Shown piece after piece: positions 1-64,000 of a stretch of 64,000 nt of DNA (positions are counted from its first letter, which is position 1; each line of letters starts with the position of its first letter). The stretch covers positions 1 to 64,000 of the forward strand of contig JAIQFG010000013.1 in the NCBI GenBank assembly GCA_020073375.1, written 5' to 3'. The notes under the pieces were generated by a model that was not told the DNA's origin, made no database searches, and worked only from the letters and a program-made list of their open reading frames with translations. Source of the DNA: Terriglobia bacterium (GTDB taxonomy: Bacteria; Acidobacteriota; Terriglobia; Acidiferrales; UBA7541). The position numbers were made by a program, and so were the translations under genes.

Positions 1-432
1 CAGCAGCGAATGCTCCTCGTCGAGATCGCGCATGAAAAATTGCTCGACCTGCAGGCCTCCTGCGTCCCACCACGCAATGCCGACCAGAAACGGGTACGTT
101 CCGGTGCCGCCGGCCAGTCCCGTTGTCTCCGTATCCAGAAACAGCCATTGTTCGGGGTCGATTGCCGCTGCGAAAACGTCTTTTGCATCCGGGCTCCGCG
201 GAGGCAGCAGCAGGGAAAGCGATCGCGCATCAGGCGAACAAATTTCCGGCGTCGCAAACCACTGCGCGACTGACAAATGCTCTCCGTAATGGTTCCGGCG
301 AACCTGCGCGCCGAGAAGTTGCGCCAGGCGGTCGCCGCCGTCGGGAGTCGCCGCTGCGGGCGAGGGAATCGCTTCCCGCTTTCGTGCCGGCCGCAACGCG
401 GCCACATGCGCGAATTTGTCATGCGCGCTCAA
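1..432 (-). CDS. mrfB: MrfB/YprB-like DEDD exonuclease (RNase H-like fold), C-terminal part beyond left edge
   Basis: Manual minus-strand translation gives ...GDRLAQLLGAQVRRNHYGEHLSVAQWF...DPEQWLFLDTETTGLAGGTGTYPFLVGIAWWDAGGLQVEQFFMRDLDEEHSLL; DTETTG is the first DEDD exonuclease motif. Likely TTG start at 432, just downstream of an in-frame stop. Not in the supplied ORF list because it runs off the edge. Confidence 0.75.
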   Translation of the reverse strand, partial: MSAHDKFAHVAALRPARKREAIPSPAAATPDGGDRLAQLLGAQVRRNHYGEHLSVAQWFATPEICSPDARSLSLLLPPRSPDAKDVFAAAIDPEQWLFLDTETTGLAGGTGTYPFLVGIAWWDAGGLQVEQFFMRDLDEEHSLL

Positions 433-462
433 TTCGAAACCCTAGCCACGGAGTTTGAATCC

Positions 463-610
463 ACAGATGAACACAGATTAACACTGATAAAACCAGGGAA
501 GAAAAGGAGTGGCGGGAACGGCGGGAATTCACCAGAGCCCATGCTTCCTTTGCGTTCAGGATTTCCGGTTTTCTTCATCAGTGTTCATCTGTGTTTATCC
601 GTGGATTCGT
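463..610. repeat. Inverted-repeat intergenic element (ccacagatgaacacagattaacactgat ... atcagtgttcatctgtgtttatccgtgg)
   Basis: The arms at about 463-489 and 577-606 are near-perfect reverse complements; located between the mrfB and mrfA homologues. Confidence 0.7.
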
Positions 611-617
611 TTTCTTC

Positions 618-3017
618 TTAGGCGCCCAAGCGGAAGAGGATCTCCAGGGCGGCTTCTTTCGCGCGCTCGCCGCGTCCACCGACCGGGCCCACGCAGGAGG
701 GGCAACCGTTGTCGCAGGGACAAGCGGCGATGAGTTCGCGCGTTTTCGCCAGCAGCAATTGATGCGCGCGAAAGAGCGGCTCGGAAAAACCGATGCCGCC
801 GGGATAGGCGTCGTAGAGATAGAGATTGGGCTCGAAGAATTCCTTTTCCGCGAGGGCCGTGACGCTTTCAAGGTCGGGCGGCTCTTCCCATTCGATTTCC
901 GAGCCGGGCGATGGCGGGCGCTCGCCGATGGCGGTGCCCAGGTCGCGGCCGTCGCACATCAGCAGGAGCGTGGCGATCGATTCCAGGGCGTGCAGCAGCC
1001 CGAACATGCCGCTCTGGCGGTCGCTCAGGGAAAACGGAAGCGATTCGACCAGCGGGCGTTCGAGCGTCAGCCAGAAGGCCGTGGTGTGCATTTCGTTTTC
1101 CGGCAATTCCAGCTTGCCGTCGCCGACATTTTCGTTGGTGAAAAATTTGATTTTTTTGAACCCGATGACCTGGGAACGCACCAGCACGTCGCCGTGGGAG
1201 CGCACCGCGCGCGCTTCCACGCCCGCGGCCTGGATGCGGTCGCTTTGAGCGGTCTCGAGCACGCGGACCTGCGTGTAGCGGATGGCATCGGTGTAGTAAT
1301 CGACGTCGACGCGCTTCACGTAGGCTTTTCGTTCCTCGAAATTCAGGGCTTCGACGTGAAACTGCTGCCCCTGGTGCAGGTAAATCGCCTTGGGATGAAC
1401 GGCGGTGAGCGCGCTTGAAAAATCCACTTCGCCGATCACCTCGGCGGCCTCGGTGATGTCGACGATCACGAAATTATCCGAGGTGACCGACCGCAGGCTT
1501 ACGGTATCGGCCGGATACGCTTCCTGCGTCCAGTGCCAATGCTCTCCGGTGCGGTGCAGGAAGCCCGCTTCGGCCAGCCGGTCGCAGAGTTCGGGAAGAT
1601 TCACTTCGCCGAACGATTCGCCGGCGGCGATGGGCAACTCGAACGCGGCGCACTTCAGGTGATTCACCAGAATTTCCAGATTATCCGGCTGGACGAACGC
1701 ATGTTCGGGAGAGCGGCCGAAAAAATAATCAGGATGCTGGACGATGAACTGGTCGAGCGGCGCGGAGGAAGCCACCAAGACGGCGCAAGAACTTCCGCTG
1801 CGGCGGCCGGCGCGGCCGGCGCGCTGCCAGGTGGAGGCGATCGTGCCCGCGTAGCCGGCCATGATCGTGGCGTCGAGCGAGCCCACATCGATGCCCAATT
1901 CCAGGGCGTTGGTCGAGACCACGCCGCGGATGCGTCCCTCGCGCAAACCGTGCTCGATTTCGCGGCGTTCGCCGGGCAGGTAGCCGCCGCGATAGCCGCG
2001 GATCGCCTGCGGCTGTCCCGGCGGCGCGGGATTGGCTTGCTGCAAGTAGGTCAGGAGCACTTCCGTGTAGAGCCGAGAATTGGCGAACACAATGGTTTGA
2101 AGATTTCGCTTCAGAAATTCCTGGGCCACGCGCGATGATTCGTTGATGTAGCTGCGCCGGATGCCCAGAAAGCGGTTCACCACCGGGGGATTGTAGAAAA
2201 TGAAAAATTTCTCGCCGGCCGGCGCGCCGTTTTCCTCGACCACTTCAAAACTGGTTTCCGCAAGGCGCGATGCGAGTTCTCCGGGATTGGCAATCGTCGC
2301 GGAAGAGCAGATGAATTGCGGGTCCGAACCGTAAAATCGCGCGATGCGCCGCAGCCGCCGCAGGACGTTGGCCAGGTGGCTTCCGAAGACGCCGCGGTAG
2401 GTGTGCAATTCGTCCAGCACGATGTACTGGAGATTTTCAAACAGTCGCTGCCAGCGCGTGTGGTGCGGCAGGATTCCGGTGTGCAGCATGTCGGGATTGG
2501 TGAGCACGATGTGGCCGCGCTCGCGAATGGCCTTGCGCGCATCGGCCGGTGTGTCGCCGTCGTAGGTGAACACGCCGAAGCGATTGTCGAGCCGCTGGCC
2601 GAGGTCGTGCAATTCGGCGAGCTGGTCCTGCGCCAGCGCCTTGGTGGGGAACAGGTACAGAGCGCGCGTGTCCGGATTTGCAAGCACGGCGTTCAGCACG
2701 GGCAGGTTGTAGCACAGGGTTTTTCCGGAGGCAGTCGGCGTGATGACCACGACGTTGCGGCCCTGGCGCGCGATTTCCGCAGCCGCGGCCTGGTGGGTGT
2801 AGAGCTGTGAGATGCCCTTTTCGGCGTAGGCTCCTGCAAGCTCCGCGCGGACCCACTCCGGCATGGGAGCGAATTTGGCGTCGCGCGCCGGGATGTGGTG
2901 CACGGCGGTGAGAATTTCTCCGCGGTGGTCGCGCTCGGCCAGTTGATCGACGATTTCGCGGACGCGCGTGAGCGTAAGGGCGTCCTGAGTGCGTCGTACA
3001 GCGAGAGATTGAGGCAA
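618..3017 (-). CDS. mrfA: DEAD/DEAH-box helicase with C-terminal DUF1998 four-Cys Zn domain (MrfA/YprA-like)
   Basis: 799 aa; Walker A-like TPTASGKT, DELH (LDELHTYRG), SATIANP, QRAGRAGRRSG, and C-terminal CPCDNGCPSCVG four-Cys motif. Confidence 0.85.
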   Translation of the reverse strand: MPQSLAVRRTQDALTLTRVREIVDQLAERDHRGEILTAVHHIPARDAKFAPMPEWVRAELAGAYAEKGISQLYTHQAAAAEIARQGRNVVVITPTASGKTLCYNLPVLNAVLANPDTRALYLFPTKALAQDQLAELHDLGQRLDNRFGVFTYDGDTPADARKAIRERGHIVLTNPDMLHTGILPHHTRWQRLFENLQYIVLDELHTYRGVFGSHLANVLRRLRRIARFYGSDPQFICSSATIANPGELASRLAETSFEVVEENGAPAGEKFFIFYNPPVVNRFLGIRRSYINESSRVAQEFLKRNLQTIVFANSRLYTEVLLTYLQQANPAPPGQPQAIRGYRGGYLPGERREIEHGLREGRIRGVVSTNALELGIDVGSLDATIMAGYAGTIASTWQRAGRAGRRSGSSCAVLVASSAPLDQFIVQHPDYFFGRSPEHAFVQPDNLEILVNHLKCAAFELPIAAGESFGEVNLPELCDRLAEAGFLHRTGEHWHWTQEAYPADTVSLRSVTSDNFVIVDITEAAEVIGEVDFSSALTAVHPKAIYLHQGQQFHVEALNFEERKAYVKRVDVDYYTDAIRYTQVRVLETAQSDRIQAAGVEARAVRSHGDVLVRSQVIGFKKIKFFTNENVGDGKLELPENEMHTTAFWLTLERPLVESLPFSLSDRQSGMFGLLHALESIATLLLMCDGRDLGTAIGERPPSPGSEIEWEEPPDLESVTALAEKEFFEPNLYLYDAYPGGIGFSEPLFRAHQLLLAKTRELIAACPCDNGCPSCVGPVGGRGERAKEAALEILFRLGA

Positions 3018-3202
3018 TTCAGTCCTCCCAGGCGCTTCGCCTTTTATTCGCTAAAGCTAGCACGGCGTTTAGGCCAGCGCAACGGCGATTTCGAGCAGAA
3101 TAAATGGACGATTCGGCCCTATGAAAGCTGCAAGGCGCGAACAAGCAGCCGTTGGTCTTATCCGTGTTCCTCCGTGTGCATCCGTGGATAAATTTCCGCC
3201 AG

Positions 3203-5596
3203 CTAGTAGTGAAACCGGTAGCGCAACTGGACGAAAATCTCGCGCGGATTGCTGAAATGAAATCCGCCAAAGGTCAGACTGTCGTCGTACATCACGCGGC
3301 GGTTTCCTATATTCAATCCCGAAACCGATACCGAAAACTTTTCACCAAAATCCTTTCCCAGCGAAAGGTCGAATGTCTTGTGGGACGGCAAGTAATCCAG
3401 AGTGGAGCAACAAGGCGCTCCCCCGTCCATGGGGCCATTTCCATTGAGGAAGCCCGAGCCATAGTACATGTTGGCCGATACATAGCTGCTCCACGGCAAG
3501 GTGACCTCGGCGCCCACATTCAGAGTATTCCGCTGGTCGTGATCGAGCGGCGCGTAATCGGGAGAGGGAGTGTTGTCCGTGGGAATCAAGCCGCCGGTGA
3601 TGTTTCCGCGGGCTTCGCCGATTTGATTGGAGTAGGCCATGTGAATCTGCACGCGCTTCCAGAGGCGCGGAGACCGCAAGGTCATTTCCCAGCCGCGGAT
3701 CAAGGCTTCAGTGAGCGTGACCGGAATGAAGACGTTGGATTCGCCCAGATTATTGTGATCGAAAAAATTGTTGGCGCGGGTGCGGAACGTGTCCGTATCC
3801 AGGCTCCAGCCCTTGTACGGCATGGTCACGCCGAATTGATACTCCTCATCGCGTTCTCCGGATAAGAATCCGAAGCTATAACCCTGGCCGCTCGCTGCGT
3901 CCACCAGCGCCGGGCCGTTGAAAGTCAGCAGCGGGGGAGCCTGGTAGAAACGCCCGTAGAATCCGTGGAAAATCCAGTCGAGCTTGGGCACCAGAATGGA
4001 AATTCCGGCGCGCGGACTGGTGGCGTTTTCGGTGGTGCTGCCCGAGAAATGAGATTGCCGCACGCCGCCGCTCAGCGTGAGCCACGAGGTGGGTTTGAAT
4101 TTATCTTCAAACCAGGCTTCGACCAGGCCGCCATTCACGATTTCGCGATCCGAGAAATTGGGGGCGCTGGCGTCATTAAACAAAACGCTGAACAGCTGGT
4201 TGTCATGCTGCGCGAATCCATAGACCCCGCCGCTCATCGAGTTTCGCGCAGAGGTTCCGGTCAGGGTTACTTGTCCACCCGTGTAGGTGGAAGCGCGGTC
4301 GTTGGTCGTAGCCGTGGGCAGGTCGTTGGGGTCGCTCCTGTAGTTCGCGCTATTGGAATGGAACAGGGGAGAGACCGTCAGGATGGAATCCTTACTGAGC
4401 GTGCGCACCCAGGTGAAATTGACGAACGTGTCGGCTTCGTGATCGCCATCCCTTTGGAAAAATGTGCCCGGCGGATAAGGCGTTTCAAAAATGGCGCCGG
4501 GAACGCCGTCCACTTCGTTGATTTGGCCGTTGGACAAGGGGATCTGATAGTAGTCGCGCCGCGAGGAGACGACCAGACGAAGCTGATTTTTGGGATTTAC
4601 GTTGAAGATCAGCGAGCCGAACCCGCCAAGTCCGTTTTCCGCGTCATGGATGACTTCCGGGGCCGGGGGTTGCAGGCCCAGGTTGCTGCGATTACCGTTC
4701 AGGCCGCCATAGTAGGCAAATTTTTCCGTGTGGCCGCCGCAACTGATCTGGTCGTTGGTCTGGAAGAAGTTTCCGAAGCTGGCGTTGAGTTCGCATTCGT
4801 TGTCGCGCTCGAAGCCTGTCCGGGGCACGACGTTGAACACCCCGTAGGTGCGGTCGCCGTAATCCGCGTCATAGCTTCCGCGCTGCACCTCGATGTAATC
4901 GGCGTCCTTGGGGTCAAATTGCGGGCCCACATTGCTGGCGATATTGGTATTGGGAACGGGCACGCCGTCGATCATCCAGCTTACCTGGTGGCCTCCGCGA
5001 ATATGGAGCTGATCGTGGGTGATATACGAACCTGGCACGTAATTCGTGATGATGGACAGGCTGTTGGTGCGGCTGGCGCCGGGAGTCTGCTGGATCTCTT
5101 CTCGGTTCAAGAGTGTAGTCGGAGTCACCGAGTCGACAGTTGCGGTGACCGGTTCTCCGGTCACGACTGTTTTCTCATTCACCGGCGCCAGGACCAGCTG
5201 AAAATGCAATACCGAGCTGGCACCTGAGGTGACGATTACGGCCTGTCTTTCCGTTTGAAAATTCTGGACCGTGACGGTAACCGTGTATTCGCCCAGCGGC
5301 ACGGCATTGAAATCGAATTCGCCATTCTCGTCCGAAACCGAATGCTGCGCCCAATCGGATTTTTGGGCATGCAAGTCCACGACGACGCCCTGGACGGGCC
5401 GGTGCTGAGGATCGTGTACGATGCCATGCACCGTGCCGAAAATTTCCGCATGAATTGGGGCGGATCCGAACCCGGCGGCGGCGAATGCAAGTGCTAGACC
5501 AATTCCCAGATGCTTAATCCACCTCTTGAAATTCATTTTTCCCCTCGCTTGAATTGAAACCCCTGGCTTCGCCGCGCGGACGTATCCACACGGCAT
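3203..5596 (-). CDS. TonB-dependent receptor with carboxypeptidase-regulatory-like (CarboxypepD_reg) N-terminal domain
   Basis: 797 aa, signal peptide, GTVHGIVHDPQHRPVQGVVVDLHA domain, plug-like DADYIEVQRGSYDADYGDRTYGVFNVVPRTG, C-terminal RYRFHY. Confidence 0.85.
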   Translation of the reverse strand: MPCGYVRAAKPGVSIQARGKMNFKRWIKHLGIGLALAFAAAGFGSAPIHAEIFGTVHGIVHDPQHRPVQGVVVDLHAQKSDWAQHSVSDENGEFDFNAVPLGEYTVTVTVQNFQTERQAVIVTSGASSVLHFQLVLAPVNEKTVVTGEPVTATVDSVTPTTLLNREEIQQTPGASRTNSLSIITNYVPGSYITHDQLHIRGGHQVSWMIDGVPVPNTNIASNVGPQFDPKDADYIEVQRGSYDADYGDRTYGVFNVVPRTGFERDNECELNASFGNFFQTNDQISCGGHTEKFAYYGGLNGNRSNLGLQPPAPEVIHDAENGLGGFGSLIFNVNPKNQLRLVVSSRRDYYQIPLSNGQINEVDGVPGAIFETPYPPGTFFQRDGDHEADTFVNFTWVRTLSKDSILTVSPLFHSNSANYRSDPNDLPTATTNDRASTYTGGQVTLTGTSARNSMSGGVYGFAQHDNQLFSVLFNDASAPNFSDREIVNGGLVEAWFEDKFKPTSWLTLSGGVRQSHFSGSTTENATSPRAGISILVPKLDWIFHGFYGRFYQAPPLLTFNGPALVDAASGQGYSFGFLSGERDEEYQFGVTMPYKGWSLDTDTFRTRANNFFDHNNLGESNVFIPVTLTEALIRGWEMTLRSPRLWKRVQIHMAYSNQIGEARGNITGGLIPTDNTPSPDYAPLDHDQRNTLNVGAEVTLPWSSYVSANMYYGSGFLNGNGPMDGGAPCCSTLDYLPSHKTFDLSLGKDFGEKFSVSVSGLNIGNRRVMYDDSLTFGGFHFSNPREIFVQLRYRFHY

Positions 5597-5626
5597 TCCA
5601 GTCGCATTCTTAAGACTGCCGATGAA

Positions 5627-6013
5627 TTAACCGGGAAGCGTGCGAGGAGGGGGCGTCAAAGGAAGATTCAAATGGAAGGGAGCAAATTCCCAAGCCTGGA
5701 TTGGCGCGGGTTCCGCATGGATCTGGTGCGAAACCGTCACCGGGGCCGCAAGCACGAAGAGCGCGGTTCCCACGGCGGGATTCGCCGGCATATCGCAGGC
5801 GCGCATGGAGCAGTCATTACCGGCCTGCTGTCCTGCCGCGCCGCAGAGATTCCTGTCCCGGTCAAGATCCCGCGCCTGACGATGGTGCAAAGGGCAGTAA
5901 TCGGCAGTGCAGCAGGCGGGCAGGGCTGAGGCGGAAAGCGATTCTGCCAGAGCCGGCAGGCTTGCCAGTAGCAGGGAAGAGAGCGCGAGAATCGCAAATA
6001 GTTTCCGGATCAT
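5627..6013 (-). CDS. Hypothetical exported small protein
   Basis: In-frame ATG at 6013 gives MIRKLFAILALSSLLLASLPALAES..., a clear signal peptide; a short start is preferred over the 267-aa ORF. Confidence 0.45.
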   Translation of the reverse strand: MIRKLFAILALSSLLLASLPALAESLSASALPACCTADYCPLHHRQARDLDRDRNLCGAAGQQAGNDCSMRACDMPANPAVGTALFVLAAPVTVSHQIHAEPAPIQAWEFAPFHLNLPLTPPPRTLPG

Positions 6014-6145
6014 TTGCAGACCTGCCGCAGGAAATGAAAATTTCCCGCGTCCCACAAGCATACTCGCCATCCGGGACCGGATACAACGCCTAAAATTGCC
6101 GCGTGCGGACCACGCATCTTGACATGACGGCGTTCGACCTCCAAT

Positions 6146-6601
6146 ATGCATGGCATGGCACATATATTTTTGATTTTCGATTTTGGCGGCAACGAGGAAG
6201 TCGCGCAGCTGGCACGGCACAAAGTGGACGGATGGAAGCAGGGATTCCGGCTCGGGAAAAAACTCGAACTCAAATTTGAGCGCAAGGGGCCGGAACCGGC
6301 AGGCGCTTCCGAGGCTCCCGCCAAAGCGGCCAATGAGGACTCCAAAGCGAAGGGATCGTCCAAGAGCAAGACGAAAACCGCCGACAAGGCCGGGAAAGCG
6401 GAGGATGCAAAGCCCGATGCGGCAGCGCAAATCCGCCTGCTTGTCCGGATGGATTTTTCAGATCACGAAAAGCTTTCCAGCCAGCGCTGGCTGGAACGAA
6501 TTCCCACCGAAGAGCCGTTCAAATCGGTGCCTGCAAAGATCGTCCGAGCCGGCGATCCTGATTACCGGAGCACATCGGATCTGTTCGATTCGCTGGATTG
6601 A
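6146..6601 (+). CDS. Hypothetical protein with Lys/Ala-rich linker
   Basis: 151 aa ORF MHGMAHIFLIFDFGGNEEVAQLARHKVDGWKQGFRLGKKLELKFERKG... Confidence 0.5.
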   Translation: MHGMAHIFLIFDFGGNEEVAQLARHKVDGWKQGFRLGKKLELKFERKGPEPAGASEAPAKAANEDSKAKGSSKSKTKTADKAGKAEDAKPDAAAQIRLLVRMDFSDHEKLSSQRWLERIPTEEPFKSVPAKIVRAGDPDYRSTSDLFDSLD

Positions 6602-6658
6602 TTTTACTTAGGCGGAGAGAAACGCACTTCCAGTCAGACGAGCGGTAAGTGCCGAAAA

Positions 6659-6841
6659 TTAGCCGATACGGAAGTTAGGCTGTTGGGAGGCCTGCAAAGA
6701 TTCCAGAGTTGCAAACAAGCAAGCCAGAAATTCTTCCTTCTGTACGCGAGCGCTTTTGCCGATGGCTGCTCCCAATACCAAGCCAGCTACCAGCGCAACC
6801 AAAGACCAAATACCCAGAATCTCGATCGCTAGAATGCCCAT
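6659..6841 (-). CDS. Hypothetical small membrane protein
   Basis: 60 aa with one hydrophobic segment (IWSLVALVAGLVLGAAIG); weak support. Confidence 0.3.
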   Translation of the reverse strand: MGILAIEILGIWSLVALVAGLVLGAAIGKSARVQKEEFLACLFATLESLQASQQPNFRIG

Positions 6842-7229
6842 CGCTCGCCTCCCCCGAAGCTCATCTCAAAGCAGCCAACAGTGAAACTGCACGAGCTAAG
6901 CCAAACTCAGAATCCAGGCGCAAATCCGTAACACTTGAAAATTCAAGTACATACAGATAACTACTGCAACTGGCGCAATTCCTAGTTTCGCTTTGGCTTT
7001 GTAATCTCTATATTGCGCCGACCTAGTTTACACGGACTAGTAGTCCCGCAACTGATAGTACCACAAATCCCATTCTTTCATCAACTTCAAGTTCTTTCGG
7101 TCTTCGGGTGTGCCAGGAGCATTTCGTGGGCTGATCGTTGGTACGTTTCCAACTCGCCGTACCGAAACTGTACTTCTGACCAGCATTTTATTTCGACCAA
7201 CCCCGCTAAGCTGATTTGAGGAACTTGGA

Positions 7230-9401
7230 TTGCACCGCTACATGGGTGTGCCCCAATTCTTACGAAGCGCAAATACTCAGCTCTTTCGTTTCGGAGGATT
7301 CTTGTTACGAACGCGGTCGGTACGCAATCTTTGGACTCTTGCGGCGGTTCTGCTCTTTTCGATTTCAGCGCGCGCCCAGGGTTGGCGCCAGGTCGGGCCT
7401 TCGGGAGGGGACGTGCAGTCCCTCGCCGCGGTGCCGGGCAGCACGCGCGCGCTCTTCCTGGGCACTTCGGACGGGCATGTTTTTGGATCCAATGATTCAG
7501 GGGAACATTGGAACCTGTTGGGCCGGATCGGCGAGCATCACGACGACGTGATCATGTCCATGGCCGTGGACCCGCGCTCGGCATACACCTTGTACGCCAC
7601 CAGTTGGACACTCGGTTCGCATGGCGGCGGAGTCTACGCAAGCAACGATGGCGGCCACAACTGGGAGCTGATCGGCTTGTCGGGGCTCGTCGTGCGCGCG
7701 ATTGCCATTGCGCCTTCCCGCCCAGACACCCTGGTGGCCGGCGCCACCGATGGCGTATACCGCTCGGAAGACTCCGGCAAGCATTGGGCGCGCATTTCGC
7801 CTGAAAATCATGAAGACCTGCGCAACTTCGACTCGATTGCCATCGATCCGCGCGATCCCAATACGATTTATGCGGGCACATATCATTTGCCCTGGAAGAC
7901 GGTGGACGGCGGTAAGACCTGGGCGCCCATTCATCAGGGTATGGTCGACGATTCCGACGTCATGAGCGTCACCATCGACCAGAACAATTCCGCGCATATT
8001 TTTGCCAGCGCGTGCTCCGGCATCTATCACAGTTCGGATGCGGGCGCGAATTGGAGCAAGTTCAAGGGCATTCCCAAGGATTCGCGCCGCACCGTGCACA
8101 TCCTGCAGGATCCGAAACGCCCGCAGACCGTGTATGCCGCCACCACCGAAGGCCTGTGGAAAACCTCCGACGACGGCTCGAACTGGCGCCTGATCACGTC
8201 CGCTTCCTGGAGCATCCTTTCGATGCTCATCGATCCTGAAAATTCGGATCGCCTGATCCTGGGCACCGAACGGCTCGGCGTTCAGGTGAGCGGCGACGGC
8301 GGACAAACATATCGCGCCGCGAATCAGGGGTTCTCGCATCGCCGCATCGTGGATGCGGCAGTCGACCCGCAGCGCCCGGAACGCGCCCTTGTTGTGCTGA
8401 CCAGCAATTTTGAACCGTTGCTTGAAACGGCTGATTCCGGCCGCACCTGGACGCCAATCGCGGCGGGCCTGAAATCCGGGCCACCGCGCCACGTATTCGC
8501 CTCCCCGGACGGCTGGTATGCCGCTCCGGGCCCGGGCGGGCTGCTGCGCTATGACGCAGGCAAAGCCTCCTGGGTAGCTGTCAATCAGGTCACTGAAACA
8601 CGATCTGCAAGCAAACAGGCCGCCGTGCCTGCGCTGAAAAAGATATCCGCTTCAGGGGCGCGCGCACCGGGCACGAAGGCGCAAGGGAAGTCAGCCGCAT
8701 CTACCGCGACCAAAACCACGATTCCATTTCACGCGAAAGTGAATGACATGTCTTTCGGCAATGACGCCTGGTACGCCGCCACCGAAGAAGGCTTGCTTGT
8801 CTCCCGCGACCGTGGCTTGAACTGGAGCAGCGTGCCATTCACGCCTGTTCAGCCGGCGGCTGCTTCGGGCGCAAGCACCTCGGCGGTCCGCGCCGTGCGC
8901 GTCGGGAATTCCAATTCTTATCTCTGGGCCCTGACCGCGAAGCAACTGGAAGTTTCCGGCGATTCCGGAAAGACCTGGATTGCCCGCGCTCTGCCTGTCG
9001 AGTCCCGCGGCGATCTCCATTTCCAGCCGTCGGACGAACACACGGTTGTGCTGGCCGGCGACCACGGAGTGTTTCTCTCGCGCGATGCCGGCGAATCCTG
9101 GCGCCAGGCGAACGTCTCGGAACTTCTGATCGACGATCTGGCTCCGGTGCGAAGCGCCATCGTGGTTGCCTCGGCGAACGGCACTCTGTTTCTTTCGCGC
9201 GACTCCGGGAAAACCTGGACGCACATGGATGGCCCGGGCGCGCAGGGCGCGCTTTCTGCGCTCCGCTCACGCGATGCGGGAAACCAGCTGGTCGCTGCGT
9301 CCGCAACCGAAGGATTGTTCGTCCTCGACATGGGCGCCGCTTCTTCCGCGTTGGGCGCGTCGGCCGATGCGACCGCGGACCTGCCGGCGCCGCAGAAGTG
9401 A
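7230..9401 (+). CDS. BNR/VPS10-like beta-propeller protein (YCF48-like repeats)
   Basis: Recurrent S.DGG..W / SRDSGKTW motifs across 723 aa. Confidence 0.8.
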   Translation: MHRYMGVPQFLRSANTQLFRFGGFLLRTRSVRNLWTLAAVLLFSISARAQGWRQVGPSGGDVQSLAAVPGSTRALFLGTSDGHVFGSNDSGEHWNLLGRIGEHHDDVIMSMAVDPRSAYTLYATSWTLGSHGGGVYASNDGGHNWELIGLSGLVVRAIAIAPSRPDTLVAGATDGVYRSEDSGKHWARISPENHEDLRNFDSIAIDPRDPNTIYAGTYHLPWKTVDGGKTWAPIHQGMVDDSDVMSVTIDQNNSAHIFASACSGIYHSSDAGANWSKFKGIPKDSRRTVHILQDPKRPQTVYAATTEGLWKTSDDGSNWRLITSASWSILSMLIDPENSDRLILGTERLGVQVSGDGGQTYRAANQGFSHRRIVDAAVDPQRPERALVVLTSNFEPLLETADSGRTWTPIAAGLKSGPPRHVFASPDGWYAAPGPGGLLRYDAGKASWVAVNQVTETRSASKQAAVPALKKISASGARAPGTKAQGKSAASTATKTTIPFHAKVNDMSFGNDAWYAATEEGLLVSRDRGLNWSSVPFTPVQPAAASGASTSAVRAVRVGNSNSYLWALTAKQLEVSGDSGKTWIARALPVESRGDLHFQPSDEHTVVLAGDHGVFLSRDAGESWRQANVSELLIDDLAPVRSAIVVASANGTLFLSRDSGKTWTHMDGPGAQGALSALRSRDAGNQLVAASATEGLFVLDMGAASSALGASADATADLPAPQK

Positions 9402-9866
9402 CGCTCGGATTGCTTCGGGCGGTTTTAGGGCGGGTTTTTTGCGGGCTGCAGGCGGGCCCGCGGGCGGTACAGGAATTTTAGAGATTGCAGGCGCACCTTC
9501 GCTGCCGCGATGCTGTGCGCCGGCAATATGATGGCGCTTATCCCCCCGGTTGCGCCGTCATTCAGCGCGGCAGAGCGTTTCCGTCTCAGCTCCACACCCT
9601 GGGACGCGGAACGCTCGCCGTGATTTTTCCATTCGCCGCTCGATCACTATTTCTTCCCGCGGTTCTTTTTCCTTGCGTTCCGGTGGCCATTTTTCCTTGC
9701 ATCGTCATTCATATTTCGTGCTAAAAGGTATCGCGCTCTGTTATCAATTTTGCAGCCGCGCCAGTGCGGGCGGCTTCGCGGTCCGCGTCGCTTTGGTTAT
9801 AATGAATTGTCATCCAGGCCTCGCGTTCAGGTCGTGCGTTGAGGGCAATGTTCGAGGAGCAACCGC

Positions 9867-12023
9867 ATGCCGGTTCAGGCACGCCCCAAGACGGCGAAAT
9901 TTGATTCCGCCCGGTACCAGGGTCTTGGCCGGGAGGACCTTCTCCGGGTCTACCGCTCTATGTACCTTTCGCGGCGCGTTGACGACCGCGAAATTCAGCT
10001 CAAACGGCAGAACAAGATATTTTTCCAGATCAGCGGGGCAGGGCATGAAGGCGTGCTGGCTGCAGCAGGCCTCGTCCTACGGCCCGGCCATGACTGGATA
10101 TATCCCTACTACCGCGACCGCGCGCTTTGCCTGATGCTGGGCGTTACGCCGCTCGACATGCTGCTCCAGGCCGTGGGCGCCAAGGACGATCCGAATTCTG
10201 GCGGGCGCCAGATGCCCTGCCACTGGGGCGTTCCGCGGCTGAATATTTTTCCGCGATCCTCGGCCACCGGCATGCAGTACACGCAGGCCGTGGGCATGGC
10301 CGAGGCTTCGCTCTATTACGAACGTTTCCCCAAAGCGCTGGCGCAGGCCCAAAAAGCGCCGTTGGGAGACGAAGCGCGGCATAAATCGGATGAAGTCGTT
10401 TATGTTTCCGGGGGAGACGGTTCCACCAGCGAAGGTGAATTTTTTGAATCCTTAAACGCCGCCTGCCTGCGAAAACTTCCGCTGCTGTACCTGATCGAGG
10501 ACAATGGCTGGGCCATTTCCGTTCCCGTGAAGTTTCAGACGGCGGGCGGAAGCATTTCAAAGCTGACGGCGAATTATCCGGGCCTGCACGTGGAAGAATG
10601 CGACGGCAGCGATCCCTTGGCCAGCTACGCCGTTCTGCGGCGCGCGGCGGCCTACTGCCAGGCGCGCAAGGGCCCGGCCCTGATTCATGCGCACGTTACG
10701 CGCCCCTATTCCCATTCACTATCCGACGACGAAAAGCTGTACAAGACGGACGAAATGCGCCAGCAGGAGGCGCACCGTGACCCGATTCCCAAATTCGGAT
10801 TGTTCCTGGTGCGCGAAGGCATTGTCGACGAGAAGGAACTCGAGGCGATGGAAGCGGATGTCGATCGCGAAGTCCGCGAGGCAACCGATCAGGCATTGTT
10901 GGCGGCCCTGCCTGCCAAGGAATCCATCCTCGTGAATCAGTACTCTCCTGATATCGATCCCACCTCGTCCCGGTTTGAAAGCACGCCGCATTTTTCCGGC
11001 GAATCGCGCACCATGGTGGAAATGGTTTCGCTGACGCTGGCCGACGAAATGGCGCGCGACGAACGCGTCATCGTGTTCGGCGAGGACGTCGCCGACGCCA
11101 GCAATGAAGGCGACCTGAATCACGTGAAGGGCAAGGGCGGGGTATTCAAAGCCACCGTGGGGCTGCAGCGGAAGTTTGGCTACTCGCGCGTATTCAACAC
11201 GCCGATTGCCGAGGCGCTGATCGTGGGAAGCGCGCTGGGAATGGCTACGCGCGGCCTGAAGCCCGTCGCGGAAATTCAGTTTTTCGACTATATCTGGCCG
11301 GCGATGATGCAGTTCCGCAACGAGCTGTCGCTGGTGCGCTGGCGATCGAATGGAAACTTCAAGGCGCCCGCCGTAATCCGGGTGGCTACCGGCGGATACC
11401 TGACCGGCGGCGCGGTCTATCACAGCCAATCGGGCGAATCGCTGTTCACACACACGCCGGGAATCCGCGTGGTCATGCCGTCAACCGCGCTCGATCTGTG
11501 CGGCTTGCTGCGCACGGCGATCCGCTGCGACGATCCCGTGCTGTTTCTCGAGCACAAGCATTTGTATCGCCAGCCCTATAACCGGTCGCTGTATCCCGGC
11601 CCCGATTTCACGATTCCGTTTGGACGTGCGCGGGTGGTCCGCGAAGGCAAGGACGTCAGCATCGTCACTTACGGCGCCGTCGTGCACCGCGCCGAAGTCG
11701 CGGCCGCGCAACTGGAACGCGAAGGAATCTCAGTGGAAATTGTGGACCTGCGGTCGCTCTCGCCGTTCGATTGGGATGCCATCGCCGCGACGGTTCGCAA
11801 AACCAATCGTGTGATCGTCGCTTACGAAGACATGCTTTCCTGGGGTTACGGCGCGGAAATCGCCGCGCGCATCGCCGACCAGCTGTTCCACGATCTGGAC
11901 GCCCCGGTGCGCCGCGTAGCCGCCAAGGATACGTTCTGCGCATACCAGCCGCAGCTGGAGGACGAGATTCTTCCGCAGTCGAGCAACATTGCCGCGGCCG
12001 TGCGGGATCTGGTCGCGTTCTAG
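9867..12023 (+). CDS. Fused 2-oxoacid dehydrogenase E1 alpha+beta (TPP-dependent, branched-chain type)
   Basis: 718 aa; N half with [15 protein letters not shown] (TPP motif), C half with VFGEDVAD...[20 protein letters not shown] and [11 protein letters not shown]. Confidence 0.88.
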
Positions 12024-12030
12024 GTTTCAG

Positions 12031-12143
12031 TAGAACAGGCTTCAGCCTGTTTTCTTTTGAATTCTTCAAATCCGAGCGAAGCGCAGTCCGCACTCCTGAC
12101 CCTTTCGCGACAGCAAAACCAAACAGGCTGAATCCTGTTCTAC
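12031..12143. repeat. Paired REP-like palindrome, family I (tagaacaggcttcagcctgtt ... aacaggctgaatcctgttcta)
   Basis: Two inverted copies of the CAGGCTGAAGCCTG palindrome; the same sequence occurs at 25131, 27516, 28995 and 62481. Confidence 0.85.
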
Positions 12144-12203
12144 CTTGCCAATCGAACTATCGGCTGTTAGCTTTCTTGCGGACTTCACAAGAGGATTGCG
12201 ATT

Positions 12204-12809
12204 CTGACTTGCGAAAATTGCGGGAACCAGATTCCGGAAGGGGCCAGCTTCTGCGCGCAGTGCGGCTCGCCCCTCAGCGTAGCCCAGATCGGCCCGGTGT
12301 ACGTGCCCTCGCACGCGCAACCCGCCGAATCCATCCCGGCGATTCCCGCGGCATCGGCGGCGCTGGTGCGGCCCGCCTATGCGGGATTTTGGCTGCGGGC
12401 ATGCGCCTTCGCCGTGGATACCTTCATTCTTTCTTTTTTCTTTGCGATCCTGGCATCCGCCTATCCCACGCAGTTGATGATTTTCCCGGATCCGAACTCC
12501 CAATCCCTGCTGGCTATTCCCCGCGTGACTTTTACGGGATTTATTCTGCTGTTCGTGATCATGTGGGCCTACTACGCATTCTTTGAGACATCGTCGTGGC
12601 AGGGTACGCCGGGCAAGCGGGTGTTTCGCCTGTACGTCACCGATCTTGCGGGCGGGAAGATCACGTTGCAACGGTCCTCGATCCGGTATTTCGGCAGAAA
12701 AATCTCCGAGGTGACGTTTCTGGTGGGCTATTTCATCGCCGGGTTCACGGAGAAAAAGCAGGCGCTTCACGATATTTTGGCCGGGTGCTTGGTTCTGCGC
12801 AGGCGGTAA
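12204..12809 (+). CDS. Zinc-ribbon + RDD family membrane protein
   Basis: RDD-type membrane domain (RPAYAGFWLRACAFAVDTFILSFFF...SSWQGTPGKRVFRLYVTD). In-frame upstream translation gives CENCGNQIPEGASFCAQCGSPLS, a zinc ribbon, so the gene starts upstream of the called 12297 GTG, apparently at a non-ATG codon (ATT 12201 or CTG 12204). Confidence 0.65.
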   Translation: MTCENCGNQIPEGASFCAQCGSPLSVAQIGPVYVPSHAQPAESIPAIPAASAALVRPAYAGFWLRACAFAVDTFILSFFFAILASAYPTQLMIFPDPNSQSLLAIPRVTFTGFILLFVIMWAYYAFFETSSWQGTPGKRVFRLYVTDLAGGKITLQRSSIRYFGRKISEVTFLVGYFIAGFTEKKQALHDILAGCLVLRRR

Positions 12810-12823
12810 CCGCAAGGTTTTGT

Positions 12824-12898
12824 CGCGCCGGCGTCTCGCCGGCAGGTTTTGATTGTTGCAGATCGTGCGGAAGAACTGCCGGCGAGACGCCAGCGTTA
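12824..12898. repeat. Paired REP-like palindrome, family II (cgccggcgtctcgccggcagg ... ctgccggcgagacgccagcg)
   Basis: Inverted arms; second copy at 58131-58204. Confidence 0.75.
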
Positions 12899-12998
12899 CC
12901 AAAGCCGCTGGGGCCGCAGCCTATATCCCAATCTCCAGTTTCCGGAAACAGGTTTTCGCCCGGATGGCCGGTGAGCCGGAAGACCCGCTCGCTTCAGT

Positions 12999-13460
12999 TC
13001 AATCTTTCTTTTTTGATTTTTTCGGTGATTTGCGGCCGGATTCAAACGTGAACGCGTCAATCGAAATCGCACCCGCGCCCGTGGTAGCCACGGCCAGGGC
13101 CATCGCGCCCAGCAACAAGGGAAGCTCGTATTGGCCGAACGCGTAGATCCCGACCACGGGAATTTTTGTCCGTCCCAGGACCAACCCCATTTCGATCGCC
13201 AGCAGCGAAGCGGCGCCGCGCGTAAATAATCCCAGGATCAGCAGCCCTCCGCCAAACACTTCCAGTAATCCGGAAACGTAGGCAAAGTAGCTGGGAAAAC
13301 CGAATCCAGGGAAAGCCTTCAACCATCGCGCCGGATCGCTGATTTTTGGATAGCCGTGAAACAGAAAGCTGGCCCCTAGCGCAACACGCAACGCCAGAAG
13401 GCCCAGGGGTTTTAATTTTTCCAGAAATTGCATTCTATAGAGTCTCCCGCCGCGCGACAT
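12999..13460 (-). CDS. DoxX family membrane protein
   Basis: LRVALGASFLFHGYPKISDPARW...SGLLEVFGGGLLILGLFTRGAASLLAIEM. Confidence 0.8.
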   Translation of the reverse strand: MSRGGRLYRMQFLEKLKPLGLLALRVALGASFLFHGYPKISDPARWLKAFPGFGFPSYFAYVSGLLEVFGGGLLILGLFTRGAASLLAIEMGLVLGRTKIPVVGIYAFGQYELPLLLGAMALAVATTGAGAISIDAFTFESGRKSPKKSKKKD

Positions 13461-13542
13461 TCTAACAGAATCGTTTCACCGCAAATACCGGAGTAGATGC
13501 GCGCGTGCCCAATGTCTCGAGGACATCTCATAAATGGGCGGC

Positions 13543-13621
13543 GTTCAAATTCGACGGGCCGCCAGGGGCTAAAGCCCCTCTCTTGGGGGCCTTTGAGTGT
13601 CGCGGCTGAAGCCGCGACCCA
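13543..13621. repeat. REP-like palindromes, family III (aggggctaaagcccct and gtcgcggctgaagccgcgac)
   Basis: Two adjacent perfect or near-perfect palindromes between genes. Confidence 0.6.
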
Positions 13622-13645
13622 CAAAGATCGTTTGTGAGGCAGGTT

Positions 13646-14623
13646 CTAATAGTCTGGCGCCGGTACCCACAGCGGAATAGCCTGCCCCCGGCCTTGTTCC
13701 ACCGCGAGTTCGTACACGCGCGCGGCGGCGGCCAGATCCCAGGATGCAATTCCGTTCGATTTGAACATCGTGACCTGGTTTGTGGCGGTCCGCCCGGCAA
13801 TTTTTCCGGCGACGACTCCGGCGAGCTCGCCCACGCCGCTCCAGCGGGACTGATCTTCACCGAACGCCTGAATAAGGTCGCCTGCTTCCATTTTCGCCTG
13901 CTCGATGGAATCGGCGAAGATGGCGTCGGCGCGATTGACGACGGCGGCGTCCAGTTCGCGCTTTTGCGCCCAGTTTGCGCCCATCGCGTTGATGTGCATT
14001 CCCGGCTCGATCCAGGGGCCTTCGAGCACCACCTGCGTCGCGGAAGTGGCCGTGATTACGATGTCCGCGCCGCGCACGGCTTCGCGATTGGAATCGGCGC
14101 CTTCCACCGGCACACCGATTTTCTCGCTCATCTCGCGGCAAAATTTCGCGCGGCGCTCCGGATCGCGCCCGTATGCGCGCACGCGATGCAGACGCCGCAC
14201 GGCCGCCACCGCTTCGAGTTGCGCGCGCGCCTGGTACCCGGTGCCGATGATGCAGGCCGTTCGCGCGTCGGGATTCGCAAGGTATTTCGTGGCCACGCCG
14301 CTGGCCGCGCCGGTGCGAATCTGGCCGAGCGCGTCCGCTTCGATCAACGCCGCCATTTCTCCGGTGGCCGAACGGAACAGCGGCACAACGAAGCGCGCCA
14401 CGCCGCGAACCACCGAGTACAACTTCATCCCGAAGTAGCCGCTCACCGGATCGCTCGCCGCCATGTAATGCAGGACCCCGTTCTCCGGAAGCCTTAGCCT
14501 GCGCCGAGGATTCAGAACCAGTTTGCCCTCGCCCTGATTGCGCAGGGACTGCTCCACAAGCTCCAGAACGAGGGGCATGGTCAGCAGGGAACGCACGTCG
14601 GCTTCGTTCAGAAGCAGCGTCAT
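13646..14623 (-). CDS. Ornithine cyclodeaminase / mu-crystallin family protein
   Basis: GYFGMKLYSVV..., CIIGTGYQARAQLEAVAAVR, IVITATSATQVVLEGPWIEPGMHINAMGAN. Confidence 0.85.
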   Translation of the reverse strand: MTLLLNEADVRSLLTMPLVLELVEQSLRNQGEGKLVLNPRRRLRLPENGVLHYMAASDPVSGYFGMKLYSVVRGVARFVVPLFRSATGEMAALIEADALGQIRTGAASGVATKYLANPDARTACIIGTGYQARAQLEAVAAVRRLHRVRAYGRDPERRAKFCREMSEKIGVPVEGADSNREAVRGADIVITATSATQVVLEGPWIEPGMHINAMGANWAQKRELDAAVVNRADAIFADSIEQAKMEAGDLIQAFGEDQSRWSGVGELAGVVAGKIAGRTATNQVTMFKSNGIASWDLAAAARVYELAVEQGRGQAIPLWVPAPDY

Positions 14624-15594
14624 GGTTGCTCCTTGGAATTCAAATTCATGCGAAACCAGAAAATGCGGGCAGCGGCCGGATCGAACACCAGCAATTCGGA
14701 ATGCGGCGTCACCGCGATTTGCGGCGCGGCGATCTCGCCCAGATGCTCGGAAAGATCCGCATCCAGCTTGTGCTGGCCATCGAGCGTCCAGACGCGAATT
14801 TGCGGGGGCACGGAGGACATCGTAAACACGTAGCCATCCCCCACGGCCAGTCCCGCGATGGGATGTGACTGGGCAGCGGGGTTGTCCGCCGCGATCCAGA
14901 AAGTCATGAACAATCCGTCCGCGGAATATTTTGCGATGCGGCCGGTCGCGAAGTACGCGACGAAGACGGAACCGTCTAGCGAGGCCGCCACCCAGGAAGG
15001 TTTTTCATCCGGTGCGGCATCGGCCGGAGCGGGAAGGTATTTGACCAGGCGGCCGCGATCGTTAAACTTCGCAACACGCGATCCGGCCGGATCGGGCACG
15101 AATAAATTGCCCTGATTATCCACGGTAATGCCGAGCGGGCCGGAGAAATGCCGCTGCGGCGCGCTTTGCATGGCGCGCAGGAAGGTTCCGTCGGGGAAAA
15201 AAATAAAGATGCTGCCGCGGTCTGCCTCCGCCAGGTAAATCGCGCCGCCGCTATCCACGGCGATGCCCGTGGCATGGCGCACGCGCGAATCCTCGAAGGA
15301 AAGCAACGGAGTGCCCTTGGCCTCGAACTTGTCGATAAAGCCCGCACCCGGGTCGGCGAAGAAAACACTCCCCAGGGAATCGGTTGCGAACGCGGAGGGG
15401 GCGCCGAATTTTCCCGGGCCGTCGCCCTTATCTCCCCACGCGCTCAGAAATTGAAACGGAGGCGGTGGCGGCGGCTTAGGCGCGGGATCGGCGCGCTTGC
15501 CGCAGGACACAAGCTGTAGCAGCAGCGGCGCGGCCAACAGAGACAGGAGAAATCCATTCCGGGCAGAAAACAAATTCGCCTTGCGCATACTCAA
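14620..15594 (-). CDS. NHL-repeat lipoprotein
   Basis: Lipobox-like LLLQLVSCGK; NHL-like FQFLSAWGDKGDGPGKFGAPSAFATDSLGSVFFAD repeats. Confidence 0.7.
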   Translation of the reverse strand: MSMRKANLFSARNGFLLSLLAAPLLLQLVSCGKRADPAPKPPPPPPFQFLSAWGDKGDGPGKFGAPSAFATDSLGSVFFADPGAGFIDKFEAKGTPLLSFEDSRVRHATGIAVDSGGAIYLAEADRGSIFIFFPDGTFLRAMQSAPQRHFSGPLGITVDNQGNLFVPDPAGSRVAKFNDRGRLVKYLPAPADAAPDEKPSWVAASLDGSVFVAYFATGRIAKYSADGLFMTFWIAADNPAAQSHPIAGLAVGDGYVFTMSSVPPQIRVWTLDGQHKLDADLSEHLGEIAAPQIAVTPHSELLVFDPAAARIFWFRMNLNSKEQP

Positions 15595-15730
15595 ATCAGG
15601 GACTCGCTTATTTTTTGATTTCGTTCGACTAGGATATTACCACGCGCCGAACGGAGCGCGATTCGCTGAAGGCACGGTTCCATATTCGAGCACTGGGGAA
15701 TTTTCTAGATCTTCAAAGCTCCGGGAACAA

Positions 15731-16873
15731 TCAGCGAAGGATGGGAGCCTTTGCGGGAGCTTCCCACTCAAACATCCGGTTCCATGCGTGGTTGAATGCC
15801 GCGCCGAACAGGACCGCAACCAGCTCGCAGGACATTCGCGCGAAAAACAGCGGCGCGCCGGAACCAATATGAATTAGCGGCGCATGAACCAGGCTCCGGC
15901 AGAGTCCGGAATACGAAATCGGCGTTACCACAAGGCCCGTTACGAATATCAAGAATTGGGACAGATAGCCACTCTGGTTCCGGAAATCTTTCCGTGATTC
16001 AGCGGCACAGGAGCGTGCCTGCTGCTGCGCGAAATCCAATCCGATCGCCCCCAGGCAGGCCAAGGCAGAGGCTCGCCAATTATGCACGTTGGTAAAGGAA
16101 AGTATCAGGGCCATCATCGCGAGGTTCAACAGAGTGTAAGCGGCGCCCCCGGCAGCCGACTTCAACAACCGGATCGGCAGGTACCGGCTGGAACTGCACA
16201 GCCGCCAAACTTGCTGCAGGTATTGCCATATCACCTTATTCGATAATTTGGACTCGCCCCGCGTGCGGGATTTGAACACGTACGGAACTTCCATTACCCG
16301 CGCCGGGCCGAGGTTCGCCAGAATCTCGAGGAGAATCTTGAACCCGTTTCCATTCAAGTCCTCCCTGACCCCGTCGAAATCCTTCCGCGCAAACAAAAAG
16401 TAGCCGGACATGGGATCCTTCAGGCGGATGCCCAAAAACAGTTGGGCGGTTCGGGTAGCCAGCCACGACTGCAAGCGGCGCAATCGGTCCCAGTCACCCG
16501 TGCTGCCGCCCTCGACATGGCGGCTGCCGACGACGACGTTGGCTCCCTTGTCGAACTCTTCCAACATTCGGGAAAGAATCGACGGATCGTGCTGCAAATC
16601 GGCGTCGATACAGGCGATGACGTCGCCTTCGGCCGCCGCGAAACCATCCATCACGGCCAGTCCGAGGCCCGGACTATGCATTCTGCGCAATGTCCGCACG
16701 CGCGGATTGGCCGTGGCGATTTGTTCGGCGATCGCCCAGGTGCGGTCCGGCGAATTATCGTCCACGATCAGGATTTCATATTCCACATCTCGCAAGACGC
16801 AGCCCAACTCTTCGACCAGCCGGGGAACGTTCTCGGCTTCGTTCAGCGTGGGGGAGATTACGCTTAGTCTCAT
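15731..16873 (-). CDS. Family 2 glycosyltransferase with GtrA-like C-terminal membrane domain (dolichol-P-mannose synthase-like)
   Basis: MRLSVISPTLNEAENVPRLVEELG...ILIVDDNSPDRTW...DADLQHDP; hydrophobic C-terminus. Confidence 0.8.
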   Translation of the reverse strand: MRLSVISPTLNEAENVPRLVEELGCVLRDVEYEILIVDDNSPDRTWAIAEQIATANPRVRTLRRMHSPGLGLAVMDGFAAAEGDVIACIDADLQHDPSILSRMLEEFDKGANVVVGSRHVEGGSTGDWDRLRRLQSWLATRTAQLFLGIRLKDPMSGYFLFARKDFDGVREDLNGNGFKILLEILANLGPARVMEVPYVFKSRTRGESKLSNKVIWQYLQQVWRLCSSSRYLPIRLLKSAAGGAAYTLLNLAMMALILSFTNVHNWRASALACLGAIGLDFAQQQARSCAAESRKDFRNQSGYLSQFLIFVTGLVVTPISYSGLCRSLVHAPLIHIGSGAPLFFARMSCELVAVLFGAAFNHAWNRMFEWEAPAKAPILR

Positions 16874-17111
16874 ATTTTTTTGGCGTTGCGGTGAATCTAG
16901 TTCGGACGGCACTCACTCGTTTGATTGGAACTTTTACTCAAGCAAAACAGTTTCCGACTGAGCCGGAGCATCCAATAATAGGCGGGATACTAGCACACCC
17001 TGCCCGATTCCATTCATGGAACATCCAAAAAAGTTATTTTTTTCGATAGAGTGCGGCGATTCAGTCACCGTTCGCGCGCCGCGCTCATGGAATAAAGATT
17101 CGTTCGAGGCG

Positions 17112-18350
17112 CTAAGAGTTGTCCGCCGCGGACATTCTTTCGGATTTTTCCGGGAACGCCGCGGCCGCTCCATAGGCCGCAAAGAGCACGACCTCCGGAT
17201 CCACAGGATGCCGGAATCGGATATCCGCGTGAGTGATGTAATACACCAACGGGAAGAAGATCAACGGGAGCAAGAGGGGAATCGCTCTTGCCTGGCCATC
17301 GCGGATCGCTCCGGCGATGCCCAGGAGCGCCAGCACCGTGAACAGCGTATAAGTGAGAACGTTCGGCAGGCCGGAATCGCCCAGCGTCCAGCCGGGTGGA
17401 AAACCCCAAATCGCGGTCCAGGTGAACAGGATTCGCCGCAGGGTTTGCCGCGCAAATCGGCCCGTCTCGCGGGAAATAAAATCGAAGGCCTCGCTTTGTT
17501 TTTCGGCCATGTAGGCGGGCTCGCCCAGCGATTTGTATTTTTGAAATTCCTCGGGGTTGTCCGCGGGGAGCACATTCCAATCGGACGGAGTGCGCGTATC
17601 GTCGCTATTCCCAACCAGGAAATCCAGGCCGAAGCCGCTGCGGAAGGGCACCAAGCGCCCATATACCCGGCTGCAGCGCCAGACCCAGGGCACCACCGCC
17701 GCCAGGAACACAAGCGAAGCGGCGAACGCGGCGGCCGTGCAGTTGCTTCCGCGCCGCCAGTGGCGCCACCAGATCCAACCGCCCAGAAACGGCAAAGTGG
17801 AAAGCGTGGTGGGGCTGGAAAGCGCGGCCAGGGCCCACAGCAGCCCGTACGCGATCCAGCCGCGGAGAGTAGAGGATTCTTCCAGCGCGAGCGTCGCCAG
17901 CACCAGCAGAGTCATGAGCAAGGTGGTGAGGGTTGTTTCCCAAATGGTTATACTCGACAAAGTAATCGAATAAGGAAACAAAGCCCACATCCACCCGGCC
18001 CACACGCCGGCGCGCGCCCCGAACACCCGGCGCGCCACCAGAAACACCGGCAAGCAGGTAAGGGAAGAAAACAGGTTGTTCAGGGACAGTATGGCCAGCG
18101 CCGAAGCCGTGGTGTAGACGCCGAACAATTTGAAAACACCCGCCAGTAAGTAGGTGTACGCGGGGGGAATCAGCGCAGTCGGCCCGGTGGGCTCGCCATA
18201 CGGTGAGCTGAACCCGCGGCCCGTGGCGATGGACCGCGCTACGCGCCCGGTTTCATAACCGAAGGCTTTGTGGTCGAGAGCCGGATCGAGTTGCGCCCTA
18301 AACGTGAAGGCCATGACGAGCAGGCGCAGGGCCAGCGCTGCGACGACCAT
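17112..18350 (-). CDS. ArnT/GT39-like membrane glycosyltransferase
   Basis: Multi-TM protein MVVAALALRLLVMAFTFRAQLDPALDHKAFGYETGRVARSIATGRGFSSPY...; start moved to ATG 18350 because upstream codons overlap the neighbour and look non-coding. Confidence 0.65.
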   Translation of the reverse strand: MVVAALALRLLVMAFTFRAQLDPALDHKAFGYETGRVARSIATGRGFSSPYGEPTGPTALIPPAYTYLLAGVFKLFGVYTTASALAILSLNNLFSSLTCLPVFLVARRVFGARAGVWAGWMWALFPYSITLSSITIWETTLTTLLMTLLVLATLALEESSTLRGWIAYGLLWALAALSSPTTLSTLPFLGGWIWWRHWRRGSNCTAAAFAASLVFLAAVVPWVWRCSRVYGRLVPFRSGFGLDFLVGNSDDTRTPSDWNVLPADNPEEFQKYKSLGEPAYMAEKQSEAFDFISRETGRFARQTLRRILFTWTAIWGFPPGWTLGDSGLPNVLTYTLFTVLALLGIAGAIRDGQARAIPLLLPLIFFPLVYYITHADIRFRHPVDPEVVLFAAYGAAAAFPEKSERMSAADNS

Positions 18351-18397
18351 CGTTTTCGGCGAGGAAAAAGAAATAGGGGACGCCGCGCGAGCGCCGC

Positions 18398-19543
18398 TCA
18401 AGGTTTTTTCCGCTGGATGGCGGATGCGCGGGCCGAATCTTCCTTCACGCGCCGCACGGATGTCTGTTCCATTACATAATTTCTTTGCGCGGGGGCATCG
18501 TTCGCATTGGAAAAATGAAATGTCGGACCCTTTTCTCCGCGGGAGACAATGATAGGCAGCCGCCCGCAAAGATCGCTTTCGACATAAGCGGTTTCGTAGC
18601 GCTTGCGCGCGGCGCTCCACGTATAGACACGCAGCAGTGTGAAATCGCAGGGCTGGCCCTCGCCGCCACGCGATCCGGCCACCAGATATTGCGCCGCCTG
18701 GCCTCCCGAGCCGTCCGGGACCTGATTGAGGACGAACCAAGCCAGCACGTGCAGGTCGGCGTTGTTGGCGTTGTCCCGCACCGGCCCCGGCATGTCTAGG
18801 TCAATGAATCGTGCGAGAACCCATCCGGCGATCGGAGCAGCCGGAGAACCGCCCGGAATGGCGCCGGGTGCCGAATTTGCGGGGCCGCCGCTTACGTGAT
18901 CGCCGGAGGCCGGAGAAGCCGGCGCAGCCGGGTTTTGAGAAGAATTTGGATTGACGCCGGCGGAAGACGTGTCCGGCGCGCGCAGGACCAGCAGCCAATC
19001 CTCCTGTTTTGCTTCCTGCTCCGGAGTGCGAGCCCCTTTCGCGTCCGAAGAATTATCCTCGGCGGCCTGCGGGGCATCGGCCACGGTGCGCTCCAGAACC
19101 ACAACGGGCGTGCCGCGCGTAAATTGAAAAATGCGTTTGGCGTCGCGTCCCGGCTCGATGCGAATGTTGCTGACGGTTTTCGTGTGGCCCGCGGCCTGCA
19201 CGGGCAGGGTCTGCGCGCGAGCCAGCAGGGCGGCGCTTTCTCCCCAGAGCTGCTCGTCCATCACTTGCTTGGAATCCAGCAACCACCCGATCGCGCCGGA
19301 GGGGCCGCGGACCTGCATCGACGGTCCCTCCGCGCGAATCACTTTCACGCGATCGCCGTAGTGCAGGTCGCCGACCGGCTGTTTCACCTGGGCCAGCGTG
19401 TTCCAGAGGATGACGTCGCGATCGGCCACATACCCGATGGAAATAATTTGGGGAGCGTGCGGATACAACTTCCAGTAGCCGACCGCGGCAAGGATGAGGA
19501 GAAGTGGGATCACTCCTCCCTTGCGAAGAATTCGCCAGACCAT
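18398..19543 (-). CDS. Hypothetical membrane-anchored SH3-like domain protein
   Basis: N-terminal TM (GGVIPLLLILAAVGYWKL) and two SH3b-like segments (YGDRVKVIRAEGPSMQVRGPSGAIGWL). Confidence 0.55.
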   Translation of the reverse strand: MVWRILRKGGVIPLLLILAAVGYWKLYPHAPQIISIGYVADRDVILWNTLAQVKQPVGDLHYGDRVKVIRAEGPSMQVRGPSGAIGWLLDSKQVMDEQLWGESAALLARAQTLPVQAAGHTKTVSNIRIEPGRDAKRIFQFTRGTPVVVLERTVADAPQAAEDNSSDAKGARTPEQEAKQEDWLLVLRAPDTSSAGVNPNSSQNPAAPASPASGDHVSGGPANSAPGAIPGGSPAAPIAGWVLARFIDLDMPGPVRDNANNADLHVLAWFVLNQVPDGSGGQAAQYLVAGSRGGEGQPCDFTLLRVYTWSAARKRYETAYVESDLCGRLPIIVSRGEKGPTFHFSNANDAPAQRNYVMEQTSVRRVKEDSARASAIQRKKP

Positions 19544-19566
19544 TTATTTTTCGTCCTTAAGTACGC

Positions 19567-19722
19567 TGGGCTCCAAGTAGAGCCCAGACCCGAAATACTC
19601 TGGGCTGCAAAGTTAGCCCAGACCCGAATTCATCTGTGCTCCAAGTGGAGCCCAGGTCCGAAATTATTCGGGCTCCAAGCGGAGCCTAAACTCGAAATTC
19701 TCCGGGCTCCAAGTAGAGCCCA
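19567..19722. repeat. Tandem array: 5 copies of a 34-bp unit, each a 20-bp imperfect hairpin (tgggctccaagtagagccca) plus 14-bp linker
   Basis: Copy starts at 19567, 19601, 19635, 19669 and 19703: exact 34-bp period, variable stems. Confidence 0.85.
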
Positions 19723-19729
19723 AGCCCGT

Positions 19730-20821
19730 CTATCCCTGATCGCCGAACGTGATGCCCACGGCCCGCGCGGCGCGCACCATGCCGCCGTGAGGATCGACCC
19801 GGCGCGCTTCGCCCACGGCCTCATCGATCGGGACCGATTCGATCTCGCCGGCCCGCAGGCACACCATGCGGCCAAACTCCCCGCGCGCAACCAACTCGAC
19901 GGCCTCGACTCCGAAGCGCGTGGCCAGAATCCGGTCAAAGGGGCTGGGCGATCCCCCGCGCTGGATATGTCCCAGGACCGTAATGCGCACGTCTTTTTTC
20001 AGCAGCTTATGAATGGCGTCGCCGATCAGGATGCCCACCTGGCCGGGTCGCGGCGCGGGAAACGGCTGGCCCGTGGTGGGATCGATTGGCTGGAGCTTCA
20101 CGCCCTCGGCGACCACGACGAGCGAAAACTTTTTTCCAGTGGCGGCGCGCTCGCGCAGCTTTTCGCACACCGTTTCGATCGTGAACGGAATTTCCGGGAT
20201 CAGGATCACATCGGCGCCCCCGGCGATTCCCGAATGCAGTGCGATCCATCCCGCGTTGCGGCCCATGACTTCAATAACCATTACGCGCCCGTGCGATTCG
20301 GCAGTGGTGTGCAGGCGGTCGATGGCGTCGGTGGCCACGTGCAGCGCGGTGTCGAATCCGAAGGTCACTTCGGTCGCAGAGAGATCGTTGTCGATCGTCT
20401 TGGGCACGCCGACGATGGGAATTCCCATGCGTCCCAGGTCGCGCGCGATGGTCAGCGTGCCGTCGCCGCCGATGACGATCAGCGCGTCCAGTCCGAGTTT
20501 CCGGGCGTTCTCGCAGCACGCCAGCGAATAATCGCGCGTTTCCTTTTTCTCCTCCGTGTCCACCCGGTAGCGAAACGGGTTCCCGCGATTCGTGGTCCCC
20601 AGAATCGTGCCGCCGCGCGGCAAAATTCCCGCAATCGATTCCACGGTCAGAGGCATGGTTCTTTCCGGCCAGATCAACCCGTCAAATCCATCCTGGATCC
20701 CGATAACGCGCCAGCCGTGCCCCAGAATCGCGCTGCGAACCGCCCCGCGAATTACGGCGTTCAGCCCGGGACAATCTCCTCCCCCGTTGGCAATGCCGAT
20801 CGTTTGTATGGTGGGAGCCAT
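19730..20821 (-). CDS. pfkA: 6-phosphofructokinase
   Basis: IGIANGGGDCPGLNAVIRG, VIGGDGTLTIA, GVPKTIDNDL, EVMGRNAGWIAL, GHIQRGGSPSPFDR. Confidence 0.9.
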   Translation of the reverse strand: MAPTIQTIGIANGGGDCPGLNAVIRGAVRSAILGHGWRVIGIQDGFDGLIWPERTMPLTVESIAGILPRGGTILGTTNRGNPFRYRVDTEEKKETRDYSLACCENARKLGLDALIVIGGDGTLTIARDLGRMGIPIVGVPKTIDNDLSATEVTFGFDTALHVATDAIDRLHTTAESHGRVMVIEVMGRNAGWIALHSGIAGGADVILIPEIPFTIETVCEKLRERAATGKKFSLVVVAEGVKLQPIDPTTGQPFPAPRPGQVGILIGDAIHKLLKKDVRITVLGHIQRGGSPSPFDRILATRFGVEAVELVARGEFGRMVCLRAGEIESVPIDEAVGEARRVDPHGGMVRAARAVGITFGDQG

Positions 20822-20996
20822 GGACCCTCAATCGTGCGGCAGGCTACCGGGCCTGAATCGCGAGAAGGCATTCTACACCATACGGGCAATCGGCTGAGAA
20901 TGGGGAAAAGAAGCGCAACTCCACAAGGACAGTACAATTCAGGATTTCGCGGAAACCTCAAATTAAGGCCACCTCCGGTCCGGGAAACCGAAGGGC

Positions 20997-21242
20997 TTAA
21001 ATCGTCTTCGCGTTCCGGCGGAATCGGTCCATCAGGGCCGTGTGCAGGCGCTGGCGGACGTCTTCCGGGAGGGGGACGGGTTCGGAGTTGCAGAAGATCT
21101 GGATGGTTTTGCGCGTGGTGTCGACGACCACGCGGCAGTCAGTGCAGCGCGACAGGTGCAACTCCAGGTCGGCGCGCATTTCGGAGTCGAGGACTCCGTC
21201 GAGATAGGCGGTGAGTTCGTGGATTACTTTCTTGCAGTTCAC
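20997..21242 (-). CDS. Anti-sigma factor (zf-HC2)
   Basis: 81 aa; MNCKKVIHELTAYLDGVLDSEMRADLELHLSRCTDCRVVVDTTRK, HxxxCxxC; overlaps the stop of the sigma gene. Confidence 0.8.
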   Translation of the reverse strand: MNCKKVIHELTAYLDGVLDSEMRADLELHLSRCTDCRVVVDTTRKTIQIFCNSEPVPLPEDVRQRLHTALMDRFRRNAKTI

Positions 21243-21925
21243 TGCGTTTCGCTCCGTCGAAAATACTTGTTCAATTTTTGGCGGAGTTTCAGGCGCGCGC
21301 GCAACAGGCGCGACTTCACCGCCGCTTCCGAGATTCCCAGGATATGCGCGGTTTCCTCGGTGGAGATGCCTTCCACGTCGCGCAGCAGGAAGGCCACGCG
21401 GAAAATCGGGTCCAGGTCCGAGATCACCGAATTGAGAATCTCGTTGAGTTCGGTCTGCGCGAATTTCTGCTCGGGGGAAGGGCCCCAGTCCTCGATCTCG
21501 CGGAAGACGGGATCCTCGCCGTAGTTGATCGGCTCATCGAGGGACACCTGATTGCCGCGGCGTTTGCGCAGCTTCATCAGGGCTTCGTTCACGGCGATGC
21601 GCACCAGCCAGGTGTAAAAGCGCGAGTCGCCCTGGAAGCGGTCGAGGTTTGTGTAGGATTTCAGGAAGGCTTCCTGCATCACGTCTTCGGCGTCTTCGCG
21701 GTTCTGCGTGATGTTCATGCCCAGGCGGAAGATCTTTCGCTCGTAGCGGTTTACCAGTTCTTCAAACGCGGAGGTGTCGCCGGCTTTGGCCGCAGACACC
21801 AGCCGGGCTTCGTCGTCGCGGACGATCGTGGATGCCAGCGGCTTGGGATCGGTGGCGCTCAACAGTCTTATTGCTCCAATGGGCGGACAATTATGTCCAG
21901 CCAGGCTATTTTGGCAGGGTACCAT
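21239..21925 (-). CDS. ECF RNA polymerase sigma factor (RpoE-like)
   Basis: FEELVNRYERKIFRLGMNITQNREDAEDVMQEAFLKSYTNLDRFQGDSRFYTWLVRIAVNEALMKLRKRR...EETAHILGISEAAVKSRLLRARLKLRQKL. Confidence 0.88.
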   Translation of the reverse strand: MVPCQNSLAGHNCPPIGAIRLLSATDPKPLASTIVRDDEARLVSAAKAGDTSAFEELVNRYERKIFRLGMNITQNREDAEDVMQEAFLKSYTNLDRFQGDSRFYTWLVRIAVNEALMKLRKRRGNQVSLDEPINYGEDPVFREIEDWGPSPEQKFAQTELNEILNSVISDLDPIFRVAFLLRDVEGISTEETAHILGISEAAVKSRLLRARLKLRQKLNKYFRRSETQ

Positions 21926-22194
21926 AGTTCACCGTCGCCACGCCTCCGCACAAACTCCTCTTCTTCCGATGCCCCGAAAGGCGCGTTCGATTCAGGAATC
22001 TCCGGACAATTTTGAATTGGGAAACAGGGCCGCCATCCGGGTCCGATCGGGTGCGGCGAAGTGGTACAATCATGCGCTTGGCGAGCTCTCTGGGCAGCTT
22101 AAGAGCGCCCGCAGGTCCTTTGGCCGCTCGCCCGACGGACGCGCGGCGGCCACAGAGGAACAACCCAAACGGACACTGGAATCCGAAAAAATAA

Positions 22195-22704
22195 ATGAGA
22201 ACTCTGCCCGACTATCTCCGCCCCGGCATGAAGCTGGTAATCGTGGGCTGCAACCCCGGCGACCGCTCGGCTCGCGTGGGCCATTACTATGCCGGACGTG
22301 GAAACGAATTCTGGCCGCTGCTTTATGAATCCGGCGTCATGCCGGAATTGCTTGAGCATCGCGACGACAAACGAATGATCGAGTTCGGCATCGGCCTGAC
22401 CGACCTGGTCAAGCGGCCCACACGCGGGGAAGAAGAGCTGCAACGCGAGGAATTCGCCGAAGGGCGCATTGTGCTCTCCCAGAAGCTTGAGCAGTTTGCG
22501 CCGCAAGTCATCGCCTTCAACGGCAAGGGCACGTTTGAAAACTTCGCGCAGCGCGCGTGCAAGCTCGGGCCGCAAAAAGATCGCCTCTACGGCGCACAGG
22601 TGTTTGTACTGCCTTCGACGAGCGCGAAAAATGCCGTCGGTCACGGCACGAAACTTCGCTATTTCCGGCAACTGGCCGCGGTGCTTGCGAAATTGCCGGC
22701 GTAG
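22195..22704 (+). CDS. mug: Mismatch-specific (G:U/T) DNA glycosylase
   Basis: DYLRPGMKLVIVGCNPGDRSARVGHYYAGRGNEFWPLL...GIGLTDLVKRPT...LPSTSAKN. Confidence 0.85.
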   Translation: MRTLPDYLRPGMKLVIVGCNPGDRSARVGHYYAGRGNEFWPLLYESGVMPELLEHRDDKRMIEFGIGLTDLVKRPTRGEEELQREEFAEGRIVLSQKLEQFAPQVIAFNGKGTFENFAQRACKLGPQKDRLYGAQVFVLPSTSAKNAVGHGTKLRYFRQLAAVLAKLPA

Positions 22705-22771
22705 CGCCTCCCAGTCCCGCCTGTCGCCGCGCCGGGCGGGACCGCCAGCATCCAAGGAGCACAAGAGATCC

Positions 22772-23125
22772 ATGGCAAAAGCAAGAATCAAATTCCTGCA
22801 CAAGCCCAACTGCACCACTTGCCGCAAGGCGAAGGCATTCCTAGAAAAGAAGAAAGCGGATTTGGAATTGCGCGACCTGGGGAAGGACCGGCTGTCGATT
22901 GCGGAACTCGACGCCCTGATCGGAAAGCAGGACCATCGCAAATTCCTGAACACGCGCAATGAGCTTTATCGCACGCGGAAAATGGGCGTGAATCCGCCTT
23001 CGCGCGAAGAGGCGCTGAAACTCATGGCCGCCGAACCCAACCTGATCCGCCGCCCCGTAGTATTGCGCGGTTCCGAACTGGTGCTCGGCTATGATGAGGA
23101 AGCGCTGAAGCGCATCGCAAAATAG
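22772..23125 (+). CDS. ArsC/Spx family protein (arsenate reductase-like)
   Basis: KFLHKPNCTTCRKAKAFLEKKKADLELRDLGKDRLSIAEL...NPPSREEALKLMAAEPNLIRRPVVLRGSELVLGYDEE. Confidence 0.8.
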   Translation: MAKARIKFLHKPNCTTCRKAKAFLEKKKADLELRDLGKDRLSIAELDALIGKQDHRKFLNTRNELYRTRKMGVNPPSREEALKLMAAEPNLIRRPVVLRGSELVLGYDEEALKRIAK

Positions 23126-23154
23126 ATTTGCGATCCCGAGGGGGAAGCTCTTCC

Positions 23155-23712
23155 ATGAGCGTCCGTGAAAAAATCGTTCTCATGCAGGGCGATCTTACCG
23201 AGATGGATGTCGATGCCATTGTCAACGCCGCGAACAACGACCTGCAGTTGGGCGGCGGCGTCGCTGGAGCGATTCGCCGCAAGGGCGGGGACGCTATCCA
23301 ACGGGAATGCGACGCCATCGGCAGCGTTACGGTTGGCGGCGCGGCCATCACCACTGCTGGAAACCTGCCCGCGCGTTTCGTGATTCACGCTGCCAGTATG
23401 CAACTCGGTGGAGAAACCACGGCCCGCGCGCTGCAAAGCTCCACGGGCCACTCGCTGCGCATTGCCGCAAAAAAAAATCTGCGGTCAATCGCGTTTCCCG
23501 CCGTGGGGACGGGCATCGCGGGTTTTCCAGTGGCTGAATGCGCCCGGATCATGCTTGGCGAAGCGGCCGCGCACTTGAAGGCGCCCACTTCGCTGGAAAA
23601 AATTTATTTCGTCCTGTTCGACGCGCGGGCCCTGGCAGCTTTCGAGAACGTGTTCCGGGAAATGGATGCGCGCGGCGAACTGGGCGAAGCCCGCGCCAGA
23701 GGGCAGTCGTGA
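23155..23712 (+). CDS. Macro domain protein (O-acetyl-ADP-ribose deacetylase-like)
   Basis: QGDLTEMDVDAIVNAANNDLQLGGGVAGAIRRKGG...FPAVGTGIAGFPVAECARIM. Confidence 0.88.
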   Translation: MSVREKIVLMQGDLTEMDVDAIVNAANNDLQLGGGVAGAIRRKGGDAIQRECDAIGSVTVGGAAITTAGNLPARFVIHAASMQLGGETTARALQSSTGHSLRIAAKKNLRSIAFPAVGTGIAGFPVAECARIMLGEAAAHLKAPTSLEKIYFVLFDARALAAFENVFREMDARGELGEARARGQS

Positions 23713-23981
23713 CCGAACTCGCAGAAAAAGTCCGCGCGGAGCTGGCGCTCTACGAGCACCCCCTGTTCGTGTTTGACGCGCGCCCGGCAGCCGAGGGCGT
23801 CGAAATCGTCATCCGCTACTCGCCGCCCGAGCCGCAAGTGCATACCTACGTCTTCCTGCTTCGTCCGCGCGAAATCGAAAGCCGGCAATTTCCCTGGATT
23901 TTTCAGAAGCAGCTGTACGATTGCCTGCACGACTTCATCGTCGAGATGTTTACCTGCAACCCGCAGCGCCAGGACGCATGA
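23709..23981 (+). CDS. Hypothetical protein
   Basis: GTG start overlapping the macro-domain stop; 90 aa VTELAEKVRAELALYEHPLFVFDARPAAEGVEIVIRYSP...; ends overlapping the next ATG. Confidence 0.6.
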   Translation: MTELAEKVRAELALYEHPLFVFDARPAAEGVEIVIRYSPPEPQVHTYVFLLRPREIESRQFPWIFQKQLYDCLHDFIVEMFTCNPQRQDA

Positions 23982-25129
23982 CCGGGCAAGCGCCACTCGC
24001 GGCAGGCGATCCGGCGGCGCCCCTGCACTCCATTCTTGCCGCGCGCATCCGGCAGAGCGGCCCCATCCCGTTTGCCGAGTACATGCGCGAGTGCCTCTAC
24101 CATCCCGAGCACGGATACTATTCGCGCGCCGGCGCCGGGAAATTCGCGGACTACTACACCAGCGTCGACGTTCATCCGATTTTCGGGCGGCTGCTTGCTC
24201 GGCAACTCGCCGAGATGTGGGAAGTTCTGGGATCGCCTCGCCCCTTCAATGCGGTCGAGGCTGGAGCGGGCGTCGGGCGCCTCGCGGGCCATATCCTGGA
24301 TTTTGCCGCGCATGAACTGCCCGCGTTTTATGGCGCGCTCGAGTATGTTGCCGTGGAGCGTTCCGCCGCACGCCGGGCGGAGCACTCCGAGCGCCTCGCG
24401 GTTCATGGCGGTGCCGGGAAAGTTTCAAGCTCTTCCGAAATTCCGCGCGCGATTGCCGCCGGCTGCATTTTCTCGAATGAATTGCTCGACGCCTTGCCCA
24501 CGCACCGCGTGGCGGTTGAAAACGGCAAGCTGCGCGAAATGAATGTGGGCATCGAGGGCGAGCGGCTCGTGGAAATTTCAGGTGAGCCTTCCACTCCAAG
24601 ACTGGAGGAATATTTTCGAGAACAGGGAATTGCGCTGCAGGAGGGCTGGCAGGCCGAAGCGTGCCTGGAAGCTTGCGAGTGGATCGAAAACGCGGGCCGA
24701 GCCCTCGATCGCGGCTTCGTCCTGACCATTGACTACGGCCATGAAGCGAGCGCGCTGTACAACGAGCGGCACAACCGCGGCACGTTGCTGGCATATCGCG
24801 ATCACGCGGTTTCGGAAAATCTGCTGGATGCGCCGGGCGGGCAGGACCTTACTTCGCACGTGAATTTCACGGCCTTGGAGTTGTGGGGCCGCCGCGCGGG
24901 GCTTTCGCGCACCGGACTGGTCACGCAATCGCAATTTCTGGTGGCCCTGGGGCGGGCCAACGAATTCGCGGATCTATACGAGCCCGGCCAGACGGAACTT
25001 GAAAAATTGCGCGCGCGCCTGCTGCTGAAGAACCTGATTCATCCCGAGGGCCTGGGAGAAAAATTCCAGGTGCTGATCCAGCAAAAGGGAATCGGAATGC
25101 CGAACCTCACGGGGCTTTCGGGGTATTAA
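23978..25129 (+). CDS. SAM-dependent methyltransferase, NDUFAF7/MidA (COG1565-like) family
   Basis: GPIPFAEYMRECLYHPEHGYYSR..GKFADYYTSVDVHPIFGRLLARQLAEMWE...EAGAGVGRLAGHIL...FSNELLDALPTHRV. Confidence 0.82.
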   Translation: MTGQAPLAAGDPAAPLHSILAARIRQSGPIPFAEYMRECLYHPEHGYYSRAGAGKFADYYTSVDVHPIFGRLLARQLAEMWEVLGSPRPFNAVEAGAGVGRLAGHILDFAAHELPAFYGALEYVAVERSAARRAEHSERLAVHGGAGKVSSSSEIPRAIAAGCIFSNELLDALPTHRVAVENGKLREMNVGIEGERLVEISGEPSTPRLEEYFREQGIALQEGWQAEACLEACEWIENAGRALDRGFVLTIDYGHEASALYNERHNRGTLLAYRDHAVSENLLDAPGGQDLTSHVNFTALELWGRRAGLSRTGLVTQSQFLVALGRANEFADLYEPGQTELEKLRARLLLKNLIHPEGLGEKFQVLIQQKGIGMPNLTGLSGY

Positions 25130-25130
25130 G

Positions 25131-25203
25131 TAGGACAGGCTTCAGCCTGTCGGGTTTCCATTTTTTCAATTCAAAAACCAAACAGGCTGAAGCCTGTTCT
25201 ACT
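25131..25203. repeat. Paired REP-like palindrome, family I
   Basis: taggacaggcttcagcctgtcgggtt ... aaacaggctgaagcctgttctac. Confidence 0.85.
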
Positions 25204-25208
25204 TTTTC

Positions 25209-27443
25209 TTAAGACCCTTCCGAGTATGCTTTCTTCAGCGATTTTTCGGCTTCAGCTTGCGCGCCTCCGGTATCGTCTCCGGTTTGCTTGGCCTTGCTGT
25301 ACTCGTTGACGGCGCGCGTGCGGTCGCCCTGGATGTCGTAGATTCTGCCCAGATAGATGTGCGACCAGACTTCGGTCCAGCGGGTGGTCAGGTCGGTGGA
25401 GGCTTCCATGGTGTCGCGGAAGGATTGCGCCGCGGCGGCGTAATTCCGCTGGTAGAAAAACGCTTCGCCCATGCGGAAGTCGGCGAGGGCGTTGGTGCGG
25501 TCCTGCTCGAGGGCGCGCTGGTATTGCTGGATCGCGTCGTAGTAGCGGCCCTGCTCGGCAAGCGTTTCGCCACGCGCGATGATGCCGCGCACGCGCAGGC
25601 GCTGGCTCGATTTCAGGATGAAATTGTGCGGATCGAGGATAATGCCGTTGGGCTTCGGGCGCCCGAACGTCTCCACCGTGAACGGGGATTCTTTCCCGGC
25701 GATGTCGACTTTTTTGAATTCAGGATTGCCTTCGGTCTCGACTTCCATCTCGACGTTCATTCGGAAGAAATCGAGATCCTGTTTCACCTTGCCGACAATC
25801 CGGAATCCTTTTTTCGTGCGGTAGATCACGTATTCCAATTTGAATTCGGGAACGCCGGTGGAGCGCAGCCATTGCGTGAAAAACGGCCGCAGGCTGGGCG
25901 CCTCAGCGTCGGCCACGGGCGCGTTGCCCAGCCCCTTGTATTCCTGGGGCGCCGGCTGCGCCGCGCGCGCGTCCGCCAGTTGCTCGAAATCGCGGATGCG
26001 GGCGGTCTTGCCCGCGTACCGCGAATAAAAATCCTTGAGCAGCGCGCTGAAATTCGCGTCGCCGATAATGGCGCGAAGCATATGAAACACCATCGCGCCC
26101 TTGTTCACCACAACTGAGCGGTATTCTTCCGACCCCGGTGCGAGTCTCTTGGCCTCGGCAATCGGAGCGGCGTCGTCGAACATCAGCGCGCCCACCGCGA
26201 AATCCTCAAGCGCCTTGTTTAACCCTTCCTTGCCGGTCGCTTCCTCCGCGTAGAGCCCCTCCGAGTACCTCGCCAATCCGTCGGTGATCCAAACATCGGA
26301 AGCGGAGGCGGCCATCACCCGTTCACCCCACCATTGCTGCGCCGCCAGATTCGCCAGCAACCGCGCATTGGGCTGCGCCGTCCACTGGTGCGCGCTCACC
26401 AGCAGCAGGCCCGGCGCGGCGAATCCGTCCACCGTGCCGTCCGGCAACTGCGCGATGGTCATCGAGGGGTCGGGAAGCGCGCCGAATTCTCCGTTGTAGA
26501 AATCGAGAATGCGCGCCGCGGTGTCCGCGTAACTCTGCGCGGTTTTGGCTTCTGCCGGCGGCGTATAGATCGAGAAACTCATGCCTTGCGCGCGCACCGG
26601 ACTCAATTGCAGCGGCGCTATCACAAACGTTCCCGCGGCTTCCGGCTTATCCACGCGGAAGGTGTACAACATGCGCTCATTTTCCATCGAAGGTGGCGGA
26701 GGAGCGCTCCGTGGCGATACCGCCGGGGCCGCCGATTTGGAATTTCCCAGGGCCGGAGGTGGAGCCGGAGCCGATTTGGGCGTCACCGAAACCGGAGGCC
26801 CGGCAGAAACTCCCGTGCCCACGACGGCCATTGTTCCGGGCACTTCAATCTGGAAAGTTCCCGTGTAACGCGTGGAAGGAAATCCGGTCAACGGGAACCA
26901 GCGCGCCGGGAGCAGCAGATATCCGCCCTCCTTGCCGATGTAGGCGAGCCGCACGCCTTCCGAAGGGTCGGTGATGCGGCCGGAGAGCGGGCCGCCGTAA
27001 TCAAATTGCAGCGTAAGTTTTCCGCCCGCGGGCACGGCATCGGGGAGGGTGATAGTCAATTTCTGGTTGGCATTGTCGTCGCGGTCAAAAGTCAGTGGCT
27101 TGCCTGCTCCATCGAGGACCGAATTTACTCGCAGGCTCGGATTGAGTTCGACCTCGACTTCGCGTGCGGCATCGTCCGCAACGAAGTCGACCTTCGCCTG
27201 CGCGTTCATCACCTGTCCGTTAGCGTCGAGCGAGGCGCGAATATCATAGTTGGTGGCGCGAAACGCGGCAGTGGGCGCGGTCTGCACCGGGGCCACGGGC
27301 CGGCCCGGGCCTTGCGGCTGCCCCGGCGACTGGGCCAAGCCGCTGGCCGCGAACGCAGCCAGTGCCGTCAGCAGAACGGTGAGTCGGAGCTTGAACATGA
27401 GTCTCAGGAGCCTTTCTAAATTCGACCGGGATACCCGAATCAA
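25209..27443 (-). CDS. M1-like metallopeptidase-fold protein with C-terminal TPR
   Basis: Peptidase M1-like N-terminal beta domain; C-terminal TPR (AEQGRYYDAIQQYQRALEQDRTNALADFRMGEAFFYQRNYAAAAQSF). No canonical HEXXH was found by eye, so it may be inactive. Confidence 0.65.
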   Translation of the reverse strand: MIRVSRSNLERLLRLMFKLRLTVLLTALAAFAASGLAQSPGQPQGPGRPVAPVQTAPTAAFRATNYDIRASLDANGQVMNAQAKVDFVADDAAREVEVELNPSLRVNSVLDGAGKPLTFDRDDNANQKLTITLPDAVPAGGKLTLQFDYGGPLSGRITDPSEGVRLAYIGKEGGYLLLPARWFPLTGFPSTRYTGTFQIEVPGTMAVVGTGVSAGPPVSVTPKSAPAPPPALGNSKSAAPAVSPRSAPPPPSMENERMLYTFRVDKPEAAGTFVIAPLQLSPVRAQGMSFSIYTPPAEAKTAQSYADTAARILDFYNGEFGALPDPSMTIAQLPDGTVDGFAAPGLLLVSAHQWTAQPNARLLANLAAQQWWGERVMAASASDVWITDGLARYSEGLYAEEATGKEGLNKALEDFAVGALMFDDAAPIAEAKRLAPGSEEYRSVVVNKGAMVFHMLRAIIGDANFSALLKDFYSRYAGKTARIRDFEQLADARAAQPAPQEYKGLGNAPVADAEAPSLRPFFTQWLRSTGVPEFKLEYVIYRTKKGFRIVGKVKQDLDFFRMNVEMEVETEGNPEFKKVDIAGKESPFTVETFGRPKPNGIILDPHNFILKSSQRLRVRGIIARGETLAEQGRYYDAIQQYQRALEQDRTNALADFRMGEAFFYQRNYAAAAQSFRDTMEASTDLTTRWTEVWSHIYLGRIYDIQGDRTRAVNEYSKAKQTGDDTGGAQAEAEKSLKKAYSEGS

Positions 27444-27515
27444 TAGGATACCAATGCGGGCTACTGAGTTGCCAGTGCCTTGCTTTCCATTTTCGCCCCG
27501 GGGTGAATGGCCCAG

Positions 27516-27600
27516 TAGGACAGGCTTCAGCCTGTCGGGGTTGGGGCGAACTGGGTCGACTTTGCTGGCATTAAAACCGACAGACTGAAGCCTGTCCTAC
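27516..27600. repeat. Paired REP-like palindrome, family I
   Basis: taggacaggcttcagcctgtcggggt ... accgacagactgaagcctgtcctac. Confidence 0.85.
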
Positions 27601-27608
27601 CGAAACCT

Positions 27609-28748
27609 TCATGCATTTGTTTGCTGCAGCATGGCCGCGATGATTTCGGCGGCGCGATCGATTGCCCCAGGAGGCCCGAGCCTTTCGCGCACCTCGGCCA
27701 GCCCTTTCCGCATTTCCTCACGGGCCTCGGGCGAATCCAGCAGCCGGAGGGCCTCCCGGGCCACTCGCTCCGGCGTAAAATCCTTCTGCACCAGTTCGGG
27801 CGCCACGCGCTTTCCGGCGATCAGATTCACCATCGCAAACATGGGCGTGCGCACCAGCCAGCGCGCGATGGCCGCCGTCAGCGGCGCAAGCCGGTAGACC
27901 ACGATCATCGGCGCGTTCATCAACGCCGCCTCGACCGTCGCCGTCCCGCTGGACACAATCGCCACGTCCGCCGCGCCCAGGACGTCGTAGGTGACGTCCT
28001 CCACAACTTTAATCGGCACGTCCGGCTGAAGATATGCGGCAAATTGGGACTTACTCATCCCCGGCGCCAGTGCCAGCACGAACTGGACGTCGCGGCCCCG
28101 GCCCATCATCCGGCATGCCTGCACCAGCGGGGGCATGTGATGGGCGATTTCCCCCGCGCGGCTTCCCGGCAGCAGCGCAACGATCGGCTTTGCGGCATCG
28201 AGGCCGGATTCCGCGGCAAATTCCGCGCGCGTTCTTTTGGCCGCGACGTTGCCCACCAGCGGGTGCCCTATAAAATCCGCAGGCACGCCGCGCGACCGGT
28301 ACCACTCCTGCTCGAACGGGAAAATGCACAGCCCGCGCACGAACCGCCGCCGCACCAGGTTGGCGCGCCACGGCCTCCAGGCCCAGAATTGCGGGCATAC
28401 AAAATAGACGCTTGGGATTTTCTTGCGTTTCAGGGCCCGCGCCAGGCGCAGGTGGAACCCCGGAAAATCGGTGAGGATCGCCAGGCGCGGATTGCGGCGG
28501 GTTGTTTCCCCCAGGATGCGTTTCCACACACGCTTGAGCGCCGGATATTTTTTTGCGATTTCGACGATTCCCACCAGGGAAACTTCCGAGCAGTCGGCGA
28601 TCGTGTCGACTCCCGCTTCCCTCATGCGCGGCCCGCCCATGCCGAAGAGTTGCACGTCGGCGCGCGCGCGCAGCGCCGTCGCCAGCCGCGCGGCGTACAT
28701 GTCTCCGGACGCTTCACCGGCGGAAATCAGGATTTGTGTGGGAGGCAT
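27609..28748 (-). CDS. lpxB: Lipid-A-disaccharide synthase
   Basis: ILISAGEASGDMYAARL, LFGMGGPRMREAGV, TDFPGFHLRLA, LLPGSRAGEI, SGTATVEAALMNAPMIVVYRL. Confidence 0.9.
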   Translation of the reverse strand: MPPTQILISAGEASGDMYAARLATALRARADVQLFGMGGPRMREAGVDTIADCSEVSLVGIVEIAKKYPALKRVWKRILGETTRRNPRLAILTDFPGFHLRLARALKRKKIPSVYFVCPQFWAWRPWRANLVRRRFVRGLCIFPFEQEWYRSRGVPADFIGHPLVGNVAAKRTRAEFAAESGLDAAKPIVALLPGSRAGEIAHHMPPLVQACRMMGRGRDVQFVLALAPGMSKSQFAAYLQPDVPIKVVEDVTYDVLGAADVAIVSSGTATVEAALMNAPMIVVYRLAPLTAAIARWLVRTPMFAMVNLIAGKRVAPELVQKDFTPERVAREALRLLDSPEAREEMRKGLAEVRERLGPPGAIDRAAEIIAAMLQQTNA

Positions 28749-28761
28749 GTTTGCGGCTTTT

Positions 28762-29015
28762 GTAGCATTGGCTTCAGCCTATGCGGTTTTTGCACGTGTT
28801 GCGGGCGAATCCGGCCGCCGATACGCTTTCTCAATCTCCATTAATCGTCATTCCGAACGAAGTGAGGAATCCCTTTTTCTTCTTGCGCGGAGAATAAGAG
28901 GGATCGCTCACTTCATTCGGAATCACGTCGTGTTGGCGGTGAATTCCGCAATGGATGAAGCCTGATTGCTAGTGGAACTCTAAAGTCAAAGGCAGACAGG
29001 CTGAAGCCTGTCCTA
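28762..29015. repeat. Degenerate/split family I REP with an internal inverted repeat (cgtcattccgaacgaagtgaggaatccct ... agggatcgctcacttcattcggaatcacg)
   Basis: Half REP at about 28762-28784, intact REP at 28995-29015, and a different IR pair at about 28845-28927 between them. Confidence 0.55.
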
Positions 29016-29016
29016 C

Positions 29017-30894
29017 TCAATCGTTCCCTGGGATCGCTGTGCCTGCTTCGCTGCCCGCGGGTTCCAGGGGGGCGCGCAACTCCTGATCCTTGTACTGGAG
29101 CTGGTAGAGGCGGTAATAAATTCCGCGCATTCCGAGCAACTGCTGATGCGAGCCCTGTTCGCGCAATTTTCCCTTGTGAAACACCAGAATGCGGTCGGCA
29201 TGTTGAATGGTGCTGAGGCGGTGCGCAATGACCATGGCCGTGCGGCCTTCCAGCAGGCGGTCGAGCGCCTCGCGGATCAGCACTTCGGTTTTGGTGTCGA
29301 CGCTTGAGGTGGCTTCATCCAGAATCAGGAACCGGGGATTGTGCGCCAGGGCCCGCGCAAAGCTGACCAGCTGCCGCTGTCCCACGGAAAAAGTGGCGCC
29401 GCGTTCGCTGACTTTTGTTTCGAGGCCTTCGCTCAGGCTATCGAGCAGCGAACCCAGGCCCACTTCGCGCACGGCGGATTCGACGCGCGCGCGGCTGATG
29501 TCCTCGTCGCCCAGGCGCACGTTCGATTCCAGCGTTCCGGTGAAAAGAAACGGATCCTGCAGCACGATGCCGAATTGATGGCGCAACTGGTGGACGTCGT
29601 AGCGGCGGATGTCCACGCCGTCGAGGAGAATTTCTCCGCGCTGGATGTCGTAGAAGCGCAGCAGGAGCTGGATGAGCGTGGTTTTCCCCGCGCCGGTGTG
29701 GCCGACGATGGCCAGGGTCTGTCCCGGAGCGATGTGGAACGAAACATCGCGAAGGACCCAGTCTTCGTCCTTGGGATTTGCGCCGCCGGTATAGGCGAAC
29801 CACACATTGTGGAATTCGATTTCGCCGCGCGGCGCGGAAAGCATCAGCGGCGCCTCGGCGGGCGGTGCGGGCAGAGGCTCGTCCAGTAATTTAAAAATGC
29901 GCTCGCAGGCGGCCATGGCCGATTGCAGGATGTTGAATTTTTCACTCAAGTCCTGAATGGGCCGGAAGAAAAGCTGCGCGTACTGCATGAAGGTGATGAG
30001 CAAGCCCACTGACACCGAGCCAGCGAAGGAAAGCAGGCCGCCGTACCAGAACACAACGGCGATGGCCATCATGCTGAATAACTCAACGGCAGGGAAGAAA
30101 ACGGCGAAGGCCGTGATCGCGTCCTTGTAGGCTTCCATGTGGATGCGGTTCAAATTCGCGAATTCTTCCCGCGATTTTTTCTCGCGGTTGAAAATCTGCA
30201 CCACGCTCATGCCGGTAATGTGTTCCTGCAGGAAAGCGTTGATCCGGGCGATGGCCGTGCGGATGCGCCGGTTGGCGTCACGCACGCGGTCGCGAAATAT
30301 CCACGTGGCGATCATGATCAGCGGCATCACCGCCAGCGTGGCCAGCGCCAGCCGCCAGTTCAGGAAAAGCATATACGCGGCGATGCAGAACAGCATGATG
30401 GCGTCGTTGGCCATGGCCGCGATGCCCGCGGCGAACAGGTCGTTGAGGGCGTCCACATCGGTGGTTACACGGGTCACCAGGCGCCCCACCGGGCTGCGGT
30501 CGAAGAAACTCATCGGCAGGCGCTGCATGCGCTCGAAAATTTCCTTGCGCAGATCGTAAAGCGTCTGCTGGCCCACATTTTGCATCATGCGGACTTGCAG
30601 GTATTGCACCGCGAAGTTTAAAAGCAGCGCCGCCAGAGACAGCAGGGAAATCAATCCCACGCCGCGCAGCGCCGCCGCCATGGGAATCGTCCCATCCACC
30701 CCGGGGACGATGTACTTGTCCACCGCGTAACCGAACAGGCGGGGAGCCACGACAGTAAGCGGCCCGACCAGCAGCGTCAGGAAAACCGCCACCACAACCG
30801 TCGTCTTGTACGGCCGCAGATAAGTCAGCAGCCGCCGCAGCAATTGCGCGTCGTATGCTTTTCCAAGAGCTTCTTCTTCGCGGAAGTCGCTCAT
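29017..30894 (-). CDS. ABC exporter, fused permease/ATPase
   Basis: Walker A GHTGAGKTTLI, FSVGQRQLVSFARAL signature, ILDEATSSVD. Confidence 0.9.
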   Translation of the reverse strand: MSDFREEEALGKAYDAQLLRRLLTYLRPYKTTVVVAVFLTLLVGPLTVVAPRLFGYAVDKYIVPGVDGTIPMAAALRGVGLISLLSLAALLLNFAVQYLQVRMMQNVGQQTLYDLRKEIFERMQRLPMSFFDRSPVGRLVTRVTTDVDALNDLFAAGIAAMANDAIMLFCIAAYMLFLNWRLALATLAVMPLIMIATWIFRDRVRDANRRIRTAIARINAFLQEHITGMSVVQIFNREKKSREEFANLNRIHMEAYKDAITAFAVFFPAVELFSMMAIAVVFWYGGLLSFAGSVSVGLLITFMQYAQLFFRPIQDLSEKFNILQSAMAACERIFKLLDEPLPAPPAEAPLMLSAPRGEIEFHNVWFAYTGGANPKDEDWVLRDVSFHIAPGQTLAIVGHTGAGKTTLIQLLLRFYDIQRGEILLDGVDIRRYDVHQLRHQFGIVLQDPFLFTGTLESNVRLGDEDISRARVESAVREVGLGSLLDSLSEGLETKVSERGATFSVGQRQLVSFARALAHNPRFLILDEATSSVDTKTEVLIREALDRLLEGRTAMVIAHRLSTIQHADRILVFHKGKLREQGSHQQLLGMRGIYYRLYQLQYKDQELRAPLEPAGSEAGTAIPGND

Positions 30895-32834
30895 TCGCGT
30901 TCCAACTCCTCTTCCAGCAACTGCTTCTGGTACAGGTCGGCGTAGTAGCCGTGGTGCGCCAGCAATTCGGCGTGCGTGCCGCGCTCGACAATGCGCCCGT
31001 CGCGCAGCACCACGATCTGGTCGGCGTGCTGCACGGTCGAGACGCGATGCGAAATCAGCACGGTGGTGCGCTGGCGCAGAATCGCGTCCAGCCTGCTCAG
31101 GATGCGTTCCTCGGTTCCAGTGTCCACGCTGGACAGGGAATCGTCCAGAATCAGAATTTTGGGATCGCGAATCACCGCGCGGGCGATGGCCGTGCGCTGC
31201 TTCTGCCCGCCGGAAAGCGTGATGCCGCGCTCGCCGACCATGGTGTTGAACTTGGCGGGGAATTCGTTGATCTCGGCGGCAATGCTGGCGACGTCGGCGG
31301 CATTTTGTATCTGCTCGTCGGTGGCGCTATCCACGCCGAAGGCGACGTTTTCGCGCAGCGTCTCACTGAACAGGAACGTATCCTGCGGCACGTAGCCCAC
31401 CGCGCGGCGCAACGTTTCCAGAGGCCACTCGCGGATCGGGCGCCCGTCGATCAGCAGCGTTCCCGGTGGCGCATCCCACAGGCGTGCAATCAGGGCGGCC
31501 AACGTGGATTTTCCGCTTCCGGTCGGCCCGACAATCGCCAGGATCGAGCCGGCGGGCACGAGCAGGGAAATTTCCTGGAGTACGGGCGCGTTCACACCTG
31601 TGTTTCCGTTTGAGTTCGCACCGGCGGGCTTGGTCGGATCGGCCTCGCTGCGCGCCGTCGGATACGTGAATGTCAGGTGGCGGAATTCGATTTCGCCGCG
31701 AATCTCCTCGGACTTGGGGGCTGCGGCGTTCGCATCGCTGATTTTCGGCTCGGAATCGAGCAGGTAGTTCAGCCGGCCCATGGAAGCGCCGCCGCGCTGA
31801 AAGATGTTGGTGACAAATCCCAGGGCAATCATGGGAAAGATCAGCCGCGTCATGAACGTGTAAAACGCGATGAGTTCGCCCAGCGTGATGCGGTTCATGA
31901 CCACCAGCTGGCCGCCCTGCCACAGCACCAGAATGAACGTGAGCCCGAACAGCATCTGGAGCAGGGGCATGAACAGGCTCCAGAAATAAATCAGTCGGAG
32001 GTTGCGGTCGATGTATTCTCGGTTGGGCTCGTCGAAGCCGCGAATCTCGGCTTCTTCCTGCCCGTAGGCCCGCACCACGCGCACCCCCGCCAGATTTTCC
32101 TGGGCCTTCGCCGAAAGCACCGCGAGCGATTGCTGAATCTTTCCGTACAGGGCGTGGATCTTGCGGCCGAAAACCCAAACGGTTACGGCGACCACGGGCA
32201 CGGGCAACAAAACAAATACGCTGAGCTTCGCCGAAATCCAGAACATCAGGACCACGGCCAGAATCATGGTCGCCAGCGTGTTGGCTGTGTACATGATGCC
32301 CGGGCCGAGGACCATGCGCACGTTGTTCAAATCGTTGGTGCATCGCGACATCAACTCGCCGGTGCGGTTGCGGACGTAGAATTCCGGCTCCATCTGCACA
32401 AGTTTTTCCAGCAGGTCGTTGCGCAAGTCGTATTCAATGTCGCGGGAAAGCCCAATCAGGATTTGCCGCGTGCAGTACGAGAAGAATCCCATCACCGCGC
32501 AAGCAATCACCAGCGCCGAGGCGAATACGGCCAGCGTGCGCGGGTCCCTGGGGTGGTAATACGGGAGCAGATAGCCCAGCGAGATTTGCGTGAGGCGCCC
32601 GAGCTGCGCCAGCGGCGTTTGCTCGCCCTTGATGCAATCCGTGATCACGCCGAGAATCAGCGGCAGCAGCGTGCCGGCAATTCCCATGCCCGTTTGCGTC
32701 ACCATCCCGATCAGCACTTCCAGCTTGTGCCTCGAGACATACGGCAGCAAACGCGTGAGCTGCGCCCATCCGGAAACGCGCCGGGGCGCCGTCTTCACCG
32801 CGGGACTGGCGAAAGTTTGGGCTGCTGCGCTCAT
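30891..32834 (-). CDS. ABC exporter, fused permease/ATPase (likely heterodimer partner)
   Basis: GPTGSGKSTLA, LSGGQKQRTAIARAV, ILDDSLSSVD; 4-nt overlap with the downstream ABC gene. Confidence 0.9.
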   Translation of the reverse strand: MSAAAQTFASPAVKTAPRRVSGWAQLTRLLPYVSRHKLEVLIGMVTQTGMGIAGTLLPLILGVITDCIKGEQTPLAQLGRLTQISLGYLLPYYHPRDPRTLAVFASALVIACAVMGFFSYCTRQILIGLSRDIEYDLRNDLLEKLVQMEPEFYVRNRTGELMSRCTNDLNNVRMVLGPGIMYTANTLATMILAVVLMFWISAKLSVFVLLPVPVVAVTVWVFGRKIHALYGKIQQSLAVLSAKAQENLAGVRVVRAYGQEEAEIRGFDEPNREYIDRNLRLIYFWSLFMPLLQMLFGLTFILVLWQGGQLVVMNRITLGELIAFYTFMTRLIFPMIALGFVTNIFQRGGASMGRLNYLLDSEPKISDANAAAPKSEEIRGEIEFRHLTFTYPTARSEADPTKPAGANSNGNTGVNAPVLQEISLLVPAGSILAIVGPTGSGKSTLAALIARLWDAPPGTLLIDGRPIREWPLETLRRAVGYVPQDTFLFSETLRENVAFGVDSATDEQIQNAADVASIAAEINEFPAKFNTMVGERGITLSGGQKQRTAIARAVIRDPKILILDDSLSSVDTGTEERILSRLDAILRQRTTVLISHRVSTVQHADQIVVLRDGRIVERGTHAELLAHHGYYADLYQKQLLEEELERE

Positions 32835-33484
32835 TTGAGAATGGACATTGGTGTTTCCAGCGTCGGGACTTCGGTCAGATACCTTTCCATAGACTGGTCC
32901 AGCGACTGATAGCGTTTCGCGCTTTTATTCCAACGCACGACCACCGATTTGCCCGGCGATTCACTCGATCCGGATCCTGCTCCATCCGCGTCCGAATCGG
33001 CCGGAATGAATTTCATTTCCAGTCCTTTTCCCGAATCCAGGCTGTATTCTAACCGCCAGCCGCTCACCCGCGCAGCCGGCGTGCCTGCCAGATACCCGTT
33101 CGGATTTTTTACGTGCTCGTCGCAGCGCAGCACTTCGGACCATTTGCCTCCGCTTTTTTCCAGAATCGCCGCGCGCCGTATGAAAATCGACGCGGGATCC
33201 GCCGCGTCCGCGGGCTTGCCGGCGGCGCGCTGCGCATTCGCGATGCGATTGACGGCCAAAATCTGTTCCGCTCCGTTCCGCGCCAGATCCCCGTGCTCCA
33301 GGATTTCCGCCTGCTTTCCCAGAGCGGCTTCGGCCATGCTTTGCGATTCGGCGGCTTGCTTCCCGCCGGGATCGGCCCCGCCGTTAGCGGCCGGCGCCGG
33401 CTTCGAGGAATGGCATCCCGCCAGAAAAAGCGCGGTTATTCCAACAAGCAAAGCCAGAGCCGGGCGCGGGGTTGGAATCGTCAT
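32831..33484 (-). CDS. Hypothetical lipoprotein
   Basis: Lipobox LFLAGCHSS; overlaps the ABC gene start. Confidence 0.6.
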   Translation of the reverse strand: MTIPTPRPALALLVGITALFLAGCHSSKPAPAANGGADPGGKQAAESQSMAEAALGKQAEILEHGDLARNGAEQILAVNRIANAQRAAGKPADAADPASIFIRRAAILEKSGGKWSEVLRCDEHVKNPNGYLAGTPAARVSGWRLEYSLDSGKGLEMKFIPADSDADGAGSGSSESPGKSVVVRWNKSAKRYQSLDQSMERYLTEVPTLETPMSILK

Positions 33485-33496
33485 GCCGTGGTCGCG

Positions 33497-34099
33497 CTAC
33501 AGGCTCGGAAACGCCAGGGTAATCTCGACCACTCGCCCGGTGTCCCGGGCGCATAACACTTCCATCACCTGCGGGACATCGGAACCCGCAAAATCGAATT
33601 GATAAAACATCAAGGCAAGATCCTGTCCGTTTTTGGATGCCGGGCCGCTGGAATTCGGTTCACCATAATAATCGGTGACGCGGTCCTGGGAATCGCCGAT
33701 GCGCAGGCCCAGTCCGGTCACCCAATTCTTCGGATCCAGGAATTCCGCCTGGCGCTCGGCACACTTGCCGTTTCGCTGGCCCAGCGCCGTGATCGTGACG
33801 CTCTGAATCACGGATTTCGCATCCACATCCAAATGAATGCTCCGGCCCGAGCAGGTGTCGCGCCACTCCTTCGCGCCGGAATCGTGGTCCTCGGTCAGGC
33901 TCTTCTGCTTGAACCGCTTTTCCGCGATGGCAAACGTGTCGCGCCCGGGCCTCAGGCCTGCGAGCAGCGTCTCATTGATACGACGCGCGCTGCGCGGCAC
34001 GTCGTCCTGCGCAGCCAAACGCCCCCCCGATAACCAGACGCCCGGCGCCATGAGAAAAAGGCTAGCGCACAGCCAGAATTTCGTCCAAACGCGCCTCAA
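33497..34099 (-). CDS. Hypothetical exported protein
   Basis: 200 aa with signal peptide-like N-terminus, GC-rich codon use. Confidence 0.6.
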   Translation of the reverse strand: MRRVWTKFWLCASLFLMAPGVWLSGGRLAAQDDVPRSARRINETLLAGLRPGRDTFAIAEKRFKQKSLTEDHDSGAKEWRDTCSGRSIHLDVDAKSVIQSVTITALGQRNGKCAERQAEFLDPKNWVTGLGLRIGDSQDRVTDYYGEPNSSGPASKNGQDLALMFYQFDFAGSDVPQVMEVLCARDTGRVVEITLAFPSL

Positions 34100-34736
34100 A
34101 ATTTTCCTCTCCCTCGGACCACAAGCGAACGCGCTCGACCGGCATCGTTTCCTCCACCGCGCGCATCCAGCCCATCAGTTTCTCGATATTCTCTCTCGTT
34201 TTCTCCTGATATTCGCGCAAATTCTGCGGCTGCGACATCCACATCAGGAAGCGAGCCTCGTCCGGATGCTGCGGCTCGGCCACGTGTGTCGAATCCGGCG
34301 TCAGCAGTCCCGCGTGGCCCGTAAACAAATGCTCGAATCCAAGATCAGCAAGGAAGTGCCCCGACTCGCCGGAAACCCCGTCGTCATACTCCGGCCCCCG
34401 GCAAGCCAGTTCGAGTTTTTCGGCATTCTTTTTCCAGCTCGCCGTCTCCAGGTCGCGTATCCACAGGTCCCATCGCGCGGAAACCTCGTAAGCGACGTCC
34501 GCGGAATGATGTTCCTTCACCAACTCCACAATATCCGCCGGCGTCATCACCTGCCCGCGCAAATCGTATTCCTCAACGGGAGTTTCCGAAGGCCCCACGG
34601 CGCGCACCGAAAGGGTGGTGAACCCCATCGCCCCCGCGGACAACGGCACGCTGGCCAGAAAACGCTCGAAATGCGCGAGCATGTTCGATTCGCTGAAATC
34701 ACGAATCCAGACGCTGGCATAGGCGCGGTTGGGCAT
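34062..34736 (-). CDS. Hypothetical protein
   Basis: 224 aa MPNRAYASVWIRDFSESNMLAHFERFLASVPLS...; last chromosomal gene before the cassette region. Confidence 0.6.
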   Translation of the reverse strand: MPNRAYASVWIRDFSESNMLAHFERFLASVPLSAGAMGFTTLSVRAVGPSETPVEEYDLRGQVMTPADIVELVKEHHSADVAYEVSARWDLWIRDLETASWKKNAEKLELACRGPEYDDGVSGESGHFLADLGFEHLFTGHAGLLTPDSTHVAEPQHPDEARFLMWMSQPQNLREYQEKTRENIEKLMGWMRAVEETMPVERVRLWSEGEENFEARLDEILAVR

Positions 34737-34948
34737 CCGCGTATTATACAGGGAAGTGCGTGCGGGACCGAATCGGGTAGGGGAGCGGGATGTCTTCGGT
34801 TTGCTGCTCGAGAAATTCTCGTCGGCAGCCTTGCCCAGCAGACCCTAATGGAAAATAAACGCACCAAAACGGAGGTCCGTGCGCAGCGTCTTGAAAAAGG
34901 AGCAAGCGATGTAAGGACTGCCGCATAACAATTTGCTGTCACCAACGA

Positions 34949-34969
34949 TGGAGGCGGGGGGAGTTGAAC
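34949..34969 (-). repeat. tmRNA 3'-end duplicate (att-like site A)
   Basis: TGGAGGCGGGGGGAGTTGAAC, 21/21 identical to the ssrA 3' end at 52741-52761. Confidence 0.8.
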
Positions 34970-35382
34970 TCTGCGCCCTCGTTGATTCCGCGCAACTTAT
35001 TGAATTTCTTACCCGCCTGAAACGCATGATACTCCGAAGCACCGGGGTGTTTGTACATTTTTTGTACAGAAAAATGAGACAAATTGTGGCGCGAGATCCT
35101 CAAGGCGCGTAACGAGTGAAGATGTGGACATGTGACTGGCATGTACTACTGGGATTATCGCGGAAAGCGAACCACCGCGTTGTCGAGTGGCATTTCCTGT
35201 TTCAGAGTCGCCGCAGGTGATGTCGAATGCCATGCCTGCACATCCAGAACCCCGAGGCAATGAAGGCACGGTCCGGCTAAGTTGAAAGGAACCCGAATGG
35301 CGAACCCTCCGATCCGAGCGCCGATTTGCCAGCGCGATGCCGGTCGGCGCGCCTTTCGCGCCAAGCGCGAATCAATTGATTA

Positions 35383-36363
35383 CTACCCTACCGTGATCAC
35401 GACATTCCCTTTCTTGTGCCCTTGCTCAACATACTTGAAAGCTTCCGTGATCTGCTCCAATGGATAACTTCTGTCGATGACCGCCTTGAGCTTTCGTTCC
35501 GCGGCAAGTTGCATAATGACATTCATTCTTTCCAGGTTCTCCATGGCCACACCGCCCTTTAGTTTCTTACGCCCGGTGATGGAGGTCCATAGGATCCGAA
35601 CCATGTCAGTCAAACCCATAATGTTTTGAAGAAAGATGCCTCGGGACTTCAGCGAGCTTTTGCAGCGATCAAAAGTGGTCGCACCGACGATGTCAAATAT
35701 CAGGTTGTAGGTTTGTCCGTTCTTGGTGAAATCCTCCTTCGTGTAATCGATCACCTTGTCGGCACCCAAGCACTTGACCATTTCCACGTTTGTGCTGCTA
35801 CACACTGCGGTCACGGTTGCCCCAAAGTGTTTGGCCAACTGCACTCCGGCTGAGCCGATGCTTCCCGAAGCTCCTATGATCAGAAGTTCTTGCCCAGCCT
35901 GGATCTTCCCCAGGTCTCGGAGGAAATACAACGCGGTGTTCGCCCCAAACGGAATCGCAACTGCCTCCTCCCAACTCAGCGAATCCGGTTTGATCGCAAT
36001 CGCCCCTGTTTCAGGAAGGCATACGTACTGGGCGTGCCCGCCGCCCATCATGCCGGTCGAGGCGACAATTTGGTCGCCTGCCTTAAACTTCTTCACGTCT
36101 TTACCAACGCCCTCGACCTTCCCGGCCAACTCTGTCCCGAGGACGCGTTCCTTCCAAGGTTTTCCAATGCCAAACATCAGTTTGGCGATCGGGCGCATGG
36201 ATTTGGTAATGAATGTGAAATTGCGGACGTTGCAATCTCCAGTCGAGACAGTGGTCGCGTGTATGGCGATAAGGACTTCGTTGTCCTTAGGGGTGGGTTT
36301 GTCGATCTCTCTTAACTGGAGAAGATCGGGAGGTCCGTATTGGGTGTGCAGAATCGCTTTCAC
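35383..36363 (-). CDS. NAD(P)-dependent alcohol dehydrogenase / quinone oxidoreductase (MDR)
   Basis: MKAILHTQYGPPDLLQLREIDKPTPKDNEVLI, GASGSIGSAGVQLAKHFGATVTAVCSSTN. Confidence 0.85.
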   Translation of the reverse strand: MKAILHTQYGPPDLLQLREIDKPTPKDNEVLIAIHATTVSTGDCNVRNFTFITKSMRPIAKLMFGIGKPWKERVLGTELAGKVEGVGKDVKKFKAGDQIVASTGMMGGGHAQYVCLPETGAIAIKPDSLSWEEAVAIPFGANTALYFLRDLGKIQAGQELLIIGASGSIGSAGVQLAKHFGATVTAVCSSTNVEMVKCLGADKVIDYTKEDFTKNGQTYNLIFDIVGATTFDRCKSSLKSRGIFLQNIMGLTDMVRILWTSITGRKKLKGGVAMENLERMNVIMQLAAERKLKAVIDRSYPLEQITEAFKYVEQGHKKGNVVITVG

Positions 36364-36410
36364 AGGATTTCCTTGGCGGGCGGTGGAAGCAACGGTACTA
36401 CTGGCTCCGC

Positions 36411-37139
36411 CTATGACACGGGCAAATTTTTACCTGCCTTCCGCCACAAACAGAACGCCAGCCATAACGTCCACGGCGCAAATAGCAAGCCCGCTATTGC
36501 GAGTGGGCTTCCTATGAAACCATTGCGTGCAAGGTTGAAGGAATAGGCGATTTGTAGCACTGCAAGCACAATCCCTGACCATCCCAAAAGTTTGGGGTAA
36601 TCGCGGCCCAATGTCATTGCAATCCCGAAGAACAGGAGCGAAATTCCACCGGTTAGTGTCCAGACGCTGCTGAGACCGATCTCGATGTGACGCACAGCCG
36701 CTGCAACCCTGAACGCTTGAGTTTTTTCTATAGCCGAAGCGTTTACCCATTCCTGGGCGACGAACTTTATTGCGACCCCGTCTACCGCCTGATTTGCACC
36801 GTATATGGCTTCGGCCACGAGGGCGACGGCCATCCCGATGCGTGCAAACGTAACACCCCCTCCCTTTACGATCGATCGGTAGAGGGCAAGGAAAGCAATC
36901 AGCATCACAACGTCAGCTGCAAACTGAACCAAGTGAACCAATTCCCAATGCGTGTTCGCAGCATACTGTGGCAGAACGGATGGAAGATCCTCAGGATGGG
37001 TACCCCCGTGAAAGCCCATAGCAACAGCACCTAAGACGAGGGCAAGCACGATCGAAACGGCCCCTAGACGAAAGAGAACGCGGTCGGGCAACGTGGGCGT
37101 TATCGGGGAGGAGTGCTTTTCTGCTTCAATCTTTGTCAT
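36411..37139 (-). CDS. DUF4386-like membrane protein
   Basis: Multi-TM; FARIGMAVALVAEAIYGANQAVDGVAIK..., GLSSVWTLTGGISLLFFGIAM. Confidence 0.55.
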   Translation of the reverse strand: MTKIEAEKHSSPITPTLPDRVLFRLGAVSIVLALVLGAVAMGFHGGTHPEDLPSVLPQYAANTHWELVHLVQFAADVVMLIAFLALYRSIVKGGGVTFARIGMAVALVAEAIYGANQAVDGVAIKFVAQEWVNASAIEKTQAFRVAAAVRHIEIGLSSVWTLTGGISLLFFGIAMTLGRDYPKLLGWSGIVLAVLQIAYSFNLARNGFIGSPLAIAGLLFAPWTLWLAFCLWRKAGKNLPVS

Positions 37140-37310
37140 ACAAAGAAGGTGCTTGGCTCCTCGTAAAACCCTAGCAGGCTACCACATCCACTCAACTGTA
37201 AGGTTTTTCGATGCTGTGCGTCAGCCCTTTTATAAGCGGGCAAGCCCAAACAAAGGGCGGGAAGAACCTAGGGCGTGAATAGCAAATTCAAATCAAAAAG
37301 GAGAAATACA

Positions 37311-37754
37311 ATGAAAGCTCCAAAGATTATCGTAGGGCTCATGCTTGTAGCGGGTGCTGTAAGCGTTGCCAATCTTCCGGCAAAGGAACCGGATACTTGG
37401 CAGACGGGCACGTTAATAGGTCTTGACACCAGGACCACGATAACTGAAGGAATTGGTAACGAACACTACGAGGAACGAGAAACGAAGAACGGAAAGAAGG
37501 TCATCAACGGAAACAGCTATCAGATAGATCAGCCAAAAGTGACGTTCGTATTGACTGTCAGAATTGGTGATATAACTTACACGGTCGAACACATCAAGAA
37601 TCTGTTCTTCGGCTACAACCCAACGGACATGGTAGTAAACGATCCTGTCACTGTTTCTATTCAGAAGGACAAGCTGGTGCTCATTCGGCCCGATGGGAAG
37701 GAATACAAGACAACAATTGTCCGGATCGCACGTAATGAACGACGTGCAGATTAA
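37311..37754 (+). CDS. Hypothetical exported small protein
   Basis: ATG 37311 with ggag SD; MKAPKIIVGLMLVAGAVSVANLPAKEPDTWQTGTLIGL. Confidence 0.6.
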   Translation: MKAPKIIVGLMLVAGAVSVANLPAKEPDTWQTGTLIGLDTRTTITEGIGNEHYEERETKNGKKVINGNSYQIDQPKVTFVLTVRIGDITYTVEHIKNLFFGYNPTDMVVNDPVTVSIQKDKLVLIRPDGKEYKTTIVRIARNERRAD

Positions 37755-37780
37755 CTCCATTACTCTTGAGATGAGAGAAC

Positions 37781-37805
37781 GGGCCGAGGAGAAATGCCTC
37801 GGCCC
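37781..37805. terminator. Hairpin gggccgagg-agaaatg-cctcggccc
   Basis: 9-bp perfect stem downstream of the 37311 ORF; no U-tract on the plus strand. Confidence 0.4.
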
Positions 37806-37846
37806 AAAACACTATTCAGAATCTCCAAACGAGACACGGAGTATGT

Positions 37847-38251
37847 ATGGAATACATGACCGGTATTGGACTCGCACTGCTGACCTGCGTCTTTGCCACA
37901 TTGGTCGGATTTGACCGCGACCGTGTGTTCTATCCGACGCTGCTGGCCCTGATGCCCACCTATTACATTCTGTTTGCTTGTATTGGGGGTTCAACGTCCG
38001 TGTTAGCCGTAGAGTCCTTGTTGGGAGTGGCTTTTTTTGCCGCCGCCGTGGCAGGCTTCAAAAAAAACCTTTGGCTGATTGTGGTCGGCCTCGCCGGGCA
38101 CGGAGTCTTCGACTTCTTCCATCACCTGCTGATTCAGAATCCCGGTGTCCCGAGATGGTGGCCAGGCTTCTGCCTTTCGTTTGATGTTCTCGCCGGCGCT
38201 TTCCTTGCCATGATACTGATGCGACGTACAAGATTCGCGTCGACCTTCTAG
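37847..38251 (+). CDS. Small multi-TM membrane protein
   Basis: 134 aa MEYMTGIGLALLTCVFATLVGFDRDRVFYPTLLALMPTYYILFACIGG...; directly upstream of the sigma gene. Confidence 0.6.
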   Translation: MEYMTGIGLALLTCVFATLVGFDRDRVFYPTLLALMPTYYILFACIGGSTSVLAVESLLGVAFFAAAVAGFKKNLWLIVVGLAGHGVFDFFHHLLIQNPGVPRWWPGFCLSFDVLAGAFLAMILMRRTRFASTF

Positions 38252-38270
38252 ATTACCGGAGAACTAACAC

Positions 38271-38852
38271 ATGGAACGAGAGGCTCGATCTTCTGATTCG
38301 CTTTCACCCGAGGTCATTCAGCGGCTTGTCGAATGTCATCGGCAGTTTCTCGGTTTTCTGGAAAAGCGTGTCGAGTCCCGCGCAGTCGCTGAAGATATCC
38401 TCCAAGACGCCTTTGTCCGAGGGCTGGAACGTGGCGGAGAACTTCAAGGAGAGGAGAGCGCTGTAGCTTGGTTCTATCGAATTCTGCGCAATGCGGTCAT
38501 TGATCATTATCGCCGTCGCGATGCCAAAGGACGCGCCATGGAATCCTTCGCGCGTGAAATGGAAAAATCTGAACAACCTGACGTCGGCTTGGAAACGGAG
38601 ATTTGCGGATGTCTGCTTGGTCTGCTCGATTCGCTAAAAGCCGAATATCGTGATGCGCTGCGAGCGGTGGATTTGGGCGATGAGAGCATGGAAGTGCTAG
38701 CCCGCAGCGCGAATATCTCTTCCGGCAACGCCGCAGTTAGGGTCCATCGAGCCCGTCAAGCACTCCGCGAACGCGTGCGCACAGCTTGCGGCACATGTGC
38801 CGAGCATGGCTGCCTTGACTGTCATTGCAAGACGGCGTCCGGCAAGTGCTAG
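38271..38852 (+). CDS. ECF sigma factor with Cys-rich C-terminal tail (CorE-like architecture)
   Basis: Region 2 EDILQDAFVRGLERGG...AWFYRILRNAVIDHYRRRDAK; region 4 ARSANISSGNAAVRVHRARQALRERV; tail CGTCAEHGCLDCHCKTASGKC. Confidence 0.8.
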   Translation: MEREARSSDSLSPEVIQRLVECHRQFLGFLEKRVESRAVAEDILQDAFVRGLERGGELQGEESAVAWFYRILRNAVIDHYRRRDAKGRAMESFAREMEKSEQPDVGLETEICGCLLGLLDSLKAEYRDALRAVDLGDESMEVLARSANISSGNAAVRVHRARQALRERVRTACGTCAEHGCLDCHCKTASGKC

Positions 38853-38868
38853 CATTTGGTTATAAGAA

Positions 38869-38896
38869 AGAGAGGGAGCCGTTTGGCTCCCTCTCT
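38869..38896. terminator. Bidirectional-type hairpin agagagggagcc-gttt-ggctccctctct
   Basis: 12-bp perfect stem between convergent genes. Confidence 0.6.
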
Positions 38897-38908
38897 GAAC
38901 GATGTTGC

Positions 38909-39070
38909 TTAGTCGCAGCAGCCGCACGCGCAACCACAACCGCACCCATCGCCGCAATTACAATCACTGGCGCACGAAGCCGCAGTCTTGCAGTTGCAAC
39001 TGGCTCCGCAGGAGCAGTGAGAGCCTTCCTGGCAACGGCAGCTATTTCGATCATTGGAGTTCTTTGTCAT
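38909..39070 (-). CDS. Metallothionein-like Cys-rich peptide
   Basis: 53 aa MTKNSNDRNSCRCQEGSHCSCGASCNCKTAASCASDCNCGDGCGCGCACGCCD; 15 Cys, mostly CxC. Confidence 0.65.
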   Translation of the reverse strand: MTKNSNDRNSCRCQEGSHCSCGASCNCKTAASCASDCNCGDGCGCGCACGCCD

Positions 39071-39292
39071 TTGAGTTTTCCTTTCTGGTTCAGCGCCGCT
39101 TATCGCGCTGTTCATAAGTGCTGACGCAGAGGGTCGACTTTGATTACACTCCTTTTTTGAAGAATGAGCGGGGCACGGAACAGTTTCGTTTGCGGGATGC
39201 CGCAGAAAGGAAGATCTGCTGTTTGCAGGATTGGTGTTTGTACACTCAACCCTTGGGTGCGCCTTACCTCATGAAATTACATGGGTTAAAAG

Positions 39293-39424
39293 TGGAGGCG
39301 GGGGGAGTTGGAATAAGAAGATCTGTTGAAAACAAATAAGTTGCTAATTTTTCAATACGCTCAAAACGCACAGGACTCAGGAATTGCGGTTTTCACACAC
39401 GTAATACACACGCGAAAATTCTCT
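39293..39424. repeat. 132-bp direct repeat, copy 1: tmRNA 3'-end core plus shared cassette end (att-like site B)
   Basis: TGGAGGCGGGGGGAGTTG matches the ssrA 3' end (18 nt); the rest aligns gap-free to 46176-46307 with about 12 mismatches counted by eye. Confidence 0.85.
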
Positions 39425-39914
39425 CCAGGCGCTCCAAACAACGCACGAAATATGTTGATTGCGAAGTGGTAGATGAGGTTAACTTCCGGTTAGCGCATGA
39501 TCCGACCAGAATTGGTCGCGAGCGTCACTGAAGCTTGCAACTTCCCACAAGCGGACTTCTGGCCCGGAAAGGCTATTGTCCAATTTCCGATTTGCGCATA
39601 ATACGGCCATTGACCGGTTTTCACCTCGCCGGGACGCGACTGGCAATCGCCAGGTGATTTATCAAGGCTGATCCGGAGAAATGCGACCAAACCCGATAGT
39701 TGCGATAGCAGCTCACTGTACCGAGGCGTTCCCAATCTGCGCTAACAATTCTTGATGGCTGATATTGCAAAGATCGTTTGATGTCAGCATCCTCCGAAAA
39801 TTACTCTAACCATAACTAGCGGGCGTTGCAGAACAGGATCGCAGCTCCATCGATTAACAGCAATGACCAGGCGCGGGGACCCCAGTTGGCGTTTCCGTTG
39901 ATTTCTGAAATTGT

Positions 39915-40934
39915 TTATCCAGCCGATATCGGTAGAGGAATCGGCGACACTTTGCGTTCATTTCTGTAACGGGCTGGAGGTAAGCCAAATTCGCGCTTGA
40001 AAGCACGATTGAACGCGGCCTCTGATTCGTAGCCAACATCCGCAGAGATTTCGGCGATCCCGCGAGGGGTTGTGTTGAGCAAGCGCGCGGCGAGCTGTAG
40101 CCGCCAGCGCATTAAGTAGGTTATGGGTGGCTCTGAAAGGTATCGATTGAATCGCTCCAATAAGGTCGTACGTGAAAGTCCGACTTCCTTCGCGAGGTCA
40201 GCCAGGGTCCACGGAAAATCCACTCGACTGTGTAGAATCGCCAGACACTTTCCCACGATCGGATCGCGGGCGGCAGCGATCCATCCCGATTCCAGCTCTG
40301 GAAGCGCCTCGATGTATCTCCGCAATGTGTCGACAAACAATGCCTCGGAGAGCTTTGACAGCATGGCCTCGCTGCCAGCCCGTCCTGATGCTGTTTCCTC
40401 TACAAGGTGGAGAATCGAGTTCTCCAGCCATTGGCCCGAGCGATCGGTTCTAAGGCTGACTTTGAAAATCTTGGGAAGTCCTTCCAGGATCGGTTTGGAC
40501 AACAGAGGGTCGAATGCCATGTACCCACAGATGAAGCGCGTGACCTCACCGCATCCTCCGGCCTTCATCGGAGTCAAATCGTGCCTTATGAACTTCTGGA
40601 TAATCGCCGAGATCTCCACCGCCGGGACGCCCATGCCGCTGCCCATCTGATGCGCATGTCCATGCGGGAAAATAACCACCTCTCCTGCTTCCATCGAAAG
40701 GGCCCCGCCTTCGTTCAAGCGAACCTTAGCCCTGCCTTCGAGCAGGAGATGATAGACGATGAGATGAGGTGCTCCGGGTGAAAGGGTGGGAGCAATTTTG
40801 CTGGATTCCGGAGCTGAGATCTGCCACGGCGCCGAGAACTCCGCTCTGAAAAACACTGCGCCCTTCAGTTTGACTCCGCTCAGGATTTCGGAAAAAGCGT
40901 CCATCAATGAATGCTCCGGATTCGCGGCAAACAT
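39915..40934 (-). CDS. AraC family transcriptional regulator (cupin_6 N-terminal domain)
   Basis: C-terminal HTH LADLAKEVGLSRTTLLERFNRYLSEPPITYLMRWRLQLAARLL...IAEISADVGYESEAAFNRAFKREFGLPPARYR. Confidence 0.9.
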   Translation of the reverse strand: MFAANPEHSLMDAFSEILSGVKLKGAVFFRAEFSAPWQISAPESSKIAPTLSPGAPHLIVYHLLLEGRAKVRLNEGGALSMEAGEVVIFPHGHAHQMGSGMGVPAVEISAIIQKFIRHDLTPMKAGGCGEVTRFICGYMAFDPLLSKPILEGLPKIFKVSLRTDRSGQWLENSILHLVEETASGRAGSEAMLSKLSEALFVDTLRRYIEALPELESGWIAAARDPIVGKCLAILHSRVDFPWTLADLAKEVGLSRTTLLERFNRYLSEPPITYLMRWRLQLAARLLNTTPRGIAEISADVGYESEAAFNRAFKREFGLPPARYRNERKVSPIPLPISAG

Positions 40935-41069
40935 TATCGGGACCGCTGCAAAGAGATCTGCCTAGATTGGACTCAGAGTCAATGAACCCGTGCTGCTGAG
41001 CATGGTCAAGCCCTCGGATACTGCATAGGATTCTACCCGTGGCGCACAAATCGCGCAACAATCCTGAAA

Positions 41070-42095
41070 TTGAAAGGGAGGGAAATGACAATGAATCCAT
41101 TTAGCACGACTACCGCTTTTCCAATTCAGTCTGAACAATACGCGAGCACCGTGGCAGCTTCGAAGCGCGTCCGTTGGGACATCGATCGAGACGTCATCCG
41201 CGGCCGCGATTTTGATATGGACCACAAACTGCTACCGGACTCGATCTCCGGAATCCGGCAATTTGAATTTCTGGATAAACCGGAAACGCGAATGCTGAGC
41301 CAGATCCAAGGACGCACCTATGCGAACATGTTCGGCTTGGTAGAACGTTTCATCAATTGCAAGGTTCTTGAATTGAGCCGGCATCACTGCACCGGCGATC
41401 AAGTCGCGCTGGAGGCGCTCATTCGCTTCAGCGACGAAGAGCTCAAGCATCAGGAGCTGTTCCGCCGCATTGAACAAATGATCGCCGGGAAGATGCCCTC
41501 GGGGTATCACTTTGTGGCGCAACCGAACGAAGTGGCGAGCGCGGTACTGTCGAAGTCTACTTGGTCGGTGATGGGGTTGACGTTGCTGATTGAGCTCTTC
41601 ACGCAAACCCACTACCTCAAAAGCATCGAGCCCGACCAGGAATGCTCTCCGCTTTACAAAGACGTTTTTCTGTATCACTGGAAAGAAGAATCTCAGCACG
41701 CGAGAATCGACGAACTCGAGTGGATTCGCGTGAATGCATTGATGTCGCCCGAAGAACGTGACCGCGCGGTAGACGACATGATCGAACTGGTGATGGCCGT
41801 GGACGGTATCGTACGAGCCCAGGCGGCAGCCGACCTCGACTACTTCTTGAAGATAAGGGGCGGCGCATTCTTTGAGGAGAACATCGCGCGCCTGCATGAG
41901 GGCGTGCTAGCGGCCTACCGCTGGCAGTACATTCTATCGGGTGCCGGAGAACGGCGCTTTCAGAAGGTTTTGCGAAGCTTGACCACGGACGATCAGCTCC
42001 GGCGCATCGAAGAGGCGATCGCGCCCCTTGCGGCCCTTGCCGAGCCGGTCGAGAAGGCGACGAATCGTGCTCAACCCATCCATGTCAGCACCTAA
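41070..42095 (+). CDS. Ferritin-like / diiron protein of unknown function
   Basis: Paired ExxH motifs DEELKHQELF and KEESQHARIDELEW in a helical protein. Confidence 0.6.
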   Translation: MKGREMTMNPFSTTTAFPIQSEQYASTVAASKRVRWDIDRDVIRGRDFDMDHKLLPDSISGIRQFEFLDKPETRMLSQIQGRTYANMFGLVERFINCKVLELSRHHCTGDQVALEALIRFSDEELKHQELFRRIEQMIAGKMPSGYHFVAQPNEVASAVLSKSTWSVMGLTLLIELFTQTHYLKSIEPDQECSPLYKDVFLYHWKEESQHARIDELEWIRVNALMSPEERDRAVDDMIELVMAVDGIVRAQAAADLDYFLKIRGGAFFEENIARLHEGVLAAYRWQYILSGAGERRFQKVLRSLTTDDQLRRIEEAIAPLAALAEPVEKATNRAQPIHVST

Positions 42096-42295
42096 GCCCA
42101 GTAAGCATCGGCAGAAATGCCAGGCTTTGCTTCCCTCGACGCCAGAGGCAGTGAGAGTCTTCGCCGGGAGCTCGACGCGCTGTGGTCTTCTCACAATAGA
42201 GCTGGCCTGGGTTCCACCACCGTCTTCGCTGAATATCTGGAAGTGATTGGAGTTCGATCTTAGATGAAGTTTCAGCCGTTTATAAAGGAGATCTA

Positions 42296-43063
42296 GTGAA
42301 CAACCCACATGAACTGGTCCAACATTTGGAGAAAAACCCCCAATTGCCCAAGGGGGGTGGCGATATACTTTCCGTTTACGGCGTCGAGTCATGCCCGTTC
42401 GCCTCGGGCGATATCCTGTGTAGCCGGCACGTCCTGGCTTCATCGTTCGGTCCGGCGTACACGGCCGTTTGGCATCGTGATCCGGACGGCGACTGGCACT
42501 TCTATCAAGATGTTCCGCCTCGGCAAGGCTGCGCGCGCTTTTTCGGCAAAGCGCTTGCAGACATCACTGTGCGGCCGATAGAGACCCACTGGGACGGACC
42601 ACGGCGGCTGCGCATCGTTGTGCCAGGTCGTATTGAGTGGCAGTTCGATCTCAGTTCGACGCTCGCTACACGGGCGATGAACCTAATGGGGAGCTTGATG
42701 CCCGACACTCTTTGGAAGAATCCAACTGTCCTGGCCGCAATGGCGCCTGTCGCAGGCGTTGCTTTGGGGGCGGGTAAACTGCGGTTGACCGGCCGGGCGC
42801 CGAACGGCCAAAGCTTCATCGCAAACCCGCTGTGGATTTGGACAGTGCCCAGCGCCAAGGCTACCATCGACGGGCGCAACCTTGGTGCGGTTATGCCTAT
42901 GGGGGAACAATCCAAGCTGGGCGACTTCTGGATACCGCGCACCGGGCTGTTCGCGATCGGTCGTGCGTTCTTCGATGCATTCGACCCGGAGATTCATTCT
43001 GCAGCAACAAGTCGAACCGAGTATGCAGCATCTGATTCATCAACAAAGTTCGCTGCCGCATAG
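42296..43063 (+). CDS. Hypothetical protein
   Basis: 255 aa, GTG start preceded by ggag SD (aaaggagatctagtg). Confidence 0.6.
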   Translation: MNNPHELVQHLEKNPQLPKGGGDILSVYGVESCPFASGDILCSRHVLASSFGPAYTAVWHRDPDGDWHFYQDVPPRQGCARFFGKALADITVRPIETHWDGPRRLRIVVPGRIEWQFDLSSTLATRAMNLMGSLMPDTLWKNPTVLAAMAPVAGVALGAGKLRLTGRAPNGQSFIANPLWIWTVPSAKATIDGRNLGAVMPMGEQSKLGDFWIPRTGLFAIGRAFFDAFDPEIHSAATSRTEYAASDSSTKFAAA

Positions 43064-43137
43064 CAATTGAGTCGTTCCAGCGTGGGCAGCGAATCGCTGG
43101 TCGACCAAAATCCCAGAATAATAAAAGGAGACAAAAT

Positions 43138-43665
43138 ATGTCATCACAGACCACGGCCACTCACAAAATCAAGGGCTCCATAGGTCGTCGGGCGGAATTA
43201 TTGGCGGATCGCATCGAGGAAGGCGCTGCCGGCCTAGCTGCCTTTGCTGAAGGACTATCGGAAGTGGATTGGAGTACGCCGGTGTCAGGATCGGACCGTC
43301 GTCCGGTCGGTGTCACCGTGCACCATGTCGCGAGCGTTTATCCTATTGAGGTTGATCTCGCGCGGGCAATCGCCAGCGGCAAGGCCGTTACGGATGTCAC
43401 GTGGGAAGTTGTCGCCCAGTTGAACGGAAAACATGCACAGGAAAATGCCGGGGTGACCAAAGCTGCCGCGCTTGAGCTCTTGCGCCGGAACAGCCGTGAG
43501 GCGGCTGCTGCGGTCCGCGCGTTCACGGATGAAGAATTGGATCGTGCCGCGCCATTCTCGCTAAGTTTCGGCGCGCCTGTCACCGCGCAGTTCGTCATTG
43601 AGGATCATGCACTCAGGCACAGCTGGCACCACTTGGCGCGCATACGCACAGTTTTGGGCCGGTGA
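43138..43665 (+). CDS. DinB/MDMPI-like superfamily protein
   Basis: Four-helix pattern with His triad (VTVHHVASVYP ... EDHALRHSWHHLARI); aaaaggag SD. Confidence 0.65.
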   Translation: MSSQTTATHKIKGSIGRRAELLADRIEEGAAGLAAFAEGLSEVDWSTPVSGSDRRPVGVTVHHVASVYPIEVDLARAIASGKAVTDVTWEVVAQLNGKHAQENAGVTKAAALELLRRNSREAAAAVRAFTDEELDRAAPFSLSFGAPVTAQFVIEDHALRHSWHHLARIRTVLGR

Positions 43666-43669
43666 CCTT

Positions 43670-44500
43670 ATGATGCGCACCCCGAAATTGATGGCCGTGC
43701 TCGCCCACCCCGATGACGAATCCCTAGGGGTGGGTGGCACGCTCGCAAAATACGCATCCGAAGGCGCGGACGTCTTTCTGCTGACCGCCACCCGCGGGGA
43801 TAGTGGCCGCTTTCGTGGATATCGTCTTGACGATCCTCAGCACCCCGGCCCGTTGGCGCTAGCGAACATCCGCGAGGCTGAGTTGCGCGCTGCCGCCTCA
43901 GTTTTGGGCGTGCGCGAAGTCTCAATCCTCGACTACCACGATCAGCATCTCGACCGGGCGAATCCACGCGACGCTGTCACCACTATTGTCGGACACATAA
44001 GGCGGGTGCAGCCCGACGTCGTCTTGACGTTCGGACCCGACGGTGCTTATGGGCACCCCGATCATATTGCGATTTCCCAGTTCACGACGGCGGCCACAGT
44101 CGCCGCAGCCGACCGGGCGTTTCCATGCGATGAGATCGAAGCTCTACAGCCGCATGCGGTGTCGAAGCTTTACTACATCGCATGGCCAGAATCGACTTGG
44201 AAAGCTTACCAGTCGGCTTTCCGGAAATTAGTCTCGACAGTCGATGGAATTGAACGACAGGCCGCGCCGTGGCCGGACTGGGCGATTACCACTGTAATTG
44301 ATACGCGGAGTTTCTGGTCGACTGTGTGGCGGGCGATCTGCTGTCACGAATCGCAGGTGACCGCCTACGGGCGGTTGAAAGATTTGTCGCCGGACGATCA
44401 CGAAGCGTTGTGGGGACAGCAATCGTTCTATCGTGTATTCAGCACCGTGAACGGCGGACGAGGGCGGGAAACAGATCTGCTGGAAGGGATACGACCGTGA
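43670..44500 (+). CDS. PIG-L family deacetylase
   Basis: MMRTPKLMAVLAHPDDESLGVGGTLAKYASEGADV...HPDHIAIS. Confidence 0.88.
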   Translation: MMRTPKLMAVLAHPDDESLGVGGTLAKYASEGADVFLLTATRGDSGRFRGYRLDDPQHPGPLALANIREAELRAAASVLGVREVSILDYHDQHLDRANPRDAVTTIVGHIRRVQPDVVLTFGPDGAYGHPDHIAISQFTTAATVAAADRAFPCDEIEALQPHAVSKLYYIAWPESTWKAYQSAFRKLVSTVDGIERQAAPWPDWAITTVIDTRSFWSTVWRAICCHESQVTAYGRLKDLSPDDHEALWGQQSFYRVFSTVNGGRGRETDLLEGIRP

Positions 44501-46041
44501 CGAAAGAATCTGCAACAAAAGAGTCATTCGTGAATGGCGATTCCGACCGGCATGCGCCGCTCGCGATGGACGCCGCGACTTTTCGCGAGCTGGGACACCG
44601 ACTCGTAGACCAGGTTGCTGGGTTTCTCGAATCATTGCCACTTGGTCCTGTGACGCGTGATGAGTCTCCGTTGGTGGTGCGCGACGCACTCGACCTCATA
44701 GGTCCACTCCCGCAATTAGGGATGGATCCGGCGGCGCTACTGGAACAGACGGCGCAATTTCTCTTCAGTAATTCACTTTTCAATGGACACCCGCGTTTCT
44801 TCGGATACATCACCGCGCCACCGGCGCCGATCGGGATCCTCGGCGACTTTCTCGCGGCCGCGGTGAACCCTAACGTTGGCGCATGGACACTCTCGCCAGC
44901 TGCCACCGAAATTGAATCTCAAACCGTGCGATGGATCGCCGAACTCATTGGCTACCCCGTAGATTGTGGCGGGCTGCTCCTCAGCGGCGGCAATATGGCG
45001 AACTTCGTCTGCTTCCTGGCTGCACGCACAGCCAAGGCGGGTTGGGATGTCCGCGAGCGCGGCGTTTCTGGAGATTCGGGCCACAGGCTTCGCGTGTACT
45101 GCTCGGGCGAAACGCACACTTGGATTCAGAAGGCCGCAGACCTTGGCGGCCTCGGTACTGAATCAATCCGATGGATTGCCACCGACGGGAAACTACGGAT
45201 GGACGTCGCCGCGTTACGCCATCAAATCGAAGCGGATACCGCAGGGGGGGATGTCCCATTCCTAGTCGTCGGAACTGCTGGATCGGTCAGCACCGGGGCG
45301 GTCGACCCTCTTCCAGAGATAAGCGCACTCTGCAAAGAGTACGGGATCTGGTTCCACGTCGACGGAGCCTATGGTGGCTTTGCGGCCGCGGTTCCTCAGG
45401 CGCCCGACGATTTACGAGCGCTGAGCCAAGCCGATTCGGTCGCAGTTGATCCGCACAAATGGCTCTACGCGCCGCTCGAAGCCGGATGCGCGCTGGTGCG
45501 CGACCCGGAGGCGCTGCGCGCGGCGTTCGCGTATCACCCGCCGTACTATCATTTCGAGGAGCGCGTGACGAACTACGTCGACTATGGTCCCCAGAACTCG
45601 CGCGGTTTCCGTGCCCTTAAAGTGTGGCTTGCCCTGAAGCATGCCGGAGCCGCCGGGTATCGCAAGATGATCGCCGACGATATTCGCCTGTCTCAAGCCA
45701 TGGCTCAGGCGGTCAGCCGCCATGCGGATTTGCAGCTCATGACCCAGGATTTGAGCATTACGACCTTCCGCTTCGTGCCGCGCGATCTTCGAACGAATCT
45801 CACAAAACCGCAGGTGGAACTTCATCTCGACGCGCTCAACCGTGAGCTAGTCGATCGGCTGCAGCGCGGAGGTGAAACATTTGTCTCCAACGCCGTAGTC
45901 AGCGGCCACTACGTGTTGCGCGCCTGCATTGTGAACTTTCATACCGCTCAAACGGACGTGGAAGCGGTGCCGGACATCGTCGCGCGAATCGGCCACATGG
46001 TGGATGCTGAGCTGCGCCCGACGAATTCACAGCCCGAATAG
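44497..46041 (+). CDS. PLP-dependent group II decarboxylase (aromatic-L-amino-acid decarboxylase-like)
   Basis: GTG start overlapping the PIG-L stop; HPRFFGYITAPPAPIGILGDFL, WFHVDGAYGGFAA, DPHKWLYAPLEAGC (PLP-Lys motif). Confidence 0.88.
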   Translation: MTKESATKESFVNGDSDRHAPLAMDAATFRELGHRLVDQVAGFLESLPLGPVTRDESPLVVRDALDLIGPLPQLGMDPAALLEQTAQFLFSNSLFNGHPRFFGYITAPPAPIGILGDFLAAAVNPNVGAWTLSPAATEIESQTVRWIAELIGYPVDCGGLLLSGGNMANFVCFLAARTAKAGWDVRERGVSGDSGHRLRVYCSGETHTWIQKAADLGGLGTESIRWIATDGKLRMDVAALRHQIEADTAGGDVPFLVVGTAGSVSTGAVDPLPEISALCKEYGIWFHVDGAYGGFAAAVPQAPDDLRALSQADSVAVDPHKWLYAPLEAGCALVRDPEALRAAFAYHPPYYHFEERVTNYVDYGPQNSRGFRALKVWLALKHAGAAGYRKMIADDIRLSQAMAQAVSRHADLQLMTQDLSITTFRFVPRDLRTNLTKPQVELHLDALNRELVDRLQRGGETFVSNAVVSGHYVLRACIVNFHTAQTDVEAVPDIVARIGHMVDAELRPTNSQPE

Positions 46042-46175
46042 GCCGGCGCTGCCTAGGTGAAGCTGATCGGCCCGTGCCACTCGCTCGAAATGCAAAGTAA
46101 TCCTCGGACCGTCGTCCGCATAGATGAATCTAGGCCTCTTAAATGCATCTAAACTATTCATTATAACGTATTTAT

Positions 46176-46307
46176 TGGAGGCGGGGGGGGGTGGAATAAG
46201 AAGGTCTGTTGAAAACAAATAAGTTGCTGATTTTTCAATACGCACGAAACGCTCTGACCTCAGGAATTGCGGTTTTCACACACGTAATACACACGCGGAG
46301 ATTCTCT
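46176..46307. repeat. 132-bp direct repeat, copy 2 (att-like site C)
   Basis: See 39293-39424; core slightly decayed (TGGAGGCGGGGGGGGGTGG). Confidence 0.85.
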
Positions 46308-46320
46308 GGCGCGAGGGAAC

Positions 46321-46908
46321 TCACGGCACGGTGACAACGATCGCAGCGCAGGGCTTCCGGCTTACTCGCCGGTAAGAATGCGGCAGCGAGGAATCGAAAT
46401 AGATCGAGTCTCCTGAATCGAGGATGTGGTCTTCCGTTCCGATATGCAACTCCAACTTTCCGCGAAGGACCGATAGGAACTCGACACCGGGATGATGATG
46501 CGGGCGGGCCTTTCCGGGCTGGAGAGGCTGGAACTCGGCATGGTAAGCGTTCAGCTTGCGCTCCACGGCAGCAAAGTCCAGCGATTCAAAATAGAAAGAA
46601 ATATCACGCCCATCGGGCCTTTCTGGGAAACGCTTGCGCTGGCCACGACGGACGATCCCAACAATGTGCCGCTTCTGGTCGTCAGAGAAAAAGTACTCTA
46701 GGCCAACACTGAATACCAAGGAGATGCGCAAAAGCGTCGGCAGGGTTGGGAAAAGTTTCCCACGCTCAACCTTGGAAAGCATCGCCGCCGACAAGCCTGT
46801 GTGCCGGCCCAATTCAACGAGTCCCATCTTCTTTTTCAGGCGCAGCGCGCGCAGCTTATCTCCAATGGCGTACTCGCTCAATCCCTTAGCCAGCGTGTCT
46901 GACAGCAC
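46321..46908 (-). CDS. XRE-family regulator with C-terminal cupin domain
   Basis: IGDKLRALRLKKKMGLVELGRHTGLSAAMLSKVERGKLFPTLPTLLRIS; cupin PHHHPGVEFLSVLRGKLELHIG. Confidence 0.88.
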   Translation of the reverse strand: MLSDTLAKGLSEYAIGDKLRALRLKKKMGLVELGRHTGLSAAMLSKVERGKLFPTLPTLLRISLVFSVGLEYFFSDDQKRHIVGIVRRGQRKRFPERPDGRDISFYFESLDFAAVERKLNAYHAEFQPLQPGKARPHHHPGVEFLSVLRGKLELHIGTEDHILDSGDSIYFDSSLPHSYRRVSRKPCAAIVVTVP

Positions 46909-47065
46909 GAATTCCCTCCGTATTTAACCAGGAAGCAAAAAGTTCACGAAGATTTAACTCCGAATTACTCGACTTTGATTTTCGCGCGTATTTGCCTTGC
47001 AGTCAAACTATTTATCTCTATAGTTAAAAATGTTGTGAGCAACAAACACTTAAAGTCTGGAGGAA

Positions 47066-47308
47066 ATGATGATGAAGAAATTGGACATTCTCGCAGCCAT
47101 CCTTGTGGTGGTAGGTGCGCTCAACTGGGGATTGGTGGCTGTCGCTCGTTTCGACCTGGTAGCAGCAATCTTCGGAATGAAGTTCGGGGAAATCTCGGTA
47201 TTCAGCGGAATCGTCTACGGACTCGTCGCTCTGGCGGGACTCTATCAGGGACTGGGTTGGAAGGCTATTCAACACCGGTGGCACGGGGAGCCAGCGCTCC
47301 AGCGTTAG
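47066..47308 (+). CDS. DUF378 family membrane protein
   Basis: KLDILAAILVVVGALNWGLVAVARFDLVAAIFG...IVYGLVALAGLYQ; aggagg-like SD. Confidence 0.8.
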   Translation: MMMKKLDILAAILVVVGALNWGLVAVARFDLVAAIFGMKFGEISVFSGIVYGLVALAGLYQGLGWKAIQHRWHGEPALQR

Positions 47309-47540
47309 CGATAGCCGCGTTGAATTTTCAGAACCGAAGCGACCGATTCAAAGTGATTAGGACAGATATCCTCCGCAGCAGCGGCCTCATTGACTCTGTT
47401 GTGTTTCCGAAGTAGGTCCGCAAGAGGTCTTATGGGGCCCCGTTCAGAAACTGCATGGGGCCCCGTATTACCTGCGATTGCAAGAGATACCGAAAAGTTC
47501 TTGGCGAGAGTGAAGGAAGCGCCATCGAGAGGAGATAGAT

Positions 47541-48161
47541 ATGATTTTGGAGTCCGAAATCCAGAAAAACCAAAACATTGCTTTGCTTTTGGAAGAGGGG
47601 ACGCGGACGGATCGGTTGGAGTCGATTATCCGTGAATTGATTACGGAACTCGGGATGGATCTTGCCGACCAACACTTTAAGGGGACTCCAGCAAGGGTGG
47701 CACGCCTTTATCGTGAACTCACTCGAGGACAGCGTCTGAATCCTGCTGCTATTCTGAAAACCTTTCACTCGAAACACAGTGAGCTCATCGTCGTTTCGGA
47801 TATCAATTTTTACTCTCTGTGCCCGCATCATTTACTTATTTATCGGGGAAAGATGCATTTCGGCTATTTGCCGGACGGTAGGATCGTGGGCCTATCCAAG
47901 ATTCCCCGCTTGATTCAGACAATGGCGTCCCGCCCCATCGTACAAGAAGACCTTGTGTCAGAGATCGCGGATACTTTCATGTCGGTTGTGAAGCCGTTGG
48001 GTTGTGTGGCTCGCGCTACAGGCAGGCACGACTGCGTTGCCGTCCGCGGAGTGAAATGCCATGAGGCTCAGATGACAACCGTAGCCTTGCGAGGCCTCTT
48101 TCGCGAAAAATCTTCGCTGGTGGAAGAGTTTCACCAGGTCTTAACGAGGGTCGATAAGTAG
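47541..48161 (+). CDS. folE: GTP cyclohydrolase I
   Basis: SICPHHL-type LCPHHLLIYRGKMHFGYLPDGRIVGLSKIPRLIQ; CVAVRGVKCHEAQMTT. Confidence 0.9.
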   Translation: MILESEIQKNQNIALLLEEGTRTDRLESIIRELITELGMDLADQHFKGTPARVARLYRELTRGQRLNPAAILKTFHSKHSELIVVSDINFYSLCPHHLLIYRGKMHFGYLPDGRIVGLSKIPRLIQTMASRPIVQEDLVSEIADTFMSVVKPLGCVARATGRHDCVAVRGVKCHEAQMTTVALRGLFREKSSLVEEFHQVLTRVDK

Positions 48162-48237
48162 CTTGCTCATTGTGCCCGGGATTGAATTGCGAGAATCGAG
48201 AGACTACTCTGGAGCTTACATTCTGTCCAAATCATCT

Positions 48238-48690
48238 ATGCGACTTATTTTGTGCATCGTAGTTTGCCTTGGAGCTGCAGGGCTCGGGTCGTTATGGACC
48301 ACGCCAGCGCTTCGCCCGTGGTATGCCAGTTTGAGCAAGCCCCGCTGGACTCCTCCCAATTGGCTATTTGGGCCTGTCTGGACAATCTTGTACGTAGCGA
48401 TGGCAATCGCAGCTTGGCTGGTTTGGTGGAGGGTTGGACTGACAGCAGTTCCGATGCAACTCTTCCTGCTGCAATTGCTGCTCAATGTCGCGTGGTCCGC
48501 ACTGTTTTTTCGGCTGCGAGCTCCGGGCGCAGCCTTTGCCGAAATCGTCATGCTGTGGTTGGCCATCCTGGCGACATCCATCGAATTCTGGAGAGTAGTT
48601 CCGGCCGCAGGCTGGTTGCTCTTGCCTTATTTGATCTGGGTTAGCTATGCGACAGCGCTCAACTTTTCAATTTGGCGGTTGAACGCCTGA
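48238..48690 (+). CDS. TspO/MBR family protein
   Basis: WYASLSKPRWTPPNWLFGPVWTILYVAMAIAAWLVW...NVAWSALFF. Confidence 0.9.
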   Translation: MRLILCIVVCLGAAGLGSLWTTPALRPWYASLSKPRWTPPNWLFGPVWTILYVAMAIAAWLVWWRVGLTAVPMQLFLLQLLLNVAWSALFFRLRAPGAAFAEIVMLWLAILATSIEFWRVVPAAGWLLLPYLIWVSYATALNFSIWRLNA

Positions 48691-48721
48691 TCGTGTTCGA
48701 TACGACTAAAGGAATATCTCA

Positions 48722-50218
48722 TTGAGCTCAGTTCCCGCGATTCGCATTAGGTCTGGCAACTCCTTGCCAGTGCGGCAGGATGGAGATTTTGTCCTGTACT
48801 GGATGATTGCCTCCCGCAGGGTGACCTGGAATTTTGCGTTGGACCGAGCTGTGGAGTGGGCCGAGAAGCTGCAGAAACCGTTGGTTATCTTGGAAGCGTT
48901 GCGCTGCGGCTATCCCTGGGCGAGCGAACGGATTCATCGTTTTGTGCTCGATGGAATGGCAGAGAATGCCTGTTGGCTTGAGGGCACGGACGTTCTCTAC
49001 TATCCGTACCTGGAGCCTGAACCAAATGCAGGCAAAGGAATGCTCGCCGCTTTGGCATCGCGTGCCTGTGTTGTGGTGACGGACGATTTCCCCTGTTTTT
49101 TCCTGCCGCGCATGGTCGCCTCCGCGGCTCGGCAGGTCCGAGTGCTCATAGAGGTGGTGGACTCGAATGGCCTTCTTCCGATGCGGCAAGCGGAGAGAGC
49201 CTATCCAACCGCGTACGCTTTTCGCCGGTTCCTGCAAAAAGAGCTTCCGCGACATTTGGGGGAATTTCCCAAGGCGAATGCACTCTTGAACGCAAAGCTG
49301 ACGAAAGCAACAGTCCTTCCCTTTGAGGTACTGAAGCGATGGCCGAAGGTTTCTCCTCGACTCTTGAACTCTGGTGACAGGGTGCTGGCCAGTATATCTT
49401 TGGATCACGAGATTCCCGCGGTGGAAACGCGAGGGGGAAGCACGCCCGCTCAAGTACTGTTGAGAGACTTCCTGCGAAATAAGTTTGCAAGCTACGTTGA
49501 GGCGCGAAATGAACCCGAGGAAAATGTGACCAGTGAACTGTCTCCTTATCTCCACTTTGGCCATATTTCGGTGCACCAGATTTTTTCGGAACTCACAACA
49601 CAAGAAGGCTGGTCCCCGGACCACCTCGCCCTACGCACAACGGGCAGCCGTTCTGGCTGGTGGGGTGCTAGCCAGAACACTGAAGCGTTCCTGGATCAAG
49701 TCATTACCTGGCGGGAGCTCGGCTTCAATTGTTGCCAGATGCGAAAGGATTATGACCAATTCGAATCGCTGCCAGCATGGGCTCTGAAGACTCTTCGACT
49801 GCATACACGTGATGAGAGGTCCTACGTCTACACTCTTGAGAAGTTTGAGCGTGCCAAAACGCACGACCCACTTTGGAATGCTGCGCAGACACAATTGCTC
49901 CGAGAGGGACGAATCCACAATTACCTTCGCATGCTATGGGGAAAGAAAATATTGGAATGGACGCGGTCTCCCGCGAAGGCGCTCGAAATCATAGTGGAGC
50001 TGAACAATAAGTATGCACTCGATGGTCGCGACCCCAATTCTTACAGTGGGATTTTCTGGTGCCTGGGGCGCTATGACCGTCCCTGGGGCCCGGAGCGGCC
50101 TGTTTTCGGGACGGTTCGTTACATGAGTTCAGAAAATACTGCGCGCAAGTTTAATGTCCGTGGCTACATCCGGAAATACAGTTCTCCTTCTTATGAAGGC
50201 GTGACCCTTGGGCAATGA
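48722..50218 (+). CDS. phr: Class II-type deoxyribodipyrimidine photolyase
   Basis: DGDFVLYWMIASRRVTWNFAL; LSPYLHFGHIS; LRMLWGKKILEWTRSP...LNNKYALDGRDPNSYSGIFWCLGRYDRPWGPERPVFGTVRYMSSENTARKF. TTG start. Confidence 0.88.
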   Translation: MSSVPAIRIRSGNSLPVRQDGDFVLYWMIASRRVTWNFALDRAVEWAEKLQKPLVILEALRCGYPWASERIHRFVLDGMAENACWLEGTDVLYYPYLEPEPNAGKGMLAALASRACVVVTDDFPCFFLPRMVASAARQVRVLIEVVDSNGLLPMRQAERAYPTAYAFRRFLQKELPRHLGEFPKANALLNAKLTKATVLPFEVLKRWPKVSPRLLNSGDRVLASISLDHEIPAVETRGGSTPAQVLLRDFLRNKFASYVEARNEPEENVTSELSPYLHFGHISVHQIFSELTTQEGWSPDHLALRTTGSRSGWWGASQNTEAFLDQVITWRELGFNCCQMRKDYDQFESLPAWALKTLRLHTRDERSYVYTLEKFERAKTHDPLWNAAQTQLLREGRIHNYLRMLWGKKILEWTRSPAKALEIIVELNNKYALDGRDPNSYSGIFWCLGRYDRPWGPERPVFGTVRYMSSENTARKFNVRGYIRKYSSPSYEGVTLGQ

Positions 50219-51653
50219 TTCTAAATTGATCTTGCTGACAGGCGCGAGTGGCTATGTCGGTGGGCGTTTACTTCACGCGCTCGAAGCTGCCGCCTACCGC
50301 GTGCGTTGCTTGTCACGCCATCCCGACGCTCTAAGACAGCGCGTCGCCCAGACAACGGAAGTTGTAAAAGGTGATGTTCTCGACCCGGCGTCTGTTGCCG
50401 CTGGCATGGTTGGCGTGCACACCGCCTATTACCTGGTACATTCGATGGCCTCGGCAAACTCTTTTGAAGCGGAAGACCGTCGTGCGGCGCATGCGTTTGC
50501 AGTTGCGGCCTGCGATGCAGGCGTACAGCGCATCATCTATCTCGGCGGACTCGGCAATGGCAGTGAACTATCGGCACATTTGAGAAGCCGTCAGGAAGTC
50601 GGGCGCATTCTGAGAGAGTCTGGGGTAGTGACCATTGAGTTTAGGGCCGCGATTGTCATTGGGTCGGGCAGCGCTTCCTTCGAAATGATCCGGGCCCTGG
50701 TCGAGAAACTGCCGGTGATGATCACGCCACGCTGGGTCAATACCAGCACACAGCCAATTGCGGTCGAGGATGTGATTGCTTATCTGAAGCAAGCGCTGGA
50801 TCTGGAAATCAACGGCAGCAGGATTATTGAGATCGGTGGATCTGACCAGGTCACCTACTTGGATCTCATGAAAGAATACGCCCGCCAGCGTGGGCTGAAA
50901 CGTTGGATGATTTCCGTACCAGTGCTCTCTCCACGACTGTCGAGCCTCTGGTTGGGCCTTGTGACACCTGTCTATGCGCGTGTGGGCCGCGAGTTAGTGG
51001 ACAGCTTGCGCAACGAAACGATTGTGAGAGATGTATCTGCGAATGATCTGTTCTCGATTCGACCGCTTGGGTCTCGCGAAGCTCTGAAGCGAGCGCTCGC
51101 CAATGAGGATCGGGAATTTGCGGAAACGCGCTGGTCCGACGCATTCTCGTCCCTCGGTGCAGCACATCAGTGGGGTGGACCCAAATTTGGTCGGCGCACA
51201 GTGGATTCCCGATCAGTGCACGTGCCATTTCCCCCGGCCATTGCCTTTCGACCTATCGAGCGGTTGGGAGGCAAGACTGGTTGGTACTATGGGAATTGGC
51301 TGTGGCGAATTCGCGGGCTGCTAGATCTGCTGTTCGGCGGTGCGGGCATGCGTCGCGGGCGACGTGATCCGGACCGGTTGTTGGCAGGTGATACGCTCGA
51401 CTTCTGGCGTGTCGAAGAGATCCAAACTGACCGCCTGCTTCGACTGGGGGCAGAAATGCGCCTGCCTGGCAGGGCATGGCTGCAATTTGAGGTCGAACCG
51501 GACGGATCGGGATCGGTCGTTCGCCAAACAGCGATTTTTGATCCTGTCGGCGTGCTGGGGCAACTCTACTGGTACCTCTTATATCCGATGCATCAATTTG
51601 TGTTTGCCGGAATGCTTAGAGGTATTGTGGAAGCGATGGGAGAATCGCATTGA
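50208..51653 (+). CDS. SDR/NAD(P)H-binding protein with DUF2867-like C-terminal domain
   Basis: ILLTGASGYVGGRLLHALEAAAYRVRCLSRHP; WYYGNWLWRIRGLLDLLFGGAGMRRGRRDPDRLLAGDTLDFWRVEEI. The 5' end overlaps phr. Confidence 0.85.
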   Translation: MGNDSKLILLTGASGYVGGRLLHALEAAAYRVRCLSRHPDALRQRVAQTTEVVKGDVLDPASVAAGMVGVHTAYYLVHSMASANSFEAEDRRAAHAFAVAACDAGVQRIIYLGGLGNGSELSAHLRSRQEVGRILRESGVVTIEFRAAIVIGSGSASFEMIRALVEKLPVMITPRWVNTSTQPIAVEDVIAYLKQALDLEINGSRIIEIGGSDQVTYLDLMKEYARQRGLKRWMISVPVLSPRLSSLWLGLVTPVYARVGRELVDSLRNETIVRDVSANDLFSIRPLGSREALKRALANEDREFAETRWSDAFSSLGAAHQWGGPKFGRRTVDSRSVHVPFPPAIAFRPIERLGGKTGWYYGNWLWRIRGLLDLLFGGAGMRRGRRDPDRLLAGDTLDFWRVEEIQTDRLLRLGAEMRLPGRAWLQFEVEPDGSGSVVRQTAIFDPVGVLGQLYWYLLYPMHQFVFAGMLRGIVEAMGESH

Positions 51654-52615
51654 CCCTCTTCCCAAAACCCAAAATTGTCGTTAGCAAGTGCATTGGTTTT
51701 GATCCCTGCCGATACAATGGGGAGATCGTACGGGACAAGTTTGTCGCGCGCCTCGAACCCCATGTCGACTTCCTTTGTGTCTGCCCCGAAGTCGAAATCG
51801 GATTAGGGACCCCGCGGGATCCAATCCGCGTCGTTTCCTCCGGCAAGGATTTCAAACTTATTCAACCCGCCTCGGGCCTGGACGTTTCACGCAAAATGCG
51901 GGAATTCACCTCGGAGTTTCTCGGCGACTTGAAAGAAGTAGACGGTTTCATTCTTAAGAGCAGATCGCCGTCTTGCGGCTTCACGGATGTGAAGTTGTAT
52001 GCAGGTCCGGAAAAAGGCCCTTGTATCGGCAAAGGGGCCGGTTTTTTCGGAGGCGCCGTCCTGGAAAAGTTCGGCGACCGCGCGGTTGAAGACGAGGGCC
52101 GCCTGCTGAATCTGAACATCCGCGAGCATTTTCTGACGCGTGTATATGCCTTTGCCCGCTTTCGCGAGCTGCGGCGATCCTCTTCTATGCGCGATCTGAT
52201 CGGCTTTCATGGGGCGAACAAGCTGCTTCTGATGGCTTACAACCAGACAAAAATGCGGGAGCTCGGCAGGATTGTCGCGAATGGAGATGGAAAACGGATC
52301 CCTGCGGTCTTCGATCTGTACGAGAAATCCTTTTGCGAGGCGTTTCACAAACCCCCGAGGCATGCATCGCCCATCAACGTCCTCATGCACGCCCTCGGCT
52401 ATTTCAAGAAGGAACTATCCGCGCGCGAAAAGAGGCACTTCCTCGGGATGTGTGAAGCGTACCGGCGCGGAAAGACGCCCTTGAGCAGCGCTGTCAGCGT
52501 ACTCGGATCCTGGGTCATACGCTTCGAGTCCGTGTATCTGCAAGAACAAACATTCTTCCATCCTTTTCCGGCGGACCTCATGGCGCTCGATGATTCTGGT
52601 AGAGGCCGGGTTTGA
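51650..52615 (+). CDS. DUF523 + DUF1722 (YbgA-like) protein
   Basis: VSKCIGFDPCRYNGEIV...CPEVEIGLGTPRDPIRV; FRELR..SMRDLIGFHGANKLLLMAYNQTKMRELG. Confidence 0.85.
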   Translation: MTLFPKPKIVVSKCIGFDPCRYNGEIVRDKFVARLEPHVDFLCVCPEVEIGLGTPRDPIRVVSSGKDFKLIQPASGLDVSRKMREFTSEFLGDLKEVDGFILKSRSPSCGFTDVKLYAGPEKGPCIGKGAGFFGGAVLEKFGDRAVEDEGRLLNLNIREHFLTRVYAFARFRELRRSSSMRDLIGFHGANKLLLMAYNQTKMRELGRIVANGDGKRIPAVFDLYEKSFCEAFHKPPRHASPINVLMHALGYFKKELSAREKRHFLGMCEAYRRGKTPLSSAVSVLGSWVIRFESVYLQEQTFFHPFPADLMALDDSGRGRV

Positions 52616-52740
52616 GCGCGGGTTTTCCATGGTGCCATGTCTAGAACTCATTCTGTCGAAGCACAGCTAGTGCTTACCGCCTAGCACGCTAGAAGAGGCA
52701 GGCCGATGTGTGCGTAATCCATTGATTCTAAAGTAGTTTG

Positions 52741-53096
52741 TGGAGGCGGGGGGAGTTGAACCCCCGTCCGAAAAGCGCTACGGCTCGAAGCCTACATGCT
52801 TAGCTCTATTCCGTTTTTTTCGCCTGCCGCGCTCAGAATGAGCAAGAAACGCAGCTGGCTAGTCCGATTGGTTCTCGCCGTCTTGTTCCGGACCGAAACT
52901 TGACGGCCAGCCTACTGTGTGACGTTTCTTGCCGGGCCCGTAGGCGAAGCCCGGGGAAACGTAGCTAGCCTAATTTAAGTTAGGCAGCCAATGCCAATTG
53001 TTGATTGGCAGTTCTAGTTTTCCACCCGATTGAGGGCAGGTGGCGCCCTGCATGCCTTCGAGTCGCGACAGCTTCCGTCGAAACCGTGTCGCCCCC
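52741..53096 (-). ncRNA. ssrA: Transfer-messenger RNA (tmRNA)
   Basis: 5' GGGGGCGACACGGTTTCGACGG...; tag frame GCC AAT CAA CAA TTG GCA TTG GCT GCC TAA (ANQQLALAA); 3' GGACGGGGGTTCAACTCCCCCCGCCTCCA; acceptor GGGGGCG/CGCCUCC; CCA not encoded. Confidence 0.96.
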
Positions 53097-53485
53097 TGTT
53101 TGTTAGTTTAACACTGATGGAGGTTTGGGGGAAATTGGGCGGCCGGTGTTGCGGGAGGAAAGGAGGCAGGGAGGCGGGGAAATGCGGGTTGTAGGCGGTA
53201 GGTAGTAGGTGGTAGGGATTAGGACTCGCGAACGGGCGGGGTGGCTGGAGGACTCGTATGTTTGTTTCAAATTTCAAATTTCAAATTTGAAATGCGGCTT
53301 CCCGATCTCCAACCCGCTCTTATCTTCCTACGTGCGCGGGCCGAAACCCGGTACCGATGCGGGATTGACAATTCTTCCTATAGGTTCCAATAATTAGAAT
53401 TGGACCCAACTGAGGTTCTGGCGGGTTGGTCTTGGAAACTCCAAGTTCAACCGGTACAGGCCCCACCCGCTGGAGGCGCCAGGGT

Positions 53486-54439
53486 ATGGCGGTAGATCCG
53501 AACGGAATCGAGCAGGCCGTTTCGCGCACGCTGCGCGACAACCTGGAAAAAATCCAGCGCACGGTGGACGAACTGCACCAGTCCGTGAATGACCTGGTGT
53601 CGGCCTGCGCCAGCAGTCGTGCGAGCAACGCGCTGCCCTCGATGATCCGCGCACAGACCTCCGCTGCATCACTGACCGCGACTTTAGACATCCTTTCTCG
53701 ACTGGTCACGGGAGCATTGCAGCCCTCCTATCGAACGCAATTTGAACCGGAACCGCTGCACGCGCCTTCCTTGAATCCTCCGATCCCGCCTGCTCCGTTT
53801 GAGCAGCCTGAGCCTGCGCCCTTGCATCTAAAGCACGAGGCTCCGTGGAGTTTGCCGGTGCCGTCCATCGAGCCGCCGGCCGAACCGCCGGCGTTTTCAG
53901 CAGCCGAGATCGCGGCAAAATCCGATTTTCCACCGGCTGTGGAGATGCCTCCATTGGCCGAGTTCGCTCCTTCCATGGACCCGGTGTTTCTGAGCGAGCC
54001 GGTGCAGGTGTTTGCCGTGGAGCCGGAAGCTGAGGCACCCGCAGCGGAGGCCGAAACCGCCGCCGCTTTTGCCGAGCCTTTGGCAGCCGAGCCGCCGGCG
54101 AGTGAGCCCGCGGAAGCGGAGCCGATTTTTAGTCTCGACTCTTTGCTGCCGGAAGAGCAAGAATTGCACAGGCGCGCCTACCGCGTGGCCAAGGTTTCGA
54201 TGCAGGATATCAAAATGCTGCGCCCGGACGATGTCCGGCTCGGGCGCGAAAATAAAGATCTGTGCATCAGATTGCGTGACGACATTGAGAAGGCTCACAA
54301 AGAATACGATCGCCGCTTTCAATCGATTCAATCTCACCCGGTCGACTATTTTTACGACTGGATGGTGGAGATTCTGGGCGGCGGCGATGCCCAAACCCTC
54401 GGCGAATACCCTTACCCGTCTCCCGTCATGCACCGCTAG
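53486..54439 (+). CDS. Hypothetical protein, Pro/Ala/Glu-rich middle
   Basis: MAVDPNGIEQAVSRTLRDNLEKIQRTVDELHQSVNDLVS... plus PxP/EPA-rich linker and structured C-terminus. Confidence 0.6.
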   Translation: MAVDPNGIEQAVSRTLRDNLEKIQRTVDELHQSVNDLVSACASSRASNALPSMIRAQTSAASLTATLDILSRLVTGALQPSYRTQFEPEPLHAPSLNPPIPPAPFEQPEPAPLHLKHEAPWSLPVPSIEPPAEPPAFSAAEIAAKSDFPPAVEMPPLAEFAPSMDPVFLSEPVQVFAVEPEAEAPAAEAETAAAFAEPLAAEPPASEPAEAEPIFSLDSLLPEEQELHRRAYRVAKVSMQDIKMLRPDDVRLGRENKDLCIRLRDDIEKAHKEYDRRFQSIQSHPVDYFYDWMVEILGGGDAQTLGEYPYPSPVMHR

Positions 54440-54521
54440 CGCGAATCCCGCCAGGAAATCCGCGATTTATTGCGCGCTCGCGCGCTGTGGCGCGTTAGCC
54501 GCATTTGCGCTCTTTGCCGCG

Positions 54522-56864
54522 ATGCCGATGCTTTCCGCTCAATCGGCCGCGGCGAAAAAGCCCGCTGCAAAATCAATTGCCAAGCCGCGCCCAAAATCCG
54601 CCGCACCGGCCGCCGCCTCGCCTGCTGCTCCGGGGGAAAAGCAACTCGCGCAACTGGCCCGCGCCCTGCGCGACAACGGGAATCCAACCACGTATGCCGC
54701 GCTTTCCGCATTTGCCAAGCAGAATGAAAAGAACGATCTCGGCGCTCGCTCGGCCCTGGCTCTGGGCTATTACGATCTCTCGCGCGACAAACCCGATCTG
54801 GCTCTCGGTTGGCTCCGCAAAACCACCGGCGAAAAATTGCTGCGCGAATACGTCCAGTACTGGCAGGCGCAGACTTCTCTTTCTCTTGGCGATAAAGAGG
54901 CGGGCATCGAACAGCTTTGGAGTTTTCGCCGCGATTTTCCGCTCAGCGTGATGACCGAGCAGGCCGTATCCTCACTTGCAGGCGCCGCACTGGCGGCCGG
55001 CAGGGGCGAAGAGGCTCTCTCAGCCCTGCAAACTTATCCGGACGCGAATACCAAGCCTGCGCTGGTGCTGTTGCGGGCGCAGGCGCGGGAAAAAATCGCC
55101 GCCGCGAAAAACGAAAAGCCCGTCGCCGCCGCGGCCGAATATCTCGACCTCTACTATCGCTTTCCCCTGAACGACGAAGCCAAAGTGGCCGGGCAAAAAA
55201 TTCCCGCGCTGCAAGCCGCGCTGGGCGAGGCCTTTCCCGGCACTCCGATGCAGACGCAGATCGCGCGCGCAGAAGCATTTTATGCCGCACGTCGGTGGAG
55301 CGACGCGCAGGCGGAATTCAGAGCCCTGCTCCCGAAGCTCTCGGGCCGCGATCATGAGCGCGCGGAATTGCGCGTGGCCCTGTGCGAGGCGCAACTCGGC
55401 GGCAAGATCGAGAATCTGAACGCGCTTTCCCTGGCCGACGCGGACCTGGAAGCCGAACGCATCTACGCGATTTCACAGGCGCACCGCTCCTCCAAGCTCG
55501 AATCGGAAATGCTCGACGACGTCGATCAATTGACCAAGCGTTTCCCCGCAACCAGCTGGGCCTCGGACGGCCTGTTTGCCACGGGAAATTATTATTGGGT
55601 GAATATGGACCGCGCGCACGCCTCTGAATTTTACCGCCGCGCGCTGGACGCCGACCCGACCGGAAAAAATGCACAGGCCTCCGCCTGGCGCGTGGCCTGG
55701 ACCGCGTACATGGACCGCAAGCCGGAAGCCGCGGACCTGTTCACCGAATACGTCCGAAGATTTCCCACTTCGAGCTACGTGCAGGATGCATTGTACTGGC
55801 TTGGCCGCTGCTATGAGCGCGCGGGAAATCCGGAACGCGCGCGCAGTTTCTATCTCTCGGCGGCCACGCGATTTCCTCTCACCTATTTCGGCGCGCGAGC
55901 GGCCGAGCGAATCCGCCCCGAGCCCGAAGGAATCGGATCCTCGCCGCTAAGTCCGGCGGAGATTCTTTCCGCGATTCCTCCCGCGCCATCCCTTGCGCAT
56001 TCCGATCTGCCGCTCACCGAAGATCTGCGCCAGCGGCAGGCTCGCGCCGCCGCCCTGAGCGATATTGCTTTCGACGCCTCCGCCGAGCTGGAATACCGGT
56101 CCCTGTACGCGGCCACGCGTTCGCCGGAATATCTGGTGGACGCCGCCGGAGCCGCGATCGCCGCCGGACATTACGGCGCGGGAATGGCCGCCGTGCGGCA
56201 GGCGTTCCCGCAACTGGAGGCGCGGCGCGTCTCGGAAATTCCCGGCGAAGCATGGCGGGCCGCGTTTCCGCTGCCCTATGAGCCGAAGTTTCGCAGCGAA
56301 GCGACTCGCAACCAGCTCGATCCGATGCTCGTCGCGGGACTGGTTCGCCAGGAGTCAGCGTTTGAACCCACCGCAATGTCCCGCGTCGGCGCCATCGGCT
56401 TGATGCAGGTGATGCCAAAGACAGCGCTGAAAGTGGCGCGCCAGTTGAAAGTGCGATATGTGCGCACACGGCTGACCGATCCGGGTTACAATTTGCAGCT
56501 TGGTTCGCGTTACCTGGCCAATCTGATCCAGGGCTTCGGAACTCCGGAAGCCGCGCTCGCCGCGTATAACGCCGGCGAGGACCGCGTGGAACAGTGGACG
56601 GCGGGCCAGAATTATCTCGAGCCGGCGGAATTCGTGGAATCCATTCCGTTTACCGAGACAAGGGAGTACGTGCAAATCGTGATTCGCAACGCAGACGTGT
56701 ACCGGCAAGTGTACGGCCCCGGGCCGCTGGAAATGAAACAAGAAACGAAGCAGGCGACCAAACGCGCCAGCGGCAAATCCTCCAGGCGCGGCGCCCGCAT
56801 GGAAGCGATGCGCGCTGTGAAGGCGCAGGATGCGGGCCCGGCCCGGGCGCAGGTCCAGCCATGA
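54522..56864 (+). CDS. Soluble lytic murein transglycosylase (Slt-like) with TPR/helical N-terminal domain
   Basis: C-terminal GLVRQESAFEPTAMSRVGAIGLMQVMPKTALKVARQL...NLQLGSRYLANLIQGFGTPEAALAAYNAGEDRVEQW. The ORF is open from 54012; a signal-like stretch lies just upstream of this ATG, so the start is uncertain. Confidence 0.85.
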   Translation: MPMLSAQSAAAKKPAAKSIAKPRPKSAAPAAASPAAPGEKQLAQLARALRDNGNPTTYAALSAFAKQNEKNDLGARSALALGYYDLSRDKPDLALGWLRKTTGEKLLREYVQYWQAQTSLSLGDKEAGIEQLWSFRRDFPLSVMTEQAVSSLAGAALAAGRGEEALSALQTYPDANTKPALVLLRAQAREKIAAAKNEKPVAAAAEYLDLYYRFPLNDEAKVAGQKIPALQAALGEAFPGTPMQTQIARAEAFYAARRWSDAQAEFRALLPKLSGRDHERAELRVALCEAQLGGKIENLNALSLADADLEAERIYAISQAHRSSKLESEMLDDVDQLTKRFPATSWASDGLFATGNYYWVNMDRAHASEFYRRALDADPTGKNAQASAWRVAWTAYMDRKPEAADLFTEYVRRFPTSSYVQDALYWLGRCYERAGNPERARSFYLSAATRFPLTYFGARAAERIRPEPEGIGSSPLSPAEILSAIPPAPSLAHSDLPLTEDLRQRQARAAALSDIAFDASAELEYRSLYAATRSPEYLVDAAGAAIAAGHYGAGMAAVRQAFPQLEARRVSEIPGEAWRAAFPLPYEPKFRSEATRNQLDPMLVAGLVRQESAFEPTAMSRVGAIGLMQVMPKTALKVARQLKVRYVRTRLTDPGYNLQLGSRYLANLIQGFGTPEAALAAYNAGEDRVEQWTAGQNYLEPAEFVESIPFTETREYVQIVIRNADVYRQVYGPGPLEMKQETKQATKRASGKSSRRGARMEAMRAVKAQDAGPARAQVQP

Positions 56865-58075
56865 GCGCGGCCGAAGCATCGCCCACCGGCGCCGGACGCG
56901 TGGTGGCCTCCGCGCGCCAGCTGCTTTCCGCCAAAGCCGAGCGATTTACCGAATCCGTAATTCGCGAGATGACTCGTCTGGCGCTGCAGCATGACGCGGT
57001 CAACATGGCCCAGGGCTTTCCCGATTTTCCCGCCTCCGAGGAAGTAAAGCAGGCCGCGCGGCAGGCCATCACCGATGACGTCAATCAATACGCCATCACC
57101 TGGGGCGCGAAGGAATTGCGCGACGCCATCGCGCGCAAATTCGAGCGCACGCAGGGCGTGCGCGTCGATCCCGAGCGCGAAATCACCGTCACCTGCGGCT
57201 CGACCGAAGCCATGATGGCCACCATGATGGGCATCATCAATCCCGGAGATGAAGTGGTGATCTTCGAGCCGCACTATGAAAATTACGGCCCGGACGCGAT
57301 CCTTTCCGGAGCCACGCCGCGCTTTGTGCAGCTGCAGCCTCCCGATTGGAATTTCGATCGCGACGAACTCACGCGCGCGTTCGGCCCCAGGACCAAGGCC
57401 ATCATCGTCAACACGCCGAATAATCCCACGGGAAAAGTTTTTTCGCGCGAGGAGCTGGAATTCATCCGCGACCTGTGCGTGCGCTGGAACGCCTTCGCCG
57501 TCACCGACGAAATCTACGAGCACATTATTTTCGATGGCGCGCAGCATATCTCCATGGCCTCGCTCGACGGCATGCGCGACCTGGCCATCACCATCAACGG
57601 CCTCTCAAAAACGTACAGCGTCACCGGATGGCGCGTCGGCTGGGCCATTGCTCCTCCCGACGCCTCCACGCCCATTCGCAAGGTTCACGATTTCCTCACC
57701 GTCGGTGCCGCCGCGCCCCTGCAGGCGGCCGGAGCCGTGGCGCTGGAATTGCCTCCCGCCTACTACACGAAACTTGCGGAAATGTACCGCGTGAAGCGCG
57801 ACCGCATGTTGGGGATTCTCGCCGACGCGGGTTTCAAATGCTTCAAGCCTTCCGGCGCCTACTACATCATGACGGACATCTCGAATTTCGGTTTTCCCGA
57901 CGATCTCGCGTTCTCGCGCTACCTGGTCGAGAAAATCGGCATCGCCGTGGTTCCCGCATCCAGCTTCTACGACGATCCGTCGATGGGCGGACGCCAGGTG
58001 CGCTTCACGTTTTGCAAAAAAGAATCGACGCTGGCCGCCTGCGCGGAAAAATTGTCGAAGCTGCGGTCCGCCTAA
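56861..58075 (+). CDS. PLP-dependent class I/II aminotransferase
   Basis: INMAQGFPDFP-like VNMAQGFPDFPAS; YAITWGAKELRDAIA; NTPNNPTGKVFSREEL; SKTYSVTGWRVGW. Confidence 0.9.
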   Translation: MSAAEASPTGAGRVVASARQLLSAKAERFTESVIREMTRLALQHDAVNMAQGFPDFPASEEVKQAARQAITDDVNQYAITWGAKELRDAIARKFERTQGVRVDPEREITVTCGSTEAMMATMMGIINPGDEVVIFEPHYENYGPDAILSGATPRFVQLQPPDWNFDRDELTRAFGPRTKAIIVNTPNNPTGKVFSREELEFIRDLCVRWNAFAVTDEIYEHIIFDGAQHISMASLDGMRDLAITINGLSKTYSVTGWRVGWAIAPPDASTPIRKVHDFLTVGAAAPLQAAGAVALELPPAYYTKLAEMYRVKRDRMLGILADAGFKCFKPSGAYYIMTDISNFGFPDDLAFSRYLVEKIGIAVVPASSFYDDPSMGGRQVRFTFCKKESTLAACAEKLSKLRSA

Positions 58076-58130
58076 TGCGCGCCCATTGATTGCAGCGAGT
58101 GTGCAATCCGGGTTGGGGTTCAAGATCTTC

Positions 58131-58204
58131 GTGACGCCGGTGTCCCGCCGGCGTTTTTTTTACCCCGAGCATCGCAAAACCGCCGGCGAGACGCCGGCGC
58201 AACT
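58131..58204. repeat. Paired REP-like palindrome, family II
   Basis: gtgacgccggtgtcccgccggcg ... cgccggcgagacgccggcgcaac. Confidence 0.8.
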
Positions 58205-58331
58205 AGGGAAGCCTTCAATTTGCCTGGTCCGGCTGAAACCGGGGAATCTCACAACTTCTGGTAAGATGCCACGGCGGGGATTCTTTCGAGCCCGCCGGAA
58301 CATTTTCAAGAGCCAGCCAGCGAGGTCAGCA

Positions 58332-58541
58332 ATGCCAGCGCAACCAAACGTCGCGGGAATCGCGCGGCTCAGTTACATCGCGGCCGGCGCGGCGATGGCT
58401 CTGTGGGGACTGTGGGGCGCCGATCCAGGCTGGACGCAATGGTCCTGGCTCGCGCTGGGCGCGCTGCTTCTGATCCTGGGCCTGATCGGATACTCCCCGG
58501 CGCACGCGTTGCTCGTGAAAAAAGCCCCGAAAGAGAATTGA
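58332..58541 (+). CDS. Small membrane protein
   Basis: 69 aa with two hydrophobic segments; start of the next gene follows directly. Confidence 0.55.
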   Translation: MPAQPNVAGIARLSYIAAGAAMALWGLWGADPGWTQWSWLALGALLLILGLIGYSPAHALLVKKAPKEN

Positions 58542-59117
58542 ATGCGACTGCTTCACATCGTGGCGGGATTTTTTCTCTTCTTCGAGCTTCCCATTCCAAT
58601 CTACTGGCTGATGATTCATCCGTTTAACGCTTTCTGGAAAACTCGCGTGCGCGCCGCATTCTGGTTCGCGGGCCTCAGTGCATGGATCGTGGGTGGCGCG
58701 TTGCTGTGGATCTTCCGCCGTTCGTTGTTGGCCGTCAACCGGCCGCCGGTCATCGCCATCGTCGCGGGCTTTGCCTTGCTTGGCGTGGAGATTTATCTTT
58801 TCCTGCGCGTGGAGCGCGAACTCGGCAGCCGCCGCCTGGTCGGTCACGCCGAACTCACCGGCACCGGCGAAATGCAAACCGGCGGTTTGTACGCGCACGT
58901 CCGCCATCCGCGCTATTCGGGAATGTTCGCCGCAGTAGTGGGAGCCGCGCTGCTTTGCGGCACGCGCTTGTTATGGATCGTGCTCGCCGCTTGGTGGTTT
59001 TTTGCGTTGCTCGCGATCCGCATGGAGGAAAGGGAACTGGCCGCGCGATTCGGCGCCCCCTACGCGGCCTACCGCAAACGTGTCCCCGCGTTTCTCCCAT
59101 TTCGGCTGCACACTTAG
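58542..59117 (+). CDS. Isoprenylcysteine carboxyl methyltransferase / phospholipid methyltransferase-like protein
   Basis: GLYAHVRHPRYSGMFAAVVGAALLCGT...RMEERELAARFGAPYAAYRKRVPAFLPF. Confidence 0.8.
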   Translation: MRLLHIVAGFFLFFELPIPIYWLMIHPFNAFWKTRVRAAFWFAGLSAWIVGGALLWIFRRSLLAVNRPPVIAIVAGFALLGVEIYLFLRVERELGSRRLVGHAELTGTGEMQTGGLYAHVRHPRYSGMFAAVVGAALLCGTRLLWIVLAAWWFFALLAIRMEERELAARFGAPYAAYRKRVPAFLPFRLHT

Positions 59118-59179
59118 CGATTCGTGGGAACGAGCGTTGCCCCGCCGACGCGGGTCCGCTAGAATGAACTTACAGCCGT

Positions 59180-59269
<90 letters not shown>

Positions 59270-59344
59270 TTTTTGCCAAGACCTTAGCTGGTGGGCCATC
59301 CAGACTATATGTTTTCCTGCCGCTCCGGGAAATCCTGAAAATTC

Positions 59345-59671
59345 TTACGTGCCCGAATAAATTCCGGGATTGTTGTGCAGCAGGATACGGATGGCGATGC
59401 CCCACTTGTTGCCGTCGAGGCGTTCCATGCGCACTACGTCGCCGATTTGTTCGCGGTGCATGGGATCGTCCGGGCCGAAATTGAGTGTCAGGATTACGTT
59501 CATGCCAACAAAGTAGTGTTCGGCTGTGGTTACGAAGTACAGCCCGTTGCGCGAAACGTTTAGAGTTGAGCAGATTTCTTCCGGGTATTGCGAATCACAA
59601 GGGTGTATGCGCACCGGTTCGGAGAGTGTCTCTCTTGGAGTTAAGCGGCATTCCTTTACTGCGGTAAGCAT
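59345..59671 (-). CDS. PilZ-domain-like protein
   Basis: LNVSRNGLYFVTTAEHYFVGMNVILTLNFGP...GDVVRMERLDGNKWGIAIRIL. Confidence 0.6.
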   Translation of the reverse strand: MLTAVKECRLTPRETLSEPVRIHPCDSQYPEEICSTLNVSRNGLYFVTTAEHYFVGMNVILTLNFGPDDPMHREQIGDVVRMERLDGNKWGIAIRILLHNNPGIYSGT

Positions 59672-60179
59672 ATGGGTATCTCCTCATCCTCCCTGTTCCG
59701 CTCGACCCGCGCTGCCGTGCGCTTGCCCGAAGCTTGCGACCGGAAACCACGCGGAACGCTGAAGGACTCTTTCTTTGAATTCTCCGCCGAGAGTATGTGA
59801 ATGCCGCGGAATTGTCTACCTGCAAGCGATGCCTGTGCTTTTTATGCCAACGCGCTTGCCGAAATGGAACTCTTACCCCTTGGCGACCTTAAAGAATGTC
59901 GGCGGTCCTGGTTCCGGATTGGATTGAGGGGCCAGTGGGATCGCTTGAGGCCCATTTCAATACAAAAAGGAAGAGGCGCCGTTTTGGGCGGCGCCTCATC
60001 GAAATAAGCCTGTCGGAGGAAGGCTTACCTCTCTATGGTTTGAATACCCAAGACGAAGCGGGTTAGTTCCGAGTTTTTTGGTGTCTACACACGGAGGCCA
60101 GTGGAAATTCCGGGACTGCAGGCATACGTAGAGACACCCTGCCCTCAGGCTCATGAAACAAGATTCGTTTACCCGACTG

Positions 60180-60545
60180 TCAGGCGACAGCCGATTTGCT
60201 TCCCCTGCCCATTTTCCGGGGAGGCAAAAGATTCATCGCCACATGGTCCAGATTGTGGTGAACAATCTTTCCGCTCCCGATGTCCATGGCGTAGAAACGG
60301 TTCTTGGAGGTTTTCGAAAGTTCCATCAAATGGTAGCGCGCGCCGTCCAAGCCCACTGCGCATGCCCTCCAAAGTGAGGAACCATCGGGGAATTTCTCAA
60401 ACAGGTCGAATTTGCGGTGCATACGAGCCCCCTTCAACAATTGCCGGTGACCCTTCCAGCTGCTCCCATCATATTCCCATCCCATTGGCCTGTCCAATAA
60501 ATCAATCTGATCCTCAGGATCGGATATGCGGTTCTGGAAACTCAT
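60180..60545 (-). CDS. Hypothetical protein
   Basis: Probable start MSFQNRISDPEDQIDLLDRPMGWEYDGSSWKGHRQLL.... Confidence 0.4.
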   Translation of the reverse strand: MSFQNRISDPEDQIDLLDRPMGWEYDGSSWKGHRQLLKGARMHRKFDLFEKFPDGSSLWRACAVGLDGARYHLMELSKTSKNRFYAMDIGSGKIVHHNLDHVAMNLLPPRKMGRGSKSAVA

Positions 60546-60620
60546 GTTTTCGGGATCGGGGCGCTTCAATCGCAGGTTCCGGCTCCACTTGCAGCCTCTC
60601 AAACGTTAGAATGATGCGCC

Positions 60621-61472
60621 GTGGCCCCGTCGATCCAATTCGACCGTTTGCACGTCGTGCTGGTGGCCGCGCGCAATCCCCTGAACATCGGCGCTGCGGC
60701 CCGCGCCATGAGCAATTTCGGGTTTCGTTCCCTGCGCGTGGTAAATCCATACGATCCTTCTTTTCGCGAGGCGCGGTCCGCCGTGGGCGCTTCCGAAATT
60801 CTGGAAAAAGCTGAGTTTTTTTCCAGCGTCGCGGACGCCGTGGCCGATTGCACGCTGGTTGTGGGCACCACGGCCGTCCGCAATCGCGAACTGCAGCACC
60901 CGGTCCATCGTCCCGAGTACGCCGCGCGCGCAATCCGCAAGCGTTTGCAAGTCGGGGTCCGCCATGAGACGGGCAGAAACAAGACGCGCGGGGTAGCCTT
61001 GCTCTTCGGCTCCGAAAAATTCGGCCTCTCCAACGAAGACCTCAGCCATTGCCACTGGCTCATCCGCATTCCCACCTGCGATGAAAATATTTCCATGAAC
61101 CTCGGCCAGGCCGTGGCCGTTTGCCTGTATGAATTAATTCGCGATAGCAAATCCGAGCGCGCGCCCGCTCAGACCGCTCCCGCAACGGCCGCCGAACTTG
61201 AGCGCATCACCACGCTGTTGCTCGAAGCTCTGCACACCAGTGGATTTCTCGACCGCCGCCGAGTGAACGATGCCGAAAACCGCATCCGCCGCCTGGTCCG
61301 CCGCCTGCATCTGCAGGATCGCGACGCCGTCATCTGGCTCGGCATGTTGCGTCAAATGTTGTGGAAGATGACCGCGGGAAAAGACGTTGACCCGGCCGCT
61401 GCGGTCAGCGGCGGGCGGAGAAAAAAGACTGCAGCAGTTGCACGGACTCCCCGGCCAGAACCCCCGAAGTAA
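60621..61472 (+). CDS. trmJ: TrmJ-like tRNA (cytidine/uridine-2'-O-)methyltransferase (SPOUT)
   Basis: VVLVAARNPLNIGAAARAMSNFGFRSLRVVNPYDP; LLFGSEKFGLSNEDLSHCHWLIRIPT...SMNLGQAVAVCLYEL. Confidence 0.85.
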   Translation: MAPSIQFDRLHVVLVAARNPLNIGAAARAMSNFGFRSLRVVNPYDPSFREARSAVGASEILEKAEFFSSVADAVADCTLVVGTTAVRNRELQHPVHRPEYAARAIRKRLQVGVRHETGRNKTRGVALLFGSEKFGLSNEDLSHCHWLIRIPTCDENISMNLGQAVAVCLYELIRDSKSERAPAQTAPATAAELERITTLLLEALHTSGFLDRRRVNDAENRIRRLVRRLHLQDRDAVIWLGMLRQMLWKMTAGKDVDPAAAVSGGRRKKTAAVARTPRPEPPK

Positions 61473-61851
61473 CTTCCACGCGATGATTGAGGGCCGGGAC
61501 GTCGAGCACTTGCAGACAAGTGCGGATCGCGCCGCCTTTTTGGTCGTCGGCTCCGTAAATCAGCCGCGCGATGCGCGCCTGCACCAGCGCGCCCGCGCAC
61601 ATGGCGCACGGTTCGATGGTCACGTACAGGGCGGCGCCGTTGAGGCGGTGATTCCCGGTCTTCTGCGCGGCCTCGCGCAGGGCCACCACTTCCGCATGCG
61701 CAGTGGGATCGCAATCGGTGATGGTGCGATTGCCGGACGCGCCGATGATACGGTCCTCCAGAACCACCAGCGCTCCCACCGGCACTTCTCCGCGCAGGGC
61801 GGCAGCGCGCGCCTGATCCAGCGCCAGGTGCATGTATTCGGAGTCGGTCAC
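61405..61851 (-). CDS. tadA: tRNA-specific adenosine deaminase
   Basis: DSEYMHLALDQARAAALRGEVPVGALVVLEDRIIG...DPTAHAEVVALREA...VTIEPCAMCAGALVQARIARLIYG. Confidence 0.88.
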   Translation of the reverse strand: MTDSEYMHLALDQARAAALRGEVPVGALVVLEDRIIGASGNRTITDCDPTAHAEVVALREAAQKTGNHRLNGAALYVTIEPCAMCAGALVQARIARLIYGADDQKGGAIRTCLQVLDVPALNHRVEVTSGVLAGESVQLLQSFFSARR

Positions 61852-62390
61852 GTCTGCGGCGCGGCTTGCGGGGGGATTACGTATTCAACCAGCATGACGT
61901 CGTGCAAGCCGTCCTCCAGGCGCGCGTGCGCCGTGTGCCGGCCCACCTCGCGCCACCCGGTCGCGCGGCACAGCAGCAACCCGTCCTGATTGGCCACCAG
62001 GATCCGCCCGATCAATTTCCGGTAGCCCAGCATTGCGGCCGATTCCTGCAGCGCGCGCATCAGTTGCCGCCCCACTCCGTAGCTGCGGAAAGACCGGCGC
62101 ACGTAAATAAAAACCTCGCCGATATCGTCCAGCGAAATGCGGTTGTCATAGGCAGCCAGCGCGGCCCAGCCACCGATCCAGTTGCGCACGTCCGCCACCA
62201 GGATCGGGTGTTTGGGGTCGTGGTCCGCGGCAGCGTTCATCAGGCGCTGCGCGTCGACCGATCTGGGCTCGGTATCAAACGTTTCCAGGCGATCCGCCAC
62301 CGCCTCGTTGAAAATCTCGCACATGGACGCCGCGTCCTCTTCCGTCGCGTGCCGGATTTCCAGTTGCGGCTTTTGGCTGGCTGAACTCAT
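61848..62390 (-). CDS. GNAT family N-acetyltransferase
   Basis: EIRHATEEDAASMCEIFNEAV...EVFIYVRRSFRSYGVGRQLMRALQESAAMLGYRKLIGRIL. Confidence 0.88.
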   Translation of the reverse strand: MSSASQKPQLEIRHATEEDAASMCEIFNEAVADRLETFDTEPRSVDAQRLMNAAADHDPKHPILVADVRNWIGGWAALAAYDNRISLDDIGEVFIYVRRSFRSYGVGRQLMRALQESAAMLGYRKLIGRILVANQDGLLLCRATGWREVGRHTAHARLEDGLHDVMLVEYVIPPQAAPQT

Positions 62391-62480
62391 GGCCCCGGGA
62401 TTTTATCATCCTCGCGGCTTTGCCGTGAGCGAATCCCGTACCGGTTGCAGTAGCCCCGCAAAACGGGCATCATGCGCCAG

Positions 62481-62554
62481 TAGGACAGGCTTCAGCCTGT
62501 CGCTTTTCTGCTCGAGAAGAATACAAAAACCCGACAGGCTGAAGCCTGTCCTAC
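62481..62554. repeat. Paired REP-like palindrome, family I
   Basis: taggacaggcttcagcctgtcgctttt ... cccgacaggctgaagcctgtcctac. Confidence 0.85.
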
Positions 62555-62578
62555 TCAACCCAGGAAAGGCACTTTTCC

Positions 62579-64000
62579 ATGATCCGACGTGATTTCTGCA
62601 AGACCTCGCTGGCCCTGGCTGGACTCGCGCTGCACAACACTCGATGGGACGCGGTTGCCAGCCCGCGCCCCGCAGAAGAACTGCCCAAGGCCCCGGGCCT
62701 CACCAAATACGTCTCCGAATTCATCGTGAACACGAACTACGAGGACATCCCCGAAAACGTGATCGCCATCGGCAAAAAAACAATCCTGGACGGCTTGGGT
62801 CTCGCGCTCGCCGGATCGCAGTCCACCCCCGGCCCCGTCATCCGGAAATACATCGAGTCGCTCGGCCCTTGCCCCGGCCCCGCCACCATCATCGGCACCA
62901 AAATGAAAGTGCACCCGCGCTACGCGGCGCTGGCCAACGGCATCTCCATCCATGCGGACGATTTTGATGACACCGGCTCGGCCTTCCACGTTGCCGGTCC
63001 GACTCTTCCGCCGTCGTTCGCGCTGTGCGAAGCGGGCCGCCGCAGCGGAAAAGACCTGATGCTCGCGTTTCACGTGGGCGTCGAAGTCAGCAACAAAATC
63101 GGCGACGCCGTTTCTCCCCGCCATCAGCAGGACGGCTATCACACCACTGGCACGATCGGATCCTTCAGCAGCGCCGCCGCGTGCGCGAAGTTGCGCGGAC
63201 TGGACGCGGAGAAGACCGCCATCGCGCTGGCTCTCGCCGGCACTCAGGCCGCCGGCCTGCGCGATAATTTCGGCACCATGACCAAGCCGTTTCACGCCGG
63301 CCACGCCGGCGAAAGCGGCACCGTCTCCGCCGATCTCGCCGCCATCGGCTGGACCGCCGCGCCCGACATCCTCGAAGCCCCGCTCGGATTTTTCCAGGTT
63401 GGCGGGGGATTCGATCCGAAAATAATCGTCGGCCGCCTCGGCAAGCCGTGGATGTTTATCACTCCCGGCGACTTGATCAAGCGTTTCCCCTGCGGCACCA
63501 TCCAGCAGCAGGTCATGGACCTGATGCTGCGCCTGATCCAGCAGAACAACATCAAGGCCGCGGACGTCGCCAAGGTGGAAGTCGGCGGGAACCTGAGCAA
63601 CTACAGGACAATCTTCCAGCACCATCCCGCCACCGGCCTGCAGGCGAAATTCAGCATGGAATTTGCCATGGCCATCCTGCTCATCGACGGGAAGGCAACT
63701 TTGCGCTCCTTCACCGACGCCGTCGTTCAGCGCCCCGAGGTCCAGGACATGATCGGCCGCGTGCACTATTCCGTGGACCCGGAATTCAACAAGCTGGAGT
63801 TGCAGGGAGCTTCGTTGCAAGCCATCCTGGTCGAGCAAAGCGGCTTGAAGATCTTTCTAAAGGATGGCAAGGTAATTTCCGGACGCACCGATCCCGCAAA
63901 GGGCAGCCCGGAAAATCCCATGACCTACGAGGAAGTGGCCGACAAATTCCGCGGCAACGCCGAATTCGCCAAGTGGCCCAAACAAAAAGCCGAGTCGGTG
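62579..64000 (+). CDS. MmgE/PrpD family protein (open at right edge)
   Basis: MIRRDFCKTSLALAGLALHN...SIHADDFDDTG...GTIGSFSSAAACAKLRGLDAEKTAIALALAGTQAAGLRDNFGTMTKPFHAGHAGESG; not in the ORF list because it has no stop in the window. Confidence 0.88.
   Translation, partial: MIRRDFCKTSLALAGLALHNTRWDAVASPRPAEELPKAPGLTKYVSEFIVNTNYEDIPENVIAIGKKTILDGLGLALAGSQSTPGPVIRKYIESLGPCPGPATIIGTKMKVHPRYAALANGISIHADDFDDTGSAFHVAGPTLPPSFALCEAGRRSGKDLMLAFHVGVEVSNKIGDAVSPRHQQDGYHTTGTIGSFSSAAACAKLRGLDAEKTAIALALAGTQAAGLRDNFGTMTKPFHAGHAGESGTVSADLAAIGWTAAPDILEAPLGFFQVGGGFDPKIIVGRLGKPWMFITPGDLIKRFPCGTIQQQVMDLMLRLIQQNNIKAADVAKVEVGGNLSNYRTIFQHHPATGLQAKFSMEFAMAILLIDGKATLRSFTDAVVQRPEVQDMIGRVHYSVDPEFNKLELQGASLQAILVEQSGLKIFLKDGKVISGRTDPAKGSPENPMTYEEVADKFRGNAEFAKWPKQKAESV

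Follow-up and report, generated by a model that had tools for sequence, protein, structure and literature searches.

The window analysed here, i.e. the whole 64,000-nucleotide stretch of DNA, comes from the draft genome of a soil Acidobacterium of the Terriglobia (G000; 5.3 Mb, 176 contigs, 94.7% complete), and contains a 17.8-kb array (34949-52740) downstream of the 3′ end of a tmRNA gene on the minus strand (Table 1). A pattern search with TGGAGGCGGGGGGAGTTGAAC matched the array border at 52741 and two further sites, at 34949 (21 of 21 positions) and 39293 (18 of 18 core positions; 2 changes over 21), and a third internal core, at 46176, is changed at 2 of 18 positions. A chance origin of these repeats is ruled out by shuffled sequence, which gave 0 matches to TGGAGGCGGGGGGAGTTGAAC in 100 shuffles; elsewhere in the window genome, the core pattern occurs as two isolated sites with 2 mismatches on other contigs, compared to one for the reversed control. 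The initial annotation of the window had proposed that repeats of the ssrA 3′ end divide the array into three segments of lower GC content, and both statements are confirmed: the cores delimit cassettes A, B, and C (4344, 6883, and 6565 bp), the GC fractions of which are 0.525, 0.570, and 0.542 against 0.604 and 0.610 in the flanks, the drop being modest for B.

Table 1 Features of the array downstream of ssrA.
Feature	Position	Strand	Details
Cassette A	34949-39292		4.3 kb
Outer att module, A	34949-35076	+	core 34949-34966, box, TTTGTACA iterons at 35050 and 35061; profile match 4e-22, R1 match
Zinc alcohol dehydrogenase family protein	35383-36363	-
ORF without assigned function	36411-37139	-
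ORFs without assigned function	37275-37754, 37847-38251, 38825-39124	+
ECF sigma factor	38271-38852	+
Inner iteron TTTGTACA, A	39237-39244	+	-56 from core at 39293
Cassette B	39293-46175		6.9 kb
Outer att module, B	39293-39423	+	core 39293-39310, box, CACACACG-type iterons at about 39394 and 39405
AraC-type regulator with cupin	39915-40934	-
Weakly AurF-like protein	41070-42095	+
Protein without assigned function	42296-43063	+
DinB-like protein	43138-43665	+
PIG-L deacetylase	43598-44500	+
PLP decarboxylase	44326-46041	+
Cassette C	46176-52740		6.6 kb
Outer att module, C	46176-46306	+	core with 2 changes 46176-46193, box, CACACACG-type iterons at about 46277 and 46288
HTH-cupin regulator	46321-46908	-
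Protein without assigned function	46975-47415	+
folE-type GTP cyclohydrolase I	47541-48161	+
TspO	48163-48690	+
Class II photolyase-like Phr2	48722-50218	+
NAD-binding/DUF2867 protein	50208-51653	+
DUF523/DUF1722 protein	51650-52615	+
Attachment core within ssrA 3′ end (inner border of C)	52741-52758	+
tmRNA gene ssrA	52740-53096	-	ARAGORN; tag ANQQLALAA; attB core within 3′ end

All three cassettes carry metabolic or stress genes together with one regulator each, as the initial annotation had stated: an ECF sigma factor in A, an AraC-type protein in B, and an HTH-cupin protein in C. A phage satellite would be expected to encode phage-related packaging or regulation proteins; ten cargo proteins compared to PHROGs gave generic matches only (alcohol dehydrogenase, sigma factor, transcriptional regulators, epimerase-like), and a role in defence was rejected, with no PADLOC match among ten cargo proteins. 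The operon of cassette C has an 86% identical counterpart at another locus of a related genome (G005), on a contig for which no end is listed, and its photolyase is present in 10 of the 89 genomes of this Terriglobia family. The cargo is thus patchy in its distribution.

Each junction is a module of about 130 bp that begins with the core and continues through a conserved box to two iterons spaced 11 bp apart at about +101, an extension past the core that the initial annotation had missed. To the right of the core, about 120 bp of B and C are 92% identical, and related sequence also lies behind ssrA in two other genomes (G001 and G003), in which the intervening DNA is unrelated. An iterated profile recovered 26 ends in the fetched loci, the 34949 junction included, and these align in a common order: the core, about 15 bp, a box like TTGAAAACACGYAASTTATTGATT...ACGC..AAAACGC, and the two iterons. 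Iteron pairs at a lag of 11 (8 or 9 of 9 bases matching, at about +100 from the core) are found in 23 of the 28 outer ends, which are related sequences and not 23 independent events, compared to 0.14 in shuffles; other lags are found in 0–2 ends. The iteron types, which include CTGGAACG, GGTACACGG, CACACACG (B and C), TTTGTACA (A), and CTTACGT, differ in sequence but keep the lag; the iterons of B and C match in 7 of 9 bases.

Paired iterons of this kind resemble the arm sites of lambda-type tyrosine integrases. By its anatomy, the module is that of a putative outer arm of a lambda-type attP, and we infer that its iterons serve as arm sites for the N-terminal domain of an integrase. The TTTGTACA 8-mer has three copies in the 64 kb, all at arm positions of cassette A (+101, +112, and −56), so that this cassette has iterons at both ends, with one of two at the inner end. 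In three integrase-bearing islands (G033, G021, and G007), the inner iterons are found around −67 and −56. No inner iterons are recognisable at lag 11 in B and C; a weak inner box is present in C (TAATCCATTGATT at −25, p about 0.016 against its own shuffles) and in B (TAAACTATTCATT, p about 0.06), both values being uncorrected for the 45 ends tried. Arms of the CACACACG type, as in B and C, flank the integrase-bearing islands of another genome (G094) on both sides.

A sequence-only model of the end module identified it in 59 of the 89 genomes of this Terriglobia family and in 126 of 399 genomes of the class. The ends follow ssrA or genes for tRNA-Cys, Leu, Lys, Phe, Ser, and Met. Among named records, an ssrA-type end is found in Acidobacteria or Terriglobia MAGs and in one labelled Verrucomicrobia. 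Cassettes were considered resolved when both borders were known and the core matched in at least 12 of 16 positions. In the resolved cassettes, the partner RNA gene is in convergent orientation and has a match to the core at its 3′ end. Of the 39, ten have a tyrosine integrase next to the RNA gene (median size 6.9 kb) and 29 have none (4.3 kb), a share that is biased by the easier closure of short cassettes in drafts and in which a few borders depend on ends that are weak. These islands form a widespread family that is apparently undescribed: no published description was found in the open-access literature searched, subscription literature being outside the scope of the search.

The integrases of the family belong to one clade of tyrosine integrases (Phage_integrase) that adjoin ssrA or a tRNA gene and are convergent with it. 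Matches to this clade at E ≤ 1e-30 are present in 32 of the 89 genomes, the window genome not among them, and no plasmid carries a match at E 1e-20. The window genome has 13 Phage_integrase genes, none of which belongs to the clade (20–29% identity over alignments of at least 200 residues), and a genome-wide search for a matching integrase found none of the relevant clade in this 94.7% complete draft. An integrase could be absent from the draft assembly only. Within the array, the reported lack of an integrase, transposase, or relaxase is borne out by Pfam searches of the main ORFs of A–C (subsets also by NCBIfam and PHROGs) and by tblastn with ten clade integrases, which detected no integrase remnant; neither conjugation genes nor phage structural genes were recognised in the cassettes. 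As A–C display the family end module facing a convergent ssrA, and neither the array nor the genome has a clade integrase, the cassettes are non-autonomous members of the family.

The initial annotation had offered two origins for such elements, mobilisation in trans or loss of int. Loss is supported in some relatives: the integrase-less cassettes L239, L212, and L261 (weakly also L197) retain only the last ~40–60 integrase codons, at the inner end, where the inner arm lies, and the first three evidently represent islands from which the int gene was deleted and the att site spared. No such remnant is present in A–C.

The history of the locus is consistent with serial site-specific accretion behind ssrA, a proposal of the initial annotation that is supported here. 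In genomes of the same genus, DNA upstream of ssrA is shared and downstream almost none, the homology ending at 52740 or 52736; alternative cassettes were found behind the same core in relatives, as had been anticipated. On the other side, conservation of the left flank within the genus stops at about 34772, which leaves 177 bp before the core, and the conserved flank lies 93.7 kb from ssrA in one genome (G001) and on other contigs in the remaining ones. Owing to this separation, the joined empty site that had been expected in relatives was not found, and the left border may have been rearranged.

The attP layout extends to phages. In Tunturi_4, a cultured acidobacterial phage (PP885687.1), a tRNA-like core and the same box lie beside a related integrase (35% identity), and CTTTCCCAA iterons 11 bp apart are present on both sides of the core. 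A 58.9-kb viral contig carries an int gene and a tRNA-like core, together with a similar box and iterons at lag 11, arranged as in the islands (a weak profile match, E 0.004), and relatives of the integrase are encoded on thirteen viral contigs; no ssrA-type ends were found in viral contigs by exact pattern. Considering (i) the shared attP layout and (ii) the related integrases of phages, it is plausible that helpers acting in trans would mobilise the cassettes.

Combining these findings, we consider it probable that the array consists of three integrase-less islands of the Terriglobia family that accreted in tandem, the 3′ end of ssrA being the site at which site-specific recombination took place. 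Autonomous members of the family carry a tyrosine integrase beside and convergent with their target tRNA or tmRNA gene and a lambda-type attP in which the core lies between putative outer and inner arm sites, each arm comprising two iterons spaced by 11 bp. In the proposed mechanism, each element of the array would have inserted at the ssrA 3′ end by means of a clade integrase, either its own or one supplied by another island or phage, and left a core at its outer border; repeated insertion would have stacked the elements. In the relatives, integrase-less forms arise at least in part by deletion of int; they keep the outer att module and, in some cases, the inner arm and the last codons of the lost gene, and their later movement would depend on matching integrases elsewhere. 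Judged by its iterons, cassette A could still be movable in trans; cassettes B and C, in which outer iterons are kept and no inner ones are recognisable, may be stranded.

The present state of A–C is open to rival readings. We give an even chance to the cassettes being remnants, i.e. ordinary integrase-bearing islands that inserted serially, had int deleted in each case, and have since become a fixed part of the chromosome. The integrase codons left in the relatives, the degenerate core at 46176, the missing inner iterons of B and C, and the lack of a clade integrase in the window genome all point this way, but decay sits less well with outer modules and iterons that are intact in all three cassettes, with the inner iteron kept by A, and with the lack of any integrase remnant in A–C. 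A stable class of integrase-less elements that are currently mobile via integrases of autonomous islands or temperate phages, as CALINs are with integrons, seems to us rather unlikely, even though 29 of the 39 resolved members have no integrase. This reading shares the anatomy of the main one, with mobility placed in the present and not in the past, and would account for the matched iterons at both ends of L221, an integrase-less cassette of 1.5 kb (G005), for the −56 iteron of cassette A, for the arms shared with the integrase-bearing islands of G094, and for the attP layout common to Tunturi_4 and the viral contig. It also draws on a 4.7-kb integrase-less cassette that is 97–99% identical in its main aligned blocks between two species-level genomes (G068 and G073), with homology stopping exactly at the core and the genomes differing beyond, an observation that likewise counts in favour of the main reading; the near-identity, however, extends to the left flanking DNA (91% identical), so descent of the locus could explain it. 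The missing helper in the window genome and the missing inner iterons of B and C both speak against current mobility.

Wider still, and doubtful to a greater degree, is the supposition of a class-wide modular cassette system in Acidobacteria, in which islands without an integrase, sited at tRNA and tmRNA genes and differing in arm-site types that can be exchanged, would be kept mobile by the integrases of other islands or phages with a common attP layout, and the docking site, not the enzyme, would be the inherited unit. A fusion of unrelated fragments at short repeats during assembly could be suspected in a draft of 176 contigs, but dozens of independent genomes, as well as a complete phage genome, show the same architecture, which makes an artefact extremely improbable. 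A–C are best read as CIME-like derivatives of tRNA/tmRNA islands that lie in tandem and lack an integrase.

Genomic islands are usually detected via their integrases, and, to our knowledge, surveys of Islander-type islands take an integrase as their starting point. The ~130-bp att module detects islands that have none. As most resolved members of the family are without an integrase, surveys that look for integrases would overlook a large part of the mobile genes in a dominant soil phylum. The iteron types, furthermore, suggest a testable code that pairs cassettes with the integrases, and perhaps the phages, able to move them.

Several known systems invite comparison. Islander-type islands (PMC4383910) likewise target tRNA/tmRNA 3′ ends and resemble the autonomous members in their tyrosine integrase, in contrast to most resolved Terriglobia members, which have none. 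Acidobacterial temperate phages such as Tunturi_4 (PMC11924767) have a related integrase, a tRNA-like core, the box, and lag-11 iterons, but the phage genome is 88 kb and no phage structural genes are recognised in the cassettes. CALIN arrays have no integrase of their own and may rely on one elsewhere (PMC11389934); the Terriglobia ends instead resemble phage attP arms, with arm and core beside an RNA gene, and each cassette holds several genes. Tycheposons, which the initial annotation had brought in for comparison, are cargo elements with tRNA-sequence borders and, in those described, a tyrosine recombinase (PMC10872708 and references there); compared by description only, they are alike in holding cargo between such borders and are judged not to be the nearest relative.

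CIMEs carry no integration or transfer genes, retain attL and attR, and form tandems by accretion (PMC5704250). Cassettes A–C likewise have no integrase or relaxase in their main ORFs by Pfam; their att sites are putative, with cores and outer arms in all three and an inner arm recognisable only in A, as one iteron of two. Classic CIMEs derive from ICEs or IMEs, whereas no conjugative or relaxase genes are recognised in A–C.

The ssrA-specific islands of Dehalococcoides lie in tandem downstream of ssrA with 20-bp direct repeats as borders, and 15 of 31 have no integration module, for which a cis-mobilizable status was suggested; their integrase, a CcrB-like serine recombinase in a six-gene module, is encoded by a gene that overlaps the att site (PMC3146451). 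The DsiB serine recombinase module was not encountered here, the family integrases being of the Phage_integrase tyrosine type and none being present in the cassettes. The array works like the Dehalococcoides islands, with tandem ssrA elements many of which have no integration genes, and is not a member of that group, given the tyrosine integrase, paired arm iterons, and several tRNA targets of the Terriglobia family. Tandem ssrA islands without integration genes were thus already known from a serine recombinase system; what is new is the tyrosine-integrase version, which extends this picture to a second phylum and a different recombinase class.

The CACACACG-type arms of window cassettes B and C are also carried by integrase-bearing islands at two loci of a relative's genome, G094: contig C19 (L237), where two such islands stand in tandem at tRNA-Phe, and contig C94 (L258). 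The operon of cassette C, folE-tspO-phr2-NAD-binding, is present at a different locus of G005 (L266, contig C36), a genome of the same genus, with 86% identity across most of its length. Searches of Pfam, NCBIfam, PHROGs and PADLOC at E 0.001 left five cargo ORFs of the array unmatched, and some of these may not be real genes.

Features discussed in the text
Feature	Location	Coordinates
Matchless cargo ORF	window	36411-37139
Matchless cargo ORF	window	37275-37754
Matchless cargo ORF	window	37847-38251
Matchless cargo ORF	window	42296-43063
Matchless cargo ORF	window	46975-47415
Left flank to ssrA	G001, C110	77268-170959
Integrase ORF	G033, L039	774-2054
Integrase ORF	G021, L031	733-2004
attP	Tunturi_4, L281	5640-6010

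In same-genus G001, the window's left flank and ssrA lie on one contig, separated by 93.7 kb as opposed to 18 kb in the window, which reflects either a big insertion in G001 or a deletion or rearrangement in the window.

Phage Tunturi_4 (PP885687.1) displays a clear attP, in which the conserved box accompanies a tRNA-like core and CTTTCCCAA iterons spaced 11 bp apart lie on both sides; the adjoining phage integrase is directed away from it.

The integrase frames of relatives G033 and G021 cross the att core and continue into tmRNA sequence (tail ...GGGGGSRTPV...), so the predicted C-terminus would differ between the integrated and circular forms. A comparable overlap has been reported for Dehalococcoides dsiB (PMC3146451).
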